The notes beneath the pieces are model-generated. The model saw only the letters and a program-made list of their open reading frames with translations. It was not told the DNA's origin and searched no databases. DNA of 64,000 nucleotides, taken from the NCBI RefSeq assembly GCF_002367995.1, contig NZ_AP018207.1:4525083-4589082 (forward strand), written 5' to 3'. The DNA is from Calothrix brevissima NIES-22 (GTDB lineage: Bacteria; Cyanobacteriota; Cyanobacteriia; Cyanobacteriales; Nostocaceae). The position numbers and the translations under genes are program-made. The first letter of the stretch is position 1; the number at the start of each line of letters is the position of its first letter. Below, in pieces: positions 1-64,000 of the stretch.

Positions 1-578
1 TCTGCGCCACCCAAGCGGCTCAAAGCTAGCAAAACTCGATAACGCACCTGCCAATCAGGATTTTGCGCGTAGGGTGTTAACAGTGGTACAGCATCGAGAT
101 TTCCCAACTCGCCAAAGGAACTAATCGCCGCAGTTTTAATTAAATCATTCTCCGTATCCAGTGCCAGCTTGAGCAAATCAAAACCGCGCGGATCGCCTAA
201 CTCACCCAGGGTAGCAATGATACTGAATTTCACCAGCCATTCCGGGGTAGTGTTGTAAAGTTGCAGCAAATCATCAAAAGCTTCTTCTAGCTTGAGCGCG
301 CCTAAACAATCGGCGGCGGCGGCTTGTACATCAGGTTCGGGATCGTTGAGTAGTTCCCGTAGTAAATTCAATGATAACTGTAAATCTTGCGTGCCGAGTA
401 CATCAAGCTGACTAACTGCTGAGTAACGGACACGAGCATTGCTATCGCCAACCGCAGTTTGAATTAACTCAAAAGCGATCGCAGGTTCTAATTCGCGAAT
501 TTGATTCACAGCTCGTAAGCGATCGCCCAAATCCTCAGAACCGAGCAATTGCTTCACCGACTCAGGAGTAATACTCAT
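1..578 (-). CDS. HEAT-repeat protein, NblB/CpcE-like (partial)
   Basis: The coding frame starts at the ATG complementary to 576-578 and runs off the left edge, so only the N-terminal ~192 residues are seen. It reads as successive ~30-residue alpha-helical HEAT-like repeats (for example the segment around LLNDPEPDVQAAAADCLGAL, then a similar WLVKFSIIATLGELGDP unit). This pattern and the N-terminus MSITPESVKQLL resemble the NblB branch of phycocyanobilin-lyase-like HEAT proteins, which act in phycobilisome turnover. The family is inferred from recall; a generic HEAT-repeat scaffold protein is the alternative. The missing C-terminus prevents a length comparison. Confidence 0.7.
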   Translation of the reverse strand, partial: MSITPESVKQLLGSEDLGDRLRAVNQIRELEPAIAFELIQTAVGDSNARVRYSAVSQLDVLGTQDLQLSLNLLRELLNDPEPDVQAAAADCLGALKLEEAFDDLLQLYNTTPEWLVKFSIIATLGELGDPRGFDLLKLALDTENDLIKTAAISSFGELGNLDAVPLLTPYAQNPDWQVRYRVLLALSRLGGA

Positions 579-611
579 TTAATTATCCTAACTTTTCTAA
601 ATGTTTAAAAT

Positions 612-790
612 AGTCATTTGTCATTAGTCATTGGTCATTTGTCAAGAAATTGTTGACTGTTGACTGTTGACTGTTGACTGTTGACTGTTGACTGTTGACT
701 ATTGACTATTGACTATTGACTGTTGACTATTGACTGTTGACTATTGACTATTGACTGTTGACTGTTGACTATTGACTGTTGACTATTGAC
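612..790. repeat. Heptanucleotide tandem repeat array (STRR type)
   Basis: Units of the form TCATTTG/TCATTAG (612-645) are followed by about twenty TTGACTG/TTGACTA heptamers (651-790). The last TTGACTA unit supplies the stop codon of the minus-strand CBS gene. Such short tandem repeats are a known hallmark of heterocystous cyanobacteria. Confidence 0.9.
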
Positions 791-1254
791 TAATCTTGAC
801 TTGCAGCCATTGCGCGAATAATATCACCACGGGTGAGGATACCAATTACTTGACCCGCGCTGTCAAGTACCGGGAGACGGTGAACGCTGCGATCGTGCAT
901 GATTCTGGCTGCTTCCTTTAAAGTTTTATCAGGGGTAATGGTAATTGGATTTTTGCTCATCACATCCCCGACAGTTTGGCCTAGTGCTTTATGCAAGTCA
1001 CGTTCATAATCACCAGGATTTTGTAAATAGATCACACTATCGAGAAACATGATGTAAGCCGGAGGCGTCACACCTGTTTCTTGCCACATCAGATCGGTTT
1101 CTGAGATAATGCCTACCAATTTACCAACATCATCTACAACAGGTAGACCGCTAATGCGTCTTTCTGCCAGAATTTGAATGGCTTGCTTCAGTGGAGTTTC
1201 TGAGCGAACAACAACTGGTTCATGGCTCATTACGTCGGCAACTGTTTTCGGCAT
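790..1254 (-). CDS. CBS-domain pair protein
   Basis: 154 aa made of two CBS domains, roughly residues 8-60 and 95-150. The first carries VADVMSHEPVVV and SGLPVVDDVGKLVGIISETD; the second has VGDVMSKNPITITPDKT and HRLPVLDSAGQVIGILTRGD. CBS pairs bind adenosine nucleotides and act as energy or redox sensors. No fused catalytic domain is present, so this is a stand-alone regulatory module whose partner cannot be read from the sequence. The linker between the domains (about residues 61-94) is longer than usual. The stop codon lies inside the adjacent heptamer repeat. Confidence 0.9.
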   Translation of the reverse strand: MPKTVADVMSHEPVVVRSETPLKQAIQILAERRISGLPVVDDVGKLVGIISETDLMWQETGVTPPAYIMFLDSVIYLQNPGDYERDLHKALGQTVGDVMSKNPITITPDKTLKEAARIMHDRSVHRLPVLDSAGQVIGILTRGDIIRAMAASQD

Positions 1255-1616
1255 TTGTTTACTAACACCTTATATCAAAGTCTCTGGGTTTATTTTAAAA
1301 AATTGCGCGTCGTAACCAGATACAGTTAATACATCGTTACTTGAGGAATAGTCATTTGTCATTGGTCATTGGTCATTTGTCAAGAGTCAAAAGTCAATGG
1401 TCAATAGTCAATAATCATTTGTCCCCTAGCCCCTAGGGACTGTTTTCAAAACCTAAATTAGACTTCAATGTAGGTTGGGGAGCCACCGCCGTGGACGGGT
1501 TTCCCGGCTTGAGGCGAGTGGCGTTTGAGGAACGAAACCCAACATTTACGTCGCTTCGTTAGGTTGCTTTCACCTCAAGCAACCTACTTTTGGGGTTTGA
1601 AAACACGCCCTAGTCT
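1255..1616. other. Repeat-rich intergenic region
   Basis: No gene is seen. It holds a second STRR patch (1349-1405, TCATTTG/TCATTGG and GTCAATG units), CCCTAG repeats and the MITE-like element at 1437-1609. Confidence 0.7.
1437..1609. mobile_element. MITE-like element with CTAG target duplication
   Basis: The 173-bp segment starts GGACTGTTTTCAAA and ends with the reverse complement of GGCGTGTTTTCAAA, giving 14-bp terminal inverted repeats with two mismatches. It is flanked on both sides by CTAG (1433-1436 and 1610-1613). Internal inverted arms (TGTAGGTTG near 1469, CAACCTACT near 1580) add secondary structure. A CTAG duplication fits some IS5-family elements. No coding capacity. Confidence 0.7.
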
Positions 1617-2042
1617 CTAGCCCCTAGCTCCTACACCCTGCTTGAGCGCGGCGATAATTTCCACATTGGCTTTGGGGAAAGCAAAATTTTCTAATTCTGC
1701 TAGACTTACCCAGCGAATTTCATCACATTCTATCGCTTGGGGAACACCTGATAGATGGCGACAGTGATGTACTGTCAAAGTAACGCGCAACTCTGTATAA
1801 GTGTGGTCAATGGTAATGAGATGTTCGCCTACAGCAATTTCTATTCCCAGTTCTTCATAAATTTCCCGTTGAATACATTCTTCTATAGTTTCACCAGGCT
1901 CGATTTTTCCACCAGGGAACTCCCATAAACCCCCCATTGCTCCCCCAGCACGCCGGCGATCGATTAAAATTTGCTCTTGGTCGTTCCAAATTACGGCTAC
2001 ACCGATAATTTTGTGGGGTAGGAGAGAAATGGTTTCACTCAT
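1617..2042 (-). CDS. mutT: NUDIX hydrolase, MutT-like (8-oxo-dGTP diphosphatase)
   Basis: 141 aa with a clear Nudix box: GGKIEPGETIEECIQREIYE followed by ELGI, matching GX5EX7REUXEEXGU, at about residues 43-66. The preceding RRRAGGAMGGLWEFPGG and the small single-domain size fit MutT-type enzymes that hydrolyse 8-oxo-dGTP to the monophosphate and so prevent A:C transversions. Another nucleoside-triphosphate substrate remains possible. The gene stands alone between repeat-rich spacers. Its stop lies in the CTAG-rich repeat next to the MITE-like element. Confidence 0.85.
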   Translation of the reverse strand: MSETISLLPHKIIGVAVIWNDQEQILIDRRRAGGAMGGLWEFPGGKIEPGETIEECIQREIYEELGIEIAVGEHLITIDHTYTELRVTLTVHHCRHLSGVPQAIECDEIRWVSLAELENFAFPKANVEIIAALKQGVGARG

Positions 2043-2132
2043 AGTTAATAGGGAAATTAAAAATTAGTAGGGCTGGGTATTTATGTATTTTTAGTCAGGA
2101 CTGAAATCCTTAATACATGCATTTCAAAAACA

Positions 2133-2237
2133 TACAGCATATTTCAGGTAAATGAGGTACGCGCTTCGGGGCATGGCAGTGCCAATGCTCCTACAATCAA
2201 CGATTATCTGTACCTCACCAACTTGCAACTCGCTGTA
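2133..2237. repeat. 105-bp interspersed palindromic repeat, copy A
   Basis: It starts TACAGC and ends GCTGTA. Inside is a second inverted pair (TGAGGTAC near 2153, GTACCTCA near 2210). A second copy of exactly 105 bp, about 91% identical by eye, lies at 17036-17140. A short translated frame across it is repeat-derived, not a gene. Confidence 0.8.
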
Positions 2238-2303
2238 ACTCGGCACGGTATTTATATCTGCCGAGTTTAGGGACATCCAATTTTTTAAATACCCAATAAA
2301 TTT

Positions 2304-2359
2304 GTAGTGCGAGCATCTTGCTCGCTTTTGAACACCTGCGAGCAAGATGCTCGCACTAC
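2304..2359. repeat. Perfect 22-bp inverted repeat (large hairpin)
   Basis: The arm 2304-2325 (starting GTAGTGCGAGCATC) is exactly complementary to 2338-2359, with a 12-nt loop. It lies between a minus-strand gene end (2612) and the NUDIX start. It could be a terminator-like or interspersed palindromic unit. No T-run follows. Confidence 0.75.
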
Positions 2360-2611
2360 GAAATATGGGTAATTTATTTTTTGTCAGTCCCTTAATTGCC
2401 TAATTATTCTATCTATTGTTGTTACTTTAATTTTTGATTATGACTATTTTCTTTAAGGATAATAGTTCTGATGTGATTAACCCCCAATCATAGCTATTAT
2501 TTACAGCTATGAGTTAGGGGTAAATTATGAGGAGAATATCAGGATTTTGCAGAGAAATATTTGTCACTGATATCAGCTTGACTGAGTCTATAGATAAACT
2601 CAACAGCATTG

Positions 2612-2956
2612 TTATTCTTGTTCGCTATCGTTGGTTTCTGTGCCTTGTAAGGCCATTTCAAAATTCATTCTTTGTTCAGCGTTACGCAAAAAGTAACCGC
2701 TAATCATTGCCGAAGCTAATAGCCGACCAAGACTTTCTCTGCTAGTAGTGATGGTAACGCCAAAGTGTTCTGAAGGGAGGTTACCCAAAAGCCCGACAAT
2801 ATTACGTTCCATTACCTGAAGCACTTCTCCAGAAGTCGGTTTAGATAGCTGGGAAACTGTCTCTGGACTCAAAGACTTAACATATTGCCAGAGTGTATCG
2901 TTAGTTTCTGACTCACTGTTAAAAAATTCTGAGACTCGATTGGATGGGTTACTCAC
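2612..2956 (-). CDS. DUF760-family protein
   Basis: 114 aa. The centre (LWQYVKSLSPETVSQLSKP, then a conserved VLQVMERNIVGLLGNLPSEH and GRLLASAMISGYFLRNAEQR) matches the DUF760 pattern shared by cyanobacteria and chloroplasts. No membrane segment or signal peptide. Function unknown to me. Monocistronic by position, reading toward the 2.3-2.5 kb hairpins. Confidence 0.75.
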   Translation of the reverse strand: MSNPSNRVSEFFNSESETNDTLWQYVKSLSPETVSQLSKPTSGEVLQVMERNIVGLLGNLPSEHFGVTITTSRESLGRLLASAMISGYFLRNAEQRMNFEMALQGTETNDSEQE

Positions 2957-3276
2957 GTTTCAACTCCTTGACTAATACTACTAGCTGCGGTGTTGATGAA
3001 GGTTCCAAATCAACGCCTACCCTTAATTGACCTTAGCTAGTTCTTTCATGTTCCTGTCAACTAATGTAACAAGTTATATATTTATAGTCAGTCGGTGTAA
3101 CCGTACCAAAAGGATTGGTGTTTTCTCACCTATTGGGCATAGGGCATTGGGCATTGGGCATGGGGCATTGGTCTTTTGTAAATAACTTATGACAAATGGA
3201 AAAGTTGTGAATACTGAATTCCAGCGTTCACAACTTTGTCAGAAAGTACAAATGACGAATGACAAATGACAAATGA
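2957..3276. repeat. Intergenic region with GGGCATT and AAATGAC repeats
   Basis: No gene. Tandem GGGCATTG-type units lie at about 3131-3176, and AATGACA heptamers at about 3250-3280. The last unit (TGACTAA) contains the stop codon of the following minus-strand sigma factor gene. Confidence 0.75.
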
Positions 3277-4245
3277 CTAACTAGCCAAATACTCATCCAT
3301 GTTGGCTTTAGATTTGCGCAGTTTGGTTAAGGCTTCTCGTTCAATTTGTCTGACTCGTTCGCGGCTAATGTTGAGGATTTCGCCAATTCTCGCTAATGTT
3401 AAAGCTTGTCCATCCATTAAGCCAAAGCGCAGGGTAATTACTTCTTTTTGTTGGGGTGTGAGATCTCCCATCAAGCGTTCTAAGTCCAAAGATAGGGAAG
3501 ATTGCATGACAAACTCTTCTGGAGAAGCACCGGGATCTTCTAGCATTTCTCCGAGTTCGGTATCATAATTGTCTCCCAAGCGCAAATCAAGGGATAGGGG
3601 TAGACGGGCTTTTTCCAGGTATTCTCTTACCTGCTTCGGTGTCAAATCTAATTCTTGCGCTAGTTCACCAGCCGAAGGTGCTCGTCCTAGTTTTTGCGAT
3701 AGTTGTCGCTGGGCTTTTTTAATTTTATTAAGTTTTTCGGTGATGTGGATTGGTAAGCGAATTGTCCGTGCTTTTTCCGCGATCGCTCTTGTAATCGCTT
3801 GTCTAATCCACCAATAAGCATAAGTTGAAAATCTATAGCCTTTTGTGGGGTCAAATTTCTCTACCCCGCGTTGCATCCCGATACTACCTTCTTGAATCAA
3901 GTCAAGTAGATCGACGTTACGCTTAATATACTTTTTGGCAACAGATACTACCAGCCGTAAGTTAGCTTCTACCATCTTTCGCTTGGCATATTCACCATCA
4001 GCGATCGCTTCATTTAATTCAGCCAATTCTAACTGTGATGCTTTTGCCCATTCTTCTAAGGTTGGTTGATGACCTAACTGGGTGGCTAACTCCTCTCTTA
4101 AGTCATGCAAAGCAGTTGAACGCTGCACCTGTTTGCCATAAAAAATCTCTTCTTCGTGGGTCAGGAGTGGCACACGGCCAATCTCACGCAGGTAAGTCCG
4201 CACGAGGTCCGTGGCTGTCTGAGCGGTCTTCATGGCGCTACTCAT
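3277..4245 (-). CDS. sigD: Group 2 RpoD-family RNA polymerase sigma factor
   Basis: 322 aa. Region 1.2 is at the start ([20 protein letters not shown]). Region 2 contains [20 protein letters not shown], then a [19 protein letters not shown] segment and the 2.3/2.4 helix [20 protein letters not shown]. Region 3 follows, and region 4 ends with the HTH ([20 protein letters not shown]). It lacks the long N-terminal extension of the principal SigA, so it is a group 2 factor, which in cyanobacteria handles stress, redox or nitrogen responses. The symbol sigD rests on remembered synteny with carB in Nostoc PCC 7120. It is transcribed alone, with 574 bp before carB's end. Confidence 0.85.
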
Positions 4246-4819
4246 TGCTAATTATTGGATTTGACAGTGGGGTGATTAAGTGATAGATGCTTTGCTAGGG
4301 TGCTACCCTGTGGAAAGGAGAACCCATGCTATAATTGGCGATTTACTTGTCCGAGAAGCTCGGCTGGTCATATTAATCTAATTTGGTGCTTAACTGTTCT
4401 AGACGTTACAGTTATCCACCTGGTTGCACAAGTATCTAGAGTTAGATAAAGCGTAATAAGTAGTACATTTTTTGGATTATTTCATCATTAATAATTGTAA
4501 CATTTATGAGAGAAATCGGATCATTGATTTGCCTCGATGTTACAGGCGGTTTCAGTTGATGTAAGGCCGTCATATATTTAGATATGGTTTAGTAGCTCAG
4601 AATAGGTTTTGCTGGCGGCAGTGACTATTTCTCATATTTCTTAAAATAACTCAATGGTTTCTATAAAGAATCATCTATAACAATTGCTTAATTTTTGCTG
4701 GGGCTAGGGGTTAGGGAGGACAAGGGGGACAAGGGGGACAAGGGAGACAAGGGGGACAAGGAGGATAAATGCCCAATGCCCAATGCCCCATGCCCTATGC
4801 CCAATGCCCTATGCCCTAC
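4246..4819. other. Sigma-factor promoter region plus repeat arrays
   Basis: No gene seen. The sigma gene's promoter must lie just above 4245. Two tandem arrays follow: GGGGGACAA/GGGAGACAA nonamers (about 4715-4765) and ATGCCCA/ATGCCCT heptamers (about 4768-4815). The second abuts the carB stop codon. Confidence 0.7.
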
Positions 4820-7800
4820 TTAAGCACAATAATCTTGCAGAACTTTTACATCTAAAGTGGTAGATTGCAGAGAACGAATGGCGGCGACGGTGGCTTTGGC
4901 ACCGGCGATGGTGGTGATGATGGGGATTTTGTAAGCCAAGGCTGTGCGGCGGATTAACCTAGCATCAGTATGGGCTTCTTCTCCCGATGGGGTGTTGATA
5001 ATTAGTTGGATTTTCTGGTTTTTGATGGCGTCGAGAACGTGGGGACGCCCTTCATGGAGTTTTAGGACTAATTCCACATCTAAGCCATGTTCCTGCAAGA
5101 CTTTGCGCGTCCCAAATGTTGCCATGACCGTAAAGCCTAGATCGATAAATTCTTGGATGACGTTAACGGCTGGGGCTTTATCGCGATCGTTCATGGAGAC
5201 GAAGACGGTTCCTGATAAGGGTAACCGTTCCCCTGCACCAATTTCGGCTTTAGCATAGGCGCGGCCAAAGTCGCTGTCAATTCCCATAACTTCACCTGTG
5301 GAGCGCATTTCTGGCCCCAATATGGTATCGGTACCGGGGAATTTATTAAATGGCAGTACGGCTTCTTTCACTGCTATGTGACGAGGAATTACTTCTTGGG
5401 TAAAGCCTAGCTCTTCTAAGGTTTTACCGGACATAATTAAGGATGCCAGTTTTGCCAACTGCACACCAGTGGCTTTCGATACAAAGGGTACAGTCCGAGA
5501 AGCGCGGGGGTTGGCTTCAAGAATGTAAATTTGTGGTGAATAGCTACTAGCACCAACAACAGCAAACTGAATATTCATCAGCCCGATTACTGAAAGCGCC
5601 TGTGCTAGCTGTACTGTCCAAGTGCGAATTTGATTTAGCACTGCTGGGGGAAGGGAAATGGAAGGTAAGGAGCAAGCAGAATCACCAGAATGAATCCCCG
5701 CCTGTTCGATGTGTTCCATAATACCACCAATTACAACGCGGCCAGTGTGGTCGGCGATCGCATCTACATCAACTTCGATGGCATTTTCTAAGAATTTATC
5801 AATCAAAATTGGGTGATCTGGTTCTACCTGTACCGCAAAGGTCATGTAGCGTTCTAATTCTGTATCGGAGTAGACAATTTCCATCGCCCTTCCCCCCAAT
5901 ACATAGCTGGGACGTACTACCACCGGGTAACCAATGCGTTTAGCGACAATCAGCGCGTCTTCGTAATTGCGGGCGGTGCCGTTGGGTGGTTGAGCAATAT
6001 TTAATTGGTTGAGAATTTTCTCAAATCGTTCCCTATCTTCAGCCATATCGATAGAATCGGGCGATGTTCCCCAAATTTGGGGAATGACAGAATTTTCCCC
6101 AGCTTTTAGCTGCTGCAAATACTTTTGTAAAGGTACAGCTAACTTCAAGGGTGTTTGTCCGCCAAATTGGATAATGATGCCTACAGGGTTCTCAGCTTCG
6201 ATGATGTTGAGGACATCTTCTTTGGTTAATGGCTCAAAGTACAGGCGATCGCTAGTGTCATAATCTGTAGAGACTGTCTCTGGATTAGAGTTGACCATAA
6301 TCGTCTCATACCCCGCACCTTTAAGCGCATAGGCGGCGTGACAACAGCAGTAATCAAACTCAATTCCCTGGCCGATGCGGTTGGGGCCTCCACCTAAAAT
6401 CATCACTTTTGGCTTGGTGGTGGGTAAAACTTCCGTTTCGTCTTCGTAGGTGGAATAGTAATAAGGCGTAAAGGCTTCAAACTCGGCGGCGCAGGTATCT
6501 ACAGTTTTGTAAACCGGGATGACTCCTAACTGTTGGCGATATGTCCGCACCTCATCTTCGGTGGTTTTGGTCGCAAAGGCAATTTGGCGATCGCTAAATC
6601 CCTCACGCTTAACCGCATACATTTGCTCTTTTGTCAATTGTTGCAACGGCGTGCGCTTGAGGAATTTCTCAACTTCGAGGATTTGTTGCAATTTATCGAG
6701 GAACCAAGGATCGATTCCTGTGAGTTCGTAGATTTCGTCATTAGTTAGCCCCAGTAATAAAGCATGACGCAAAGCAAAAATCCGCTCTGGGTTCGGTGTG
6801 CGTAATTGAGCGCGAATTTGTTCACCACTGGGTAATTTTTCAGCTTTATCGCAACCCCAACCAGCGCGTCCGGTTTCTAAGGAACGCAAGGCTTTTTGAA
6901 AGGATTCGTTAAAAGTCCGCCCGATGGACATCGCTTCACCGACGGACTTCATTTGCGTAGTTAACACTGCTTCCGAACCGGGAAACTTTTCAAATGCAAA
7001 CCGGGGGATTTTGGTAACTACATAGTCAATTGTCGGTTCAAAAGATGCCGGGGTTTGCTTGGTGATATCGTTTCTAATTTCATCCAAGGTATAGCCGACA
7101 GCTAACTTCGCCGCCATCTTGGCGATGGGAAATCCGGTAGCTTTAGAAGCAAGGGCGGAACTACGAGATACACGGGGGTTCATTTCAATGACAACCACAT
7201 CCCCGTTGACTGGATTCACGGCAAACTGGATATTAGAACCGCCAGTTTCTACACCGATTTCGCGGATGATTTTAATTGCCATATCCCGCAGCCGTTGATA
7301 TTCTTTATCGGTGAGGGTTTGGGCTGGCGCTACGGTAATCGAGTCGCCGGTGTGGATACCCATCGGGTCAAAGTTTTCGATGGAGCAGATAATTACCACG
7401 TTATCTGCTAAATCTCGCATGACTTCTAATTCGTACTCTTTCCAACCAAGTAAAGATTGGTCAATGAGAATTTGGGAAACTGGGCTAGCATCGATACCAA
7501 CCTGCGCCATTTCTTCAAATTCTTCTTGGTTGTAAGCAATACCGCCACCCGTACCACCCATTGTGAAAGCAGGACGGATAATTAAAGGATAAGTCCCAAT
7601 GCGGCGAGCGATCGCTTTAGATTCTTCTAAAGATGAAGCTGTACCACTAGGACAGACACTCACCCCAATTTTCGCCATTGCATCATTGAAAAGTTTTCTG
7701 TCTTCAGCTTTTTCAATCGCTGGGAGTTTAGCGCCAATTAACTCCACGCCATACTCGTCTAAAACACCATTTTTTGCCAAAGCTACGGCGAGATTCAGCG

Positions 7801-8083
7801 CAGTTTGTCCGCCCATTGTTGGTAGTAAAGCATCAGGGCGCTCTTTAGCGATAACCTTGGCAACTAATTCCGGTGTTAGCGGTTCAATATAAGTGCGATC
7901 GGCTGTTTCCGGATCGGTCATAATAGTTGCTGGGTTAGAATTCACCAGCACCACTTCATAACCTTCTTCACGTAAAGCCTTACAAGCTTGAGTACCAGAA
8001 TAGTCAAATTCACAGGCTTGTCCAATTACAATCGGGCCAGAACCTAAAAGCAGTATCTTCCGAAGATCTTGACGGCGGGGCAT
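4820..8083 (-). CDS. carB: Carbamoyl-phosphate synthase large subunit
   Basis: 1087 aa, the usual length. It makes carbamoyl phosphate from bicarbonate, glutamine-derived ammonia and 2 ATP for arginine and pyrimidine synthesis, in complex with CarA (not in the window). The N-terminus [20 protein letters not shown] is diagnostic. Two ATP-grasp halves are present, the second starting near residue 560 with [39 protein letters not shown] and [18 protein letters not shown] mark the two metal/ATP sites. A C-terminal MGS-like allosteric domain follows ([20 protein letters not shown] onward). In cyanobacteria this flux also feeds cyanophycin through arginine. The frame is intact. Confidence 0.98.
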
Positions 8084-8606
8084 AGTCTTTGGGATGGAGT
8101 ATGAGAATACAAATCCTGATTATTTTAAGATTGTTTATCCCTGGTCACGCCTTTTATTATCAAGTTTTCTAAGTTTGATGACAGGAAGGGGGTGTAAGGG
8201 GCAGGGAAGGGAGACAAGGGAGACAAGGGGGACAAGGGAGACATGGGAGACATGGGGGACAAATAACTATTATTTATTTTCCTTGTTAATAACTAATGAC
8301 CAATGACCAATGACCAATGACTAATTTTTATTGAAAATGACAATTTTTTGCAAAAGATTCTGAAGTTTGTACATAATATATAGTTGATAAGTAATTAAAT
8401 TACGGTAACATTAAATAAAAATATTGCTAAGTAGCTAATAAAGAATATTTTATAATCGTCAATATTTTGTTAATTGGTATACATTAATCATTAAAAATTG
8501 CAGAGATGTAGTTAACCTACTCTCTGCAAAAATTTAATATTTTCTTAAGACTTATTTCTGCCTAGTTTTTATGCTGTTAAAAGCAACTTATCGAATTATG
8601 AGAGTT
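8084..8606. other. Intergenic region with nonamer and heptamer arrays
   Basis: The carB promoter side. GGGAGACAA/GGGGGACAA nonamers at about 8190-8255 and AATGACC heptamers at about 8293-8323 are followed by ~280 bp of AT-rich sequence with no visible gene. Confidence 0.65.
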
Positions 8607-9161
8607 TTAGTTTTGCGCAGGTTGGACAAAACCCAAGGTTAAGCTGTCTTTAGCTAGAAAGTGGGACAAATGATAAGCCCGTTCTTCAGTTTTAAGGAGG
8701 ATTTTTTCGTAGAGATAGCGTGTACCCCGGTCGCCCAAACTCTCTGCCTGAGCAGCTTGACGACGAATTACACCAATAATAGCTTGTTCTGCTGCTAGGT
8801 CATTTTCTACCATTTGACGCGAAGAATATACGCCATCTGGCTCTTGCGTAAAACAAGTTAATTCTGCCAATTTGCTGAAGGTAGCAACTGGTACACCACC
8901 CAATCCATCTAAGCGTTCGCCAATTTCATGAATATGATCTTGGATTTCTTTGTAGCTGTCATTAAAAAACTCATGTAATGAGTAAAATTCTGCACCTTCA
9001 ACAACAAAATGATGTTTTTGGTACTGCAAGGAAAGTGCTTGAAAACTAGCTAAAACAACGTTAAATCCTTCTGTAACAGGTGCGGTTACACTGCGATCTA
9101 ACAATACAGGATTATCATAAACATCACCGAAATTCCGTAACACTGTTGTAGTTTCAGACAT
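8607..9161 (-). CDS. dps: Dps-family ferritin-like protein
   Basis: 184 aa, a four-helix Dps/miniferritin fold. Key ferroxidase-type segments are visible: the helix with [20 protein letters not shown] (the H...D/E pattern), then [20 protein letters not shown]. These proteins oxidise iron with peroxide, store it in a dodecamer, and may coat DNA. It carries N- and C-terminal tails beyond the core. A GGAG-like Shine-Dalgarno lies just before the ATG (ACATGGTTCTCC on the plus strand). Which of the several cyanobacterial Dps types it belongs to cannot be decided here. Confidence 0.92.
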
Positions 9162-9598
9162 GGTTCTCCTCGCTTTTATCAGTTAGGTTTAACTGCTGAG
9201 TTTCTACATAGTAACACTCTCAAAATTAAACGCAATTCCAATTAATTTTATGGAATTTTAAATTTTTCTCATTAAAATTTTTTATTTCGTGAAGTGTGTT
9301 GATAGTCAGTTGCAGAGACGCGATTCATCGCGTCTGTACAATTGTCCTCCTTGTCTCCCTTGTCTCCCTTGTCTCCCTTGTCTCCCTTGTCTCCCTTGTC
9401 TCCCTTGTCTCCCTTGTCTCCCTTGTCCCCCTATCCCCTGCCCCTTTGATGGGAGATGATTGCAAGTATTTGAGATTCTTATCTAAAATAAATGAGAATT
9501 GTTTGCACTTAGGTTATGCTGGTTTATAAAGCTGAACTCCCCAAAATGGGAAAAAGCAGCGAATTAAAGCGCGGTAGTTACTGCAAGTTTGTTGCACT
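9162..9598. other. Intergenic region with TTGTCTCCC array and palindrome
   Basis: No gene. A palindrome-like GCAGAGACGCGATT unit at about 9312-9338 is followed by about nine copies of the nonamer TTGTCTCCC (about 9353-9430). A near-identical palindrome sits at 12470-12493. Confidence 0.75.
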
Positions 9599-9865
9599 TT
9601 GAGGGTACATTTCTTGAAACCGTCTAGCTCACAAGTCGAAAGCAAGCATGTTTTAGAGGTGAATTGGGTAGATCGCTGGCAGGTGTATCAACGTTTACAA
9701 GAACTAGATATTCCTTGTTGGTGTGAGCCTAATCAGCCGTTGAAAGTTGAAATTAGCAATTCTCTAGCGGCTATTCAACTTTGGTGCTTGATGCGTCAAT
9801 TTACACTTGCGCGTCAAGACTTAATTTGGAGTCTGGAAAAATGCTGGCAAAGTCGCTACCGCTAA
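9599..9865 (+). CDS. Small conserved cyanobacterial protein
   Basis: 88 aa if the TTG at 9599 is used; a second TTG at 9614 would give 83 aa and the more usual-looking N-terminus KPSSSQVESKHVLEVNW. The protein is tryptophan-rich (WVDRWQVYQRLQELDIPCWC) with no signal peptide. I do not recognise a named family, although the composition looks like a conserved short cyanobacterial protein. It is followed 51 bp later by the ferredoxin-like gene on the same strand and may be cotranscribed. Start uncertain; coding status likely. Confidence 0.6.
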   Translation: MRVHFLKPSSSQVESKHVLEVNWVDRWQVYQRLQELDIPCWCEPNQPLKVEISNSLAAIQLWCLMRQFTLARQDLIWSLEKCWQSRYR

Positions 9866-9916
9866 GACTTTCTCGCTGAATACTATGTCCCAATCAATAT
9901 AATTAGGTACAAAGAC

Positions 9917-10615
9917 ATGAGTGAATACCGCAATCAGCAAATATCAGATTTTTGCCTTGAGGGCAGGTTTATGGATTTTGTGATTAAAGATGGTTATAAG
10001 CTTAAAGGCTTGCAGATATGGACGGCTGAGGGTGAATGTTATATAAAATTAGCGAAACATTTAAGATTTGCTTTTGATTTACACTTACCGCGAGGTACTT
10101 GGCTGCAAATTGTGGGTAAGAAAAAGCACAAATTAGCATCGGGTGAAGTCACATTTAAAGCTGAACGGGTGATGGCAGCGCGACAAGATAGGGCAAATGA
10201 GAAAATTACACAGATGGGTATTCCTTCACCTATCTCTCACCAAGCAAAACCATCATCAATTACCCAAGATAACGCCAAGCCAAGTAAGGGTAAAAGTACG
10301 ATTTTGGTATGTCAAAAATCTGACTGCATGAAGCGCGGTGCTAAGGGAGTTTGTCAGGCGTTAGAAGCAGCTTTGAGCGATCGCGGTTTAGAAGACCAAG
10401 TTACCATCAAAGGTACTGGCTGTATGAAAAACTGCAAAGCAGGCCCTAACGTAGTCATGCCCGATAAAACCCGCTACACTCGCATAAGTGCCGCACAAGT
10501 CCCCAAAGTCATGGATAAACATTTTGGCGATCGCAATCCAGAACGCCAGTTAGAAGAAGTAACAGAAGTACCTATTCCCATACAATCTATAGCTAGTGGA
10601 ATTGCTGCTTTTTAA
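9917..10615 (+). CDS. (2Fe-2S) ferredoxin-domain protein
   Basis: 232 aa with two parts. The N-terminal ~100 residues (FCLEGRFMDFVIKDGYKLKG onward) are a conserved cyanobacterial module. The C-terminal part is a thioredoxin-like [2Fe-2S] ferredoxin: ILVCQKSDCMKRGAKGVCQA supplies two or three cysteines and KGTGCMKNCKAGPNVVMPD the others. This cysteine pattern matches the NuoE/HydE-like thioredoxin-fold ferredoxins, not plant-type ones. The electron donor and acceptor are unknown. A terminator-like hairpin lies at 10769-10797. Confidence 0.85.
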   Translation: MSEYRNQQISDFCLEGRFMDFVIKDGYKLKGLQIWTAEGECYIKLAKHLRFAFDLHLPRGTWLQIVGKKKHKLASGEVTFKAERVMAARQDRANEKITQMGIPSPISHQAKPSSITQDNAKPSKGKSTILVCQKSDCMKRGAKGVCQALEAALSDRGLEDQVTIKGTGCMKNCKAGPNVVMPDKTRYTRISAAQVPKVMDKHFGDRNPERQLEEVTEVPIPIQSIASGIAAF

Positions 10616-10768
10616 TGAGAATTTATTACAAGAAATTTTTTACTGTTTCCTTTTTATTGTGGGTACTATAGTTTTGCAAATTTTTTGCGAAATATTTGCA
10701 AAACTAGTACTTTTAAAAATCAATGTTGGAAGTAAAAACAATTTAAAAAAACAATGCCAAATATAAAT

Positions 10769-10797
10769 AAGGGCACAAGCAATATTGTTGTGCCCTT
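10769..10797. terminator. Bidirectional hairpin terminator
   Basis: A 10-bp perfect stem (AAGGGCACAA / TTGTGCCCTT) with a 9-nt loop lies between the convergent ferredoxin and phnE genes, with A/T-rich tracts on both sides. The core GGGCACAA/TTGTGCCC recurs at 16254-16274. Confidence 0.75.
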
Positions 10798-10862
10798 AAA
10801 AATAATTGATGTTTCGCAAAAATTATTTTAATGTCAAAGTGTAGCTTTGCTATCCAGAATTC

Positions 10863-11657
10863 TTACATAGAATCAAGACGGCGGCGAAGTTGGCTACTAA
10901 ACGCATCGATAACTGTGACGACTACTAAAAGTACAAGCATCATGGTTGTAGCTTTGTTGTACTCAAAACCGTCAATGTAACTTTTCAACTGAAAGCCAAT
11001 ACCACCTGCACCGACGACACCCAACACAGAAGCAGCGCGGATATTATATTCAAACATCCAAAATGTATAACCTAATCCCAAAGGTAGTACTTGAGGTAAA
11101 ATTCCATATTGGGCAATTTGTAATTTAGATGCGCCGATGACTTCTAAAGATTCTATAGAGCGGGGGTTAACAGCTTCAATCGCTTGTTGATAAAATTTAG
11201 CCAGGTAACCAATAGTATAAATTCCTAAAGCTAAAGTCCCGGCTGGTGCGCCTAATCCTGTAGCGGCGACAAAAATTAACCCCAGAATAATTGAAGGAAC
11301 GGAACGGACGGCATTTTGTAGTAAGTTTGCTAACCATTGCAACCATTTTGGGGCTACATTGTTAGCACTAGCAACAGCTATAGGTACGGAAATAATTGCA
11401 CCGATAGTAGTTCCCCACAGTGACATTTGTACAGTTTCAATTAGCGCTTGAATTGCTATATCTAAAACTGTTGTATCTGGTGGGAATAAACGGGAGATAA
11501 AGTCAGTGATATAAGGCCAACTGTTAGAAACTAAGGCAAAATCGACTTTGAGTCCTTGTAATGCCCAACTATAAACGACAACGGCTATTAACAGGAAAAT
11601 TAAAAAACTTACCCAAGGGTAGCGCCGCAGAGGATGGGAATTAAATAAGTAATTCAT
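10863..11657 (-). CDS. phnE: Phosphonate/phosphite-type ABC transporter permease
   Basis: 264 aa. N-terminal membrane anchor (VSFLIFLLIAVVVYSWAL), then several further hydrophobic segments and the cytoplasmic EAA coupling loop (ESLEVIGASKLQIAQYGILP) of binding-protein-dependent permeases. It should form the membrane dimer that works with the PhnC and PhnD proteins encoded just upstream. The stop-to-start gap to phnC is 24 bp, so cotranscription is likely. No C-P lyase or ptxD genes lie nearby, so the substrate could be phosphonate, phosphite or phosphate. Confidence 0.88.
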   Translation of the reverse strand: MNYLFNSHPLRRYPWVSFLIFLLIAVVVYSWALQGLKVDFALVSNSWPYITDFISRLFPPDTTVLDIAIQALIETVQMSLWGTTIGAIISVPIAVASANNVAPKWLQWLANLLQNAVRSVPSIILGLIFVAATGLGAPAGTLALGIYTIGYLAKFYQQAIEAVNPRSIESLEVIGASKLQIAQYGILPQVLPLGLGYTFWMFEYNIRAASVLGVVGAGGIGFQLKSYIDGFEYNKATTMMLVLLVVVTVIDAFSSQLRRRLDSM

Positions 11658-11681
11658 AATGTATATTTGCGCTGTTGTACT

Positions 11682-12419
11682 CTACACTTGGGATAATTGG
11701 GAAAATTTTGCTTGCAGGTTTTCGCAAGCACCGTCATAAACAATACATCCGGCATCGACTACGATCGCTCTTTGAGCATATTCTGCTGCTATCCCCAAAT
11801 CGTGCAAAACCGTCACAATTGTCATGCCTTGTTGAGAATGCAATTCTGATAAAGTCTGCATCACTTGTTGACAAGCGATGACATCCAAACCGGTGATGGG
11901 TTCATCAGCTAAGAGAATTTGTGGTGATTGAATTAAAGCACGAGCGATCGCCACTCGTTGCTGTTGTCCCCCACTGAGTTGGCTGGTTTTTTGTTCAGCG
12001 AATTCTTTTAAACCCAACTGTTCTAATAAATCTAATGCTAAAAGGCGATCGCGTCGCCCAAAGCCAAATAAAGTTTGCCAAGTTGTCTTTGTACCCAAAC
12101 GTCCACAAAGCACATTTTCGATAGCAGATAACTGGCGAATTAATCCGCCACCTTGAAACAGCATCGCCACATCACGCCTAATTGCTGGTAATGTGCGGGG
12201 TGTCATCGTCACACCATTAATTTGAATTTCACCCTTAACTAGGGGTACTAATCCTACAAGCGATCGCAGTAGGGTAGATTTACCAGCGCCATTGAGTCCC
12301 AATAAGACAACAAATTCGCCCCGATTAATTTGACAATTAATGCCATTAAGAATCGGGCGATTCAGAGAATTTACATAAGCTGTCTCTAAGTTATGGCACT
12401 CAATTACATAATCGTTCAT
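11682..12419 (-). CDS. phnC: Phosphonate/phosphite-type ABC transporter ATPase
   Basis: 245 aa from the ATG complementary to 12417-12419 (MNDYVIECHNLETAY); an in-frame ATG at 12464 would add 15 non-conserved residues. Walker A is LLGLNGAGKSTLLRSLVG, the signature LSGGQQQRVAIARALIQSPQ and Walker B ILLADEPITGLD, with the H-loop in TVLHDLGIAAEYA. It energises import through the adjacent PhnE. The order phnD-phnC-phnE and tight spacing to phnE support one operon, although a palindrome-containing 125-bp spacer separates it from phnD. Confidence 0.9.
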   Translation of the reverse strand: MNDYVIECHNLETAYVNSLNRPILNGINCQINRGEFVVLLGLNGAGKSTLLRSLVGLVPLVKGEIQINGVTMTPRTLPAIRRDVAMLFQGGGLIRQLSAIENVLCGRLGTKTTWQTLFGFGRRDRLLALDLLEQLGLKEFAEQKTSQLSGGQQQRVAIARALIQSPQILLADEPITGLDVIACQQVMQTLSELHSQQGMTIVTVLHDLGIAAEYAQRAIVVDAGCIVYDGACENLQAKFSQLSQV

Positions 12420-12469
12420 CCCGAAATTAATTCCACCAGTATCTAAGGTTATCAAAATGGGCATGGGGC

Positions 12470-12493
12470 AGAGACGCGATTAATCGCGTCTCT
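12470..12493. repeat. Perfect 24-bp interspersed palindrome
   Basis: AGAGACGCGATT is followed directly by its exact reverse complement. It sits between phnD and phnC. A one-sided variant is at about 9312-9338. This looks like an interspersed palindromic unit; as RNA it would form a strong hairpin that could set the phnD:phnC expression ratio. Confidence 0.8.
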
Positions 12494-12544
12494 ACAATTG
12501 TTTTTATCCTCCTTATCCCCCTTTACCTCAAGTCTTCTTGTCAA

Positions 12545-13519
12545 CTACGGTTCAATACCAATACTTGCCAGTGCATTCCGTACTGGCGCTAGGTGACGAT
12601 TGTGATCTACTCTCACCAATTCTGTAGAGTTATACAGGTTACGTAGTAGCTGATTGTTTTGTGATTGATTTAACTTGAGTAGGGCATTAATAATTTTTTC
12701 ACGCATGGGTGCGGGAACATCATCATCAATGGCGATACCGTGGGCAGGTACTCCAGAAATTCTATGCAGTACGCGCAACTGATTTTTTTCTTCTGCGGTA
12801 ATATACGGAGGATTTAGGGCATATTCTGATACAACAGCCACATCTGCTTGTCCGCGCAGCACAGCTTGCAATGCTTTGCTGTAATTTCCACCATAGCTAA
12901 CTTGGCTGAAGAACCCATTTAAGCGTTCTTTATCGGGGACAAATCCCTGTTTAACTAATTCACTAGTGGGGAAAATAAACCCGGAACCCGAAGTAGGAGA
13001 AGTAAACGCCATTCTTTTACCGCGTAGTTGTTCTAGGGTGCTTTTGGCGTTATTTCTACTTTTTAAGGGGCTATTTTTGGGAACTACAAATACTGAGCTA
13101 TAGGTGTGTCTTCCAGAATAGTTATCGCGCACCTCGGCTAAATACAAACGAGCATTAGCTAATTGTTCAGCTTTCAACGCCGGACGGCTGCTCAAGAAAG
13201 CCACATCAGCGCGATTTGCTCTTAATGCTTCCACCGCAGCCGTATCATCACCCACTTGTGCTTTAACTGGTATTCCTAATTCTTTAGATAAAAATGCGCC
13301 TACCGCATTTGCTTTATTTTGCAAATCAGTGGAATCAGATCTGCTAGGAAAAACTACTGTCAAGGAATTAATTTTTTGTGCAAGCAAAGTAGGTGCTTGT
13401 TGATTAAGAGTGGAATTAGTAGTAATTGCCTCTAATCCCCCAGTTGTGCTGAATACTACACCTGCAAGGGCAGTTAGTGCAGCCCCAGCAGCCAACAAGC
13501 CCTTTTTACTCACACTCAT
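12545..13519 (-). CDS. phnD: Phosphonate/phosphite-type ABC transporter binding protein
   Basis: 324 aa. N-terminal signal (KKGLLAAGAALTALAGVVFS), then the PhnD/PtxB-like two-lobe fold: LTVVFPSRSDSTDLQNKANA, ADVAFLSSRPALKAEQ, and the ligand-loop FTSPTSGSGFIFPTSELVKQ with ADVAVVSEYAL. It is the first gene of the phnDCE cluster. The family binds phosphonates, phosphite or methylphosphonate; substrate choice cannot be read here. No lipobox is seen, so it is probably periplasmic. Confidence 0.88.
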   Translation of the reverse strand: MSVSKKGLLAAGAALTALAGVVFSTTGGLEAITTNSTLNQQAPTLLAQKINSLTVVFPSRSDSTDLQNKANAVGAFLSKELGIPVKAQVGDDTAAVEALRANRADVAFLSSRPALKAEQLANARLYLAEVRDNYSGRHTYSSVFVVPKNSPLKSRNNAKSTLEQLRGKRMAFTSPTSGSGFIFPTSELVKQGFVPDKERLNGFFSQVSYGGNYSKALQAVLRGQADVAVVSEYALNPPYITAEEKNQLRVLHRISGVPAHGIAIDDDVPAPMREKIINALLKLNQSQNNQLLRNLYNSTELVRVDHNRHLAPVRNALASIGIEP

Positions 13520-13757
13520 TGCTTACTCTCCATTAAGAACTTTTCTCAAAAAATTTGCAAAATATTTGCAACTAATTCCATAAAGGAATCTAAAACTTTT
13601 GAGAATAAAAGTCAATATGATGATGCATAGTAATTACTCAATGAAGCTGATAGAGTCAAGCCACTAGTTGATTGATGTGGCGGAGTTGTTCTAGTTTTGG
13701 TAGTGCAAAGATTGGGAAAACTCAATAAACAACGATAAAAAATCAGAAAAAAAATAA

Positions 13758-14207
13758 ATGTCCCAAAATCAATATCTAAATTCCAACTCGGATTCTCCCT
13801 CCGATTCCCCCTCCTCGCTTGCGGGGAGGGGGCTAGGGGGTGGGGTTCCTTGGCAAGCACCACCAAAACTCTGGGAAAAACTCAAGCCATTAGCACGACA
13901 GATGCGGCGCGAACCGACACTGGCAGAAAAGAAACTATGGCAGAAGTTGAGATCTAAGCAACTACTAGGTTTTAAGTTTCGCCGTCAGCATGTAATAGAT
14001 CGCTTTATTGTGGATTTTTACTGTCAAGAAGCGCATTTGATTATTGAAGTTGATGGTGGAATTCACGAATATACCCAACAAGAAGATGCAATTCGTCAAG
14101 AATTTTTGGAAAGTCTTGGGTTAAAGGTGATGAGGTTGAAAAATGAGGATGTTTTGAATTCAATTGATGAAACGTTGGCAAAGATTGTGCATGAGATACA
14201 AAGTTAG
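13758..14207 (+). CDS. DUF559 endonuclease-like protein
   Basis: 149 aa from the first ATG. The conserved core is near residues 50-145: MRREPTLAEKKLWQKLRSKQ, then FKFRRQHVIDRFIVDFYC, LIIEVDGGIHEY and EFLESLGLKVMRLKNEDVL. This is the Vsr-like, PD-(D/E)XK-related DUF559 fold with D, E and D as likely metal ligands. The first ~45 residues (with PSSLAGRGLGGG) are encoded by one arm of a 41-42 bp inverted repeat, so the native start may be internal. Function in vivo unknown; a nuclease role is inferred from the fold. Confidence 0.8.
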   Translation: MSQNQYLNSNSDSPSDSPSSLAGRGLGGGVPWQAPPKLWEKLKPLARQMRREPTLAEKKLWQKLRSKQLLGFKFRRQHVIDRFIVDFYCQEAHLIIEVDGGIHEYTQQEDAIRQEFLESLGLKVMRLKNEDVLNSIDETLAKIVHEIQS

Positions 14208-14254
14208 TGGGTAGAACCCCACCCCCAACCCCCTCCCCGCAAGCGAGGAGGGGG
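13806..14254. repeat. 41-42 bp inverted repeats bracketing the DUF559 gene
   Basis: The arm at 13806-13847 (starting CCCCCTCCTCGCTTGC) is the reverse complement of 14214-14254 with one indel and one substitution. The left arm is translated in the DUF559 frame; the right arm starts just after the stop. The pair delimits a ~450-bp cassette. Confidence 0.85.
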
Positions 14255-14352
14255 CAAATAATATGGTAATGCTTGAGTAATGCCTTGAGAGCGATGGCAA
14301 GCACAGCATTTTCAATTAAATTAAGCAATAGATAAAGATATTAGGGGTAATT

Positions 14353-15171
14353 ATGACTTCTTCAGTTAACGATTTGGTGCTGGTTGCTGGGGCTACTGGT
14401 GGGGTAGGACAACTTGTAGTCAGTAAACTGTTAGAAAAAGGCTTAGGGGTTCGTATTCTGACACGCAATCTAGCCAAATCACAAAACATGTTTGATGACA
14501 GAGTGGAAATTGCTGTGGGAGATATCCGAGATGCAACTACACTCACCACCGCAATGCTAAATGTCACGCATATTATCTCTTGCACTGGTACTAGTGCTTT
14601 TCCTTCTAACAGATGGGAGTTTGATCCCAGTCCGAATTGGATTGAATGGGTTCAGCTGTTAATTGATCCTCAACTGCGTGAGTCTAGAGCTAAAAACAGT
14701 CCCCAAAAAGTCGATGCAGATGGTGTGAGTAATTTAGTAGCAGCAGCACCGCTTAATCTTCAAAGGTTCGTTTTACTTTCTTCTTGTGGTGTCACACGTA
14801 AAAAGGAACCGCCTTTAAATATTCTCAATAGCTTTGGTGTTTTGGATGCAAAACAAAAAGGTGAAGAAGCAGTGATTAATTCAGGATTACCTTACACAAT
14901 TATCCGTCCTGGACGTTTGATTGACGGGCCTTATACCTCATACGACATCAACACTCTAATAAAAGCCAAAACAGATGGTAAGTTCGATGTAACGATCGCT
15001 CAAGGCGATAAACTTGCTGGTGATAGTAGCCGCATTGATGTAGCCGCCGCTTGTGTAGAATGTATTTTTCTACCAGGAACCGTAAAACAATCTTATGAAT
15101 TAATCAGTAAAGGAACAAGACCATCTGTCATTGACTGGGAGAAACTTTTCTCACAACCAACCACTGTTTAA
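14353..15171 (+). CDS. Atypical SDR, NAD(P)-binding Ycf39/NmrA-like
   Basis: 272 aa. N-terminal nucleotide-binding motif LVLVAGATGGVGQLVVSKLL (GXXGXXG) and a Rossmann core with LGVRILTRNLAKSQ, VGDIRDATTLTTAM and YTIIRPGRLIDGPYT. The YXXXK active site of classical SDRs is not evident, which fits atypical SDRs such as the Ycf39/HCF173 assembly factors or NmrA-like sensors. Chloroplast homologues act on photosystem assembly, but substrate and role here are unknown. Monocistronic, with a hairpin about 90 bp downstream. Confidence 0.82.
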   Translation: MTSSVNDLVLVAGATGGVGQLVVSKLLEKGLGVRILTRNLAKSQNMFDDRVEIAVGDIRDATTLTTAMLNVTHIISCTGTSAFPSNRWEFDPSPNWIEWVQLLIDPQLRESRAKNSPQKVDADGVSNLVAAAPLNLQRFVLLSSCGVTRKKEPPLNILNSFGVLDAKQKGEEAVINSGLPYTIIRPGRLIDGPYTSYDINTLIKAKTDGKFDVTIAQGDKLAGDSSRIDVAAACVECIFLPGTVKQSYELISKGTRPSVIDWEKLFSQPTTV

Positions 15172-15257
15172 GTAGAGCGGCGCGGTCATTTGTAAGGGTT
15201 TCCAGCTTATTTACGTTTCTTAATATAAATATCTTGCTCCTACACCCAATAAAAAAA

Positions 15258-15279
15258 GGCCTGGCATATAGCCAAGCCT
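15258..15279. terminator. Hairpin downstream of the SDR gene
   Basis: AGGCCTGGC / GCCAAGCCT arms (one G-T wobble) with a short ATATA loop. On the minus strand a run of Ts follows; on the plus strand it lies ~90 bp after the SDR stop. It is probably a terminator, perhaps bidirectional. Confidence 0.5.
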
Positions 15280-15511
15280 GATTATATCCTGGTGCTTAAA
15301 CAGACATCCCAGTTTAATTTAGTCAAAAATTTTGCAGATTTAATCTTCCTCTAGGCTGTATATCTAACTATCCTCAAGACTGACTCAATTTTTAAGCTCT
15401 ACAGTGACAAAGTTGACCTACATTTAGCAACAAAGGGTTGCTAACTTAGATCGCGAATCCTGAAACAATGAAAGTAGACACCAAATTACGAGCCAGAGTA
15501 AGAGCCAGATT

Positions 15512-16246
15512 ATGAGTGAACTTCCCAAGAGTCTTGAAGAAGCGATCGCCCAATCTCGCGTAGCTACCCAAGCAGCCTTAGCAGATGGACAGACTCGCTT
15601 GCAAGTTGAGTTTTTGTTTCCCGAACTCAAATTTATGCTAGTAGCGGAAGATTATTTGCCTGTATTTGCTGAATATGGTTCAGGCTTGAAGGTTTTCTTT
15701 GCTGATGCGGGTGCGGCGGCTTTGGCGCGCAACCAATGGAAAGACGCTGCATTTAAAATTACAGATATTGGTACAGGTATAGCTAATGCGCCTAGTACCA
15801 AAATTAAACCAGAGGATGAAATTTTTCTGTTTATTGCGCCAACTTCGGTAGAAGTACCGCAAATGGAAAAGTTGATGGCAGAAATAGGCGATCGCCCTGT
15901 AATTTTCTTAAATCCTCGCTTAGAAGATTACGGTATAGTCGGCTTGGGTTATGCCGCCAGACAAGTGCGTCAGCGTTTTATTGGTAACATCGAATCTTGC
16001 TACTACTTACGCCCAGTTGATGACCAAACTGCTGTCTTTCGTTGCTATCCCGGTCAGTGGTCAGTTTGGGTAGAAAAGGGCGATGAGTATGAAAAAATTG
16101 CCGAACTACCGACAAAGCCATCTGGTGATGACTTAGATATCATCCTCATGAAAGGACAGCCGCAAACAGCAACCGATACCGCACCTGCGAAAAAGCCCAG
16201 CGTACTTAAGGGTTTACAACGGTTCTTAAAGGCTTTAAGTAGTTAA
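15512..16246 (+). CDS. DUF1995-family protein
   Basis: 244 aa. N-terminus LPKSLEEAIAQSRVATQAAL, then LQVEFLFPELKFM, VFFADAGAAALA and IFLFIAPTSVEVPQMEKLM match the DUF1995 fold found in cyanobacteria and plastids; a plant member is linked to photosystem II accumulation. No signal peptide. The last ~35 residues are a low-complexity tail (ATDTAPAKKPS). The specific function in bacteria is unknown. A hairpin terminator follows immediately (16254-16274). Confidence 0.82.
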   Translation: MSELPKSLEEAIAQSRVATQAALADGQTRLQVEFLFPELKFMLVAEDYLPVFAEYGSGLKVFFADAGAAALARNQWKDAAFKITDIGTGIANAPSTKIKPEDEIFLFIAPTSVEVPQMEKLMAEIGDRPVIFLNPRLEDYGIVGLGYAARQVRQRFIGNIESCYYLRPVDDQTAVFRCYPGQWSVWVEKGDEYEKIAELPTKPSGDDLDIILMKGQPQTATDTAPAKKPSVLKGLQRFLKALSS

Positions 16247-16253
16247 AAAACTT

Positions 16254-16274
16254 GGGCACAATAATATTGTGCCC
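16254..16274. terminator. Hairpin terminator after DUF1995 gene
   Basis: The arm GGGCACAATA is followed, after one base, by its reverse complement TATTGTGCCC. The stem core is shared with the terminator at 10769-10797. A T-run (ATTTTTTT) lies 20 bp downstream on the plus strand. Confidence 0.7.
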
Positions 16275-16352
16275 TAGCAATTCTCCCTATTTTTTTAATT
16301 GAAAAGATTGCTTTCTGACTAAAATTTTATTACCTCAATAATTTGTAGATAT

Positions 16353-16688
16353 TTAACTCACGGCATAATCTGTATACTGACGGATATAAGGCGGATGAAA
16401 ACCGACTACAATATCATGTTTTGGTATTCCCATTGCAGCTAGCTTTTCGCCTACATCCTCTTCAGTTCCATTCCACTGAATCCAAATTTTGCCGTTTTTA
16501 ATATCAAAATGCATCACCGGGCCAAAAATTCTGCGTTTATTTTGCCAACCGATATATATTAGTTGGTAATGGTCTTTTTCTACATCAAAAATTGTTTGTG
16601 ATTCTATCTCATCATTAGATGCAGTAAGCTGGGCATATTCTGTCAGCAATTGCCGAATACATTCACGGTATTGGTTTAAGTCTGCCAT
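16353..16688 (-). CDS. xisI: XisI family protein (fdxN element excision controlling factor)
   Basis: 111 aa matching the whole XisI family: YRECIRQLLTEYAQLTASND, HYQLIYIGWQNKRRIFGPVM, then KIWIQWNGTEEDVGEKLAAM, GIPKHDIVVGFHPPYIRQYT and DYAV. In Anabaena XisI and XisH are needed with XisF for excision of the fdxN element during heterocyst differentiation, but many genomes hold xisH/xisI pairs with no such element. Here the upstream partner survives only as a C-terminal stump (16679-16744), so this is an orphan. No fdxN element or XisF is visible. Confidence 0.92.
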   Translation of the reverse strand: MADLNQYRECIRQLLTEYAQLTASNDEIESQTIFDVEKDHYQLIYIGWQNKRRIFGPVMHFDIKNGKIWIQWNGTEEDVGEKLAAMGIPKHDIVVGFHPPYIRQYTDYAVS

Positions 16689-16744
16689 AAAATAATTTCC
16701 TCTGTTTCGACATCGTAAATTATTAGATTTATTTGAAAAAAGAA
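16679..16744 (-). pseudogene. xisH: C-terminal remnant of xisH
   Basis: Upstream of and overlapping the xisI start, in another frame, a ~20-residue tail reads QINLIIYDVETEEIILWQT followed by TAA (16679-16681). This is the kind of C-terminus XisH proteins have, and xisH normally overlaps or abuts xisI. Upstream of it the frame enters the inverted-repeat element at 16760-16984, and no XisH core (PD-(D/E)XK-like) is found beyond it. Assignment rests on a short match plus position. Confidence 0.55.
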
Positions 16745-16759
16745 TGCGACAAATGGTAG

Positions 16760-16984
16760 GGGCATGGCAATGCCCATACGTGTCAACTTAAGCTAAAAGC
16801 TATATACGGCGTGTGTTGTACAAAAACTTTCGCCCTCATCCCCTCACCCCTTCTCCCCCAAGAGAAGGGGAATTAAATCTCTTGCTCCCCTCTCCCTCAG
16901 AGAGAGGGGTTGAGGGTGAGGGCAAAAAGCTTGCTACAAAGCGGGTTTCACGTTAAGTTGACACCAATGGGCAATGCCATGCCC
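16760..16984. mobile_element. MITE-like element with 32-bp inverted repeats
   Basis: Arm 16760-16791 (GGGCATGGCAATGCCCAT, then GTGTCAACTTAA) pairs with 16953-16984 with three mismatches. The 225-bp unit carries inner CCCCTC-rich inverted repeats and no gene. It sits where the body of xisH should be. No clear target duplication was found. Confidence 0.65.
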
Positions 16985-17035
16985 TCTAGAATATATTGAT
17001 GTGCAGCAAACGCTATTTAAATAGGTATTTAGATA

Positions 17036-17140
17036 TACAACATACTTCAGGTCAATGAGGTAAGCGCTTCGGGGCATGGCAGTGCCAGTGCCCCTACAAT
17101 CAACGATTATCTGTACCTCACCAACTGGCAATTTGCTGTA
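17036..17140. repeat. 105-bp interspersed palindromic repeat, copy B
   Basis: It starts TACAAC and ends GCTGTA, the same length and about 91% identical to 2133-2237, including the TGAGGTA / TACCTCA inner arms. It is followed by GCGTAGCGTCTC-type repeat debris at about 17215-17235. Confidence 0.8.
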
Positions 17141-17261
17141 TTTTGCAAGCTACTGTACAAGCAAAGACAAGGGCAGGAACCGGAGCAATGCCCAATGCCC
17201 ACTCGCCCTGAGCGAAGTCGTTCGCGTAGCGTCTCGCAGAGAAGGGATGCCCCATGCCCTT

Positions 17262-20200
17262 TTAATTACTCCTTAACGGCGCATTCAAGATTTTCTCAAT
17301 GCGATCGCGTGTTTCGAGAATATGGGCTTTGGTATACTCATCATCAGAATTGGCTCCTGCTAATTTCTCGTTTAGTTGGCGAATTTTATACCAGGCTAAG
17401 GTACGTGCATCTTCGGGTACGTATTCTTTGCGTAATATAATATCACTTAGTATATTTACATACTCACGCTGCAAGCCGCGACGCAAGCTAGAAATCATCA
17501 GGGGCTTGCCTTTGGGTTTGAGAACTTCTGTCCAAATACCAGTTTGCAAGGTATCAAATAATTCAGGCAGACTCAAAGCTTTACCTTGGGGACTCTTAAG
17601 TTCGATGTCCTTGAGACGAGAAAGGCGATCGCCTGAAAGTAAATCTACTAATACCGCACTTTGCAGGTTTAAAACCAAGTCATGAATGGGGTAGTCTAAA
17701 CGCCCAACTAAGGGATAACTGCCCCAATGATACCAACGAGAAGGGGCTAATTTATTCAGCAGTTCTGGTGAGAAGTTAAAAGCATCCTCAGCAAATACAT
17801 ACTTTTGTAAGGTTTCTAAAGCTTGGCGTTGTTGTTCTAATGGTACAGGTTCAAATGGTAATCGACGTTGGCGAATACCTGCTTTGCTAGGAGGTTCCCC
17901 CGCATGGACGCGATAAAAGGACTGACCGCCAATATATTTAGTGGTATAAAATATATTTTGGAAGTAGTTACCTAATACGGAACCAAAGCGATCGCTGAGA
18001 TCGCTATAACTCTCACCTGCTACCGGATAACGTTTGGTTAGTCTATCCCACATAATGCGAGAATTATCTAATTGCCATTGGGCATAGCGCAGGACATTAC
18101 CGCTATTGTCCCAAGCATTAGCTGTGGGATCGAGGTCATAGCGATCCTCATCTGTAGAGTAACTTAACTCTGGGCGATCGGATTGATCGGCAATTTCGTC
18201 TAAAATTGGCTTTTCGGCGATGGGAGTTGAAGCTTGAGTTGGCATATAGCCATACTGAATCGCCCAGTCATCATAAGGCCCTACTATACTTGGAAAATAA
18301 TCGCCCTGCTTTGTCCCTTGGGGTGCAATATTTGGCGGAATATAATCCATCACCGAAGCAGTTAAACCTTTATTACCAGTAACTTGCTTATCGTTTAACT
18401 CCTCTGGTGGTAGCAAGTTACTACCCCGGAAGTTGTGGCGTAAGCCTAAGGTATGTCCGACTTCATGGGCGATAATTAAACGTAGATATTGATGAATATA
18501 CTCTTTAAGTTGCTCTTGGGTGGTGGTGTTGTCTTCTAACAATGTCATCGCCATTGCACCCAAAGCAAACTGGTTAGAAGCTTCGATTCCATAACACAAA
18601 TCCGATTCCCCGGCTAGTTTAGCTAACCGACTCAAGATTGGCTGTTGCTGCTGTTGATTATTTTGGGTTTTTCCGCCTAATTTATTGACGCACAGCGTAT
18701 TATTTTGCATTAACGCCGTTAAAGAACTACGTCCTTGTACTTGGTTGGGTTGTACTATTTGACGATACTCATTTTTGAGGACGCGGACAAAACTACCATC
18801 GACTAAAATATCTGCATCCAAAATTTCCCCAGTTAAGGGATTGACACGGGATGGCCCCCTAGCAAAAAAGCCGTCGATTGTATTAATCCAGCGAATTGTG
18901 TTGTAACGAATATCCGCAGGGTCCCAGGTAGCATTATCTGGCATTTGCCGAGCTTCGATCGCATCTTTGAATCCTGCTTTCAAAAATGCTTTATTCCACA
19001 TTAATATCCCTTCTTTAATCGCATCGCGGTATTCATAAGGGACAGCGTTATCAATCCAAAAGACTATCGGCTTTTTCGGGCGAGATATAGGTGCTTGGGG
19101 GTCTTCTTTTTCCAAGTTCCAGCGATTGATATAGCGGACAAATGGGTCGCCGCGATCGTCTTTCGATAAGTCTTGATAGGCTGTGATAAAATAACCAACG
19201 CGATCGTCTGCTAAACGCGGTTGATATTTATTATTTGGCAGTTGTGAAAGACTATAGTGAATGCGTAAAGTAAAGCCACGACTGTCTGCTAGGGACTCAA
19301 AATTTAGCACCTGATTTTCCCGTCCGCTACTACTTCCACCACCAGAAAAATTTAATACTGTCTGGACTTCGATGTTTTCGGGAAAGACTTTCGCACTGCC
19401 AAAATAAGATTGATCTGTACCGCCAGGAATACCCAAACTCAAAGATAAACCAGCTAAATCTGTGAGTAATAAATCCCCTAAGTCAATGAGCAGGGTTTTG
19501 CGTTCTGGATGAATGCTTTTAATGGGGATAGTGTAGAGTATGGAATCGCTAAACGACCGAGCGAGCGATCGCGCCTGGGGATCTCCGTCTTTAGTACGAA
19601 AATTTACATTCCGCACAGTAAATTGTAAATTATTGTCTACCCGTTTGAAATAAAATAAAAAATCCTGCAAAGGCATCCCGCTATAAATACCCTGTTCGCC
19701 AATCCCCGATTCTAAGGTGGAGGTAGCTAGATAATTTTTATTGAGTTGCTCTGGCTGAATTTCTAAATAAATTTTATTCTTTTCTTTCTGCCGATAAATT
19801 GTGAATAGTCCCTGTTGCTTTTCTGTATCTTTTGTAACTTCATCAAAGGCTTCTAGATCGTCCTTCTTTGGTGGTTTAGTCGATGTGTTTGGTTTTTCAT
19901 TGGGCTTTTCTGGAGTTTTTCCCGCGACTAACAACGGCTGTTTCCCCGCTTCTTTAGGACTAGTAACGATCCAATTAAACGGTTGTTGTTGTAGCTGTTG
20001 CTTTTGATTCATTACCCAAACTTGCTGTCCGCCTTTTCCCCCAGAATTAGGTAACTGAGATGTTGGTACAGCAAGTTTTCTAGGAGAATTATCTAATTTA
20101 TTTAATGGTTTTAAACTTGACTTACCACTAGAAGACGGCGCTATAACTCCTGGTGTAGTCTGATTTACACCAAATTTCTCTTGTTTTTGTTGGCTGTGTA

Positions 20201-20303
20201 ACTCAGTATTTAGGTTGTTAGCAGGCGATGACTTAGCACTAGTAGTTGTTACTCCCAAAAACAAACCAGACAACAAAATGACATAAAGACTTAATTTATT
20301 CAT
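17262..20303 (-). CDS. Secreted zinc-dependent metalloprotease (DUF5117/DUF5118 type)
   Basis: 1013 aa. N-terminal signal (LSLYVILLSGLFLGVTTTS with Ala after it), a low-complexity S/N/K/Q stretch to ~residue 140, then a long beta-rich region starting FTIYRQKEKNKIYLEI and the metzincin-like zinc site AHEVGHTLGLRHNF near residue 612. HEXXHXXGXXH gives three zinc ligands and a catalytic Glu. This architecture matches the large DUF5117-containing zinc proteases. Exported to periplasm or outside; substrate unknown. No partner genes adjacent; its own promoter is expected in 20304-20808. Confidence 0.9.
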   Translation of the reverse strand: MNKLSLYVILLSGLFLGVTTTSAKSSPANNLNTELHSQQKQEKFGVNQTTPGVIAPSSSGKSSLKPLNKLDNSPRKLAVPTSQLPNSGGKGGQQVWVMNQKQQLQQQPFNWIVTSPKEAGKQPLLVAGKTPEKPNEKPNTSTKPPKKDDLEAFDEVTKDTEKQQGLFTIYRQKEKNKIYLEIQPEQLNKNYLATSTLESGIGEQGIYSGMPLQDFLFYFKRVDNNLQFTVRNVNFRTKDGDPQARSLARSFSDSILYTIPIKSIHPERKTLLIDLGDLLLTDLAGLSLSLGIPGGTDQSYFGSAKVFPENIEVQTVLNFSGGGSSSGRENQVLNFESLADSRGFTLRIHYSLSQLPNNKYQPRLADDRVGYFITAYQDLSKDDRGDPFVRYINRWNLEKEDPQAPISRPKKPIVFWIDNAVPYEYRDAIKEGILMWNKAFLKAGFKDAIEARQMPDNATWDPADIRYNTIRWINTIDGFFARGPSRVNPLTGEILDADILVDGSFVRVLKNEYRQIVQPNQVQGRSSLTALMQNNTLCVNKLGGKTQNNQQQQQPILSRLAKLAGESDLCYGIEASNQFALGAMAMTLLEDNTTTQEQLKEYIHQYLRLIIAHEVGHTLGLRHNFRGSNLLPPEELNDKQVTGNKGLTASVMDYIPPNIAPQGTKQGDYFPSIVGPYDDWAIQYGYMPTQASTPIAEKPILDEIADQSDRPELSYSTDEDRYDLDPTANAWDNSGNVLRYAQWQLDNSRIMWDRLTKRYPVAGESYSDLSDRFGSVLGNYFQNIFYTTKYIGGQSFYRVHAGEPPSKAGIRQRRLPFEPVPLEQQRQALETLQKYVFAEDAFNFSPELLNKLAPSRWYHWGSYPLVGRLDYPIHDLVLNLQSAVLVDLLSGDRLSRLKDIELKSPQGKALSLPELFDTLQTGIWTEVLKPKGKPLMISSLRRGLQREYVNILSDIILRKEYVPEDARTLAWYKIRQLNEKLAGANSDDEYTKAHILETRDRIEKILNAPLRSN

Positions 20304-20808
20304 CTAATCTACCCCCGACAACAATCATTAGCTATTTCTCATTATTGGCAAAGTCCATCTGCTTTACTGTTATCTAACAGAAGCTTATTTAAAAAATATT
20401 ATTAGCTGTCTGATATGCAGCAGTAACCTTTCTAGTTAAGTTATCATCACGATTCTGCAATTTTATTAGCCGTTTTCCTGTAGTATTTTTGCTAACAATT
20501 GTATCTGTAGCTTACAGTACGTATTATTCTGACATCAGACTAGTAAACTTGCTGATAAGAAAGTATCACCATCTGGATTAAATCAAGGAAATTACTGACA
20601 AATGCATAACTTTTCACCTGATCAATTTCAATTTATACAGAGAAAAATATTTAAGCTTCAAAGACTTTTCACTTTGGCGATCGCCACTTATTTAATCAAA
20701 GTCACATAATATACAAGTATTTGATTAATTTCCGCCTCATCTGAGTTCATCAACCTGTAGAATCATTTTTCCTAGATTTAGTAATTAAATAGTAATCCAA
20801 AATCCAAA
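20304..20808. other. Divergent promoter region
   Basis: 505 bp between the divergent protease and pentapeptide-repeat genes. AT-rich, one HIP1-type site near 20676. I see no RNA gene, repeat or recognisable operator. Confidence 0.5.
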
Positions 20809-22548
20809 ATGTCATATTTATCACAAATTTGGCAGCGTTTAAGGAATTACGCTCGGGGTAAAAAGTTAACAGATAAGCCACAGACTAGCTCTGTGGAAGC
20901 CGAAACACTTTTTCCTAGTACAAAAATTTCTCAATATTTAGATAAAAAGCCTAGATATGTTCAAAATAATTTACAATACTCTTTATTAATTCAAAAATTG
21001 CAAAAAAGCTTAGAAGAATGGGGAAAACCCGGTAATGGTTTATTATCGGCTCAGAACGGAATAGTGACAGCCCCCAAACAGCGCCAATTTTATGAAGAGA
21101 TTTACGATCTACTTGGTCATGCAGCTTTAACACCAGATATAGTTGAACAGGTAATAAATTTACTCATAGCTCGAAAAACATTTCAGCCACTGCTCTTATT
21201 CCAACGTTTAGAGGAATTTTATCGTCGCTGGTGTCAGGGTGAGTTTCTTGATGCTGCACCTGATAATAACTTACCTCAGAAAAAAATGTTAACTCTGTTA
21301 GCAAAAAATATAACTATCGGACTGAGGGAAGTAGATATATATACTGGATTAAATGTATTAATTTTATTGTTAGAGTTACATCGCTACGCCCAAGGTCGAG
21401 CTGAACTTCAGCAGACAATTAACTTTTATCCATCTAGTCAACCAGATACAGAAAGTTTTTTTACATCTGAACTACTGCGGATAATAAATTATAGCGATGC
21501 AATTGAAATTGGTAATTTCACTAGTATTGTGGGTGAATTCCTCAAAGGTGGGAATTTTCGCGGCGCTTACTTAGGTAATGCCAACTTAACAGGTGCTAAC
21601 TTTAGCGGTGCTAACCTCAGTGGTGCTTACTTAGGAGACGCCAATTTAACAGGCGTGAATTTTACTAATGCCAATCTCAGTGGTGCTAACTTTGGCGATG
21701 CAAATCTCAGTGGTGCTAATTTGCAAAATGCCAACCTCAGCCATGCTGACCTCAGTAGCGCCAATCTAGGTGGTGCCAATTTTAGCCATACTGATTTGAG
21801 CCGCGCTAACCTCAGCCATGCGGATATCAGCAGCGCGAACTTAAAAAATGCTAACCTCAGTCATGCCGATCTCAGTAGTAGTAACCTGAAAGATGCTAAT
21901 CTTAACAATGCCAATCTCAGCCACGCTATTGTTTTCGGTGCGAATCTCAGCGAAGCTAAACTCAGTAGCGTCAACCTCAGCCATGCTGACTTGTGTCGTG
22001 CTGACCTCAGTGGTGCCGATCTAAGTCGTGCTATTCTTAACGGCACCAACCTCAGTGATACTATTCTCTTTAGTACTAATCTCAGCGATGCGATTTTAGT
22101 CGCCGCAGATCTCAGCTATGCCAAGCTAAATGGAGCTAAACTTAACTATGCCAAACTCAACGGCGCAATGTTCTTAGGAGCCGATCTCAGTGGTGTAGAC
22201 CTGAGTGGAGTGATCCTAAATGATGCTGACCTTAGTGGTGTTCTACTGAGTGACGCTGACCTGACTGGTGCTGACTTAAGTTATACCATGCTTTTTGGTA
22301 CTGACCTCAGCTATGCCAATCTTAACAAAGCAAATCTCAGTGGTAGTAATCTCAGTGGTGCTTTACTCAATGGTGCAGACCTCAGCCATACTAACCTTAG
22401 CTACGCCATTCTCAGTAATGCAGATGTCACAGAAGCCAACCTCAAAGAAATGACTTGGGGAGAAAAACAGCAATGGGAAACCGTCCGGGGATTAGAGACA
22501 GCGCTAAATGTCCCAGAGTTGTTGAAGCAGGAATTGGGGTTGAGTTAA
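20809..22548 (+). CDS. Pentapeptide-repeat protein
   Basis: 579 aa. Residues 1-240 are a non-repetitive, largely helical domain (start MSYLSQIWQRLRNYARGKKL). Residues ~245-550 are about sixty A(N/D)LSX pentapeptides, such as ANLSGANFGDANLSGANLQN, which fold as a right-handed quadrilateral beta-helix. A short C-terminal helix ends LNVPELLKQELGLS. Such proteins are abundant in cyanobacteria and their roles are mostly unknown; some act as gyrase-mimics or thylakoid-lumen proteins, but there is no export signal here. The gene's stop codon touches an STRR array. Confidence 0.93.
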   Translation: MSYLSQIWQRLRNYARGKKLTDKPQTSSVEAETLFPSTKISQYLDKKPRYVQNNLQYSLLIQKLQKSLEEWGKPGNGLLSAQNGIVTAPKQRQFYEEIYDLLGHAALTPDIVEQVINLLIARKTFQPLLLFQRLEEFYRRWCQGEFLDAAPDNNLPQKKMLTLLAKNITIGLREVDIYTGLNVLILLLELHRYAQGRAELQQTINFYPSSQPDTESFFTSELLRIINYSDAIEIGNFTSIVGEFLKGGNFRGAYLGNANLTGANFSGANLSGAYLGDANLTGVNFTNANLSGANFGDANLSGANLQNANLSHADLSSANLGGANFSHTDLSRANLSHADISSANLKNANLSHADLSSSNLKDANLNNANLSHAIVFGANLSEAKLSSVNLSHADLCRADLSGADLSRAILNGTNLSDTILFSTNLSDAILVAADLSYAKLNGAKLNYAKLNGAMFLGADLSGVDLSGVILNDADLSGVLLSDADLTGADLSYTMLFGTDLSYANLNKANLSGSNLSGALLNGADLSHTNLSYAILSNADVTEANLKEMTWGEKQQWETVRGLETALNVPELLKQELGLS

Positions 22549-22551
22549 TTG

Positions 22552-22640
22552 TTGATGGTTGACTGTTGACTGTTGACTGTTGACTGTTGACTGTTGACTG
22601 TTGACTGTTGACTTTTTAACCACTGACAACTGACAACTGA
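22552..22640. repeat. TTGACTG heptamer array between convergent genes
   Basis: About eight TTGACTG heptamers, then GACAACT units. The array fills the whole space between the convergent stop codons of the pentapeptide gene (22548) and the methyltransferase (22641); the latter's stop is inside TGACTAA. Confidence 0.85.
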
Positions 22641-24089
22641 CTAATTCCGATAAACCTGATGTCCGCGAATTTCTACTTTATGGCTAGCTAAACATTTTTC
22701 CCAACCTTCGCGAGTACCAATTTCGTTTTTCTGCTGGAGGAGTCCTAATTCTTCTTCTTGTTGGGTAAGTTGGGCAAATTGTTCGTAGAGTGGGTAATTA
22801 GGCGTAACAAAGGTTTCTTTACGATGCAATATTGGCGGATTGTCTCTGGTTTGGTAATCCCGGTGAGTGATTTTTAAGGTGAGAAAGTCAATTATAATAC
22901 TGGCTTTTAAGGCTGGGTGGGGGTCGGTGTCGAATTCTGGATAAAAGAGATAGCAAATTTGCGGTTTATCGGTGCAATATTTAATTAAGGTAGCACCATC
23001 TACCCGCCCGATGGTACGACTGGCGCAACCTTCATAAATCCGTAGTAAAGCATCAAGTTCTGTTAAGGCGCAAACATGGACATACAAAGCACCACGGGTA
23101 TGTTTACCGATTTTACTTTTGTCGCAAGCATTTTGAATGACTCTAGGTTGACCGAGGCTAAAGAGTTTTTGGTCTGCGACACCACAAGCTTCTTCATAGC
23201 TACTAAAAAAGGCTTTGATATCGTGGCGGATTTCTGGCGCTAGTTTATGCCATGAGGGACGTTGTTCAAAGTGGGTGAGGGCGAGGTAAACTTGAATATC
23301 CAGAGAGCGACGATAAGCGATCGCATCCCATTCTGCTTCATCGGTAGCTTGTAATACTACGCCAAAAGCACGGCGGAAGTTACCAAATTCACTCAGTAGT
23401 TCCTGTTCGTTACTTAATTCTCCTTTAACTGGTAATCTTCCCCTTTGGGTGAAAAAGTCCATTAATGGTGCGAGAAGTTCTTGGTAATCTTCAAAGCGCT
23501 TGCTAGGAATGCGAACTCTTGGGGTAGAACTGCGAGTAAAAAAGCGAATGGCTTTGAAACTTTCTTTTTCGGCTTCATCGCGAAAGACAAAGTAGACACC
23601 TAAAGCTACAGGTACAGCATCTACATTCAGTACCTCATCAATGTAACTTTTTAGTTCTTCTTGCTCGTAATATTTCTGAAACGTATTGCGTCGGGTGATA
23701 ATTCCATCGCTATAAGCTATTTGGGTTTTGCTGGGTGCGTTAATTAAAACCTGCGCAGCGACAATTAAAACTTTGTGGGTGAGTTCCCAAGCTTTAACTA
23801 AGCTTTCTCGCCTTTCTTGGGGATCTTCGATGACGTTGAGAACATAACCCAAATTAACCACATCAGCAGAGGTAATCGATGCATCAGGATAATAATAAGG
23901 GTCCCAACCGCCACTATTGTAACCTAAATTGGCGACGCGCTGGACATCACCACCATAGCCGCAACCATAGTCAAAAAAGGTAGTTTCAGGATTGAGGATA
24001 GCCCATTCTATAGCCAATCGTACCGGACGAGAGATGTCCGTGCGAGCGATCGCAGCTCGATGACGTTCGATGTCTAACGCTTCAGGCAT
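22641..24089 (-). CDS. DNA phosphorothioation-associated putative methyltransferase
   Basis: 482 aa from the ATG complementary to 24087-24089 (MPEALDIERHRAAIARTDIS); the longer frame starts at a TTG inside a heptamer repeat and is unlikely. An N-terminal SAM-binding region has FFDYGCGYGGDVQRVANLGY, then VVNLGYVLNVIEDPQERRES. This matches the methyltransferase repeatedly found beside dnd genes. Its role in phosphorothioate modification or its control is not established. Located 44 bp downstream of dndE on the same strand. Confidence 0.8.
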   Translation of the reverse strand: MPEALDIERHRAAIARTDISRPVRLAIEWAILNPETTFFDYGCGYGGDVQRVANLGYNSGGWDPYYYPDASITSADVVNLGYVLNVIEDPQERRESLVKAWELTHKVLIVAAQVLINAPSKTQIAYSDGIITRRNTFQKYYEQEELKSYIDEVLNVDAVPVALGVYFVFRDEAEKESFKAIRFFTRSSTPRVRIPSKRFEDYQELLAPLMDFFTQRGRLPVKGELSNEQELLSEFGNFRRAFGVVLQATDEAEWDAIAYRRSLDIQVYLALTHFEQRPSWHKLAPEIRHDIKAFFSSYEEACGVADQKLFSLGQPRVIQNACDKSKIGKHTRGALYVHVCALTELDALLRIYEGCASRTIGRVDGATLIKYCTDKPQICYLFYPEFDTDPHPALKASIIIDFLTLKITHRDYQTRDNPPILHRKETFVTPNYPLYEQFAQLTQQEEELGLLQQKNEIGTREGWEKCLASHKVEIRGHQVYRN

Positions 24090-24091
24090 AA

Positions 24092-24121
24092 TACAGTCAA
24101 CAGTCAACAGTCAACAGTTAA
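24092..24121. repeat. Short AGTCAAC heptamer array
   Basis: Four AGTCAAC-type units lie between the dndE stop and the ATG of the associated methyltransferase, in the expected ribosome-binding region of the latter. Confidence 0.8.
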
Positions 24122-24132
24122 CTAATATCCTT

Positions 24133-24519
24133 TCAATCTTTCAGCGCTAGTTCAATTAAATCTTCAATTTTCTTGATATTTGGATCGCCGGCTAAGTAGC
24201 CAATTCCTCGATGTAAATGCAGACGAAATTGGCTAGCGAGGGTTTCTTTATCGGTAGAGTAACCATCGTTGTGACACCTTTGCTTGAGTGCGAGGAGCAG
24301 GATATCAGACATTTCGCCACCGAACACGCGCCAAGTCATTTCCACATTGCTATCTTGGGGAATAGGAACGGGTGAAGGTGGGGTAGGTTCTGCGAGAGAA
24401 CGACAAAAAGCCCATCTGCATAATATATTCCATTGGTCAATTTTGGTACTGCGGCGCAGTTTTAGCAGTTGGTCTTTAGCTGTTTGGGAAAGTTTTATTC
24501 TTTCTATTGGGGATTCCAT
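24133..24519 (-). CDS. dndE: DNA sulfur modification protein DndE
   Basis: 128 aa. The N-terminal IERIKLSQTAKDQLLKLRRS, the NILCRWAFCRSL segment and the GGEMSDILLLALKQRC / FRLHLHRGIGYLA motifs match DndE, a small helical protein that binds nicked DNA in the DndCDE phosphorothioation complex. dndD is encoded upstream on the same strand but separated by a restriction-modification pair, which is unusual because dndD and dndE normally adjoin. Confidence 0.85.
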   Translation of the reverse strand: MESPIERIKLSQTAKDQLLKLRRSTKIDQWNILCRWAFCRSLAEPTPPSPVPIPQDSNVEMTWRVFGGEMSDILLLALKQRCHNDGYSTDKETLASQFRLHLHRGIGYLAGDPNIKKIEDLIELALKD

Positions 24520-24550
24520 AATTAAAATTTATCAAGCTTTTTATAGTGTC

Positions 24551-24565
24551 ACCCTACAACAGGGT
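24551..24565. terminator. Small hairpin between methyltransferase and dndE
   Basis: ACCCT / AGGGT arms with a 5-nt loop, followed on the minus strand by ACACTATAAAAAG. A weak terminator or attenuator upstream of dndE. Confidence 0.3.
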
Positions 24566-24626
24566 AGATTTTGAGGTTTAAATTGTCTGAGCCATTCTTT
24601 AAATGATGGTCATTTTTCATTTTAAT

Positions 24627-26084
24627 TTATTGAAGCGATCGCACCTGGTTCAATCTCTGTGCTAGGGCAGATAAATTTAATTTGTTCAATATACTAGATT
24701 TAATTGGGCGTTTTTCGTCCCAAAAAATCAGTGAAGAGTAGAAATCAGAAGCCAAGGTAGAAGTTAAAAGAGTTAAAGCTTGAACGGCTGATTGCTCATT
24801 ATCAAAAGCTAGAAAATACACAGTATCATCAAAAACAGTAGGTTTATTATCAATCGTTCCAATGAATTGGAAGTTAAGTTTTTTATATAATCCACAAATT
24901 GCTATTTTCCAAGGTAAAAATGTGTAATCTCCGACACCAAATATAGAAAAGCGGGGATTATTATGATATATTTTACTTTTTCTGGAATCTAAATAATTTG
25001 CATGAAACTCTAAATAATTCCAAGTTTTAGGTGCTATATTTTTAATATATTCAGTTGATTCACCGATAAATCTTTGAGTAACTAAAACATATCGATTGGT
25101 AACTTGCGTTCGACCTTGAGCAACATCAGAACCTTTAATTAAAGGAAAAATAAATCTTTCTTCGATATCAACAGTTTCTCCTAATCCATTTATATAAATA
25201 TCATTAATTTTAGATAGCTCCATTACATCTGAGCAATCATGTTTAATACCAGAACGCCATTTTTCTTCTGATTTGAGAGCATATAAATTTTTTAACTTAT
25301 CAAACATCAATACGTCTTTAACTAAAATATTGTCTTTATAACCTATTCGCTGGTAATTTTTATCCCCAAGGCTATTAAAAACATCACAAAAATAATTATG
25401 CGAAGTTGAATCAAATTTACATAATAATAAACAAGCATCAACATTTGCGCCAAAATACTTTTTTGCATCTATTTTATAAGTGGCACAATATTCTAGGGAA
25501 ATTTTTTGAGCATGAATATAATTCAGTAACTTTCTTGAGACAGAAGTTTTGCACAACATGGCAAGATAGGCATGGCATTTTTGTAAATATTGGACTATAC
25601 GGATCAACATCCATTCAGAAACATCAAAATTGCTTTTGCCAGTAATTGCATCTAATCCATTCAGCTTTTGAAAATTACTTTTCAAGGGTAAATTAACACC
25701 ATGAATTACTCCTTGTCGTGAGTTATTAACCCAAGGAAAGTTACCTATTACTAAAATATTTTCCGGGTTTTCTCTGATTAATGAATACCAATCAAACTGA
25801 AAAAAATCTGCTTGATAAACTTTAATTCTTTTGTCTGCTAAAAGCAATTTTTCATTATTGATCGCGTTAATATAATTTTGATTAATTTCCATGCCAATAA
25901 TTTTTCCTGCAGATGGAAATATATGTGTAGAAGCTTTAATAAAATTGCCTAAGCCGCAAGTTGGCTCAATAATTATGTCAGGTTTAATACCCAGTTCAAC
26001 TAGTTTATGGCAAATTTTTTCAGCTAACTCTATAGGAGTTTGAAAATCGCCATATTCTATTTTTGACCTGAAAGTTTGAGTCAT
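24627..26084 (-). CDS. N6-adenine DNA methyltransferase (type II R-M)
   Basis: 485 aa. SAM motif I is IIEPTCGLGNFIKAS (about residues 38-52) and catalytic motif IV is VIGNFPWVNNSRQG, an NFPW variant of the (N/D)PP(Y/F/W) motif of amino-methyltransferases. LDAITGKSNFDVSEWMLIRI follows. The start codon overlaps the stop of the upstream nuclease by ATGA (26081-26084), so the two are translationally coupled. It should protect the host from the partner enzyme. GC content is lower than that of its neighbours (long AT-rich stretches), suggesting transfer. Confidence 0.85.
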   Translation of the reverse strand: MTQTFRSKIEYGDFQTPIELAEKICHKLVELGIKPDIIIEPTCGLGNFIKASTHIFPSAGKIIGMEINQNYINAINNEKLLLADKRIKVYQADFFQFDWYSLIRENPENILVIGNFPWVNNSRQGVIHGVNLPLKSNFQKLNGLDAITGKSNFDVSEWMLIRIVQYLQKCHAYLAMLCKTSVSRKLLNYIHAQKISLEYCATYKIDAKKYFGANVDACLLLCKFDSTSHNYFCDVFNSLGDKNYQRIGYKDNILVKDVLMFDKLKNLYALKSEEKWRSGIKHDCSDVMELSKINDIYINGLGETVDIEERFIFPLIKGSDVAQGRTQVTNRYVLVTQRFIGESTEYIKNIAPKTWNYLEFHANYLDSRKSKIYHNNPRFSIFGVGDYTFLPWKIAICGLYKKLNFQFIGTIDNKPTVFDDTVYFLAFDNEQSAVQALTLLTSTLASDFYSSLIFWDEKRPIKSSILNKLNLSALAQRLNQVRSLQ

Positions 26085-26743
26085 GAAATCAACCTATAAA
26101 CAGCAACTACACCGTCTTCTTGTCCAGCGCGATCGATGACTCTACTATATTGCAATCTCCATTGTAAGGCATTGGAAATAGTCAATAATCCCTGCATTGG
26201 TGGATTTAGCAATATCTCATCCGCAATATTTCCTGCTTCAATTTCATCAACAGGTAGATTTTTATCTAGCATGAAAGCAATGAGATCATCTTTGTTACCC
26301 TCATTCTCTAAGATATTGCGAATTCCCCGAGTCATTTGAAAATCTGCTGTCCTTTCAGCACTGACATAAATTGTGTGTAGGATACTCAAAGTTGCGGTGC
26401 GATTTTCACTATTGTCTGTTTTGTCATAAACAAAAATAATAAGTGAGTAACCAAGACCAAAAATCTTCTGTCGCGCAGATTTGAAGGGACAAGATGATTG
26501 TGGTTGTCTAATACTGGTCACTTTAACATCTACTAATAATCCGGGAAAATCTATACCGCTTGCTGAATTACCCTGCAAAAAGTCATATTTTTCTTTTAGA
26601 TAAAGCTTAAATTTTTGCTCTAGATATGTTCCAACTGCTTTACCGTCTGTAACTCCATAAAGTAGAGATTCTGAGTGTTGAGACTCGGATGCTGAAAATA
26701 TTCCTGCTTCTAAGCAGAGAGTTTCTACGGTCAGTGTAGGCAT
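26081..26743 (-). CDS. Putative type II restriction endonuclease
   Basis: 220 aa. The segment SGIDFPGLLVDVKVTSIRQP provides a D-X(n)-D-X-K arrangement typical of PD-(D/E)XK nucleases, and an upstream YLEQKFKLYLKEKYDF helix may hold the first acidic residue. Its ATGA overlap with an adenine methyltransferase strongly suggests a restriction partner. Recognition sequence unknown. Thirty bp downstream of dndD, so probably in the same transcript. Confidence 0.75.
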   Translation of the reverse strand: MPTLTVETLCLEAGIFSASESQHSESLLYGVTDGKAVGTYLEQKFKLYLKEKYDFLQGNSASGIDFPGLLVDVKVTSIRQPQSSCPFKSARQKIFGLGYSLIIFVYDKTDNSENRTATLSILHTIYVSAERTADFQMTRGIRNILENEGNKDDLIAFMLDKNLPVDEIEAGNIADEILLNPPMQGLLTISNALQWRLQYSRVIDRAGQEDGVVAVYRLIS

Positions 26744-26772
26744 AGATACAAATCAAATGTAAAATAATCTAT

Positions 26773-28755
26773 TTACCAAAAGTATTGATTTTCTAATACT
26801 GTTGTTTGCCGAGTCGCAGAGTCATATTGTAAAAGGTATTCGTGAGCGATCGCTTCATTTTCTCTCAGTATTCCTGCTAGTTTTTCATCAATTTCTGTAT
26901 CAGTAGATAGCAAGATTACTTGATGACTAGCGCAGGGAAAGTACCGTTCTACTAGGTTAATGCGGTGAGAAGAATCAAGTCTGCCAAGTGGTGTATCAAT
27001 TGCTACGGGCAATCGACGACCGGAAACTCTCGCTAAACCCCACAAAAAGGCGATCGCTAATAGTTGTTTTTCCCCAGCAGAAAGGCGATGTTTGGGGACT
27101 GGTTTACCTTTTAAATCGTAAAGTGACAGGCTAAACGTATTACTGTCGATAGCAACGCGATGAACTAAATCAGATTTATGTAATAAGTAACGAAAACACT
27201 CTGTTACTTCAACTTCTAATTTATTTAGTTTTCTCAAAGTTAATTTTTCGCGAAAAACCTTGAGTGTTTCTTGCACTCTCGCCGCCGATTCAATAATATG
27301 TTCTTTATTTTGCCGTTTTAGACTTGTATCTGTATAGCTTTCTAAATCTTTCTTAGTAGTATAAATCTCAGTTTCTAATTCAACTAAACGGCGTTTTGCT
27401 ACTTCATAAGCCGCCTTAGCATCAGCAACTTCTTGTTGTGCTTGTTGCAATTCATCAGCCAGTCTTTGATATTCTTCTGGTGAAGCTGCGGTTTGAATTT
27501 GTCGTTCTAGAGTGATAATTTCTTCTTCTTGAGACTGGAGAAATTTAATTTTCTCTTGAGCCTGAGTTTTCACATAACCCAGATAATGATGAATTACATT
27601 ATCTAATTGATTCAGACTTTCTCGATCAGCTAATAGCCAAGGTTCGGTGGTAGCAGAGTTATGTAAATCTTGATTCTCTTTTTTGATAAATTCTTGAATT
27701 TGAGTAACTTCTGACTCAGCAATAGTTAATTGATTAATAAAATTCAGTAATTTCTGCTCTTTCTCCACTAATAAATCGTGAGCTACCTGCATTTGTTGAA
27801 TCCGAAATTCTGCCTCTCCTTGATTCAAAGACTCATTTAATAAAGGTTTAATTAAAGCTAAAGGTAAAACATCAGCCGCTAAATCGCACATTGCCTGACG
27901 CGCTTTCTCGGCTGCTGTAGTTTTCTCATTCTTTTGTTTTTCTAAGTGACTGCGTTCTCCCGCAATTTTACCCCCTTCAGAAATAAATTTATTCACAGCT
28001 TCCTGCTGCCGAATTTCCGCAGATTTTAATTCATCTTGCAAAGATGTAATTGCTTGCAATTCTTGGTTATAAGTCTCTTGTAAATCTTGTAACTTCTCTT
28101 CAATTTCTGCCAGATTAGCTAATTCTTTAGTACCAGCTAGTTCCTTACGTTTGCGATTGACTAAAATATCTAAATCAACAGCCAACCTATCAGCTAACTC
28201 TAATCCTAAAAGTCCGCTAATTGCATCAACTACAATTGCTGGTGGTGTTTCCTGTTCTGCTAATTCTTTAACTTGTTCGCCGTCAAATAAAAATAGATTA
28301 GATATACCTAAAGGTAATAAATTTTCAATATACTCATCCCAAATATTCACCAAAGCCGTATCTAACCATTCATTAGCATCTAAAATCCCTAAATGGTCTT
28401 TACCATCTTGCGGATTTTTCTCCCAAGTCCGCACCACCCGATATTTTATCGGCTGGTCATTTTCAACATGTTCAAAAACTAATTCAATTCGAGTTTTTTC
28501 AACAGGGTCAGTCTTACTATTAACGCATTGCGTGAGAAAATCACTATAACTTAAATTACCACGGGTTGAACATTGAGCACGATGACCATAAAGCGCTAAC
28601 CGAATAGCATCCATTAAAGTCGTTTTTCCACCACCATTCATCCCACCTAAAAGAATTATGGGACGAGAATTTTCATGATTTCTTGGGTCAAGATTAATTA
28701 CCTGTTTCCCAGCGTAGGGGCCAAAGTTTTGTAATACAAGTTCAATAAATATCAT
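26773..28755 (-). CDS. dndD: DNA sulfur modification protein DndD
   Basis: 660 aa SMC/Rad50-like ATPase. Walker A is LLGGMNGGGKTTLMDAIRLA (residues 35-54); a long coiled coil spans ~200-510; the ABC signature is LSAGEKQLLAIAFLWGLARV and Walker B LPVAIDTPLGRLDSS. NLFLFDGEQVKELAEQE is the Q-loop-side motif typical of DndD. It is the ATPase of the DndCDE phosphorothioation complex. First gene of this minus-strand cluster; the usual upstream dndC is absent and the 458 bp before it hold no gene. Confidence 0.92.
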   Translation of the reverse strand: MIFIELVLQNFGPYAGKQVINLDPRNHENSRPIILLGGMNGGGKTTLMDAIRLALYGHRAQCSTRGNLSYSDFLTQCVNSKTDPVEKTRIELVFEHVENDQPIKYRVVRTWEKNPQDGKDHLGILDANEWLDTALVNIWDEYIENLLPLGISNLFLFDGEQVKELAEQETPPAIVVDAISGLLGLELADRLAVDLDILVNRKRKELAGTKELANLAEIEEKLQDLQETYNQELQAITSLQDELKSAEIRQQEAVNKFISEGGKIAGERSHLEKQKNEKTTAAEKARQAMCDLAADVLPLALIKPLLNESLNQGEAEFRIQQMQVAHDLLVEKEQKLLNFINQLTIAESEVTQIQEFIKKENQDLHNSATTEPWLLADRESLNQLDNVIHHYLGYVKTQAQEKIKFLQSQEEEIITLERQIQTAASPEEYQRLADELQQAQQEVADAKAAYEVAKRRLVELETEIYTTKKDLESYTDTSLKRQNKEHIIESAARVQETLKVFREKLTLRKLNKLEVEVTECFRYLLHKSDLVHRVAIDSNTFSLSLYDLKGKPVPKHRLSAGEKQLLAIAFLWGLARVSGRRLPVAIDTPLGRLDSSHRINLVERYFPCASHQVILLSTDTEIDEKLAGILRENEAIAHEYLLQYDSATRQTTVLENQYFW

Positions 28756-29213
28756 TTAATTTAGTTAATTAGAACGGCGTAATTAAATATAACTGACAAG
28801 GGTTGTCATTAGTCATTAGTCATTAGTAAGGGTTTCAAATATACTTACGTTTCGTAATATAGCAATCCTCAATCATTTGTAAAATTTACCAAATCTCAGT
28901 ATTTTTCTCTTACCTTGGCGTTCTTGGCGTTCTTGGCGGTTTATTAAAAAAATATCTTCACAACTCAGATAGGATTGCTATATAGTTTGGTTTATTTATA
29001 TCAACTGACTTAGACAAACAAAATTAAAATTATAAGTCGAAGTTGTTACTCAATTTCTCTCTCTGTGTTCTCTGCGCCTCTGCGGTTCCATTAAAAAAAT
29101 ACTTTTCACAACTCCTACACAAATTCCTATACAACTGAAATGTCCTAAAAACTCAGATATGGTGGGCATTGCCCACCCTACCATATTTCCTGTAACGCTT
29201 GTTTGGAGAATTA
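28756..29213. other. Intergenic region between pepP and dndD
   Basis: No gene, and in particular no dndC remnant recognised. It contains TTCTTGGCG repeats (about 28914-28940), a CTCTGCGCCTCTGCGG unit, and a GGTGGGCA/TGCCCACC palindrome at 29161-29177 about 40 bp beyond the pepP stop. Confidence 0.6.
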
Positions 29214-30524
29214 TTATCGTCTCTCCACTTCATCCACTTCTTTAGGAACCCCAGCAGTTAACACCTCATGTCCGGTGCTAGTCACTAACACATCATCTTC
29301 AATGCGAATTCCAATCCCCACCCAACGCGGATCGGTTGCTGGCTGGTCTTCTGCCAGTTTGGTATCTGGTACTATATAAAGTCCTGGTTCTACGGTGAGT
29401 ATTTGTCCTGGTTGTAAAATCTGTGGGTTATCGCCATGCTGATATACGCCGACATCATGAACATCCAAGCCTAACCAATGGCTGGTACGGTGCATATAGT
29501 ATGGTTTATATTTTTCTTCTTCAATTAGTTTATCTACTTCACCCTTAAGAATACCCACTTCCACTAAACCCTCTGTGAGGACGCGCACTGCTGTATCGTG
29601 GACTGAGTTGAAAGTATTACCGGGTTGCACTTGAGCGATCGCTTGTTTTTGTGCTTCTAAAACAATCTCATATAATATCTTTTGTTCTGCTGTAAACTTC
29701 CCGCCTACCGGAAATGTCCTGGTAATATCAGAATTGTAATAACCGTAGGCACAACCAGCATCAATCAGCAGTAAATCCCCATCTTGCATTTGGCGATCGT
29801 TTTCAATATAGTGCAACACACAAGCATTTACACCAGACGCGACTATTGAAGGATAAGCTGGCCCCATTGCTCCCCGCAAGCGAAAAATATGCTCAATTTC
29901 CGCTTGAATTTCATACTCGTAACGTCCAGGTGCAGTTACTTGCCGTGCTAAACTGTGCGCTTCTGTAGCGATCGCAGCTGCTTGGCGCATCAATTCCAAC
30001 TCGGCTTGACTTTTAATCAATCTCATGCTACCTAAAATAGGGCTGGTATCTTCAATAGCGATCGGCCCTGTACCTCGTTTAGGATAGGTGCGGAGTAAAC
30101 TTTGATAATGTTTGAGAACTTTGTCATTAAAATTGCGATCGCGTCCCAAATGGTAAAAAATGCGATCGGCTTTTTCTAAATACTGGGGTAGTTTTTCATC
30201 CAATTCGGCGATCGGGTAAGCTTCGTCAGCACCATAGAGTTCTTTCGCTGCTTCCACTCCACAACGGTAACCAGTCCAAACTTCCTTTTCTCTATCCTTC
30301 GGTTGAACAAACAATACAAACTGATGTTCTGCGTGATGAGGTGCTAACACAGCTACAGCTTGCGGTTCATTAAACCCAGTCAAATAGAAAAAATCACTGT
30401 CTTGGCGATAATTGTACTCCACATCATTATGCATCACCGCCATTGGCGCACTGCGAAAAATCGCCGTACCATTACCAAGTTTTGACATCAACTGCTGACG
30501 ACGCTTCTGATATTCTGCTTGCAT
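29214..30524 (-). CDS. pepP: Xaa-Pro aminopeptidase (aminopeptidase P)
   Basis: 436 aa from the ATG complementary to 30522-30524 (MQAEYQKRRQQLMSKLGNGT); upstream in-frame codons are not family-like. M24 pita-bread metalloprotease: LLIDAGCAYGYYNSDITRTF gives two Asp metal ligands, MHRTSHWLGLDVHDVG the His, and the C-terminal LTVEPGLYIVPD and GIRIEDDVLVT the two Glu. It removes N-terminal residues preceding proline in the cytoplasm. The N-terminal creatinase-like domain (FFYLTGFNEPQAVAVL) is intact. Monocistronic. Confidence 0.95.
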   Translation of the reverse strand: MQAEYQKRRQQLMSKLGNGTAIFRSAPMAVMHNDVEYNYRQDSDFFYLTGFNEPQAVAVLAPHHAEHQFVLFVQPKDREKEVWTGYRCGVEAAKELYGADEAYPIAELDEKLPQYLEKADRIFYHLGRDRNFNDKVLKHYQSLLRTYPKRGTGPIAIEDTSPILGSMRLIKSQAELELMRQAAAIATEAHSLARQVTAPGRYEYEIQAEIEHIFRLRGAMGPAYPSIVASGVNACVLHYIENDRQMQDGDLLLIDAGCAYGYYNSDITRTFPVGGKFTAEQKILYEIVLEAQKQAIAQVQPGNTFNSVHDTAVRVLTEGLVEVGILKGEVDKLIEEEKYKPYYMHRTSHWLGLDVHDVGVYQHGDNPQILQPGQILTVEPGLYIVPDTKLAEDQPATDPRWVGIGIRIEDDVLVTSTGHEVLTAGVPKEVDEVERR

Positions 30525-31424
30525 AGCTACTTTATATTTCCAATTATGGTGATATCTTAACCTTTTCGCACTACAGATTGCATATATCACAAATATTATA
30601 TGTAGTGCCAAGCACTCTCAACATACATAATATGTATCCAATTTTAATTAATAGTTATTCATTGAGATTGATATTTATATCTCAGTATTAATATTGCTGT
30701 TATTCACAAATACATATTGCCTGTATCTTGTCAAATTTATGTTATGGAATTAAGACAATCTGTATCTCATAATTTTACATTTAAAACTAAAGTCTAAAAA
30801 CATAAAGTTATCATTTTTTGATATTTCTGCCAACTTGTTATATACATATCATAAATTATTGGCAAGCACGAGCCTAACTTTTTGAATAAGTCATGTTTTT
30901 GATTGTCTAGATTTTTATATAGCTTTTATGCATCAGCCGCAGTATAAATATCGCCAGTTGTGCGCTCACAAGTATACCTTACTAAGTCGGGAAATGCTCT
31001 AAAAAATTGAACGGCTATCTAGCATATATATATTGATAATTGGCTGATGAAATCATCAGACTATATCTGTTTGTATTCGATATAGCTCTAGCAACAATTA
31101 TCAGCATAACCTTACATTTTAGATGATAGACAAATTTATCTTGTTAACCTAAAACATCTAAATTAAAGCTATTTCCAGCTTTTGTAACTTATCTACAAAT
31201 GCTGACATAAACAAAAATATTTTCATAAATGCTTATCTGGAACTTGAAAAAAATAAATAAGCTAGCTAGAAAAGAGCAACTTATATATATGTATTCGCAC
31301 GTTCAAAAACATGAAAATATGAAAAAGTCAAACAGATATTTTTTAAGCAAATGTTATTAAAGCACAGAAAACATTTAACCGAAAAAGTTAAAACTTGGAT
31401 AACAACAAGCTATAAAAACAAACC
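30525..31424. other. AT-rich 900-bp gap, nothing recognised
   Basis: Very AT-rich sequence between divergent pepP and the FG-GAP gene. I see no gene, tRNA, repeat array or strong hairpin. A long 5' leader or regulatory region for the FG-GAP gene is possible. Confidence 0.4.
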
Positions 31425-32756
31425 ATGCCTGAATTGAATTTGGATACAAATAGCTGGGCAGCACTTTCTTTTGAAAAATCAGCACAAATCAGCAACGGTT
31501 TTGAAGAGAATTCTTCATCATCATTTAGCCGTGCAAGTTCTTCTTCAGCATTGACAAATCAACCAGTAAATAGAAATCAAGTATCATCACAATCTTTATT
31601 TAACGCCAACCCAAACCCTAATCCTTATATAACTAGCGCCGCAATTGTACCGGATTTTAATGGTGATGGTAAAACCGATAAAATTTGGGTTGATGCCCAA
31701 ACTGGTGCAACTCAAATTTGGTTGATGGATGGTACAAATGTTATCTCCAAAGGTAATTTTCCAGCCGATCCAAATAACCCACCAGGATCAGTAGATTATA
31801 AAATTGGCGATTTCAACGGGGATAATAAGACTGACTTCTTAATACGTAATAAGGTAACAGGTGCTAATACCCTGGTATTGATGGATGGTACCAATTTTAC
31901 AAATCTGATTCCTCTAGATTCACTAGATGGAAACTGGTCACCATTCATTGGCGATTTCGATGGCGATCGCAAAACTGATATATTATGGCGGAATAACGCC
32001 ACCGGTGAAAACGCCATTTGGTTAGTAGATGGTAGTAACTCCAGCCAACCCATTAAAAGTGGTATCAGACTTGAGGGACTCGACGCTACTTGGACGCCAA
32101 CAATGGTTGATTTCGACGGTAACGGCGTCACTGACATCTTCTGGCGCAGCACCACCGGCGAAAACAGCGCTTGGTTCTTTGATGGTACTCAAGTTAATAA
32201 GAATTCTCTCCAATCACAAGACGCCAGCTGGACTTTCACCATAGGAGACTTTAACGGCGATTTCCGTTCTGACATCTTATGGCGCAACACCACCACAGGT
32301 GAAAACAAAGCTTGGTTAACTAATTCCCTCATTCCCAATAACGTCTTCTTCACTGAATCTTCTCTGACAACACTAGATGCTAATTGGAAATCTAGCATTG
32401 CTGACTTCAATGGCGATGGTAAGACAGATATCTTCTGGCGTAATCAAACAACCGGTGAAAACACCACCTGGTTGATGGATGGCGGTACAATTGTCACTGA
32501 AACCTTCCTGGCACCCAGTTCCACCACCGCACAAGCAACATTTGGCGACTTCAACAACGATGGTAGAACAGATATCTACTGGCGCGATTACGCTACAGGT
32601 GCGGACGAAATTTGGATTACAAATACAGACGGAACAACTGTAACCAGAACTCCAATCGCAGACACAGAAAGACTTTCCCCAATTCAAGTAGGAGAAGATG
32701 GTAATCCTGTCCTCGGCCCAGATGGTACACCCTTGAGAAAATGGGTTACCTTCTAG
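31425..32756 (+). CDS. FG-GAP/VCBS repeat protein
   Basis: 443 aa. After a Ser/Asn-rich ~70-residue N-terminus without a signal peptide come about seven ~45-residue repeats of the form DFNGDGKTDIFWRNQTTGEN followed by a WLMDG-like strand. The DXDGDGXXD loops should bind calcium, and the repeats should build a beta-propeller. The absence of a classical signal in a protein type usually found outside the cell suggests an unconventional or type I export route, which is inference. Function unknown, possibly adhesion or cell-surface. Confidence 0.88.
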   Translation: MPELNLDTNSWAALSFEKSAQISNGFEENSSSSFSRASSSSALTNQPVNRNQVSSQSLFNANPNPNPYITSAAIVPDFNGDGKTDKIWVDAQTGATQIWLMDGTNVISKGNFPADPNNPPGSVDYKIGDFNGDNKTDFLIRNKVTGANTLVLMDGTNFTNLIPLDSLDGNWSPFIGDFDGDRKTDILWRNNATGENAIWLVDGSNSSQPIKSGIRLEGLDATWTPTMVDFDGNGVTDIFWRSTTGENSAWFFDGTQVNKNSLQSQDASWTFTIGDFNGDFRSDILWRNTTTGENKAWLTNSLIPNNVFFTESSLTTLDANWKSSIADFNGDGKTDIFWRNQTTGENTTWLMDGGTIVTETFLAPSSTTAQATFGDFNNDGRTDIYWRDYATGADEIWITNTDGTTVTRTPIADTERLSPIQVGEDGNPVLGPDGTPLRKWVTF

Positions 32757-32996
32757 ATTGCTAGAAAATAATTAGCTTATCGGTATTCACGCAAAGACTG
32801 TAGCGTTGTCAGTTACGCAATATCAGCAATCGCACAAAGCCAAGTTGAGTAGAGTTAAGCCACAATACCATCTCTACCTAAAAGTTTCATTCTGAGCCGG
32901 AACACAACTCAGGATCAGGGTAATTCTACCAAATAAATCATCCCACATCGTAGGGGCGGGGTCTCCCCGCCCTGACAAATTATGTTTATAATTTAG

Positions 32997-33764
32997 TTAA
33001 AATTTGTAACTCAAAATTTGAATTACGCTATTTTCTGGTAAGCTTCCAGAGCTAATACTAATACTGTCACTAGTACCGCGACGTACAGTCACGCCCTGCA
33101 TCAAATTCAGAAAATCATCCACCGGCGAAATATCACACTTAGTCGCATCTGCTGCCTGTGTACGATAATGGGTAGGAACAATCAATCTCGGATTTAAAAT
33201 TTCTACTGCTTGCTTGGCTTCTTGAGCATTATAAGCTTTAGCACTACCCCCGACAGGAATAAAGGCGATATCAGGACGACCCATGAGAATTTTTTGCTCA
33301 ACAGAAATTGGTGCAGCTGCGCCGCCTAAATGTAGGATATTAATTCCGCCTTGTTTCCAACTCCAAGCAGTATTAATCCCAAATTGTTTACCACCTTTGC
33401 GATCGTGATCTATACCAATTCCTTGAAACTTAATTCCCTGGAATTCGTAAACTCCCGGTTCATAGATTAGTTTCGGCTTTCCGGGGAGTCCGTCTACAGC
33501 ACCCTCATCCAGCAGTTGACTGCTAATCATGACTAAATCTGCTGCAACCTTTGGCGGTCGATATCCAGCAGTACAGCCGACAGTCCGAAAGGGATTGACG
33601 AGAATCTTCACTCCGCCACCCGTCAACAGAAAGCAGGTATGACCCAACCACTGAACTGATAAGCCGCTAGATTGGGCCTGGGATGGAAATTCAGAACTTA
33701 AGGTAGTAAAAAAAGCTGTAGCCAAACCCGCCCCAGCATAGCCTATCAACTGTCGTCGTTTCAT
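32997..33764 (-). CDS. MBL-fold metallo-hydrolase-like protein with Tat-type signal
   Basis: 255 aa. N-terminus MKRRQLIGYAGAGLATAFF resembles a twin-arginine signal, with likely cleavage after SQAQS. The mature part has the UlaG/UPF0173-like beta-lactamase fold: VQWLGHTCFLLTGGGVKILV, then GIDHDRKGG, HLGGAAAP and VPTHYRT. The canonical HXHXDH zinc motif is not present, so catalysis may differ or be lost. Three bp separate it from trpG/pabA upstream, so cotranscription is likely, though a functional link is not obvious. Confidence 0.8.
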   Translation of the reverse strand: MKRRQLIGYAGAGLATAFFTTLSSEFPSQAQSSGLSVQWLGHTCFLLTGGGVKILVNPFRTVGCTAGYRPPKVAADLVMISSQLLDEGAVDGLPGKPKLIYEPGVYEFQGIKFQGIGIDHDRKGGKQFGINTAWSWKQGGINILHLGGAAAPISVEQKILMGRPDIAFIPVGGSAKAYNAQEAKQAVEILNPRLIVPTHYRTQAADATKCDISPVDDFLNLMQGVTVRRGTSDSISISSGSLPENSVIQILSYKF

Positions 33765-33767
33765 TAA

Positions 33768-34367
33768 TTACGCTCTCGACTGTAATTGTTCCAGAAAGTT
33801 TCGCAGCAACTGCTTACCTGAAGATGTCAAAACACTCTCTGGATGAAACTGGACGCCTTGAATATGAGGATAGTTCCGATGGCGTACTCCCATAATCGTA
33901 CCATCCTCAACCCAAGCAGTAATTTCCAACACATCGGGGCAAGTCTCGCGGTCAATCACCAGACTGTGATATCTGGTAGCAGTTAAAGGATTTTCTAATC
34001 CCTGGAAAACTCCCACCCCAGTATGAGACACCTGAGAAGTTTTGCCATGCATCAATTCAGGAGCAGAAACGATTTTACCACCGAATACCTGACCAATGCT
34101 TTGATGTCCTAAACAGACACCCAAAATTGGCAAACTAGATCCTAGCTGTTCAATTAACTCTAAACTAATTCCCGCGTCTTCTGGACGACCAGGGCCGGGA
34201 GAAATGACAACAAATTCAGGATTTAAAGCTTTAATTTCGTCTACAGATATTTTATCGTTGCGAAAAACTCGAATATCTGCTGCTACAGGAAATTCTGCGG
34301 CAAGCTCTCCAAGATATTGGACTATATTATAAGTAAAACTGTCGTAATTGTCGATGACTATAATCAC
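33768..34367 (-). CDS. trpG: Anthranilate/aminodeoxychorismate synthase glutaminase subunit
   Basis: 199 aa, one class I glutamine amidotransferase domain. N-terminus [20 protein letters not shown]; oxyanion segment [14 protein letters not shown]; nucleophile in [30 protein letters not shown] holds the catalytic His and Glu. It supplies ammonia from glutamine to TrpE and/or PabB, neither of which is encoded here, so an amphibolic TrpG/PabA is likely. It sits between dgkA and the MBL gene on the same strand. Confidence 0.92.
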
Positions 34368-34478
34368 AGCTAATAACTCCTGGTCAGATTATTTGATTAT
34401 TTTGTTTAATTGTCACCAGATGGGAGCTGTAAACGTCATCAATTATCGAATGAAAATAAGCAAAGTTAGCAATCTTAC

Positions 34479-34952
34479 TTAAAAAGCTGAGATAATTAAA
34501 GTTGCCAAAGGCGGTAGTATAAGTATACTACCTACCAAAAGCGATACTAAAGCTGAGACAAGTACAGCACCAGCTGCACAATCTTTCGCAATTTTGGCTA
34601 GCTCGTGGTAAGTCTGCTTGACTGTTAAATCGACTAGTGATTCTAATGCTGTATTTAGTAGTTCTAAAGTTAAAACTAAACCACTAGTGATCGCAATAAT
34701 GGCGATTTCCACCGATGATAAATGTAAAATGACGCTAAGAGCGATCGCTACAGCACAAACGCTCACATGAATGCGAAAATTGCGTTGAGTTTTAAAACCA
34801 TAGCTAATTCCCGCCCAAGCATACTTAAAACTAATAAATAAATTAGTCGCTACTTGCCAAGAAAATTGTCTTTCTTTAGTAACCAATGTTGGTATACGGT
34901 TATTAGTGGGTGGTGGCGAAACTTTTTGGGACATAGGCTTCAAGATCCTCAC
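34479..34952 (-). CDS. dgkA: Diacylglycerol kinase family protein
   Basis: 157 aa integral membrane enzyme. After a ~35-residue cytosolic extension come FKYAWAGISYGFKTQRNFRI and three transmembrane helices; the second ends with the catalytic signature LTLELLNTALESLVDLTV. It phosphorylates diacylglycerol or undecaprenol. It lies between ybeY and trpG on the minus strand, an arrangement I recall as common in cyanobacteria. The N-terminal extension is longer than in the E. coli protein. Confidence 0.9.
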   Translation of the reverse strand: MRILKPMSQKVSPPPTNNRIPTLVTKERQFSWQVATNLFISFKYAWAGISYGFKTQRNFRIHVSVCAVAIALSVILHLSSVEIAIIAITSGLVLTLELLNTALESLVDLTVKQTYHELAKIAKDCAAGAVLVSALVSLLVGSILILPPLATLIISAF

Positions 34953-35056
34953 ATCAAGTAGATACAGTTGTTGGTGTTGCCGATTTTAAAGGCTTAATTT
35001 AGATTTAGGCAATTTTATCCGGAAGTTTTAGGAGCAGCAAAGAATAATAATAGAGG

Positions 35057-35584
35057 CTACTCTATGTCAATAGAAATACCTATTTGTCTCAGCAATATTA
35101 CCTGCTGTTTTAACATTCTTACCAAACTTTCCTCATCAGGATGATCCCAGCCTAATAAGTGCAGCAAACCATGAGCCACAAGCCAGGCCAATTCAGTTTG
35201 CAAACTATGCTCCTGCTGTTGGGCTTGACGCTGTGCAGTATCTACAGATACCACAATATCCCCTAGATATAAAGGCATAGAGGCAAACATTTCCTCATTG
35301 TGAGGACTGTCCACCTCTAAAGCAGCAAAAGCTAATACATCTGTAGGTTTGTCCTGGTGACGATATTGGGAATTGAGTGACTGAATTTCTACATCATCCG
35401 TGAACCGCAACCCGATTTCATAACCTAGTGCTGAGGGAAGATAGGGATGAAGTATTTCTAACCAGCTATTAAACCAGTCTTCCCAAGTTTCCACAGCAAT
35501 GCGGTTATCATTAGTCCCAAAATTTTTTGTTGTTTCTGGGAACGATTCATAAAAGTAATCTTGTACATCTAGTTCAACTTGCAC
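35057..35584 (-). CDS. ybeY: rRNA maturation endoribonuclease YbeY
   Basis: 175 aa. The zinc-binding signature HGLLHLLGWDH (HGXLHLXGXDH) lies in the C-terminal third, preceded by QYRHQDKPTDVLAFA and LGDIVVSVDTA. YbeY processes 16S rRNA ends and joins ribosome quality control. The gene heads a minus-strand group with dgkA, with a ~105 bp gap that includes AT-rich sequence. Intact, with a normal N-terminal region for cyanobacterial members. Confidence 0.94.
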   Translation of the reverse strand: MQVELDVQDYFYESFPETTKNFGTNDNRIAVETWEDWFNSWLEILHPYLPSALGYEIGLRFTDDVEIQSLNSQYRHQDKPTDVLAFAALEVDSPHNEEMFASMPLYLGDIVVSVDTAQRQAQQQEHSLQTELAWLVAHGLLHLLGWDHPDEESLVRMLKQQVILLRQIGISIDIE

Positions 35585-35626
35585 TAGCTACAAAGTCTCC
35601 TAGTAACTCGAGGTTTAGGTTTGCGA

Positions 35627-35782
35627 TTAGTGAGTTAGGTAAGCAAGACCTACGAAGAGAGCTAAAAGTCCCACAGTAGTAAGCACAAAATGCTTAACAG
35701 AAGTACCACCTTTACGTACCATGTTGCGCATGGCGAGTTTAACGTAGCTCGGTTGAGCTTCCTTTGACGGAGAACTGCTCAT
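35627..35782 (-). CDS. DUF3285-type small membrane protein
   Basis: 51 aa from the ATG complementary to 35780-35782 (MSSSPSKEAQPSYVKLAMRN). A basic amphipathic N-terminal half (NMVRKGGTSVKHF) is followed by one transmembrane helix (VLTTVGLLALFVGLAYLTH). It matches the short DUF3285 family of cyanobacteria by sequence pattern. Function unknown. A longer in-frame start at 35881 overlaps the transposase region and is rejected. Confidence 0.75.
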   Translation of the reverse strand: MSSSPSKEAQPSYVKLAMRNMVRKGGTSVKHFVLTTVGLLALFVGLAYLTH

Positions 35783-35910
35783 GATGATTCGATAACAAAC
35801 TCTTTTATATATAACAATACCGTTGCCAAAATAAGAGCATGAAGAGGGAGGGCGTTTCGTAGTAGAGTTATTGTCTCTCACAACGACAACTCAAAAACCA
35901 CTGGCCGCCC

Positions 35911-37251
35911 ATGCCCGATATCTTATCATTGTTACAATGCTTGCTACCGCAGATAAACGCGACAACGATGCGGCAATTGAACCAAGTCATCCTGGCAATG
36001 TTAGCTATGAGTGGTCGAGTCACGATGTTGGGAATTGCGCGTTGGACAGGCGCAGGCGGTAGCTATCGGACGATGGGAAGATTTTTCTCGACAGTCATAC
36101 CTTGGGCAACATTGTTTTGGCTGTTTTTTCGTAAACATTTGTGGCGAGAAAATGATGTGTACTTGCTGGCAGGAGATGAAGTTGTAGTTAGTAAATCGGG
36201 TAAGCAAACATACGGGGTAGATAGATTTTTTTCTAGCTTGGCCAGTAAACCAATGAATGGGTTATCGTTCTTCGTATTGTCATTAGTAAGCGTAGAAGAA
36301 AGGCAATCATTTCCGATTGGAATAGAACAGGTAATTAAAAGTGATGCCCAAATAAATAGCACCTTGCCAATCAAAAAAGTAAAAGCTAAAGAGAAACGTG
36401 GACGGGGAAGACCGAAAGGCAGTAAGAATAAAAACAAAACAGAAGTGATATTAACATCTGAACTCTTGTTAATTAAAAAGATGATTAACTCACTATTTGA
36501 GCTAGTAGCTAACTTTATCCCCTTGACATACTTGGTAGTAGATGGTCATTTTGGTAACAACAATGCCTTGCAGATGGCACGACAAGTTAACTTGCACATA
36601 ATTTCCAAGCTGCGCCATGATTCAGCATTATACATCCCTTATGAAAATCCTGACTCGAATAAACGTTCTCGTCGTAAATACGGGGAAAAACTAGACTACC
36701 GTAATCTACCTGAGAAATATTTGTGTAAAAGTGATATTGAAGATGGAATTCTTTCCTGTATTTATCAAGCTACTCTTCTTCACAAAGAATTTTCCCAGGC
36801 TATCAATGTAGTAATTTTGGTAAAAACCAATCTTAAAACTCAAGCTCGTAGCCATGTAATTTTATTTTCTAGTGACCTAGATTTGAAGGCTGATAAGATT
36901 ATTGACTACTACAAGCTACGTTTTCAAATCGAGTTTAACTTTCGTGATGCCAAGCAGTTTTGGGGTTTAGAGGATTTTATGAATTTGAGCCAAACTGCTG
37001 TGACTAATGCGGCTAATCTTGCATTCTTCATGGTTAATTTATCCCATCATCTTCTGGCTGATTTCCGTAAACATAATCCTGGTTCTGGCATTATTGACCT
37101 GAAAGCTTATTACCGTGGTTTTCGATATGTTCATGAAATGTTAAAAATACTTCCTCAAAAGCCTGAGCCTATTTTATTAGCCCAAATTTTTGCCAAGCTT
37201 ACTTCTCTAGGACGTATTCATCCCATTTCCACAGGCGTCGAACCCTCGTAA
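35911..37251 (+). mobile_element. IS4/IS701-superfamily transposase gene
   Basis: 446 aa DDE transposase. First Asp in YLLAGDEVVVSKSGKQTYG, second in LTYLVVDGHFGNNNAL, and a YREK-like block KLRFQIEFNFRDAKQFWGLE giving the Glu. A KKVKAKEKRGRGRPKGSKNK insert (basic) lies between the first two. The frame is complete, so it may be active. A TTTGGG...CCCAAA palindrome at 37285-37304 follows the stop. I could not find convincing terminal inverted repeats or target duplications, so only the transposase is delimited here. Confidence 0.88.
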
Positions 37252-38006
37252 ATTGGCTAAGGTATTGTTAGATTTGACCAATTTTTTGGGTTTTAAAACC
37301 CAAATCATGGTCTGAAACCTTAAAACTCCGTTGAATAATTGAGAATATTATCAATAATTTCTCGGAAACTTAAATCCCTACTCTTGAAAGGGTTCCCCCT
37401 GCCCTTGCAAACTCTTCAAGACGAATGCGCGAATTTTGAGTTGGTATTATCCCCCTCCCCAGCATTGAAAGACTAGGAATTTAATGATAGTCTAAATCAC
37501 ATAACAGTGGAAAAAATTGCTTTTTTTGACTAACTAAAGACATTTCATAAAAATATCAAACTTTTTGTCCGCAAGATGCAGACAAAGACACAGTTACCAC
37601 AGAAAACGTTACACTTTACACTATCGGTTTTTATGCCAGTAAAATTTTACATTCAGACAGAGTGGGCAACTGGTTTTCTTCACTAAAAGTAGGCAGTCAT
37701 ATGTCCTACACAAGTTGTGTGTCTGGAAGATGAGCAAATAGCTGGTCAATAATTACTGGCTAGTTTAGATATTTAGAAAAATCCACAATATTGAATAATA
37801 TTGCTTGTTTTTGATATGTACTGACTAATCTTGAGAGTAAGTTTTTTGCTCTCATGTCAGTAACATCTTGCAATTGGGAACTATAAAACGAAGAGAAAGC
37901 TAGATTTTTAAATTTATGCTTATACCTGTTGAATGTCTCATTCGATTGGTAATCTTTCAGATGTTTTCTAGTTTGATTCAACCTCTCAAAACTATCAGGA
38001 GCAAAT
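37252..38006. other. Gap after the transposase, no gene
   Basis: It contains a perfect 20-bp palindrome (37285-37304, TTTGGGTTTT plus its complement), likely the transposase terminator, then AT-rich sequence. A strong AGGAG Shine-Dalgarno at about 37997-38001 serves the rocD start. Confidence 0.5.
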
Positions 38007-39257
38007 ATGCAGGCAGCAAACGTAACTCTGGGAATTCCCAACTTCAACACTATGAATACCCAGGATTATATTGAACTAGAACAGCAATATGGTGCTGATA
38101 ATTATCATCCTTTAGATGTAGTTATCACTAAAGGAGAAGGTGTGTGGGTATGGGATATAGAAGGTAAAAAATATCTAGATTTTCTTTCAGCTTATTCAGC
38201 ATTAAATCAGGGTCATTGTCATCCCAAAATCCTTGAAGCAATGATAAAACAAGCCGAGAAAGTTACACTAACTTCCAGGGCTTTTCGCAATGACCAATTA
38301 GGAAGATTTTATCAAAAGCTTTCTGAGATTTCTGGCTTACCTAAAGTGCTACCCATGAATTCGGGAGCCGAAGCTGTGGAAACTGCTATCAAAGCCATTC
38401 GTAAATGGGCTTATAAAGTAAAAGGTGTACCAGAAAATCAAGCAGAAATTATTGTTTGTAATAATAATTTTTCGGGACGCACTATTAGTTTGATTAGCTT
38501 TTCGACAGAAGAACAATATCAAGATGGATTTGGGCCTTTAACTACTGGGTTTAAAGTTATCCCTTTTGGTGATGCTGAAGCATTAAAAAAAGCGATTACT
38601 CCTAACACTGCGGCATTTTTGGTAGAACCAATTCAGGGTGAAGGAGGTATTATTGTTCCTCCCAATGGGTTTTTAAAGCAAGCAGAACAAATCTGTCGCC
38701 ATCATAATGTCTTACTGGTTTTTGATGAAATCCAAACAGGTTTGGGAAGAACAGGTAAAATGTTTGCCCATCAATACGAGGATGTCCAACCTGATGGTAT
38801 AACTGTAGGTAAAGCTTTATCTGGTGGATTTTATCCCATTTCTGCGTTTATTTCTACTGACGAAGTGATGGGTGTATTTCAGCCAGGAGATCATGGTAGT
38901 ACCTTTGGTGGAAATCCTTTAGCTGCTGCTATTGGAATTGCAGCACTTGATGTTCTTATAGAAGAAGAATTATCAGAAAAAGCCTTACATCTGGGAGGAT
39001 ATTTTCTAGATAAATTACAATCAATTCAGAGTTCATATATTAAGGAAGTCCGTGGCAAAGGTTTATTAATCGGCATGGAATTGTACCCCGAAGCCGGTGG
39101 TGCTAGACGTTTTTGTAAAGCCTTAGCTAAAGAGGGATTATTAGCTAAAGAAACTAGAGATAATGTCATTCGTTTTGCCCCTCCCTTAGTTATTTCCCAA
39201 GATGAAATAGATTGGGCATTGGAGAAAATTGAGCGAGTTTTAACAACCACTTGTTAG
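38007..39257 (+). CDS. rocD: Ornithine aminotransferase
   Basis: 416 aa class III PLP aminotransferase. The start at 38007 is chosen because AGGAG lies five bases upstream; an alternative ATG at 38052 would remove 15 residues. NSGAEAVETAIKAIRKWAY binds PLP phosphate, LLVFDEIQTGLGRTGKMFAH holds the Asp, and ITVGKALSGGFYPISAFIS the Schiff-base Lys. It interconverts ornithine and glutamate semialdehyde. The downstream polyamine-type gene suggests a role in arginine/ornithine catabolism. Confidence 0.9.
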   Translation: MQAANVTLGIPNFNTMNTQDYIELEQQYGADNYHPLDVVITKGEGVWVWDIEGKKYLDFLSAYSALNQGHCHPKILEAMIKQAEKVTLTSRAFRNDQLGRFYQKLSEISGLPKVLPMNSGAEAVETAIKAIRKWAYKVKGVPENQAEIIVCNNNFSGRTISLISFSTEEQYQDGFGPLTTGFKVIPFGDAEALKKAITPNTAAFLVEPIQGEGGIIVPPNGFLKQAEQICRHHNVLLVFDEIQTGLGRTGKMFAHQYEDVQPDGITVGKALSGGFYPISAFISTDEVMGVFQPGDHGSTFGGNPLAAAIGIAALDVLIEEELSEKALHLGGYFLDKLQSIQSSYIKEVRGKGLLIGMELYPEAGGARRFCKALAKEGLLAKETRDNVIRFAPPLVISQDEIDWALEKIERVLTTTC

Positions 39258-39677
39258 TTTGGCGTAAATTGAGTTCTGCGGGGTGACTTGTAGTGTTTGA
39301 GAAGTCATTAGTAGCAAAATTGAACAATCGTCTCACCCAACTCATGAGTATCTGGGAATTGCACGTCAAGTTAAATAAAAGACGGCAATCTGATCCTGGT
39401 TTGTCCTGGTACGACCACTGTGAAGCGCCTAGTACAAGAAGGCAAAAGTAAAAAGTGAGCCACTGCGTTGGGCGGGTTTCCCGACTTGTACCCCTACGGG
39501 GAAGCAAGCTACGCGTAGCGTCTCCGATTAGGAGAAGCAAGTGGCGTTAGCGACGCAGGAGCGTGACTCTGAAGGAGTCAAAAGGCAAAAGAAAGAAGTT
39601 TTATAGTATGGGCTTTTGCCTTCTAGATGCTATGCAGACCGAATGATTTTAATTTTCAATAAAAAGGACAATCTACC
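39258..39677. repeat. Intergenic region with interspersed repeat debris
   Basis: About 39462-39570 contains GGGCGGGTTTCCCGACTTG, CTACGCGTAGCGTCTCC and GGCGTTAGCGACGC units, related to parts of the 1470-1530 and 17200-17240 sequences. No gene is supported. An AAAAAGGACA Shine-Dalgarno-like stretch precedes the next start. Confidence 0.6.
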
Positions 39678-40721
39678 ATGAATCGTGAAGAACTTTTGCA
39701 AGAAACCGTGCAACCAATTGACATTAAAGCTTTCGATGTTGTTGGCTTAGTGGAAGCTATGAGTAAGACAGCTTTCCAAGGTCGAAATTTGGGAAGGGCA
39801 GCGAAAATTTATGATGCAATGCTGCAAGATAAAGAATGTACGATTATTCTGTGTTTAGCTGGGTCTTTATTTAGTGCTGGACTCAAGGGAATAGTCCATG
39901 ATTTAATTACTCATAATATGGTAGATGCGATCGTGTCTACTGGCGCTAACATTGTCGATCAAGATTTCTTTGAAGCTTTGGGTTATCGTCATTATGTCGG
40001 CGACCCCTTTGCTGATGATGAGGTGTTAAGACAGCAACGAATAGACCGCATATATGACACCTATATTGATGAAGATCAGCTGCGGGTGTGTGACATGACG
40101 ATCGCAGAAATCGCCGAGGGTTTAGAGAAGCGTCCCTATTCTTCACGGGAATTTATTCAGGAAATGGCGGTTTATTTGGAACGTCGGGGAAACTATGGTC
40201 AATCTGTGGTGCAAGCTGCTTATCAACACCAAGTACCAATTTTTGTCCCTGCTTTTAGTGACTGTTCTGCTGGCTTTGGCTTAGTGCATCATCAATGGAA
40301 TTCTCCAGAATCTCATTTAACCATTGACTCGGTGCGAGACTTCCGGGAGTTGACGCAGTGCAAACTAGCTTCCAAATATACTGGATTGGTGATGATTGGT
40401 GGCGGTGTACCGAAAAACTTCGCTCAGGATACAGTGGTAGCTGCGGAAATGCTGGGATTTGAGACGAGTATGCACAAGTATACAATTCAAGTCACCGTTG
40501 CTGATGAGCGTGATGGGGCTTTATCTGGTTCTACTCTCAAAGAGGCTCATTCTTGGGGCAAAGTAGATAAAGCTACTGAACAAATGGTCTTTTCTGAGGC
40601 GACTGTGGCTTTACCATTAATCGCGGGGTATGCCTATGGTAAGGGTAATTGGCGCGATCGCCAACCGCATCATTTAGCTGATTTATTCACTAAACCTCAA
40701 CCCAAGGTAGTGACTGCCTAG
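39678..40721 (+). CDS. speY: Deoxyhypusine synthase-like homospermidine/spermidine synthase
   Basis: 347 aa of the deoxyhypusine synthase fold. NAD-binding and active-site segments include IILCLAGSLFSAGLKGIVHD, DAIVSTGANIVDQDF and IFVPAFSDCSAGFGLVHHQW; VMIGGGVPKNFAQDTVV follows. Bacterial members usually make homospermidine, not hypusine, because bacteria lack eIF5A, and homospermidine is a known major polyamine of heterocystous cyanobacteria. Expected active-site Lys is near the C-terminal WGKVDKATEQMVFSEATVAL. The symbol speY is tentative. Same strand as rocD, 420 bp apart. Confidence 0.82.
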   Translation: MNREELLQETVQPIDIKAFDVVGLVEAMSKTAFQGRNLGRAAKIYDAMLQDKECTIILCLAGSLFSAGLKGIVHDLITHNMVDAIVSTGANIVDQDFFEALGYRHYVGDPFADDEVLRQQRIDRIYDTYIDEDQLRVCDMTIAEIAEGLEKRPYSSREFIQEMAVYLERRGNYGQSVVQAAYQHQVPIFVPAFSDCSAGFGLVHHQWNSPESHLTIDSVRDFRELTQCKLASKYTGLVMIGGGVPKNFAQDTVVAAEMLGFETSMHKYTIQVTVADERDGALSGSTLKEAHSWGKVDKATEQMVFSEATVALPLIAGYAYGKGNWRDRQPHHLADLFTKPQPKVVTA

Positions 40722-41023
40722 AAATTTTCAGGGGGTAAATTTACCCCCTGTCACATGAGAAACATAACTTGAATATTAGCTATAGCGTGTTATGTTCCCC
40801 TTCATCTTGGCAAAAATATGAAGTTTGTATTTATCTCTTGTGTTAGATAACACAACTAAGTGGTCAACTTATGGTAGAAATTGTTTGTTTTTTTGGTGTA
40901 AATTATTTGATTTTTTTACGTAACTCTTTGTATCGTTAGGAAGACGATGATTATATAAAGTTTTTTTAAGATTGGAGACAAGATAGATAAAGTACAAACA
41001 CAAAATCAAAAAGGCAACGAATT
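40722..41023. other. Promoter region of the Hlip gene
   Basis: 302 bp, AT-rich, with a short GGGGGTAAATTTACCCCC-type hairpin right after the speY stop (about 40730-40749) that looks like its terminator. No other feature recognised. Confidence 0.6.
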
Positions 41024-41242
41024 ATGCAAGAAATAAAAGAGGTAAAAGGAAGCCAGGATTTACTTCCAGAAATTAAAGAGCCTTATTATTACGCTGGTAC
41101 TCGTTGGAGATGGGGTTTCCAACCAAGTGCAGAGATTTGGAACGGACGCTTGGCGATGATTGGTTTTTTTGCAACTGCACTGTTTGAAATCCTTAATAAA
41201 GATGGGCTTCTTGGAGGACTGTTCTGGGGATTTTTCCAATAA
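41024..41242 (+). CDS. High-light-inducible protein (Hlip)
   Basis: 72 aa with one chlorophyll-binding transmembrane helix: [20 protein letters not shown] (EXXNGRXAM motif). Hlips bind chlorophyll a and carotenoid and protect photosystem II assembly intermediates in the thylakoid membrane. The N-terminal ~35 residues are soluble (YYYAGTRWRWGFQPS). A long perfect hairpin lies 100 bp downstream. Confidence 0.92.
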   Translation: MQEIKEVKGSQDLLPEIKEPYYYAGTRWRWGFQPSAEIWNGRLAMIGFFATALFEILNKDGLLGGLFWGFFQ

Positions 41243-41341
41243 AAAAGTAATACTGCTCTTGCTCTATATTCCTGGATTGCAGAATCACAAAAATCCCCAT
41301 CTTTCGGAGAATTTGGTTTAAACAAGTATGCTCAAATATTG

Positions 41342-41378
41342 CGCTCCATTCATGATAGTTAATATCATGAATGGAGCG
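41342..41378. terminator. Perfect 16-bp stem hairpin
   Basis: CGCTCCATTCATGATA (41342-41357) pairs with 41363-41378 with a 5-nt GTTAA loop, followed by TAAAAATTTT. It lies ~100 bp after the Hlip stop and ~107 bp before the convergent hypB stop: a likely bidirectional terminator, unusually long and perfect. Confidence 0.65.
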
Positions 41379-41484
41379 TAAAAATTTTGCTCGTGTATCC
41401 TCATCTAGATATTTCCGCATCCTGTTTTGACACTAAATTGTAAATCTATTAAATGAATTGTCTAGATTGAAATTTAAACTCACT

Positions 41485-42414
41485 TTATGAATATACCTGT
41501 GAACTATTTTTAACCTTTTCTGATAACCACTTATACCAACTTTCTAACCCAGTTCCCGTTAACGCCGAAACTTGAAAAACCTGAATTTGAGGATTAACCT
41601 GCTGGGCGTATTCTATACAACGCTGAACGTCAAACTGCACATGAGGTAGTAAATCAATTTTGGTGAGAATCATTATCTCACTAGCACGAAATATATGAGG
41701 ATATTTTATCGGCTTATCTTCTCCCTCAGTGACAGACAAAATTACTACTTTGAAGTGTTCTCCTAAATCAAATAAGGCGGGACAAACAAGATTACCCACA
41801 TTCTCAATCATCACCACTGAATTCAACGGCGGATTCAGTTGTTGTAAACCCCGTTCTACCATCGCTGCATCTAAATGACAGCCTGTACCTGTGTTGATTT
41901 GTACTACTTTACAGCCTGTATCTTGAATTTTCTTAGCATCATTAATCGTTTCTTGATCTCCTTCAATCACGCTGATAGACAACTGATGTTTTAAATCATT
42001 AATAGTGCGAGTTAATAGTGTTGTTTTTCCTGAACCTGGAGAACTCATTAGATTTAAAGCAAGGATATTGCGGCCTTTAAACCATCCACGATTTTGGGCT
42101 GCTATTAAATTATTTTTTGCTAAAATATCTTGCTCTAAAGATATAGTTGTGCTATTTAATTGAGCATGAATCTGAGACGTTTCTGAGATGGAATCATGAC
42201 TGTGAGAATGCGTGACTACAGTGCCATCTGGTAAAGTGTGGGTGTGGACATGATGAGAATCATGATTGTGAGAATGGGCGATCGCTGTATCTTCATGTGA
42301 AGTATGAGCATGGTGATGATGCTCATCTTGTGAGCTAATTACTGCTACTTCATTTGTTTCAGTGTTGATGATTTTGACTTCAGCATCGTCAGAGCAACCG
42401 CAAGTTACACACAT
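41485..42414 (-). CDS. hypB: Hydrogenase nickel incorporation GTPase HypB
   Basis: 309 aa. The N-terminus MCVTCGC is the high-affinity nickel motif of E. coli-type HypB; a His-rich stretch follows (DEHHHHAHTSHED, SHNHDSHHVHTHT), then the SIMIBI GTPase: NLMSSPGSGKTTLLTRTIND (P-loop), SVIEGDQETINDA, GTGCHLDAAM and LTKIDLLPHVQFDVQRC. It delivers or stores Ni for hydrogenase. No other hyp or hydrogenase genes are here; instead it sits beside metal-transport genes, so a wider Ni/Zn storage role is possible. Confidence 0.92.
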   Translation of the reverse strand: MCVTCGCSDDAEVKIINTETNEVAVISSQDEHHHHAHTSHEDTAIAHSHNHDSHHVHTHTLPDGTVVTHSHSHDSISETSQIHAQLNSTTISLEQDILAKNNLIAAQNRGWFKGRNILALNLMSSPGSGKTTLLTRTINDLKHQLSISVIEGDQETINDAKKIQDTGCKVVQINTGTGCHLDAAMVERGLQQLNPPLNSVVMIENVGNLVCPALFDLGEHFKVVILSVTEGEDKPIKYPHIFRASEIMILTKIDLLPHVQFDVQRCIEYAQQVNPQIQVFQVSALTGTGLESWYKWLSEKVKNSSQVYS

Positions 42415-42577
42415 AATTTTTCTTTAAGTCTCATGCTTTCAAAAAGCGTACCAATTGTCTGATAAGGAAAAAGTTTATTAAATACAGATATAAATATTAA
42501 AGCTTAGATAATATTTATATCTGTATTTAAAAGCTAAATATTTTGAAATATAGAGAAAAAATAATTTAATCTAACTT

Positions 42578-43120
42578 TTAAAAACTCTTAGATACTTTTT
42601 CAATTATTTTATTATTAATATCAACATTAAACAGAGATTCACTAGAAGTATTCATCACTGCATCATAGCGCTGACGTTCATTTAGCTCCTGGTTCCACTT
42701 ATTAAGTAAAGAACTAGCCGTAGCTGGTATTACATAACGCAGTGATTTTCTGTTTTTCTTATTATTAATTAGAACAATACCAAAGTTGCTAAAGTCGCTT
42801 TTAGAGGGGAGAATCCGTAGAGAGTTTTGTCCCGGCGTAGCGACTGTAGCAATCATGATACCATCCGCAACACAAGGACAGGGCGCATTAGCACCGTCAA
42901 GGTAAGTAATGTCCAAGTCGCGTGGTTTAGCATCAAGACGCTGCATTGCATCTAATCCTATACGTATTCCCAGAGCAATGTAACTACCAAAACCTCCATG
43001 TACCCGCCTTCCCAGAGCGATCCATTCTTCTGGAGTTTCGGCCTTTGCTGGCACAGACGCAAGTAAAAAATACAAGCAAATTAGTAAGCATCCAAGTTGC
43101 GTAAGTTTGTTAGGCATCAC
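42578..43120 (-). CDS. Exported FmdE-like (formylmethanofuran dehydrogenase subunit E) domain protein
   Basis: 180 aa. Signal peptide LGCLLICLYFLLASVPAKAE; mature part has RRVHGGFGSYIALGIRIGLD and NAPCPCVADGIMIATVATPG, resembling the FmdE fold (HGH-like plus Cys residues that bind zinc in characterised members). Cyanobacteria lack formylmethanofuran, so the role is different, perhaps metal binding in the periplasm. It lies just upstream of hypB on the same strand (163 bp gap). Confidence 0.65.
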   Translation of the reverse strand: MMPNKLTQLGCLLICLYFLLASVPAKAETPEEWIALGRRVHGGFGSYIALGIRIGLDAMQRLDAKPRDLDITYLDGANAPCPCVADGIMIATVATPGQNSLRILPSKSDFSNFGIVLINNKKNRKSLRYVIPATASSLLNKWNQELNERQRYDAVMNTSSESLFNVDINNKIIEKVSKSF

Positions 43121-43363
43121 TATACTTTGTAATATTTTCAGGTGATAAAATGAGTACTTTTATGAGCTATTTGACCATGAAAGCCACATTCATAAGCTAT
43201 GTGAAAAGTTTCTCAAGATTATTTAAATAAAAATAAAGCAGATTTCAGCAGTCATAGAATTAAAACAGATTTTCTATCTAAAAGACCCATTTTTGTATAT
43301 TACTTATTTGCTAACTGCAATCATTTCCAAAGCATTAACAATTGACTACTGGCAACTAAAAAG

Positions 43364-43366
43364 TAA
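43364..43366. repeat. TAA target-site duplication, left copy
   Basis: TAA directly precedes the IS5-family element and is repeated at 44280-44282. Confidence 0.6.
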
Positions 43367-43389
43367 GAGACCATTTATAAAGTAAATCT

Positions 43390-43758
43390 TTAGACGGCCA
43401 GACGACGTAACATGATACGAGTCATAACGGCATATATGGCAGCTTCGCTCATTTCAGGAAGACGTTCGTAATCTTTACTCAAACGATGGTACTGGTTAAA
43501 CCAACCGAATGTTCTTTCTACTACCCAACGCTTGGGTAAAACTTCAAATTCTTTATCAGTACGGCGCATGACCTCAACATGAGCTTGAATCATCAACCAA
43601 ACAGCCAGCGCAAACTTATCACCGTTATACCCAGAGTCAACCCAAATAACTTCAACTTTTTCCAGTAATTCTGGGCGTTCCTCCACCAGTTCCATCAAGG
43701 CATACGCTGCCAGCACTCTTTCAGGAGCATTGCCTTCACTCACAATCACTTTGAGCAA
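43390..43758 (-). CDS. IS5-family transposase, ORF B
   Basis: 122 aa from its first ATG, but read as the -1 continuation of ORF A it extends up to about 43845. It carries the second Asp (VEVIWVDSGYNGDKFALAVW) and the Glu (KRWVVERTFGWFNQYHRLSK) of the DDE triad. Frame difference from ORF A is one base. Confidence 0.85.
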   Translation of the reverse strand: MLKVIVSEGNAPERVLAAYALMELVEERPELLEKVEVIWVDSGYNGDKFALAVWLMIQAHVEVMRRTDKEFEVLPKRWVVERTFGWFNQYHRLSKDYERLPEMSEAAIYAVMTRIMLRRLAV

Positions 43759-43802
43759 TAGCCCAAGACTATCAACGATTGTTTGGCGTTTTCTTCCTTT
43801 GA

Positions 43803-44207
43803 CTAACTTGCCACCATCAAAGCCGTAGACATCCCCCTTTTTTGAGTCGTTTTTACCGACTGACTATCTGCTGCGATGGCACTTGGTTGTGTTGATCTAC
43901 CTAATTTTGTGCGAACTTGACCACGCAGTGTATGGTTGAATTTTTCCCAAACTCCCTTGCGCTGCCATTTACGGTAATAACTGTATACCGTTGAGCTTGG
44001 CGGGAAGTCTCCGGGAAGCATATTCCATTGGCATCCAGTTTTCAAATGATAATAGATGGCATTGCATACTTCCCGCATATCAGTTGTGCGTGGATGCCCT
44101 CCTTCTTTGGCTGGTGGAATCAAGGGAGCCAGGATTTCCCACTCCATATCAGTTAAATCTGTAGGGTAAGACTTTCGCGCCATGACCGCATATCTATGTA
44201 AATACAC
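43803..44207 (-). CDS. IS5-family transposase, ORF A
   Basis: 134 aa. N-terminal helix-turn-helix region (YPTDLTDMEWEILAPLIPPA; MREVCNAIYYHLKTGCQWNM) and the first catalytic Asp in AIAADSQSVKT. The zero frame ends shortly after the slippery site; a -1 shift at CAAAAAAGG continues into ORF B as KKGDVYGFDGGKLVKGRKRQ. Confidence 0.88.
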   Translation of the reverse strand: MYLHRYAVMARKSYPTDLTDMEWEILAPLIPPAKEGGHPRTTDMREVCNAIYYHLKTGCQWNMLPGDFPPSSTVYSYYRKWQRKGVWEKFNHTLRGQVRTKLGRSTQPSAIAADSQSVKTTQKRGMSTALMVAS

Positions 44208-44506
44208 TGTACATAAAGTATCTTATCGTTCTCAAAACTCCTTTCTCTTGGCTTTTAGATTTACTTTATAAATAGCCTCTAAGACTTCACCGCATAACAG
44301 AACTAAATCTAAGTGGTTCTTCCGTACCTGTTATGTCAAATTATTAGTTAAACATCAATCAAAACTTGCTGAAAAAATCTAGGTTAAAAACTCAAAACAC
44401 TGCTCAACAGCTAAAATGTTATTAAATAATGCCTATTTTTATTGTTTTGCCAGGGTTTCATGATAATCGTGAATGTAATTTAGCATAGTATGTAATGAAG
44501 AGCCAT

Positions 44507-44815
44507 CTAAGTTAAAAAGCGATCCAATACAGTCTTTAATGCTGAAATTTCAGTTTTGATATCTCCTTCATTAGTAGTTCGAGCAATAGATTCCTTGAGA
44601 TATTCATGTAAAATAATTCGCCCAACCTGTTTAATTGCTCCTCGGACAGCAGCTATTTGAACTAATACATCTGGGCAAGGACGGCTAGACTCAACCATAT
44701 TCTTGACACCGCGAATATGTCCTTCAATGCGGGATAATCGCTTCATCAAATCATCTAGAGATGCTTCACTATAACTATGTTGGAGATTGGGTAAAGTTTT
44801 TTGTTCGGAATCCAT
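44507..44815 (-). CDS. FrmR/RcnR-family metal- or formaldehyde-sensing repressor
   Basis: 102 aa, all-helical DUF156 family. RLSRIEGHIRGVKNMVESSR has the conserved His/Arg DNA-facing residues. The sensor residues are Cys in SSRPCPDVLVQ and His in ILHEYLKESI; the second Cys of the CsoR type is missing, which is nearer to FrmR/RcnR. It lies divergent to znuA, and a CCCC-TACT-GGGG element (45064-45075) in the shared region is a candidate operator. Effector (Ni, Co, Zn or aldehyde) unknown. Confidence 0.85.
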   Translation of the reverse strand: MDSEQKTLPNLQHSYSEASLDDLMKRLSRIEGHIRGVKNMVESSRPCPDVLVQIAAVRGAIKQVGRIILHEYLKESIARTTNEGDIKTEISALKTVLDRFLT

Positions 44816-45154
44816 GTAGCTGTTTTTGTTAACTTTTTTGTTGGTTTGAAATCGATTAGTGATGGTTTATGGGCAAGCAAAGACTTGACTATTAATTTAT
44901 CAAGCAACTGTCAAGAATTTCAGAAAATGTAAATATCATGTAGCAAAACCTAATTTTTATAAAATTAAATCTATCTCTAGTAATAATTTTTTAAATTAAT
45001 TAAAAATCAAATTAGCTCTAGGAGTAGATATATATTAAAAAAATCTAAAAATTGCTTTAATATCCCCTACTGGGGCATTGCATTAATTAACAGAAAAAAG
45101 ATGTACTGAGAAATAAATTAACAACAAAAAAGTATTACTATTTAAGTCTGAGTA
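44816..45154. promoter_or_regulatory. Divergent regulatory region with candidate FrmR/RcnR-type operator
   Basis: 339 bp. The only distinct sequence is CCCCTACTGGGG at 45064-45075, a G/C block in otherwise AT-rich DNA, 80 bp before the znuA start. RcnR/CsoR-family operators are typically TACT-G(n) type. No Zur-like palindrome was recognised. Confidence 0.45.
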
Positions 45155-46222
45155 ATGAAAACCTCTGCGTTGCTCCTAGTCTTTAGTTTGACACTCACCG
45201 CTTGTAATGCGCCTCAAAATACAGCAGTATCACCAACTCCTTCAGAAAGTACTGCGACTGTACAACCCGTACAGAACCAAACCAAAAGTAAAACTTTAGT
45301 TGTAACAACAGTAGCTCCGCTAACAAATATTGTCAGTAATATTGCAGGCGATCGCGTGCAAGTCAAAGGTATCATTCCCGAAGGTACTGACTCCCACACT
45401 TTTGAGCCACGTCCTAGCGATACTGATTTACTATCCAAAGCTAACTTAATCATCGTCAATGGACTGCACTTAGAAAGCCCAACAGAAAAACTCGCAAAAG
45501 CTTCTAAACCTCAACAAACAAACATCTACGAACTAGGTAGCAACACCATTACCGAAAGTCAGTGGATTTATGACTTTAGCTTTCCCAAAGAAAAAGGAGA
45601 TCCCAATCCGCATTTATGGGTGAACCCCAAGTATGCTGAAGCTTACGCCAAACTAGCTGCTAAACAGTTAACTCAATTAGATCCAGAGGGCAAAGATTAC
45701 TACGCCAAAAATTTAAATAACTATTTGCAACGTCTCGACGCGCTAGACAAAGTAACAAGAGAAGTCGTGGCTAGTATCCCCGCCAAAAATCGCAAACTCC
45801 TGACATACCATGACTCTTGGGCTTACTGGGCAAGAGAGTACGGCTTCCAGGTCATTGGTGCTATCCAACCCTCGGATTTTAAAGAACCTTCAGCACAAGA
45901 CGTTGCCAAACTCATCGACCAGATTCGGAAACTGGGCGTACCTGCGATTTTTGGTTCTGAGGTATACCCCAGCAAAGTAGAAGAGCAAATTGCCCGTGAA
46001 GCGAAGGTAAAAACCGCTAACACGGCTGATGACGAATTACCTGGTACTGGTTCGGCTAATGCCATCGAAAATACCAATCCTCAACACACCTACATTGGCA
46101 TGATGGCAAATAATCTGCGAATCATTGCCGAAAATCTGGGGGGCAATCCCAAGTTGGTTGATAAGCTAAACACTACCAATGTCGTTGGCCCAACCGCAAC
46201 CACCGCGACAACGGCTCAGTAG
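45155..46222 (+). CDS. znuA: Zinc/manganese ABC transporter solute-binding lipoprotein
   Basis: 355 aa. Lipobox LTLTACNAP at the N-terminus, then a Ser/Thr/Pro/Gln linker and the cluster 9 (TroA/ZnuA) fold. Metal ligands by pattern: His in EGTDSHTFEPRP, His in NPHLWVNPKY, His in LTYHDSWAYWAREYG, and Asp in NTADDELPG. A His at the third position is zinc-like, whereas Mn-specific PsaA/MntC proteins have Glu. No His-rich loop as in classical ZnuA. First gene of a three-gene operon. Confidence 0.88.
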   Translation: MKTSALLLVFSLTLTACNAPQNTAVSPTPSESTATVQPVQNQTKSKTLVVTTVAPLTNIVSNIAGDRVQVKGIIPEGTDSHTFEPRPSDTDLLSKANLIIVNGLHLESPTEKLAKASKPQQTNIYELGSNTITESQWIYDFSFPKEKGDPNPHLWVNPKYAEAYAKLAAKQLTQLDPEGKDYYAKNLNNYLQRLDALDKVTREVVASIPAKNRKLLTYHDSWAYWAREYGFQVIGAIQPSDFKEPSAQDVAKLIDQIRKLGVPAIFGSEVYPSKVEEQIAREAKVKTANTADDELPGTGSANAIENTNPQHTYIGMMANNLRIIAENLGGNPKLVDKLNTTNVVGPTATTATTAQ

Positions 46223-46240
46223 TAGTTATTAAATTAGTGC

Positions 46241-47083
46241 ATGGAACCAATACTAGAAATTAAAAATCTCACTTGTGGTTTCCAAACTCAATCAGTTTTG
46301 ACAAACGTCGATTTGCTCCTCTATCCTGGGCAATTGTCTGGCTTGGTTGGGCCTTCCGGCAGTGGCAAAACCACTCTAATTAAAGCAATATTAGGGTTGG
46401 TTCATCCTTGGGCTGGTGAAATTTGGTTTCGAGGAAAGCGGTTAAAGCCAGGAACAGCGCCGCCAAAAGTTGGGTATGTGCCACAGGTAGAAACAGTGGA
46501 TTGGAATTTTCCAGTCACAGCACAAGAAGTAGTGATGATGGGACGTTATCGCAAAAAACAATTTCTGCCTTGGACTTCACGACGCGATCGCCTTTTTGCC
46601 AAAGCACTCCTTGAACGAGTGGGAATTGCTCATGTCGCCCATCGCCCGATCGGTGAGTTATCGGGCGGACAACAACAACGAGTATTCATTGCACGGGCAT
46701 TAGTGGGAGAACCAGAAATCGTCCTCTTAGACGAACCCACCAGTAGTTCCGACTTGCGGGTGCAGCACGAACTGTTACATCTGCTAGCTGAACTAAATCA
46801 GCAGGGGTTGACGATTCTGCTTTCTACCCATGACCTCAACTCTGTGGCAACGCATCTACCTTGGGTAGTATGTTTCAATCACGGCATCATTGATCAAGGT
46901 CAACCTAGTGAAGTTTTTACTCCTGCTACCTTAAAAAAGACCTTTGGTGCAGAAATGGTGGTATTTCACCAAAGCGATCGCATTTTGATTGCTAATGAAG
47001 GGACTTCCCTACGCCATCAGATGCAAGATAATTTGCCGCCGATTTTGCGACAATCTCACTCCAACCACAACACCCACAATTGA
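46241..47083 (+). CDS. znuC: Zinc/manganese ABC transporter ATPase
   Basis: 280 aa. Walker A LVGPSGSGKTTLIKAILGLV, signature LSGGQQQRVFIARALVGEPE, Walker B IVLLDEPTSSSD, H-loop LLSTHDLNSVATHL. It is 18 bp after znuA. The C-terminal tail (PILRQSHSNHNTHN) is histidine-containing and may bind metal. It energises the permease encoded next. Confidence 0.92.
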   Translation: MEPILEIKNLTCGFQTQSVLTNVDLLLYPGQLSGLVGPSGSGKTTLIKAILGLVHPWAGEIWFRGKRLKPGTAPPKVGYVPQVETVDWNFPVTAQEVVMMGRYRKKQFLPWTSRRDRLFAKALLERVGIAHVAHRPIGELSGGQQQRVFIARALVGEPEIVLLDEPTSSSDLRVQHELLHLLAELNQQGLTILLSTHDLNSVATHLPWVVCFNHGIIDQGQPSEVFTPATLKKTFGAEMVVFHQSDRILIANEGTSLRHQMQDNLPPILRQSHSNHNTHN

Positions 47084-47108
47084 AAATCGTAAATCCCAAA
47101 TCAAAGCA

Positions 47109-47966
47109 ATGGAATTTCTGCTCAAACCCTTTCAGTATGAATTTTTCAGCCGTGCTGTTGCCGTTGGTATGATGGCGGGGCTATTGTGCGGCGTGATGGG
47201 AGTATATATCATCACTCGCCGCATGAGTTACATTGCTCACGGTCTTTCTCATGCAATTTTAGGAGGAGCAGTACTCAGCTACGTTTTGGGACTCAATTTT
47301 TATATTGGTTCTGGGATTTGGGGATTTGCAGCTGCCTTGCTCATTCAATATTTAACTGGGCGCAAAGTTTACTCAGATGCAGCTATTGGTATAGTTACAA
47401 CTGCGAGCTTTGCTTTGGGTGTAGCCGTAATCAGCACCTACCGTAAATTTAGTCAAAACTTTGAGGCGGCTTTATTTGGTAATGTCCTGGGCGTTTCTCC
47501 TAGCGATTTATGGTTTGTCACGGCTGTCACGATTGTGATTTTGAGCTTAGTTTTTTTGTTTTATCGCCCTTTGCTATTTTGGTGTTTTGACAGAGAAGTT
47601 GCCCAGGTTCATGGCGTGCCTGTAGTCGCAATGGATACATTATTTGCTTTAATGTTAGCGACATTACTGGTGGCAACACTTAACGTCTTGGGAGTGACAT
47701 TAATCATCTCTGCGGTGGTGATTCCGGCTTCTATTGCGCGATTGTTGAGCGATCGCTTCGGCTATGTAATTCTAATTTCAGGTGTTTTAGGAGCCGCGAT
47801 CGCATTTATCGGTATTTACCTGAGCTATTACTTAGATATTGCCTCTGGAGCGAGTGTTGTTCTGCTGTCAACGTTAGTTTTCGGTTGCGTTTTGCTTTGG
47901 AAAAGCATTCAATTTCGCCGCCAACGCTATGTCCCACCCCTCTCTTCACAACATTACCAGGACTAA
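47109..47966 (+). CDS. znuB: Zinc/manganese ABC transporter permease
   Basis: 285 aa from the ATG at 47109 (MEFLLKPFQYEFFSRAVAVG); an upstream in-frame ATG at 46989 lies inside znuC in another frame and is rejected. Multiple transmembrane helices with the family motif ITRRMSYIAHGLSHAILGGA and TLNVLGVTLIISAVVIPASI. ABC-3 family membrane subunit. It ends the operon. Whether zinc or manganese is carried depends on the binding protein, which looks zinc-like. Confidence 0.92.
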   Translation: MEFLLKPFQYEFFSRAVAVGMMAGLLCGVMGVYIITRRMSYIAHGLSHAILGGAVLSYVLGLNFYIGSGIWGFAAALLIQYLTGRKVYSDAAIGIVTTASFALGVAVISTYRKFSQNFEAALFGNVLGVSPSDLWFVTAVTIVILSLVFLFYRPLLFWCFDREVAQVHGVPVVAMDTLFALMLATLLVATLNVLGVTLIISAVVIPASIARLLSDRFGYVILISGVLGAAIAFIGIYLSYYLDIASGASVVLLSTLVFGCVLLWKSIQFRRQRYVPPLSSQHYQD

Positions 47967-48080
47967 TGAGTTGGCCTAATTTCAATTTATCTCTTCCTTT
48001 GGCAAAGAGGTCTTTGTCTTAATTATCCCGTATCGGGATTTTCTGATTTTCTAACCAATACGATATTTCTCAGTTGCTGA

Positions 48081-48096
48081 GTACGGTAAACCGTAC
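48081..48096. promoter_or_regulatory. GTACGGT-AA-ACCGTAC palindrome upstream of the Hlip gene
   Basis: 7-bp arms spaced by two bases, ~85 bp before the Hlip start. Could be an operator or a small hairpin; regulator unknown. Confidence 0.3.
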
Positions 48097-48179
48097 CTCA
48101 AAGTCTTTGTAACATTATTGCAATATTTATTTACATAAATTAATATAAAGTTACATAAACAAGCGAAAGGAAAAAAGAC

Positions 48180-48392
48180 ATGACAAGCAAAGGCTTTACC
48201 ATGAACGAACTCGGTCAACTTAACAACTTTGCAGTTGAACCAAAAGTTTATGTAGACCAAACTCCAAGAGTTGGCTTTACCGAGTATGCTGAAAAACTCA
48301 ATGGTCGTTTAGCAATGATTGGCTTCGTCTCACTCATCGCTTTTGAAGTAATCACCGGACACGGCCTAATTGGATGGCTGACAAGCTTGTAG
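48180..48392 (+). CDS. High-light-inducible protein (Hlip)
   Basis: 70 aa; one chlorophyll-binding helix in [20 protein letters not shown] (EXXNGRXAM), then [13 protein letters not shown]. Preceded by an AAGGAAAAAAG ribosome-binding region. Upstream TTTACATAA / GTTACATAA segments look like half-sites of the RpaB-type HLR1 box, but the spacing is not canonical. Next to a small membrane protein gene on the same strand. Confidence 0.92.
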
Positions 48393-48454
48393 ATAATTTC
48401 GACTATTCAAAAATTACATTCAATCAACCCATAGAAAATTAATCTAGGAGAGTT

Positions 48455-48694
48455 ATGAGAACTGATTTTGATTTCCCCAAAAAAGATTTAATTGGCCCAG
48501 TTGTTTTTCGACCTGATTTTACCAACTTTGAAAAAATCAATCTCAACCAAGCTTGGTCATTGTTTTTCACCGCAGGTCAAGACGACAAAGCACTGGGACA
48601 AGAAATTGAATTAGGCAAATTTTTTACTAACCTTTTAATTGCTGTGGGAGTAACAGGAACTCTTTGGGCAGCTTTTTTCAGCAATTTGGGATAA
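48455..48694 (+). CDS. Small single-helix membrane protein downstream of the Hlip gene
   Basis: 79 aa. Soluble N-terminal ~50 residues (DFPKKDLIGPVVFRPDFTNF), then one transmembrane helix (FTNLLIAVGVTGTLWAAFFS). AGGAG precedes the ATG by 4 bases. It sits 62 bp after the Hlip gene and may be cotranscribed and act with it in the thylakoid membrane. Family not recognised. Confidence 0.75.
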   Translation: MRTDFDFPKKDLIGPVVFRPDFTNFEKINLNQAWSLFFTAGQDDKALGQEIELGKFFTNLLIAVGVTGTLWAAFFSNLG

Positions 48695-48815
48695 GCAGTT
48701 GTGTAAACTTGTTCAATCGCATAAATTCGCTTGAAGTCTTGGTAAACATAACCAAGACTTCTTTTAAATATTTGGTGATGTCTGGGTTTGAGTCTTGTTT
48801 CTGCTTCAAAAAAAT

Positions 48816-49772
48816 TTAAGTACTGATAGAAGCATCCTCCTTCTTTTCTTCTAGAAGAGCTTCAATTTGATCTAAAAGACGATTAACTTTTTTTACTTTT
48901 TTCTCGTCATCCCAGATTTTGCTCTTGAGCAGTGATTTGTATATTTTGCCTACTCTTTCTTTGTTTTGCTGCTGAGGAGACTGCGGTTTGTTTTCTGATT
49001 GAGTTTGAATAATATCTCCCACCAACTCTTTTATTGCAGATAGCGAGAGATTTTCTTCAATAGCTTTTTTTAAAATATATTGCCGTTTTTCATCATTTTT
49101 GATGCGTGCAATTACTTGTGCTTTTGTGTATTCTATTTGACCATTTTTAAGTGTAGCTTGAATATCCAAAGGTAGTTTAAGTAAGGGAAGGCGATTGGAT
49201 ACAAACGACTCCCACGTTATCTTTCCTATCTGTGTAAATATTGTTTGTATAGCGAGTGCTTCTTCGCTAACCATAACGTTATGGTTAGAGTTACCCTTAC
49301 TTTCATTATTCATCTGATAAAGAAGAGAAACTACCATTTCTTGCTCTATTTCTAGTTCGTGAGTAAGTAGTTCTAAGATACCGATTGTTTCTTCCCAAGT
49401 ATTAAGGTCTTCCCTTTGGAGGTTTTCAACTAAGCGTAGTTTACGAGCTTTTTTGTCGTCGCACTCAATAATGACTACAGGGATTTCCTCAAATTTTGCA
49501 ATTTCACAAGCTTTGAGACGGCGTTCACCAGCGACCAGCTCGTACTTGTCATCCTGAATCTTTCTAACGACGATGGGTTCTAGTAACCCCACTTCCTTGA
49601 TGCTGTCAGCGAGTGATTTGAGTTTTACGGGATCAAAATAGCGACGGGGCTGACTTGGCGGAAGGATAATTTGGGATAAGGGTAAAGTGGAATCAGATAA
49701 AGATTTTTCTTCGTCATCTCCAAATAAATTATCCAGTCCAGTTAATTTTTCTAGTTCGCGTCTTTGGCTCAT
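48816..49772 (-). CDS. parB: ParB/Spo0J-family partition protein
   Basis: 318 aa. N-terminal CTPase domain: QIILPPSQPRRYFDPVKLKS, YELVAGERRLKACEIAKFEE (GERR box) and LRLVENLQREDLNTWEE. Central DNA-binding helices have FVSNRLPLLKLPLDIQATLK and IEYTKAQVIARI. A charged C-terminal dimerisation region follows. It overlaps parA by 4 bp. A perfect 22-bp palindrome lies inside the gene (49267-49288). With ParA it should segregate the replicon; the chromosomal ParAB is expected elsewhere. Confidence 0.92.
   Translation of the reverse strand: MSQRRELEKLTGLDNLFGDDEEKSLSDSTLPLSQIILPPSQPRRYFDPVKLKSLADSIKEVGLLEPIVVRKIQDDKYELVAGERRLKACEIAKFEEIPVVIIECDDKKARKLRLVENLQREDLNTWEETIGILELLTHELEIEQEMVVSLLYQMNNESKGNSNHNVMVSEEALAIQTIFTQIGKITWESFVSNRLPLLKLPLDIQATLKNGQIEYTKAQVIARIKNDEKRQYILKKAIEENLSLSAIKELVGDIIQTQSENKPQSPQQQNKERVGKIYKSLLKSKIWDDEKKVKKVNRLLDQIEALLEEKKEDASIST
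49267..49288. promoter_or_regulatory. Perfect 22-bp palindrome inside parB (candidate parS)
   Basis: CTAACCATAAC (49267-49277) is followed immediately by its exact reverse complement, within the ParB coding frame (residues near NHNVMVSEE). ParB centromeres are typically short palindromes close to parAB, so this is a candidate parS or autoregulatory site. It is unlike the chromosomal TGTTTCACGTGAAACA consensus. Confidence 0.45.
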
Positions 49773-50539
49773 AGTTTAGTAATATATTTTGTAATTTCTT
49801 CAAGTATCTTGACTGCGGGGTGGTTTTTCTTGTGGAGTGCAAGTGGTAGATGTGCTTGGGTTGCGTCAGGAAAAGCTGTTGATTTAGGAATGGGGGCAGT
49901 AACGTGTATCCGTCCTTCAACCTGTTGTTTAATTTCTTCCAGTATTCCTGTGTCTTGAAGATTACGATTATCGTATTTGGTTGGAATTATACAGGCAATT
50001 TGTAATTTCTGGTGTCCTCCTTTTTTGAGTCGGGCAATTGTTTCTAGCAGTTGGTTGGTGCCAAGATAGCACTTATATTGCGTTTCAACAGGAATAATAA
50101 CGTGTGAAGCAGCTACTAAGCTCATAATGCTTAGGATTCCTAGAGAAGGCGGACAATCAATCAAAATATAATCATACTGGTCAAGTACATTTGAGAGTGC
50201 AAACTTGAGTCGTTGGCGGTTGTCGATGGTCAAGTCATGAAAAATTTTTTGCTCCGTACCTGCCAATTGGATATTTGTTGGTACAAGGTGCATCCCGTGA
50301 ATAGGTTTTTCCCATATATACAGGGGAGTTTCTTCAGCGATCGCACCATAGATAGTTTGTTCCGTTTGCAGCTTGACTTCCCCTAATCCCATAAAAGCTG
50401 TTAGTGATGCTTGTGGGTCCATATCCACAAGCAGTACACGGTGTTTTTTAGCAAGGTGGTATCCAAGATTGTGTGTAATAGTCGTCTTAGCTGCACCACC
50501 TGACTGATTGAAAGTGGCAATTATTTTGGTTGATGACAT
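49769..50539 (-). CDS. parA: ParA-family partition ATPase
   Basis: 256 aa. Deviant Walker A IIATFNQSGGAAKTTITHNL (KGGXXKT-like, here GGAAKT), Walker A' VDMDPQASLTAFMG, Walker B IDCPPSLGILS. No N-terminal HTH, so this is a type Ib-like or chromosomal-like short ParA that does not itself bind the operator. Overlaps parB (ATGA at 49769-49772), showing coupled expression. It moves plasmid-type DNA by ATP-dependent gradient on the nucleoid. Confidence 0.94.
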   Translation of the reverse strand: MSSTKIIATFNQSGGAAKTTITHNLGYHLAKKHRVLLVDMDPQASLTAFMGLGEVKLQTEQTIYGAIAEETPLYIWEKPIHGMHLVPTNIQLAGTEQKIFHDLTIDNRQRLKFALSNVLDQYDYILIDCPPSLGILSIMSLVAASHVIIPVETQYKCYLGTNQLLETIARLKKGGHQKLQIACIIPTKYDNRNLQDTGILEEIKQQVEGRIHVTAPIPKSTAFPDATQAHLPLALHKKNHPAVKILEEITKYITKL

Positions 50540-50621
50540 ATATTAATGAAGCGATTTTGTGAACCCATGTCAGCGATTCTACCAAACAGTGGATTTTTAT
50601 TTTGTATTTTTGAAAAAAATA

Positions 50622-50661
50622 ACGCTAGTTCAAACCAGTAAACCTGTCTGGACTAGCATTA
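50622..50661 (-). terminator. Hairpin terminator after the SSB-like gene
   Basis: On the minus strand GCTAGT-CCAG arms pair with CTGG...ACTAGC (one side bulged), followed by GTTATTTTTTTC. Placed just after the stop of the 139-aa SSB-like gene. Confidence 0.65.
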
Positions 50662-50676
50662 TTCAGTTAGTTGGTT

Positions 50677-51096
50677 CTAAAATGGAGGTTCTTCGTCTAG
50701 GTCTTCATTTGTCGAAGTAACGTTATCTTCGAGTAGTTCCTTGGCAAAATCGGGAGTCTCAAGCGAGTGAGAGTTTTTGCTAACTTGGGTGAGTTCGTTA
50801 ATCGGTTGTGCTGAGATAAAGTTTCTAATTACGAATGTGGCAATCTTTTCTTTGTACTCACCCCTATTATCTACCACTAAATCAAGATATCCTTCTGCTG
50901 TACCATGTACGCCTTCCCCCTGTTCGTTGATGAGGACAGCAGGTGCGCCCTTGGAACGGAATGGTATCTCGTCAGTAACGACTCCTTCCTTGGAACGATA
51001 GTAGAATTCAGCAATCCCAAAAGCAATCAAGGAACCTTCTTTGTCGTGGGTTGTGTTCACTGATTTAAGATTAATAGTTGCAGTATTATGAATCAT
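50677..51096 (-). CDS. Diverged SSB-like protein with acidic C-terminal tip
   Basis: 139 aa. The first ~95 residues follow an OB-fold-like strand pattern (TATINLKSVNTTHDKEGSLI, EIPFRSKGAPAVLINEQGEG, KIATFVIRNFI). The last residues, after an acidic linker, are DLDEEPPF, very close to the SSB-Ct tip (DDDIPF) that recruits replication and repair proteins. The neighbouring canonical SSB lacks this tip. OB-fold assignment is inferred from pattern; it could be another ssDNA-binding fold. Preceded by a hairpin. Confidence 0.65.
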   Translation of the reverse strand: MIHNTATINLKSVNTTHDKEGSLIAFGIAEFYYRSKEGVVTDEIPFRSKGAPAVLINEQGEGVHGTAEGYLDLVVDNRGEYKEKIATFVIRNFISAQPINELTQVSKNSHSLETPDFAKELLEDNVTSTNEDLDEEPPF

Positions 51097-51129
51097 GGTC
51101 GTTTGGTTTGTAGATTGATTAGATGGTTG

Positions 51130-51159
51130 ATCGCCTATGATTTATACTGCATAGGCGAT
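51130..51159. terminator. Hairpin between ssb and the SSB-like gene
   Basis: A 10-bp perfect stem (ATCGCCTATG / CATAGGCGAT) with a 10-nt loop and AT-rich flanks. It separates two same-strand genes, so it likely reduces read-through. Confidence 0.6.
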
Positions 51160-51169
51160 TTGTAATTTT

Positions 51170-51553
51170 CTAGAAATTTGCGTTAGCTACAGCCTGTGTT
51201 TCGTTTGGTACAGAAGTAGATGTAGATTCTTCCTTACGGGGTGAACCTAATAATTCGATGGCGTTGATTGTGATTACAGGTTTTTGCCGCATAGTGCCAG
51301 AATTTTTATCAGCCCAACGATCAAATCCAAACTCACCAGTAATTGCAATCTGAGTCCCTTTACGAACGTAATTTCCAATCACTTCTGCTTGATTTCCCCA
51401 AGCGACTAAATCAAACCAAAGGGCTTGTTCACTTCTGTAGGGTGGTCTGACTGCAATAGAGATTGAAGCTTTAACTGCTCCCGACTCGAAAAATTTCAGG
51501 TCGGGTTCTTGTCCACATCTGCCAACTAGCATGACTTTGTTGATATAGTTCAT
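51170..51553 (-). CDS. ssb: Single-stranded DNA-binding protein
   Basis: 127 aa. Canonical OB-fold: MNYINKVMLVGRCGQEPDLK, ALWFDLVAWGNQAEVIGNYV, GTQIAITGEFGFDRWADKNS, ITINAIELLG. The protein ends PNETQAVANANF, without the acidic DDDIPF-type tip found in nearly all bacterial SSBs. Loss of the tip should prevent recruitment of partner proteins, unless the adjacent SSB-like protein supplies it. Length is shorter than host-type SSB. Sits in the replication module. Confidence 0.9.
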   Translation of the reverse strand: MNYINKVMLVGRCGQEPDLKFFESGAVKASISIAVRPPYRSEQALWFDLVAWGNQAEVIGNYVRKGTQIAITGEFGFDRWADKNSGTMRQKPVITINAIELLGSPRKEESTSTSVPNETQAVANANF

Positions 51554-51788
51554 AACGCGAGAATTGATATATTTCTTTTATTGCTGCGTCAGCATTAGTT
51601 CTTTTAGGATTTATCATTTTGACAACTTGTTTTATTTAAAACTCATCTTTTGCTTCATACTTATGAGTTATTTTTTATCCCTGTTTCTCATAACATTGCG
51701 GTTTTTACCAAGGAATGGCTAATTATCCTGTGCTATGGTGGGATCGCAAATGTCGTGGTATGTATCTAAAAATTATAAGTAATGACTT

Positions 51789-52964
51789 ATGCTTGAATAT
51801 CTTCTCCTAAAGCGAGTAAGTATTTGTAAGCTGATGCTCTTGGCTTTGATGTGGATACAGTTCGATGAAGACAGCCAAAATCAGCTAACTCCTGACTACT
51901 CTTCACCTTTGCAAGTAGAAAATCTTATGTGGTTAGGAGAAACATATGTTGGAGAAGAGGTTGAGCATTTTTGTGATGTTTCCAATACCGCTAGGATAGG
52001 CGTTTGGAGAGAAATTCTAGAACTGAAGTTAGTAGATTTAATTGCTGATTTACCAACTTGTTTGCACGATGCTTCATGGTTTGCTCTACTGGCAATTACT
52101 ATGATGTTGGTGGATAAAGAATTAGACGGGATTTGTGTACACCCACAAGATGAGTATTTTGCCCGGAGTCTTGCGCTTGAAAGTTTGGCAGATTTGAGTG
52201 ATTCTTACTTAGCCAAAGGACATCCTTATTTAGATTTTCCTTTATCATTAGAAGATGCTAAATCATTACTGCCAGTTAATAGAAAACAAGAGCTAAAAAT
52301 CGAGTTGAAGAAATTTATTATTGATACTTATGAAAATGATTTTGATGATGAAGCGCCAAATATTAGTGAGTTTTCATCCATCTACTTGCAAGATATTTTA
52401 AAAGAGTTTTTTGTTGAATCTGACTGGCAAGGTGATATCAATCAAGAAGCGGTTGTACAGCTTCAAGAAAAGTATGGTTCACAGTATTCAGAAGGTGCGT
52501 TCTCTCCTGAAACTAAGGAACACGAACGTTGGGGCAAAACGCTTGTTTTTCTTAAACAGTTTATAGGTCTGGATTCTAATTTTATCGAAAGCCAAAGCGA
52601 TTTGTTTCTTGATGAATCTCAAGCAGCTGATTTACCTGATTACTTCCGTATCAAGTCTCATTTAGAACGTTGGCAAGACCGAACAGTTGTCTTATCCCGG
52701 TTGGTTCATACTTTAGTTCATTTTTTACTGGTAGGACAAAATTATCATCCTAGTCATATACAAGATTTGATGGCTATTCCAGTTTCTTCACGGGCTATAT
52801 CCAGCCTACAAGCTTGTTTAGGTGTAGCTGCTTACAGAAGTGGTTATTACATGGCTGCTTCAAATATTCCCGAATCAGAAATTGGGCGGAACTGGTTGCT
52901 ACAAAAAGCTTTCCCTAACCTTCTTGAGTTTTATCAAACAGGTCGTTTGGATGGAAAACAATAA
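51789..52964 (+). CDS. Unknown protein of the replication module
   Basis: 391 aa. Not recognised. Largely alpha-helical, acidic, no signal peptide. A hydrophobic N-terminus (LEYLLLKRVSICKLMLLALM) could be a wrong start; MWIQFDEDSQNQLTPDYSSP is an alternative beginning. A helix-rich C-terminal half has LVHTLVHFLLVGQNYHPSHI and SLQACLGVAAYRSGYYMAAS. It is on the opposite strand to ssb and forms a plus-strand pair with the following lipoprotein gene (41 bp gap). Confidence 0.65.
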   Translation: MLEYLLLKRVSICKLMLLALMWIQFDEDSQNQLTPDYSSPLQVENLMWLGETYVGEEVEHFCDVSNTARIGVWREILELKLVDLIADLPTCLHDASWFALLAITMMLVDKELDGICVHPQDEYFARSLALESLADLSDSYLAKGHPYLDFPLSLEDAKSLLPVNRKQELKIELKKFIIDTYENDFDDEAPNISEFSSIYLQDILKEFFVESDWQGDINQEAVVQLQEKYGSQYSEGAFSPETKEHERWGKTLVFLKQFIGLDSNFIESQSDLFLDESQAADLPDYFRIKSHLERWQDRTVVLSRLVHTLVHFLLVGQNYHPSHIQDLMAIPVSSRAISSLQACLGVAAYRSGYYMAASNIPESEIGRNWLLQKAFPNLLEFYQTGRLDGKQ

Positions 52965-53005
52965 TTAATATTCTGCTATCGGCTAATAAAGACAAATTTA
53001 TATTT

Positions 53006-53704
53006 ATGAAAAAATATTTATTTATAGGATTATTATTCTTAGTGGTTGGATGTTCATCTCCAGAAAAAGAAAATAAAGTTTCAGCTATAGAATCGAATCC
53101 TTCACCTACGCCTTCATTATCTTCAGCTAATGTTAATAATGCTACGCCGTCGTTAAATTCAGAATTGTTACCTGATTTATCAAATAAAGAGAAGCTTGGA
53201 CAAGTTAGTGCAGAGAACGACTTAATTGACTCGTTTTATTTTGATGGTAATGGTGTAAAAGTGAGTTTGACTGTAACGGCTGATAAAGCTTGTTTTGTCT
53301 ACGTGCGGCGCAGTACTCCAGACCGAGTTGGTGAGGTTGAAATTGAGTCACTACAGCGCGAAAAGTTAGGTCTATGGCGTTCGTATAATACCCAGCGTCT
53401 TCTAACTCAACCTGCCGGCAATAGACTAAGCGTTTATTCATCAAGTGAGGAACTTTATTCTACTTATGAAAATCCTGCCATATCACCAGAAATTCTTGTA
53501 GCAGCAAAAGAATTGAAGGAGCGTGAAAAATCATTTAAATTACTTTTGCGTCAGGATTTAAAGGCAAGTGAATCAGCAAGACGAATTTATGTCAATCAGT
53601 GTCAGAAATTAGGCAATTTTTATTACAAGGAAGAACTTCCTCCTCTCACGGACAAAGAGAGGAAGGAATTTGAGAGGAGTGTTGAAAAAAGTACTAACAA
53701 TTAG
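53006..53704 (+). CDS. Putative lipoprotein of unknown function
   Basis: 232 aa. Signal with lipobox: KYLFIGLLFLVVGCSSPEKE (cleavage before Cys16). A Ser/Pro/Asn linker follows, then a domain with KACFVYVRRSTPDRVGEVEI and a C-terminal charged helix (PPLTDKERKEFERSVEKS). No family recognised. Converges on the 223-aa clamp-motif gene with a 3-bp gap. Confidence 0.65.
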   Translation: MKKYLFIGLLFLVVGCSSPEKENKVSAIESNPSPTPSLSSANVNNATPSLNSELLPDLSNKEKLGQVSAENDLIDSFYFDGNGVKVSLTVTADKACFVYVRRSTPDRVGEVEIESLQREKLGLWRSYNTQRLLTQPAGNRLSVYSSSEELYSTYENPAISPEILVAAKELKEREKSFKLLLRQDLKASESARRIYVNQCQKLGNFYYKEELPPLTDKERKEFERSVEKSTNN

Positions 53705-53707
53705 TTA

Positions 53708-54379
53708 TTAAAACAGTGACAATTGCTCCATCTTAGTATTACTTTCAGTTGAATTTGCTGTAACAGGGTGTTTGTTTTTATTTGAAGACTTTTTACCCCA
53801 TCCCTCTTTCGCCGCGTGTTTGACTACACGAGAACGAATATCAGCAGCCAGGGTTTCATAATCGGAGCGAATTTTGTTATACGAAACCGGAGTTGTACCA
53901 ATCTTCTCCCAGAGGTTTTCGTAGTTGAAATTCTTGAAAGGTCTGTGTCTGACAAGGGCATCATAACTTGCCCAGAGGTAAACATCTGTCCATTCGGATG
54001 ATAGCGGCACTTCAAAAGCAATTGGCATCATCAGTGCAACAACTTCGCTACTAGAGGCGAGTTTACCTACTTCTCCCTTGTCTATCTCTTGTAAGGCTGC
54101 ATCTAATCTATCAACTGCGATCGCGCGCCAAACCCAAGTGGGAATTGTCTGTTGCCAGCCGTTCTGCTGAGTGACAATTGGCCCGGCGATGTATTGAACA
54201 ATTTCACGGCTTGCTCCTGCTAGATCGAGTAGGCTGGCTGTTACAGTTTTGTTAATCCCTTGGCTGGTTAGTAACTGAAGTATCTTTCTAGTGCTAGGGT
54301 TTAATATTTCGCTAGCTTTTTGGTTTTTACTGTTGCGGATGGTTTCTTCGACATCGAATAAACTGTGCTGCTGGTTCAT
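53708..54379 (-). CDS. Unknown protein with candidate beta-clamp-binding motifs at both ends
   Basis: 223 aa. Not recognised. The C-terminus is KMEQLSLF, an exact QLSLF clamp-binding peptide of the QL(S/D)LF type. Near the N-terminus QQHSLFDVEE holds a second, QHSLF. Between them lies a helical domain (AVDRLDAALQEIDKGEVGKL, WTDVYLWASYDALVRHRPFK) and a basic stretch (HAAKEGWGKKSSNKNKH). It sits directly downstream of holB in the replisome cassette, so a clamp-associated regulator or adaptor is plausible. Confidence 0.7.
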   Translation of the reverse strand: MNQQHSLFDVEETIRNSKNQKASEILNPSTRKILQLLTSQGINKTVTASLLDLAGASREIVQYIAGPIVTQQNGWQQTIPTWVWRAIAVDRLDAALQEIDKGEVGKLASSSEVVALMMPIAFEVPLSSEWTDVYLWASYDALVRHRPFKNFNYENLWEKIGTTPVSYNKIRSDYETLAADIRSRVVKHAAKEGWGKKSSNKNKHPVTANSTESNTKMEQLSLF

Positions 54380-54400
54380 ATCTTTTATGTGTAAACAAAT

Positions 54401-54432
54401 ACTGCCAGCAAGAAATACTTCTAACTGGCAGT
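54401..54432. terminator. Hairpin between holB and the clamp-motif gene
   Basis: ACTGCCAG / CTGGCAGT arms, 16-nt loop, followed on the plus strand by GCTTTTTG. Confidence 0.5.
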
Positions 54433-54457
54433 GCTTTTTGATAATGAGTGGGTTTTG

Positions 54458-55342
54458 TTATGGCAGAAGTAGGCTATCCCAAACGCTTCTGGGCGTAACG
54501 TGATGCAGCAATTGCTTTCTTGCTTGGGTGAATTTAGCTAGTAGCTTAGTGCTTTTTAATTTCTGCCACCAGTTGTATTGCAGGTAAGTAAGCAACCATA
54601 ACTGCGTCTGGTGATTCCAGCTTGAGATGGAGTTACTTAAACTGAGAGCGTTGAGGATATCGTCAGGAGGTACTTCCAGTTGCTTTGTGATTTCTTGTGA
54701 GATGGAAGCTAACATTTTAATATTGGCGATCGCTTGACCAGGACTGCCGGAACTGATAGCTAGTATTTTTTCTGTTACCTCAATTTGTTGGTCTTTAAGC
54801 ACAGAAATAACCTCCTCATCAGTTAACCTTTGGAAAGGTATGATTTGACACCTACTCTTGATAGTGGGTAATAGCTTTTGAGGATAGGATGATATCAGAA
54901 TAAACGTTCCAGTTTTGGGTTCTTCCAGCGTCTTGAGAAGTTTGTTAGCAGCAGTAGGGTTGAGCATATCTGCTTCGTGGATAATCACAACCTTTTGCTT
55001 GCTCTCGACTGCACTAGTTGAGAGAAATTCAATTACCTCGCGCACCTGTTCTACTCGAATAGCAGGGACACTTTTCTGCTGGGAGGTGCTTTCGATATAG
55101 GTTGGTTTGATTTGTAAGATGTCTAGATGTTTAGATTCTCCTGCGAGCGCGGAGCGACTTCCTTTTGAGAGTATTGCATTTGCGAATACCAGAGCAGTTT
55201 TTCCTTTGCCCACTCCCTCAACTTCGCTGCTAAATAGGTATGCGGGAGCAATTTGATTACGTTCGATTGCTTCAGTTAGTAGAAGTTTGGCGGTATGCTG
55301 TCCGATGATTTCTGTAAATAAGTCGTTTTTCATATCGTGCAA
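54458..55342 (-). CDS. holB: DNA polymerase III clamp-loader subunit delta-prime
   Basis: 294 aa. AAA+ fold: FTEIIGQHTAKLLLTEAIER, a Walker-A-like VEGVGKGKTALVFANA, KVVIIHEADMLNPTAANKLL and LEEPKTGTFILISSYPQKLL, with the SRC motif in IKSRCQIIPF. A conventional delta-prime usually has a degenerate P-loop; here GVGKGKTA keeps the Lys-Thr, so it may bind ATP. It overlaps holA by 13 bp. Shorter than the chromosomal type. Confidence 0.9.
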   Translation of the reverse strand: MHDMKNDLFTEIIGQHTAKLLLTEAIERNQIAPAYLFSSEVEGVGKGKTALVFANAILSKGSRSALAGESKHLDILQIKPTYIESTSQQKSVPAIRVEQVREVIEFLSTSAVESKQKVVIIHEADMLNPTAANKLLKTLEEPKTGTFILISSYPQKLLPTIKSRCQIIPFQRLTDEEVISVLKDQQIEVTEKILAISSGSPGQAIANIKMLASISQEITKQLEVPPDDILNALSLSNSISSWNHQTQLWLLTYLQYNWWQKLKSTKLLAKFTQARKQLLHHVTPRSVWDSLLLP

Positions 55343-56292
55343 ATTTCGATAATTCGGCTAGTTAAATTGTTAGTGCCGCTTTTGATTTCCGTTTCGAGTT
55401 GTAAAAGTAAGGTAAGGCTGTTTTTCAGTTTCTTAACGCCTATAAACTTGATTTCATCTTTGAGGTAATATAATCTTTTAGGGTTTTTCAATTCGGCTAT
55501 TTCTGCAATCTTAGTATCAGATAATTTAGCTTCTAACCCAGCTTTAGTTATTAGCCAAGTGCGAAAAACTGACGTAAGAGTTGCTACTATTTTGAGTGGA
55601 TGTTCATTACTATCTAGTAGTTTATCCACCTGCGCTATTGCCAAGTTTGAATGATTCCTTAACATAGCCATAGTAAGCTTTTGGTAGTCAGTATTGTGAT
55701 TACTAACTAATTGTTTTATTTCCTCAAGGGAAATAATTTTTTCACTTGCATAGACAGCAAGTTTAGCAAATTCGCTATCGGCTCGTGCAGTGTTATTACC
55801 AATTGCTTCGACTAGATAGTCAGTCACATCCGGTGTAAGTTTAACTTGATGGATAGCTGCATACTTCCCTATCAAATTAACTATCCCCTTTTTATCCCAG
55901 CAAGGAACGAGAGGAAACTCTTCTTGTTGAGCATATTTTAGGATAGTTTTTACTACTGTTCTACGGGAATCTGGCTTTTTGTTACTAGTAATTAAAAGAA
56001 TGTTACTTGCAGGTATTCGAGAAAGTTGATTTTCAAGTCCTTGGTTATTATCCTCATTTGATAAACTTCCAATTAAATAATCGCTATCTGTATGAACAAT
56101 TTTGTTACCATCTCCAAAGGGTAAAGTCATAACCTCAGTAAAAACCTTGGCAGCAATATTTTTTTCATTTCCAGATAGCTTGATGTAGTTGAAAGCTTTC
56201 CATTCAGTATGAACATTTTGATTTACCAAATGGTTGATTTTGTGATTGAGCGAATAGGTATCTTCGCCGTAGTATAGGTATACTGGCATCAC
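55330..56292 (-). CDS. holA: DNA polymerase III clamp-loader subunit delta
   Basis: 320 aa. N-terminus PVYLYYGEDTYSLNHKINHL, then the clamp-opening region EVMTLPFGDGNKIVHTDSDY, and C-terminal helical collar LKIVATLTSVFRTWLITKAG and LSDTKIAEIAELKNPKRLYY. This is the wrench subunit that opens the beta ring. Length and motifs match delta. Its start lies 121 bp before a hairpin that ends the upstream gene. Confidence 0.88.
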   Translation of the reverse strand: MMPVYLYYGEDTYSLNHKINHLVNQNVHTEWKAFNYIKLSGNEKNIAAKVFTEVMTLPFGDGNKIVHTDSDYLIGSLSNEDNNQGLENQLSRIPASNILLITSNKKPDSRRTVVKTILKYAQQEEFPLVPCWDKKGIVNLIGKYAAIHQVKLTPDVTDYLVEAIGNNTARADSEFAKLAVYASEKIISLEEIKQLVSNHNTDYQKLTMAMLRNHSNLAIAQVDKLLDSNEHPLKIVATLTSVFRTWLITKAGLEAKLSDTKIAEIAELKNPKRLYYLKDEIKFIGVKKLKNSLTLLLQLETEIKSGTNNLTSRIIEICTI

Positions 56293-56348
56293 AGATTAGA
56301 TAAACATCTAATTATCATGCGTTAGTTATAAGCAGTGGTTAAAAAAAG

Positions 56349-56368
56349 AAGAGTTAGTATTAACTCTT
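56349..56368 (-). terminator. Terminator of the 260-aa unknown gene
   Basis: On the minus strand AAGAGTTA and its complement form an 8-bp stem with a 4-nt loop, followed by CTTTTTTT. Confidence 0.7.
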
Positions 56369-56414
56369 TCTACTTGATTGGTATTTGTTATGTAGTGACC
56401 AGTAAATACCTTAC

Positions 56415-57197
56415 TTAAGTTTGTGCTGGTTGTACGAAATTTTGAATTGAGTCTTTATCAATATGGTTATCTACTGATTTATTACCTAAGTATTTGCGCC
56501 AAGAATCTAACTGTTGAAGATACTCTATTACTCCACTAGAACCAGCTACCTCGTATAGTGTAATAGCTGTTTCCCATTCCTTTGAGTCGGCTTGTTTCTC
56601 TGAGAGAATTTTGACTATAGCTTCGGGAAGTTTAGTGTCTTTACCAGTATCTAAATTTAGATGGGGTGTGTTTTCTAGTAATATTTCTTGTCCATATATA
56701 GTAACACCATCATCTTTTATACTTGTAGTATGAAGTTGAACACTAATCTCTGATAGAGGAAGAGTATATTGAAGAAATTTTTTAACTTTTTTGGTTTTAG
56801 TATTTCTCCTTTTTGATTTAATGATAACTGGGTTGTTTGGTTCTGCAACTTCGTAACATTGGGGGAGTTCTAGAGAGAGTTGACCTGTTAAGCACCATGA
56901 TGCACTTCGTTTTTCTGGTGGGGTGATGCGATAAGAAAACTCAGCTGTTTTCCTGGGGTCGCCAGACTTTCTTAGTTTGACCCACATGTTGTAGCTGATA
57001 ATTCCTTGGATGTAAGTTTTTGGGTCTAATATTACTGGGTTTGTGTTTTCCCACCACTCAATTTGAACTACGCGATCGCCATCTAATTCGTAGATAGTTC
57101 TAACTCTGGCATTAGGATGAGACGACAGGAATGAGTTTACCCAAGCCCTTTGCTTTTTATTAAGCCTGGGCTTGCGAGAAGAGGATTTATTTTTCAT
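56415..57197 (-). CDS. Unknown basic protein between holA and polB
   Basis: 260 aa. Not recognised. Very basic N-terminus (SSSRKPRLNKKQRAWVNSF), a Trp-rich beta region (YELDGDRVVQIEWWENTNPV), KPKSK-like linkers and a C-terminal helix. TGQLSLELPQ at ~105-112 contains QLSL followed by E, an imperfect clamp motif. Position between polB and holA suggests a DNA-binding replisome accessory. Monocistronic by its hairpins. Confidence 0.65.
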   Translation of the reverse strand: MKNKSSSRKPRLNKKQRAWVNSFLSSHPNARVRTIYELDGDRVVQIEWWENTNPVILDPKTYIQGIISYNMWVKLRKSGDPRKTAEFSYRITPPEKRSASWCLTGQLSLELPQCYEVAEPNNPVIIKSKRRNTKTKKVKKFLQYTLPLSEISVQLHTTSIKDDGVTIYGQEILLENTPHLNLDTGKDTKLPEAIVKILSEKQADSKEWETAITLYEVAGSSGVIEYLQQLDSWRKYLGNKSVDNHIDKDSIQNFVQPAQT

Positions 57198-57252
57198 TAG
57201 TTACAGACAAGTGAGAATGTATGAATTTGAAAAACCTTCATATTTATTAGCT

Positions 57253-57275
57253 TTGAGATTTACATAAAATCTCAA
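57253..57275 (-). terminator. Hairpin after the polB gene
   Basis: TTGAGATTT / AAATCTCAA, 9-bp stem with a 5-nt loop, ten bases past the polB stop. Confidence 0.65.
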
Positions 57276-57285
57276 CTTTGTTTCT

Positions 57286-59103
57286 TTAGAAAAGAGATAA
57301 CTGACGTTTGTTACTTTCTAGTGTTGTAGGAGCAGCTATTTTGAGAATTTCTTCTCGCCTTTTTTCGATAAGGTGAAGATAGTATTGACGTGAATAATTC
57401 TCATTACTACTGATATTGGTTATGCCGCTAATTCCGTAATAGTAAGTGACTACATCTCCAGGTTTTCCTAGTTTGAGGATTTCTTTTTCGCTCTCTTTAA
57501 TTTTGCGTGTGATTACAAGTTTTTCTTTTGGATATTCCCTTGATAAAATCTGGGATTTGATGTGTGCATAATAATCTTCTGCTGCTGATACATTTTGAAT
57601 TAGCAGGGTTAAATACTCAATAGAAAACTCTTTCTCCAGTTGAGAGCGATCGCGGTTGCGCCAGTTGCCTTTAGTGATAATTTTCCCGTCTGGAAGCCAT
57701 AAAAGGTAATTTTTGGTTCCCCGTTCGGGGATAAACATAGCATCGGCGATAAACTCTAGCTTGACAGTTATCCCTTTAGGCAATTGAGATTGAAGTAAAC
57801 TACGTACCTCTTCTGGGTTGGGATGTGTGAAAAACACTCCATCAGTGTCAACTTCCACAGGAGTACCACCGTGCCGAGTGATAATTTCAATCATGAGCTT
57901 GAGTACTTTTCGGCTGTAGGCTGTAACTAATGCAGCAGCCTCCATATCATTGAAGGCGAGTTCAGATGTGCCGAAGAATCCAAACTCGGAGTTAGCTAAA
58001 ACCTTGACGGATTCTCTTTTTTCCTTAGCAGCAATATCTCCAGCAGATGCAAGTTGTTCCAACCTAAATTTTTCATTCACCAAATATTGCAGAATACTTA
58101 GTCCAATACGTTCTGTATCTTTAATTGAGCAAATACCCTTGTCTAGCATTGCCCAAGGGTGCATTGAGCTAATATCTGCATATCCAACCCTTCTATACAG
58201 TCCAGGAATAGAGTAAGCCATCCCTCCCTGAAATTTGTACTTGCGATCGGGTTTTGGTTTATCACCTGGATAATGATGCTCAAATATTCGTTCCCATTTA
58301 GTACCATTACCAGCAAGTGTTAGCTGCTGGAGATTCATTTCCGGTACAATTAGTGCTTCGTAATAGTATGAGGGTACAAGTCTATTCGCAATTAACCGGG
58401 TGTCTTCGAGGTCGTAGACAAGATACTCTTTTAGGCGTTTCCATCCCTTACTGTTGGGGCCATCTTTCCAACAACCGAGGATTTCCTCATAGGAAAGAAC
58501 TAACCTAGCGTTCTGGCGCAGTCCCATGTCCAATACAGCCTTTTTGAGCGATCTGCCGTTAGTTAGCTTTTTGGCTATGAAATCCCACCTCAGAACACAT
58601 ATATAAATGTCTACGTGTTGGCTATTTCGGATGAACACCTCCTGAATTTTTAGTGGCTCACCCCGTACTTGGGCGGTACGAATAGTCCGAGATTTGGATG
58701 CAACTTGAAATGGGTGTTTTATACCGTGCAAGTTGCATCGAGTAATAATAAATGGAATATCAAATGCCATCCCGTTATATGTGAAAATTACATCTGGGTT
58801 TCTTTTACTGAGATGGTTGATAAATTTGGTCAGTATTTTAGCTTCTGAGATATCCATAAAAATAGTAGAATATCCCCTTGAATCCATACAACCAATAGCA
58901 TAAATACGGCTTTCAAATGGGTTTATTCCTGCTGTTTCGATATCAACAAATATTTGTGAAAGTTCCTGATACGGCTTGAGTTGTATTTTGGGCTGCCAAG
59001 GTTTTATTGGAGAGGGGTCTTTCCAATAAATGTTTAGTTTGTCTTCATCGACAAAGATTATCCCTCTAGATTTCTTCACATAATCTCTGTGGTTATAACT
59101 CAT
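57286..59103 (-). CDS. polB: Family-B DNA polymerase with beta-clamp-binding C-terminus
   Basis: 605 aa. Proofreading exonuclease motifs: Exo I FVDIETAG (D54, E56), Exo II YNGMAFD (N110, D115), Exo III YDLED (Y230, D234). Polymerase motifs: A = DISSMHP (D310), B = KVLANSEFGFFG (K367, N371), C = VDTDG (D419, D421). All catalytic residues are present. It is shorter than usual (E. coli Pol II is 783 aa). The last five residues are QLSLF, a beta-clamp-binding peptide. It shares a cassette with a clamp and clamp loader; no dnaE is present. Probably the element's replicative polymerase. Confidence 0.93.
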   Translation of the reverse strand: MSYNHRDYVKKSRGIIFVDEDKLNIYWKDPSPIKPWQPKIQLKPYQELSQIFVDIETAGINPFESRIYAIGCMDSRGYSTIFMDISEAKILTKFINHLSKRNPDVIFTYNGMAFDIPFIITRCNLHGIKHPFQVASKSRTIRTAQVRGEPLKIQEVFIRNSQHVDIYICVLRWDFIAKKLTNGRSLKKAVLDMGLRQNARLVLSYEEILGCWKDGPNSKGWKRLKEYLVYDLEDTRLIANRLVPSYYYEALIVPEMNLQQLTLAGNGTKWERIFEHHYPGDKPKPDRKYKFQGGMAYSIPGLYRRVGYADISSMHPWAMLDKGICSIKDTERIGLSILQYLVNEKFRLEQLASAGDIAAKEKRESVKVLANSEFGFFGTSELAFNDMEAAALVTAYSRKVLKLMIEIITRHGGTPVEVDTDGVFFTHPNPEEVRSLLQSQLPKGITVKLEFIADAMFIPERGTKNYLLWLPDGKIITKGNWRNRDRSQLEKEFSIEYLTLLIQNVSAAEDYYAHIKSQILSREYPKEKLVITRKIKESEKEILKLGKPGDVVTYYYGISGITNISSNENYSRQYYLHLIEKRREEILKIAAPTTLESNKRQLSLF

Positions 59104-59225
59104 TAATTAGAGATTTTCCTAATTCATGTTGATATTAATTTTTAACTATCAACTTAATTGCGTATGCTGCTGTGGTAGTAAATGTTAATTTATTTGGTTA
59201 TTTAATTAAATGAAGAAAGAAATAT

Positions 59226-59251
59226 AGGGTTATAACTATGGTTATAACCCT
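59226..59251 (-). terminator. Hairpin after dnaX
   Basis: A perfect 11-bp stem (AGGGTTATAAC / GTTATAACCCT) with a TATG loop and T-rich sequence beyond it on the minus strand (ATATTTCTTTCTTC), ten bases after the dnaX stop. Confidence 0.7.
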
Positions 59252-59259
59252 GTTGAAAG

Positions 59260-60549
59260 TTAAGCTTGTTGTAATTGTTTTTGTTGCAGCTTTTGGACAG
59301 CTTCTACCCAAGCAGGTGCTTTTTTACCATTAATAGGTGTCAGCTTTTGCCAGTGTTCTTGTAACTGGGCTTGTGTTAAGTGGGGTAACTGTTCCTTGCC
59401 CCAGTTAATCGCATCTTGAGCAGTTTTCCAATCTTTCCAGGGTTGTGATTGGTGACTACCCTTGTTGGTTGGCACTATCTCGATAAGTGTAGCTTCCAAC
59501 CAAAGATGTGCGTCTTCATCCCGCATGAGATTTTGGCGTGCCATTAAGATTGCGATCGCATTTCGGATCTGGTCGATATTCCACAACTGCGAGATACTTA
59601 CTAATTCCTCCCAGGTGTCCTCTTCTAGCTGTGTAAGATGTCTGCTATTGGGATTAGTTTTGCACACAAGTAAGTCTTTGAGGAAACTGACAAGACTTGT
59701 ATGGATGGCAGTTGGCTGTTTACCAGATTCAATCCAATCTTGAAGGATGCCTAAATTGCCCGTAATTTCTCCTTTGATGATATTTTCACAGACGGTGAGT
59801 AAATCGTATTCGGGAATAGTGCCTGATAGTTCCCAAACCCAGTTAGAGGTAATTTCCTCTTCACCTAGTAAGGTTAACTGGTCTAATAGTTTGAGTGAGT
59901 CGCGCAGATGTCCCTTGTTTGCTTTAGCTACGGCGGTAACTGCTGATGGTGCAATTTTGATACTTTCCTGGTGAGATATTTGTTCTAGGTAGCTTGCAAC
60001 TAGCGAGACAGGAACTTTCTTAAAGTCAAACTTTTGGCAACGGGAGACAATGGTTTCTGGAACTTTGTGTAACTCGGTTGTGCAGAAGATAAATACTACA
60101 TGACGGGGAGGGCTTTCAATGGTTTTGAGGAGTGCTTGCCACGATTGGCTACTTAGGGCATGACATTCATCAATAATGAATATTTTGAATCTACTTTCCA
60201 CTGGTGCAAATTGGGTAGTGGATATAAGCTCTCGGATCAGTTCTACTCCACTATTGCTTGCTGCATCCAGTTCGGTTACATCAACAGAAGAAGATGCCGT
60301 AATTCCCTTGCATGAATTGCATTCTCCACAGGGCTTGGTTGTTGGCTCATTGCTTGATTGACAGTTAAGAGATTTAGCAATGATGCGGGCGGTACTGGTT
60401 TTACCTGTACCTTTGGGGCCGCTAAATAGGTAAGCAGGTGCAATCTTTTGGAGAGCGATCGCATTTATAAGAGTGCGAACAATATGTTCTTGCCCAATGA
60501 CTTCACTAAGAGTCTGGGGACGGTATTTGAGATGTAGTGGTTGGTACAT
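59260..60549 (-). CDS. dnaX: DNA polymerase III clamp-loader subunit DnaX (gamma/tau-like)
   Basis: 429 aa. Walker A SGPKGTGKTSTARIIAKSLN (44-51 core), zinc-binding Cys at 63, 74, 77 and 80 (KPCGECNSCKG), Walker B/DEAH FIIDECHALSS, sensor 1 VFIFCTTELHKVPETIVSRC. It has the AAA+ core plus helical collar and little more, so it resembles gamma and lacks a long tau tail that in E. coli binds the Pol III alpha subunit. Upstream neighbour is dnaN. Confidence 0.94.
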   Translation of the reverse strand: MYQPLHLKYRPQTLSEVIGQEHIVRTLINAIALQKIAPAYLFSGPKGTGKTSTARIIAKSLNCQSSNEPTTKPCGECNSCKGITASSSVDVTELDAASNSGVELIRELISTTQFAPVESRFKIFIIDECHALSSQSWQALLKTIESPPRHVVFIFCTTELHKVPETIVSRCQKFDFKKVPVSLVASYLEQISHQESIKIAPSAVTAVAKANKGHLRDSLKLLDQLTLLGEEEITSNWVWELSGTIPEYDLLTVCENIIKGEITGNLGILQDWIESGKQPTAIHTSLVSFLKDLLVCKTNPNSRHLTQLEEDTWEELVSISQLWNIDQIRNAIAILMARQNLMRDEDAHLWLEATLIEIVPTNKGSHQSQPWKDWKTAQDAINWGKEQLPHLTQAQLQEHWQKLTPINGKKAPAWVEAVQKLQQKQLQQA

Positions 60550-60579
60550 AGTTTTGATGATTAAAAGTGTTTTATTTAC

Positions 60580-60608
60580 TCCTTACCAACTGCACTGATA
60601 AGGAGTTT
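60580..60608. terminator. Hairpin between dnaN and dnaX
   Basis: ACTCCTTA / TAAGGAGT arms with a 13-nt loop, followed on the plus strand by TTTAATTTTTT. It lies seven bases past the dnaN stop, so it should limit read-through into dnaX. Confidence 0.6.
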
Positions 60609-60614
60609 AATTTT

Positions 60615-61949
60615 TTAAGCAGTCGCGGCTTCTTTTTTCGTTCGTGACGAGCGTGAGGTTGACTTACCTTTAGTAGTATCTTTTGCTACTAAAGATGATA
60701 TTTCTGTTTCAGAATTTTCACTATCATTTGTTGCCTGCGCTATATCTGTTACTTCTTCAGTGCTAGGCTCAGGTTGAGTGCTGGCTTGTGTCTTTGTACT
60801 TTGGTTATTTACCTTTTCAAACCCCTGCTTAATTTCTACAGGCATTACCAGATACAGCTGATGGAGCAGTCCTCCCATCGGGCAGATAATAACTGGTTGC
60901 GTGGGTTTGTTACACCGCACCACGATTTCATCAGTACTGATGTGCTTCAATCCTTCGATAAGGTAGTCGATATTTAATCCAATACTGATGTTTTCTGAAT
61001 GATTAGTTGCTGGTTTCATCAGTACCGAGTCAACTGCATCCCCGATATCAGTAGCTTCGGTGTAAAGTGTTGCCTGTGTAGCTTCCAATTCCCAGAGAAT
61101 TTTGACAACCTTTTGCTTGCGTTCGGCTAGATAACTTACCCGCTTCAGTGCGCTCTCAAATCCCTTGCGTTCTAATGTAAATTCATACTCAAATGTTCTG
61201 GGAATCAAACTATTGATTTTGGGGTATTCTCCCTCTAAAAGTCGGGAAATGACCTTTGTATTAGGAAGACTAAACTCAATGGTTTTATTTGATAGAAGAA
61301 TATTGCAGACACTTGTATCGGCACTTTGAGAGAGAATTTTGTTTAACTCGCCAAGTGACTTACCTGGAACAGTAAAGTCAATTGGGTCAGAATATTCGCT
61401 ATCAAGTATTCCTGTGACTAATGCTAATTTGTGACCATTTGTACTAGCAGCTTGCCACTTATTTGTATCAATTTTGAAGTTGACACCAGTTAAAACTAAC
61501 TTTGTTTCGTCACCATTGGTGCAATAGAGTGTCCCTTCAAGTGCAGCTTGGAGTTTCTTGGCACTTAAATTTACTTCTATTGGATTTTCTCCTTTGGGAA
61601 GAGTTGGAAACTCGTCAGGTTTTCCGCCAATCAGACGGCATTTACCGCTATTGTGAGTAATTATGCAGGCTTGGTTTTCTACCTCTAAAGTAATTTCTCC
61701 TCTGACATTGTTAATAGTGTCAGTTAATAGTTTGGCTGGTAGTGCTACCTGACCTGAAGTTTCCACATTTGCGGTTGTTGTAGTATGAATTGTGAGGTTA
61801 AGGTTTGTTCCTGTTGCTGATACTATCCCATCTTCATTTGCTATCAGTAAGATATTTCCTAAAATTGGGTCAGTGGGCTTAGGACTGATTGCCAAATAAG
61901 CGGTTTCTAGAATTTCTGCGAGTTTAGATTGTTCAATGTTTAGTTTCAT
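60615..61949 (-). CDS. dnaN: DNA polymerase III beta sliding clamp
   Basis: 444 aa. N-terminal domain MKLNIEQSKLAEILETAYLA, the middle domain (KLQAALEGTLYCTNGDETKL, TGVNFKIDTNKWQAASTNGH) and the C-terminal domain ending QPVIICPMGGLLHQLYLVMP, where the hydrophobic peptide pocket and the PM-like motif lie. The clamp fold ends at ~residue 380. A ~60-residue Ser/Thr/Glu/Lys-rich tail follows, absent from normal DnaN. It encircles DNA to hold polymerases; it should bind the QLSLF peptides encoded nearby. Confidence 0.93.
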   Translation of the reverse strand: MKLNIEQSKLAEILETAYLAISPKPTDPILGNILLIANEDGIVSATGTNLNLTIHTTTTANVETSGQVALPAKLLTDTINNVRGEITLEVENQACIITHNSGKCRLIGGKPDEFPTLPKGENPIEVNLSAKKLQAALEGTLYCTNGDETKLVLTGVNFKIDTNKWQAASTNGHKLALVTGILDSEYSDPIDFTVPGKSLGELNKILSQSADTSVCNILLSNKTIEFSLPNTKVISRLLEGEYPKINSLIPRTFEYEFTLERKGFESALKRVSYLAERKQKVVKILWELEATQATLYTEATDIGDAVDSVLMKPATNHSENISIGLNIDYLIEGLKHISTDEIVVRCNKPTQPVIICPMGGLLHQLYLVMPVEIKQGFEKVNNQSTKTQASTQPEPSTEEVTDIAQATNDSENSETEISSLVAKDTTKGKSTSRSSRTKKEAATA

Positions 61950-61983
61950 TTGTTATTTTGCTTTTAGTAGATGATGTTTTAAC

Positions 61984-62003
61984 GGGTGCTATTTCTAGCA
62001 CCC
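61984..62003. terminator. Hairpin between the DUF5895 gene and dnaN
   Basis: GGGTGCTA / TAGCACCC arms, 4-nt loop, followed on the plus strand by TTTTC and on the minus strand by GTTAAAAC. Confidence 0.6.
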
Positions 62004-62028
62004 TTTTCGGTTACATGAGATAGTTTTT

Positions 62029-63021
62029 TTAGTAGGGCAGTTCTTCCATCTCAGTACTGTATGCTGTATAAGCTTGACCTGCTGTACTAGGAGGAAGTGC
62101 TGCTACTGGCATATCATCTGCACCTACCAGGCGATTATGTTCTGCTACAACGGTTGATGTTTTACCGATGCGGTGAGAGAATTCGGGGTTTGCCTGCATT
62201 GTTGTTTGGATATCGATTTCTTTGCCTTCTGAGAAGAATTCGAGAAAATCGCTTCCATCGGGGTTTGGTGATTTATAGGAAGTGACAACTGCTACCCAAG
62301 ATTTATCCCTTTGGTTGACTGCTTCTTTAGGTTCAAGAGATGGCGTAAAGGTGGGTTGAAATACACCGAGGCGATGAAACTCTGCACGTTTTTCAGCAAC
62401 AGTTGTATCAGTAAATCGGGCGAATGCAACTTCTAGTTCGCGTTGGAACTGTTTATAAGCCTCGCCAAATTTTGATGATGCAACGCCTTTAATTGATAAG
62501 ATAATTGGTACTGAGTGCAGGTTATTATTATTTTCATCAACAAGTTGCAATAAATAAAACCGTCTCAATACTGCGGCATCTTTGCCAAGTGCTTGGTACA
62601 TTTCGTACCCATCAGGTGATTCGTACACTCCTACAATTTTGCCGTCATCGCGCTGTTCAATATATCTGGGAGAAACATCAAGAATGTGCATCCTGGGCGA
62701 TTGCAACAACACTCCCATTTCTGGCGTGCCACTAGAGAAGGTGTGCTTGTGTGTAGGTTCTTGTCCTTGCCAGTTAATTGCTGCTAAGTATTTATCTTTG
62801 ATAAACAACCCGACTTTTTCTGCTTCCATGTGGTTAATGACTTGGCAGATGCAGATATTACTAATCGGCGCATTGTACTCAGGATTTGCAAATTTAGAAA
62901 TAGCTGATTTACGCTTTTGTATGTTTGTACTATTCTGAACTCTTTGTTCAGGGGGTTCAGACTGGGATACTGCGCTTTCTTCACTAGCAGAATTAGTAGG
63001 CTTTGTTTGATTTCTTGCCAT
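62029..63021 (-). CDS. DUF5895-like protein with SSB-Ct-like tail
   Basis: 330 aa. Disordered N-terminus (SASEESAVSQSEPPEQRVQN), then a beta-rich domain (KFANPEYNAPISNICICQVI, PTHKHTFSSGTPEMGVLLQS, GYEMYQALGKDAAVLRRFYL) that I associate with the DUF5895 family seen on cyanobacterial plasmids. The end is STEMEELPY, acidic plus Pro-Tyr, reminiscent of the SSB tip. Function unknown; ssDNA-binding or recombination mediator is conjecture. Just upstream of dnaN. Confidence 0.6.
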   Translation of the reverse strand: MARNQTKPTNSASEESAVSQSEPPEQRVQNSTNIQKRKSAISKFANPEYNAPISNICICQVINHMEAEKVGLFIKDKYLAAINWQGQEPTHKHTFSSGTPEMGVLLQSPRMHILDVSPRYIEQRDDGKIVGVYESPDGYEMYQALGKDAAVLRRFYLLQLVDENNNNLHSVPIILSIKGVASSKFGEAYKQFQRELEVAFARFTDTTVAEKRAEFHRLGVFQPTFTPSLEPKEAVNQRDKSWVAVVTSYKSPNPDGSDFLEFFSEGKEIDIQTTMQANPEFSHRIGKTSTVVAEHNRLVGADDMPVAALPPSTAGQAYTAYSTEMEELPY

Positions 63022-63132
63022 AATTTTAATTAATGGAAATCAATATTTAATGCGTAAAGCAAAAAGTCGTTATAAAAAATAAAAGTCGTCTGTTATTAAG
63101 ACGACTTGAAAGATTGATTGATACTTAGTTAT

Positions 63133-63420
63133 TTAGATAAACTTTTCATCACACTCTCCCCTTAAGTCTGTAAAGCTGTCAATGCAAGTATCTCCCTGAA
63201 TAATTTCAGTTTTAGTATTTATAAGTGTCTGGTATATTTGCTGAAGACTAATGATGATTTGTCTAAGAACAGATGTGTTTTCAGTTGTGAAAGTCAGTGA
63301 CACAGATGCCATGCTTGAATTATGAATTGCGACTGTTTGTTCTTCAGGAGATCCATAACTGGTTATTTGGCTGTCTTTACCAGGAATAAATCTATAAGAA
63401 GCAATAGTTTCAATTGCCAT
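63133..63420 (-). CDS. Small unknown protein
   Basis: 95 aa, MAIETIASYRFIPGKDSQIT at the start, no signal peptide or membrane segment. Mixed alpha/beta by composition (VLRQIIISLQQIYQTLINTK). Not recognised. It follows the 72-aa gene by 2 bp, and codon use is like its neighbours. Coding status likely because of tight packing. Confidence 0.5.
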   Translation of the reverse strand: MAIETIASYRFIPGKDSQITSYGSPEEQTVAIHNSSMASVSLTFTTENTSVLRQIIISLQQIYQTLINTKTEIIQGDTCIDSFTDLRGECDEKFI

Positions 63421-63422
63421 AT

Positions 63423-63641
63423 TTATCTCCTTGTTCGTTGGGGTTTAATTTCAAGCATTTTATTACTAAGTTTGGTGATATTACTGACCTTCCAACCAGC
63501 AAGCTTGCACTTATTAAGTGCTACTTCTAACTCTTGCTGTGTAAGGATTTTGTATCTCATATATTGTTCCCATATAGGGAAGATATAAGTGACATATTTA
63601 GTTTTATCAATTTGGCAGTATGCCATGCGTTTGTAGTACAC
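63423..63641 (-). CDS. Small unknown protein
   Basis: 72 aa; a second ATG begins MAYCQIDKTKYVTYIFPIWE. Tyrosine-rich N-terminus and a KLAGWKVSNITKLSNKMLEI tail. Its start touches the stop of the upstream methyltransferase frame (shared base at 63641), suggesting coupling. Not recognised. Confidence 0.45.
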   Translation of the reverse strand: MYYKRMAYCQIDKTKYVTYIFPIWEQYMRYKILTQQELEVALNKCKLAGWKVSNITKLSNKMLEIKPQRTRR

Positions 63642-64000
63642 TATGGTTTAATGAGTTTAATGATTCTAGTAGCTACGTTTGTAGGGTTATTTGAACTCAA
63701 GAAGGCATCTTTATCTACCATTTCTACATAGCTATTATTGGCTTGTAGCCAGCCTTTGAAGGTTTTGTACTTACGATTAAAGAAAACTGATTCAGGTATA
63801 ACTGAAACTAATACGCCACCCGTTACAAGTAACTTCCAAGCCTGGTAGATATGTTGGACAAGTTCACAAAATGGAGGATTCATGATACAGGCATTGTATA
63901 AATGACTGGGGTTAAACTCCAGAAAGTTTTTCCCTACGAGATTAAATCCTTTGAGTTTTAGAATTTGTCGTAAATCGTAATTAATCTCAACCACCTCTAG
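63641..64000 (-). CDS. SAM-dependent N6-adenine methyltransferase-like protein (partial)
   Basis: At least 119 codons; the frame is open at the right edge, so the N-terminus, including SAM motif I, is missing. The catalytic IV motif is seen as CIMNPPFCELVQHIYQAWKL (NPPF), followed by GGVLVSVIPESVFFNRKYKT. NPPF fits DNA N6-adenine or RNA/protein methyltransferases. The C-terminus is short. A DNA methylase of the replicon is likely, though not provable here. Confidence 0.7.
   Translation of the reverse strand, partial: LEVVEINYDLRQILKLKGFNLVGKNFLEFNPSHLYNACIMNPPFCELVQHIYQAWKLLVTGGVLVSVIPESVFFNRKYKTFKGWLQANNSYVEMVDKDAFLSSNNPTNVATRIIKLIKP

Follow-up and report, generated by a model that had tools for sequence, protein, structure and literature searches.

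The gene module that begins at position 48,816 of the window (the whole 64,000-nucleotide stretch that was analysed, part of the 8.53-Mb chromosome contig of Calothrix brevissima NIES-22) and runs past its end is probably the private replisome, with an exchangeable polymerase, of a family of cyanobacterial plasmids of about 180 to 390 kb. Sequence comparison gives good support to the idea that its family-B DNA polymerase, PolB, is tethered to a bacterial clamp encoded by the element itself: PolB carries a C-terminal QLSLF peptide, each of the 18 cyanobacterial plasmid records with PolB has DnaN and HolA as well, and the plasmid clamp and DnaX form lineages separate from those of the host. These same points bear out the preliminary description, which had proposed an element replicating with its own PolB on its own clamp, except that in NIES-22 the element is fused into the chromosome and is not a free replicon.

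Results

The plasmid and its fusion into the chromosome

The region around the module is a plasmid of conjugative type that an insertion sequence has fused into the chromosome, as indicated by identical direct copies of this sequence, a target repeat at their outer ends only and an empty site elsewhere. The left copy (35815..37267, plus strand; 1,453 bp, with a 446-aa transposase) and the right copy (209022-210474 when the window numbering is continued past its end; direct and 100% identical to the left) bound the fused plasmid and have ATATAA in common at their outer flanks, and the empty integration site was seen in two congeners. The genes at the fusion site are presumably ybeY and prfB, and the family of the insertion sequence is likewise our own by-eye assignment. 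The nearest plasmid, Nostoc linckia NIES-25 plasmid2, matches about 108 of the 172 kb of the fused element at 98.3-100% and a further 22 kb or so at 94-97%, with no match to most of the element's 148.4-189.4 kb. A free plasmid in the NIES-22 genome is ruled out, as the element sits inside chromosome contig C1; circular plasmid records are found among its relatives.

The four HIP1 sites previously named (near 54727, 57646, 59550 and 60456) are indeed present, at 54726, 57646, 59552 and 60455, and three more occur at 50337, 54117 and 57072. These seven sites give a density of 0.46 per kb in 48816-64000; the chromosomal flank (1-35800) has 0.84 per kb. Iterons and strong repeats were sought around the module and the second par region, with no clear result.

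Clamp, clamp loader and neighbouring genes

All module genes lie on the minus strand. The set begins with a ParB-type partition protein (48816..49772; PF02195, 1.4e-25; TIGR00180, 6.4e-33) and a ParA-type partition ATPase (49769..50539; PF13614, 2e-43), and includes a single-stranded DNA-binding protein (51170..51553; PF00436, 5.7e-22; TIGR00621, 1.2e-25), HolB, the clamp-loader delta-prime subunit (54458..55342; NF005638, 3.3e-104), HolA, the delta subunit (55330..56292; TIGR01128, 2.2e-53), the 429-aa DnaX (59260..60549; TIGR02397, 3.5e-131) and the sliding clamp DnaN (60615..61949; TIGR00663, 3.7e-75). The profiles thus confirm the gene set first described, apart from its second SSB. The candidate for that role, a conserved 139-aa protein (50677..51096), has no Pfam match and did not match the SSB alignment in a profile comparison, its structural model is poor (mean pLDDT 44), and only its acidic EEPPF tail is SSB-like. 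The gene between polB and holA, o260 (56415..57197), is present in 19 of 21 cyanobacterial loci and has no Pfam or NCBIfam match at the limits used. A DUF5895 protein (62029..63021; PF19247, 5.1e-30) adjoins dnaN, followed by a 351-aa methyltransferase-like gene (63641..64000 in the window, running on to 64696) whose PF05175 match is weak and under the cut-off (0.0017).

In alignment with the 667-aa host DnaX, the plasmid DnaX consists of the clamp-loader core and lacks most of the tau-type C-terminal part. DnaN carries an extra 73-aa C-terminal tail, Lys/Arg-rich at its end; a long tail is found in all six plasmid DnaN measured and is absent from the host and E. coli clamps. The absence of a Pol III alpha subunit from the neighbourhood, noted earlier, holds: the only gene in the genome that matches PF07733 lies at C1:2.71 Mb, some 1.9 Mb away from PolB, and no DnaE/PolC alpha match was obtained in the ORFs of this element, p7601, pN25 or pANACY02.

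Past the window edge the module continues with ThiF (65731-66588), Prok-JAB (66576-67172), Prok-E2_D (67175-67918), o160, which ends in QLSLF (69094-69576), a Prim-Pol+PriCT_2 primase (69579-70577; 2.4e-24 and 6.5e-24, respectively) and a DEAD/DEAH helicase with an MZB domain (71745-74465). The statement that helicase, primase and initiator are lacking is therefore true of the window, whereas a primase and a DEAD/DEAH helicase are located 5.6-10.5 kb beyond it, upstream in the module. No replicative hexameric helicase or initiator was identified among the part of the element's genes that was scanned, and for this reason the label "self-contained" is not supported. A giant 2,581-aa plasmid gene gave weak matches only as an initiator candidate, and a 733-aa ORF in a related locus (L021), primase-like by eye, had no Pfam match.

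The polymerase

PolB (57286-59103, 605 aa) combines an exonuclease domain (PF03104, 3.9e-12, 46.5 bits against a cut-off of 23) with a polymerase domain that scores 22.3 bits against PF00136, slightly below the cut-off of 23, which is why the whole-genome PF00136 search returned no match. The residues D54/E56, N110/D115 and Y227/D231, and D310/P316, K367/N371/G375, D419/T420/D421 and K464/Y466, are invariant in 9 of 9 alignment rows. We take them to be the exonuclease and polymerase motifs; together with a predicted structure of exo+pol fold, they agree with the earlier statement that all these motifs are present. The C-terminal QLSLF sits on a tail of low model confidence.

The nearest phage polymerases come from seven Nostoc, Anabaena and Dolichospermum phage records (37.6-40.3% identity), and ten Salinibacter phage records stand at 25-27%. 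According to the available text of Kazlauskas et al. 2020 (PMC7544198), the Nostoc and Salinibacter phage enzymes belong to PolB group G3, a feature of which is a Glu in motif C; a Glu that may or may not correspond to it precedes the DTD by two residues in 7 of our 9 rows.

Predicted clamp-binding peptides

QLSLF or QLTLF is found at the PolB C-terminus, or at most two residues from it, in 21 of 21 cyanobacterial loci and in L211 (22 of 22), and it is kept while the residues just upstream vary and identity to the window PolB drops to 41%. Of the 18 cyanobacterial PolB plasmid records, 10 supplied C-termini for this comparison. Further PolB loci have QLSLF (L113 and L114), QLSIF (L115) or QLTLF (L116). 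The motif QL[SDT]LF occurs three times in 350 mechanically called ORFs (at least 100 aa, 376 kb), each time C-terminal and within the module; a chance origin is rejected, as only 0.039 C-terminal matches are expected, even with a looser pattern. Besides PolB and o160, its bearers include o223 (53708..54379), which has two clamp-binding-type peptides, one near the N-terminus (QHSLF) and one at the C-terminus (QLSLF). The latter is present in 16 of the 17 loci where o223 was found, and the N-terminal QQ(H/Q)SLF in the four alignment rows shown. E. coli Pol II ends in QLGLF. The published clamp-binding consensus is QL[S/D]LF, and B. subtilis PolC has QLSLF as its C-terminal motif (PMC12309361, in the part available).

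The motif does not mark own-clamp elements only, since some viral-contig PolBs carry it: QLSLF-type tails occur in 2 of 51 viral-contig loci (L062 and L066) and QxxLF-type tails in five more (L092, L097-L099 and L109), with no DnaN in the DNA read. On the clamp side, the plasmid DnaN keeps the candidate pocket residues, at positions taken from the E. coli clamp, and the host pocket is nearly the same in the alignment, so PolB might use the host clamp.

Lineages, selection and distribution

In the DnaN tree the eight plasmid sequences group together (support 90/91), separate from the Nostocaceae host clade, and in the DnaX tree, based on 24 of 39 rows and the first 400 residues of each, eight plasmid sequences split from 16 host sequences (98/93). 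With these trees and with dnaE at its distant location, we found neither the simple host-gene copies nor the intact dnaE nearby that had been put forward as grounds for rejecting the proposal. To judge from codon comparisons, the module genes are under purifying selection (dN/dS 0.04-0.29 in 10 comparisons of six genes). Module gene order is conserved in plasmids of several cyanobacterial orders, between which the proteins are 30-55% identical.

The preliminary description had suggested a search for the same gene set elsewhere. It recurs in cyanobacterial plasmids (PolB with DnaN and HolA, as given above) and not in Nostoc phage N1, whose PolB is 39% identical, lacks the motif and has no clamp or loader gene near it in 41.6 of 65 kb read; a PolB of this group can thus work without its own clamp-loader set. 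Among the matches listed, the 41 HolA plasmid records comprise 18 with PolB, at least 13 with a family-A polymerase, none with both and 10 with neither. The family-A tally draws on the 45 records listed out of 142, a listing that was cut at 35% identity and 91% coverage, and the HolA records are not mutually independent, although the overlap test assumes that they are. Both types of HolA plasmid coexist in Anabaena cylindrica PCC 7122 and in Aulosira laxa NIES-50. In plasmid C of Trichormus variabilis ATCC 29413, a copy of ISAva7 interrupts polB near residue 261, separating the exonuclease part from the polymerase part; NZ_CP047244 has the same two-piece pattern. As these plasmids persist, their PolB is either dispensable, replaced or working as two pieces.

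Discussion

In the mechanism that we propose, the Prim-Pol would prime plasmid DNA and the plasmid HolA-DnaX-HolB loader would place the plasmid DnaN on the primed site. PolB would dock in the clamp pocket via its flexible C-terminal QLSLF and copy the plasmid processively and with proofreading, and o223 and o160 may ride the same clamp. Sister plasmids would use the clamp and loader as a chassis for a family-A polymerase instead. Initiation and strand unwinding are probably provided by the host or by unrecognised plasmid proteins. What speaks against a private replisome is the split polB of persisting plasmids, the lack of a replicative helicase or initiator among the genes scanned, the phage N1 PolB that does without the set and the 10 HolA records with neither polymerase.

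Could PolB instead be an accessory repair or restart polymerase that works on a clamp at damage or stalled forks, in the manner of E. coli Pol II, and leaves the copying of the plasmid to host Pol III? We consider this unlikely, because a repair polymerase would need no clamp, loader and primase of its own, and because the exchange of PolB for family A on related HolA plasmids, never both among the matches listed, suggests one main polymerase for each. It is also quite unlikely that the module is a transfer kit, whose primase, SSB, loader, clamp and PolB would synthesise the complementary strand once the plasmid has been conjugated into a recipient and so free it from reliance on a new host's replisome. 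This would suit the inclusion of primase and SSB, as well as the typing of the named plasmids close to this element (conjugative, MOBP, MPF_T) and of 15 of the 27 PolB-search records (conjugative). However, the module is also found on a Calothrix PCC 7716 record typed as mobilizable only (MOBV), it is intact in the fused copy, from which the relaxase segment is gone (376 kb read), and its neighbours are par genes and not tra genes.

The similarity of the plasmid and host pockets, and the viral-contig PolBs that have the motif with no DnaN in the DNA read, would fit a PolB that uses the clamp of the host, with the plasmid's clamp and loader serving another purpose such as decoy or regulation. 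This is very unlikely, as dnaN, dnaX and polB strictly co-occur and lie nearly side by side, and the plasmid DnaN measured share the long tail that host and E. coli clamps lack. A prophage or satellite replication module, to which the resemblance to Nostoc-phage PolB and the terminase-like, lysozyme and Gp157-like annotations of p7601 could point, is extremely unlikely, given the circular plasmid records with relaxase, VirB10-type and par genes among the relatives and the clamp- and loader-free stretch of phage N1. The host has its own dnaN, dnaX, holB and dnaE, but the idea that the module genes are recent and redundant duplicates of host genes that serve no role has a probability close to nil: it is contradicted by the separate lineages and low dN/dS, and by divergence across orders with gene order kept.

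Plasmids are usually assumed to borrow the host replicase. If the private-replisome reading is true, a family of large cyanobacterial plasmids brings its own clamp, loader, primase and non-Pol III polymerase, related plasmids swap family B and family A polymerases on a common chassis, and three clamp-loader sets work side by side in each cell of PCC 7122 and NIES-50. Culturable strains would then allow direct tests of how replicases are exchanged, how specific the clamps are and how mixed replisomes evolve. The closest parallels each differ. E. coli DNA polymerase II is a chromosomal, accessory enzyme on a shared clamp, whereas this polB lies in one block with clamp, loader and primase genes of the element. 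The module's clamp and loader subunits are clear members of the bacterial Pol III holoenzyme, but the element has no DnaE and its DnaX is truncated. The phage T4-type replisome likewise joins a family-B polymerase, clamp and loader on one element; its clamp and loader are of PCNA/RFC type (PMC7544198, PMC7824862, in the parts available), in contrast to the DnaN and DnaX/HolA/HolB found here. The same polymerase (38-40% identity) is known from group G3, to which the Nostoc A-1/N-1 phages belong. Its presence on plasmids of this kind is already in print: the carriers named in the available text of Chenard et al. 2016 (PMC4916379) are plasmids of Cyanothece PCC 7424, Nostoc PCC 7120 and A. variabilis. 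In the portions available, the accounts of PolB there and in PMC7544198 say nothing of the neighbouring clamp, loader and primase genes or of the C-terminal motif, and the word "clamp" occurs 0 times in the former. We found no published account of the whole module in the open-licence literature; the text of the CyRepA paper (PMC10899382) contains none of the terms looked for.

The ThiF, E2 and JAB genes match TIGR03736, TIGR03737 and TIGR03735, all under the curated cut-offs (130.8 against 144.75 bits, 65.8 against 131.45 and 47.4 against 101.8, respectively). They resemble members of the PRTRC (ParB-related, ThiF-related) cassette, of which no C, D, E or F model was matched in the module. An E1-like ThiF, an E2-like Prok-E2_D and a deconjugase-like Prok-JAB in the same block as a DnaN with a Lys/Arg-rich tail bring to mind a ubiquitin-like conjugation acting on DnaN and controlling the plasmid replisome, a bacterial counterpart of PCNA ubiquitination. 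We regard this as a long shot; if true, clamp conjugation would choose among the QLSLF-tailed proteins PolB, o223 and o160. The PRTRC papers that a literature search listed concern mostly Rhizobium tropici.

Composition and conservation of the replication module

The minus-strand block dnaN-dnaX-polB-holA-holB-ssb-parAB (48,816-61,949) continues upstream beyond the end of the window, still on the minus strand, with genes for a Prim-Pol protein with a PriCT_2 domain, a DEAD/DEAH helicase that also has an MZB domain, and three proteins resembling ThiF, JAB and E2. The last three, which lie within the replication block (65731-67918 in window numbering, L001:2231-4418 on the adjoining piece of the element), are relatives of the PRTRC cassette, with scores under the PRTRC cut-offs. 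Plasmids from Nostocales, Chroococcidiopsidales and Chroococcales share the order dnaN-dnaX-polB-holA-holB, with protein identities of 30-55%. The genes holA and holB are present in all 21 cyanobacterial loci compared and dnaN and dnaX in 20, the exception (L040) being a locus whose sequence starts inside polB. Among plasmid records, 27 contain PolB: 18 are cyanobacterial and 9 come from Deinococcus (24-28% identity). DnaN and HolA accompany it in all 18 cyanobacterial records, and none of the 9 Deinococcus records is found among the 41 HolA plasmid records. At two loci polB and dnaX vary jointly against their neighbours (84/76% versus 50-53% for dnaN, holA and holB in L037; 73/68% versus 85-90% in L048), as if the two genes had been swapped as a pair.

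Proposed exchange of the polymerase

In Allocoleopsis PCC 7113, plasmid pMIC7113.01 carries HolA, HolB, DnaN and SSB genes with a family-A exonuclease-polymerase (PF00476, 2.1e-82; PF01612, 1.1e-34) in place of PolB. Relatives of this enzyme at 35% identity or more are found in at least 23 plasmid records, counting the best 45 of 142 matches. With family A again taken from those best 45 of 142, at cut-offs of 35% identity and 91% coverage, the 41 HolA records comprise 18 with PolB, 13 with family A, none with both and 10 with neither, one of these last being a Bacillus plasmid. The probability of such non-overlap by chance is 6.5e-5 if the records are treated as independent, which they are not. 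Both Anabaena cylindrica PCC 7122 and Aulosira laxa NIES-50 harbor two HolA plasmids, one of each type. In Nostoc carneum NIES-2107, a PolB plasmid coexists with a family-A plasmid that gave no HolA match. The best reading of these gene contents is that related HolA plasmids would exchange their polymerase, using family B or family A.

A putative clamp-binding peptide and a separate clamp lineage

A QLSLF-type C-terminus is found in PolB at 21 of 21 compared cyanobacterial loci and at the polB locus of Trichormus variabilis ATCC 29413 plasmid C, the variants being QLTLF in L037 and QLSLF followed by two further residues in L044. The PolB C-termini of Nostoc phage N1 and Deinococcus deserti do not have this end, the latter protein carrying an internal QPGLF. 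Among 51 viral-contig PolB loci, two end in QLSLFS or QLSLFV and five have QxxLF-like tails. The strict motif QL[SDT]LF occurs three times in the 107,368 residues of the neighbourhood, always C-terminal and always within the module: in PolB and in two proteins of unknown function, o223 (53708-54379) and o160 (L001:5594-6076). The latter adjoins the primase and ends in QLSLF or QLTLF at all five loci where our scan found it; o223 ends in QLSLF and bears a second peptide near its N-terminus (QHSLF/QQSLF). With a peptide at both ends, o223 may occupy both sites of a clamp dimer.

The eight plasmid DnaN sequences cluster together (support 90/91; L043 and L044 drew long-branch warnings). Their neighbours in the tree are host DnaN of cyanobacteria, and they stand separate from the host group of Nostocaceae. 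The DnaX tree, built on the first 400 residues of 24 of 39 rows, likewise splits 8 plasmid from 16 host sequences (98/93). In all six plasmid DnaN measured, the C-terminal tail is 57-101 residues long and its last 20 residues include 6-7 Lys/Arg; the same end comprises 4 residues in the host and 2 in E. coli, and none of three DnaN from HolA plasmids without PolB has a long Lys/Arg tail. Plasmid DnaX is 429 aa long versus 667 aa in the host, the gap covering most of the C-terminal tau-type region. The C. brevissima genome holds two DnaN genes and four PF13177 genes, and is the only one among 39 genomes with four PF13177 matches.

How far is the proposed replisome private?

The polB gene of T. 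variabilis plasmid C is interrupted near residue 261 by a copy of ISAva7 (L211:6001-8727), which separates the exonuclease part from the polymerase part. The annotation lists each piece as a gene, the second retaining QLSLF, and the 0441 record (NZ_CP047244) likewise has polB in two pieces. PolB of this plasmid may thus be dispensable or work as two pieces. Furthermore, the clamp pocket residues, at positions that we take to be those of the E. coli clamp, do not separate plasmid from host DnaN, and neither an initiator nor a replicative helicase was identified among the scanned genes of the element. These three points speak against the proposal that the module is a private plasmid replisome with an exchangeable polymerase, and hold our confidence in it, our favored reading, at a moderate level.

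Chenard et al. (2016; PMC4916379) described PolB itself from phages A-1 and N-1 as well as from three cyanobacterial plasmids, and Kazlauskas et al. (2020; PMC7544198) assigned the Nostoc-phage enzymes to group G3. PolB on such plasmids is already known; the accessible open-licence texts yielded no description of an accompanying clamp, loader and primase, nor an account of the whole module.

Distribution of PolB and genomic setting

Full-length PolB is present in 5 of 386 cyanobacterial genomes, C. brevissima included, and fragments only in 9 more; the other 45 of 59 matches are weak and mainly cover the exonuclease part. One full-length copy (genome G306) lies on a contig of more than 5.6 Mb and is thus probably chromosomal. 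The fragments (L117-L124 and L130, from genomes G022, G328, G103, G048, G155, G245, G064, G149 and G072) contain stops in some cases. Such remnants show signs of what would be repeated capture and decay.

The C. brevissima genome (9.26 Mb in 9 contigs, the window lying at 4525083-4589082 of one of 8.53 Mb) has a single PolB. Over the 376 kb around it, Nostoc linckia NIES-25 plasmid2 matches about 108 kb with an identity of 98.3-100%, and some 22 kb at 94-97%. Two identical IS copies of 1,453 bp, in the same orientation, flank the block at 37268-209021 (window numbering); their outer flanks have ATATAA in common, their inner flanks do not. Moreover, the chromosomal flanks, once joined, align unbroken in the congeners G389 (76%) and G391 (75%), the other 16 of the 18 genomes searched giving half or unrelated matches. 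Taken together, the paired IS, the ATATAA restricted to the outer flanks and the empty site give the block the look of a plasmid that an IS has fused into the chromosome. The NIES-25 plasmid segment at 152.1-189.1 kb, with relaxase, ParM-type and giant genes (its own annotation, with PCC 7601 as guide), has no match above 400 bp within these 376 kb.

A pair of neighbouring transposase-like ORFs (122 and 134 aa; 43390-44207) lies in a stretch, 43369-44279, that is missing from NIES-25 plasmid2. Beside parB, metal-binding-protein and ABC-transporter genes (45155-47966; MntC and ABC transporter in the NIES-25 annotation) appear as plasmid cargo. Elsewhere on the fused plasmid, L020:12879-16621 holds an FtsK-type gene (PF01580, 1e-20) together with M23-peptidase-like and lysozyme-like genes, named after the PCC 7601 annotation only, and L021:3183-5384 encodes a conserved 733-aa plasmid protein, primase-like by eye and with no Pfam match, which is a candidate initiator.
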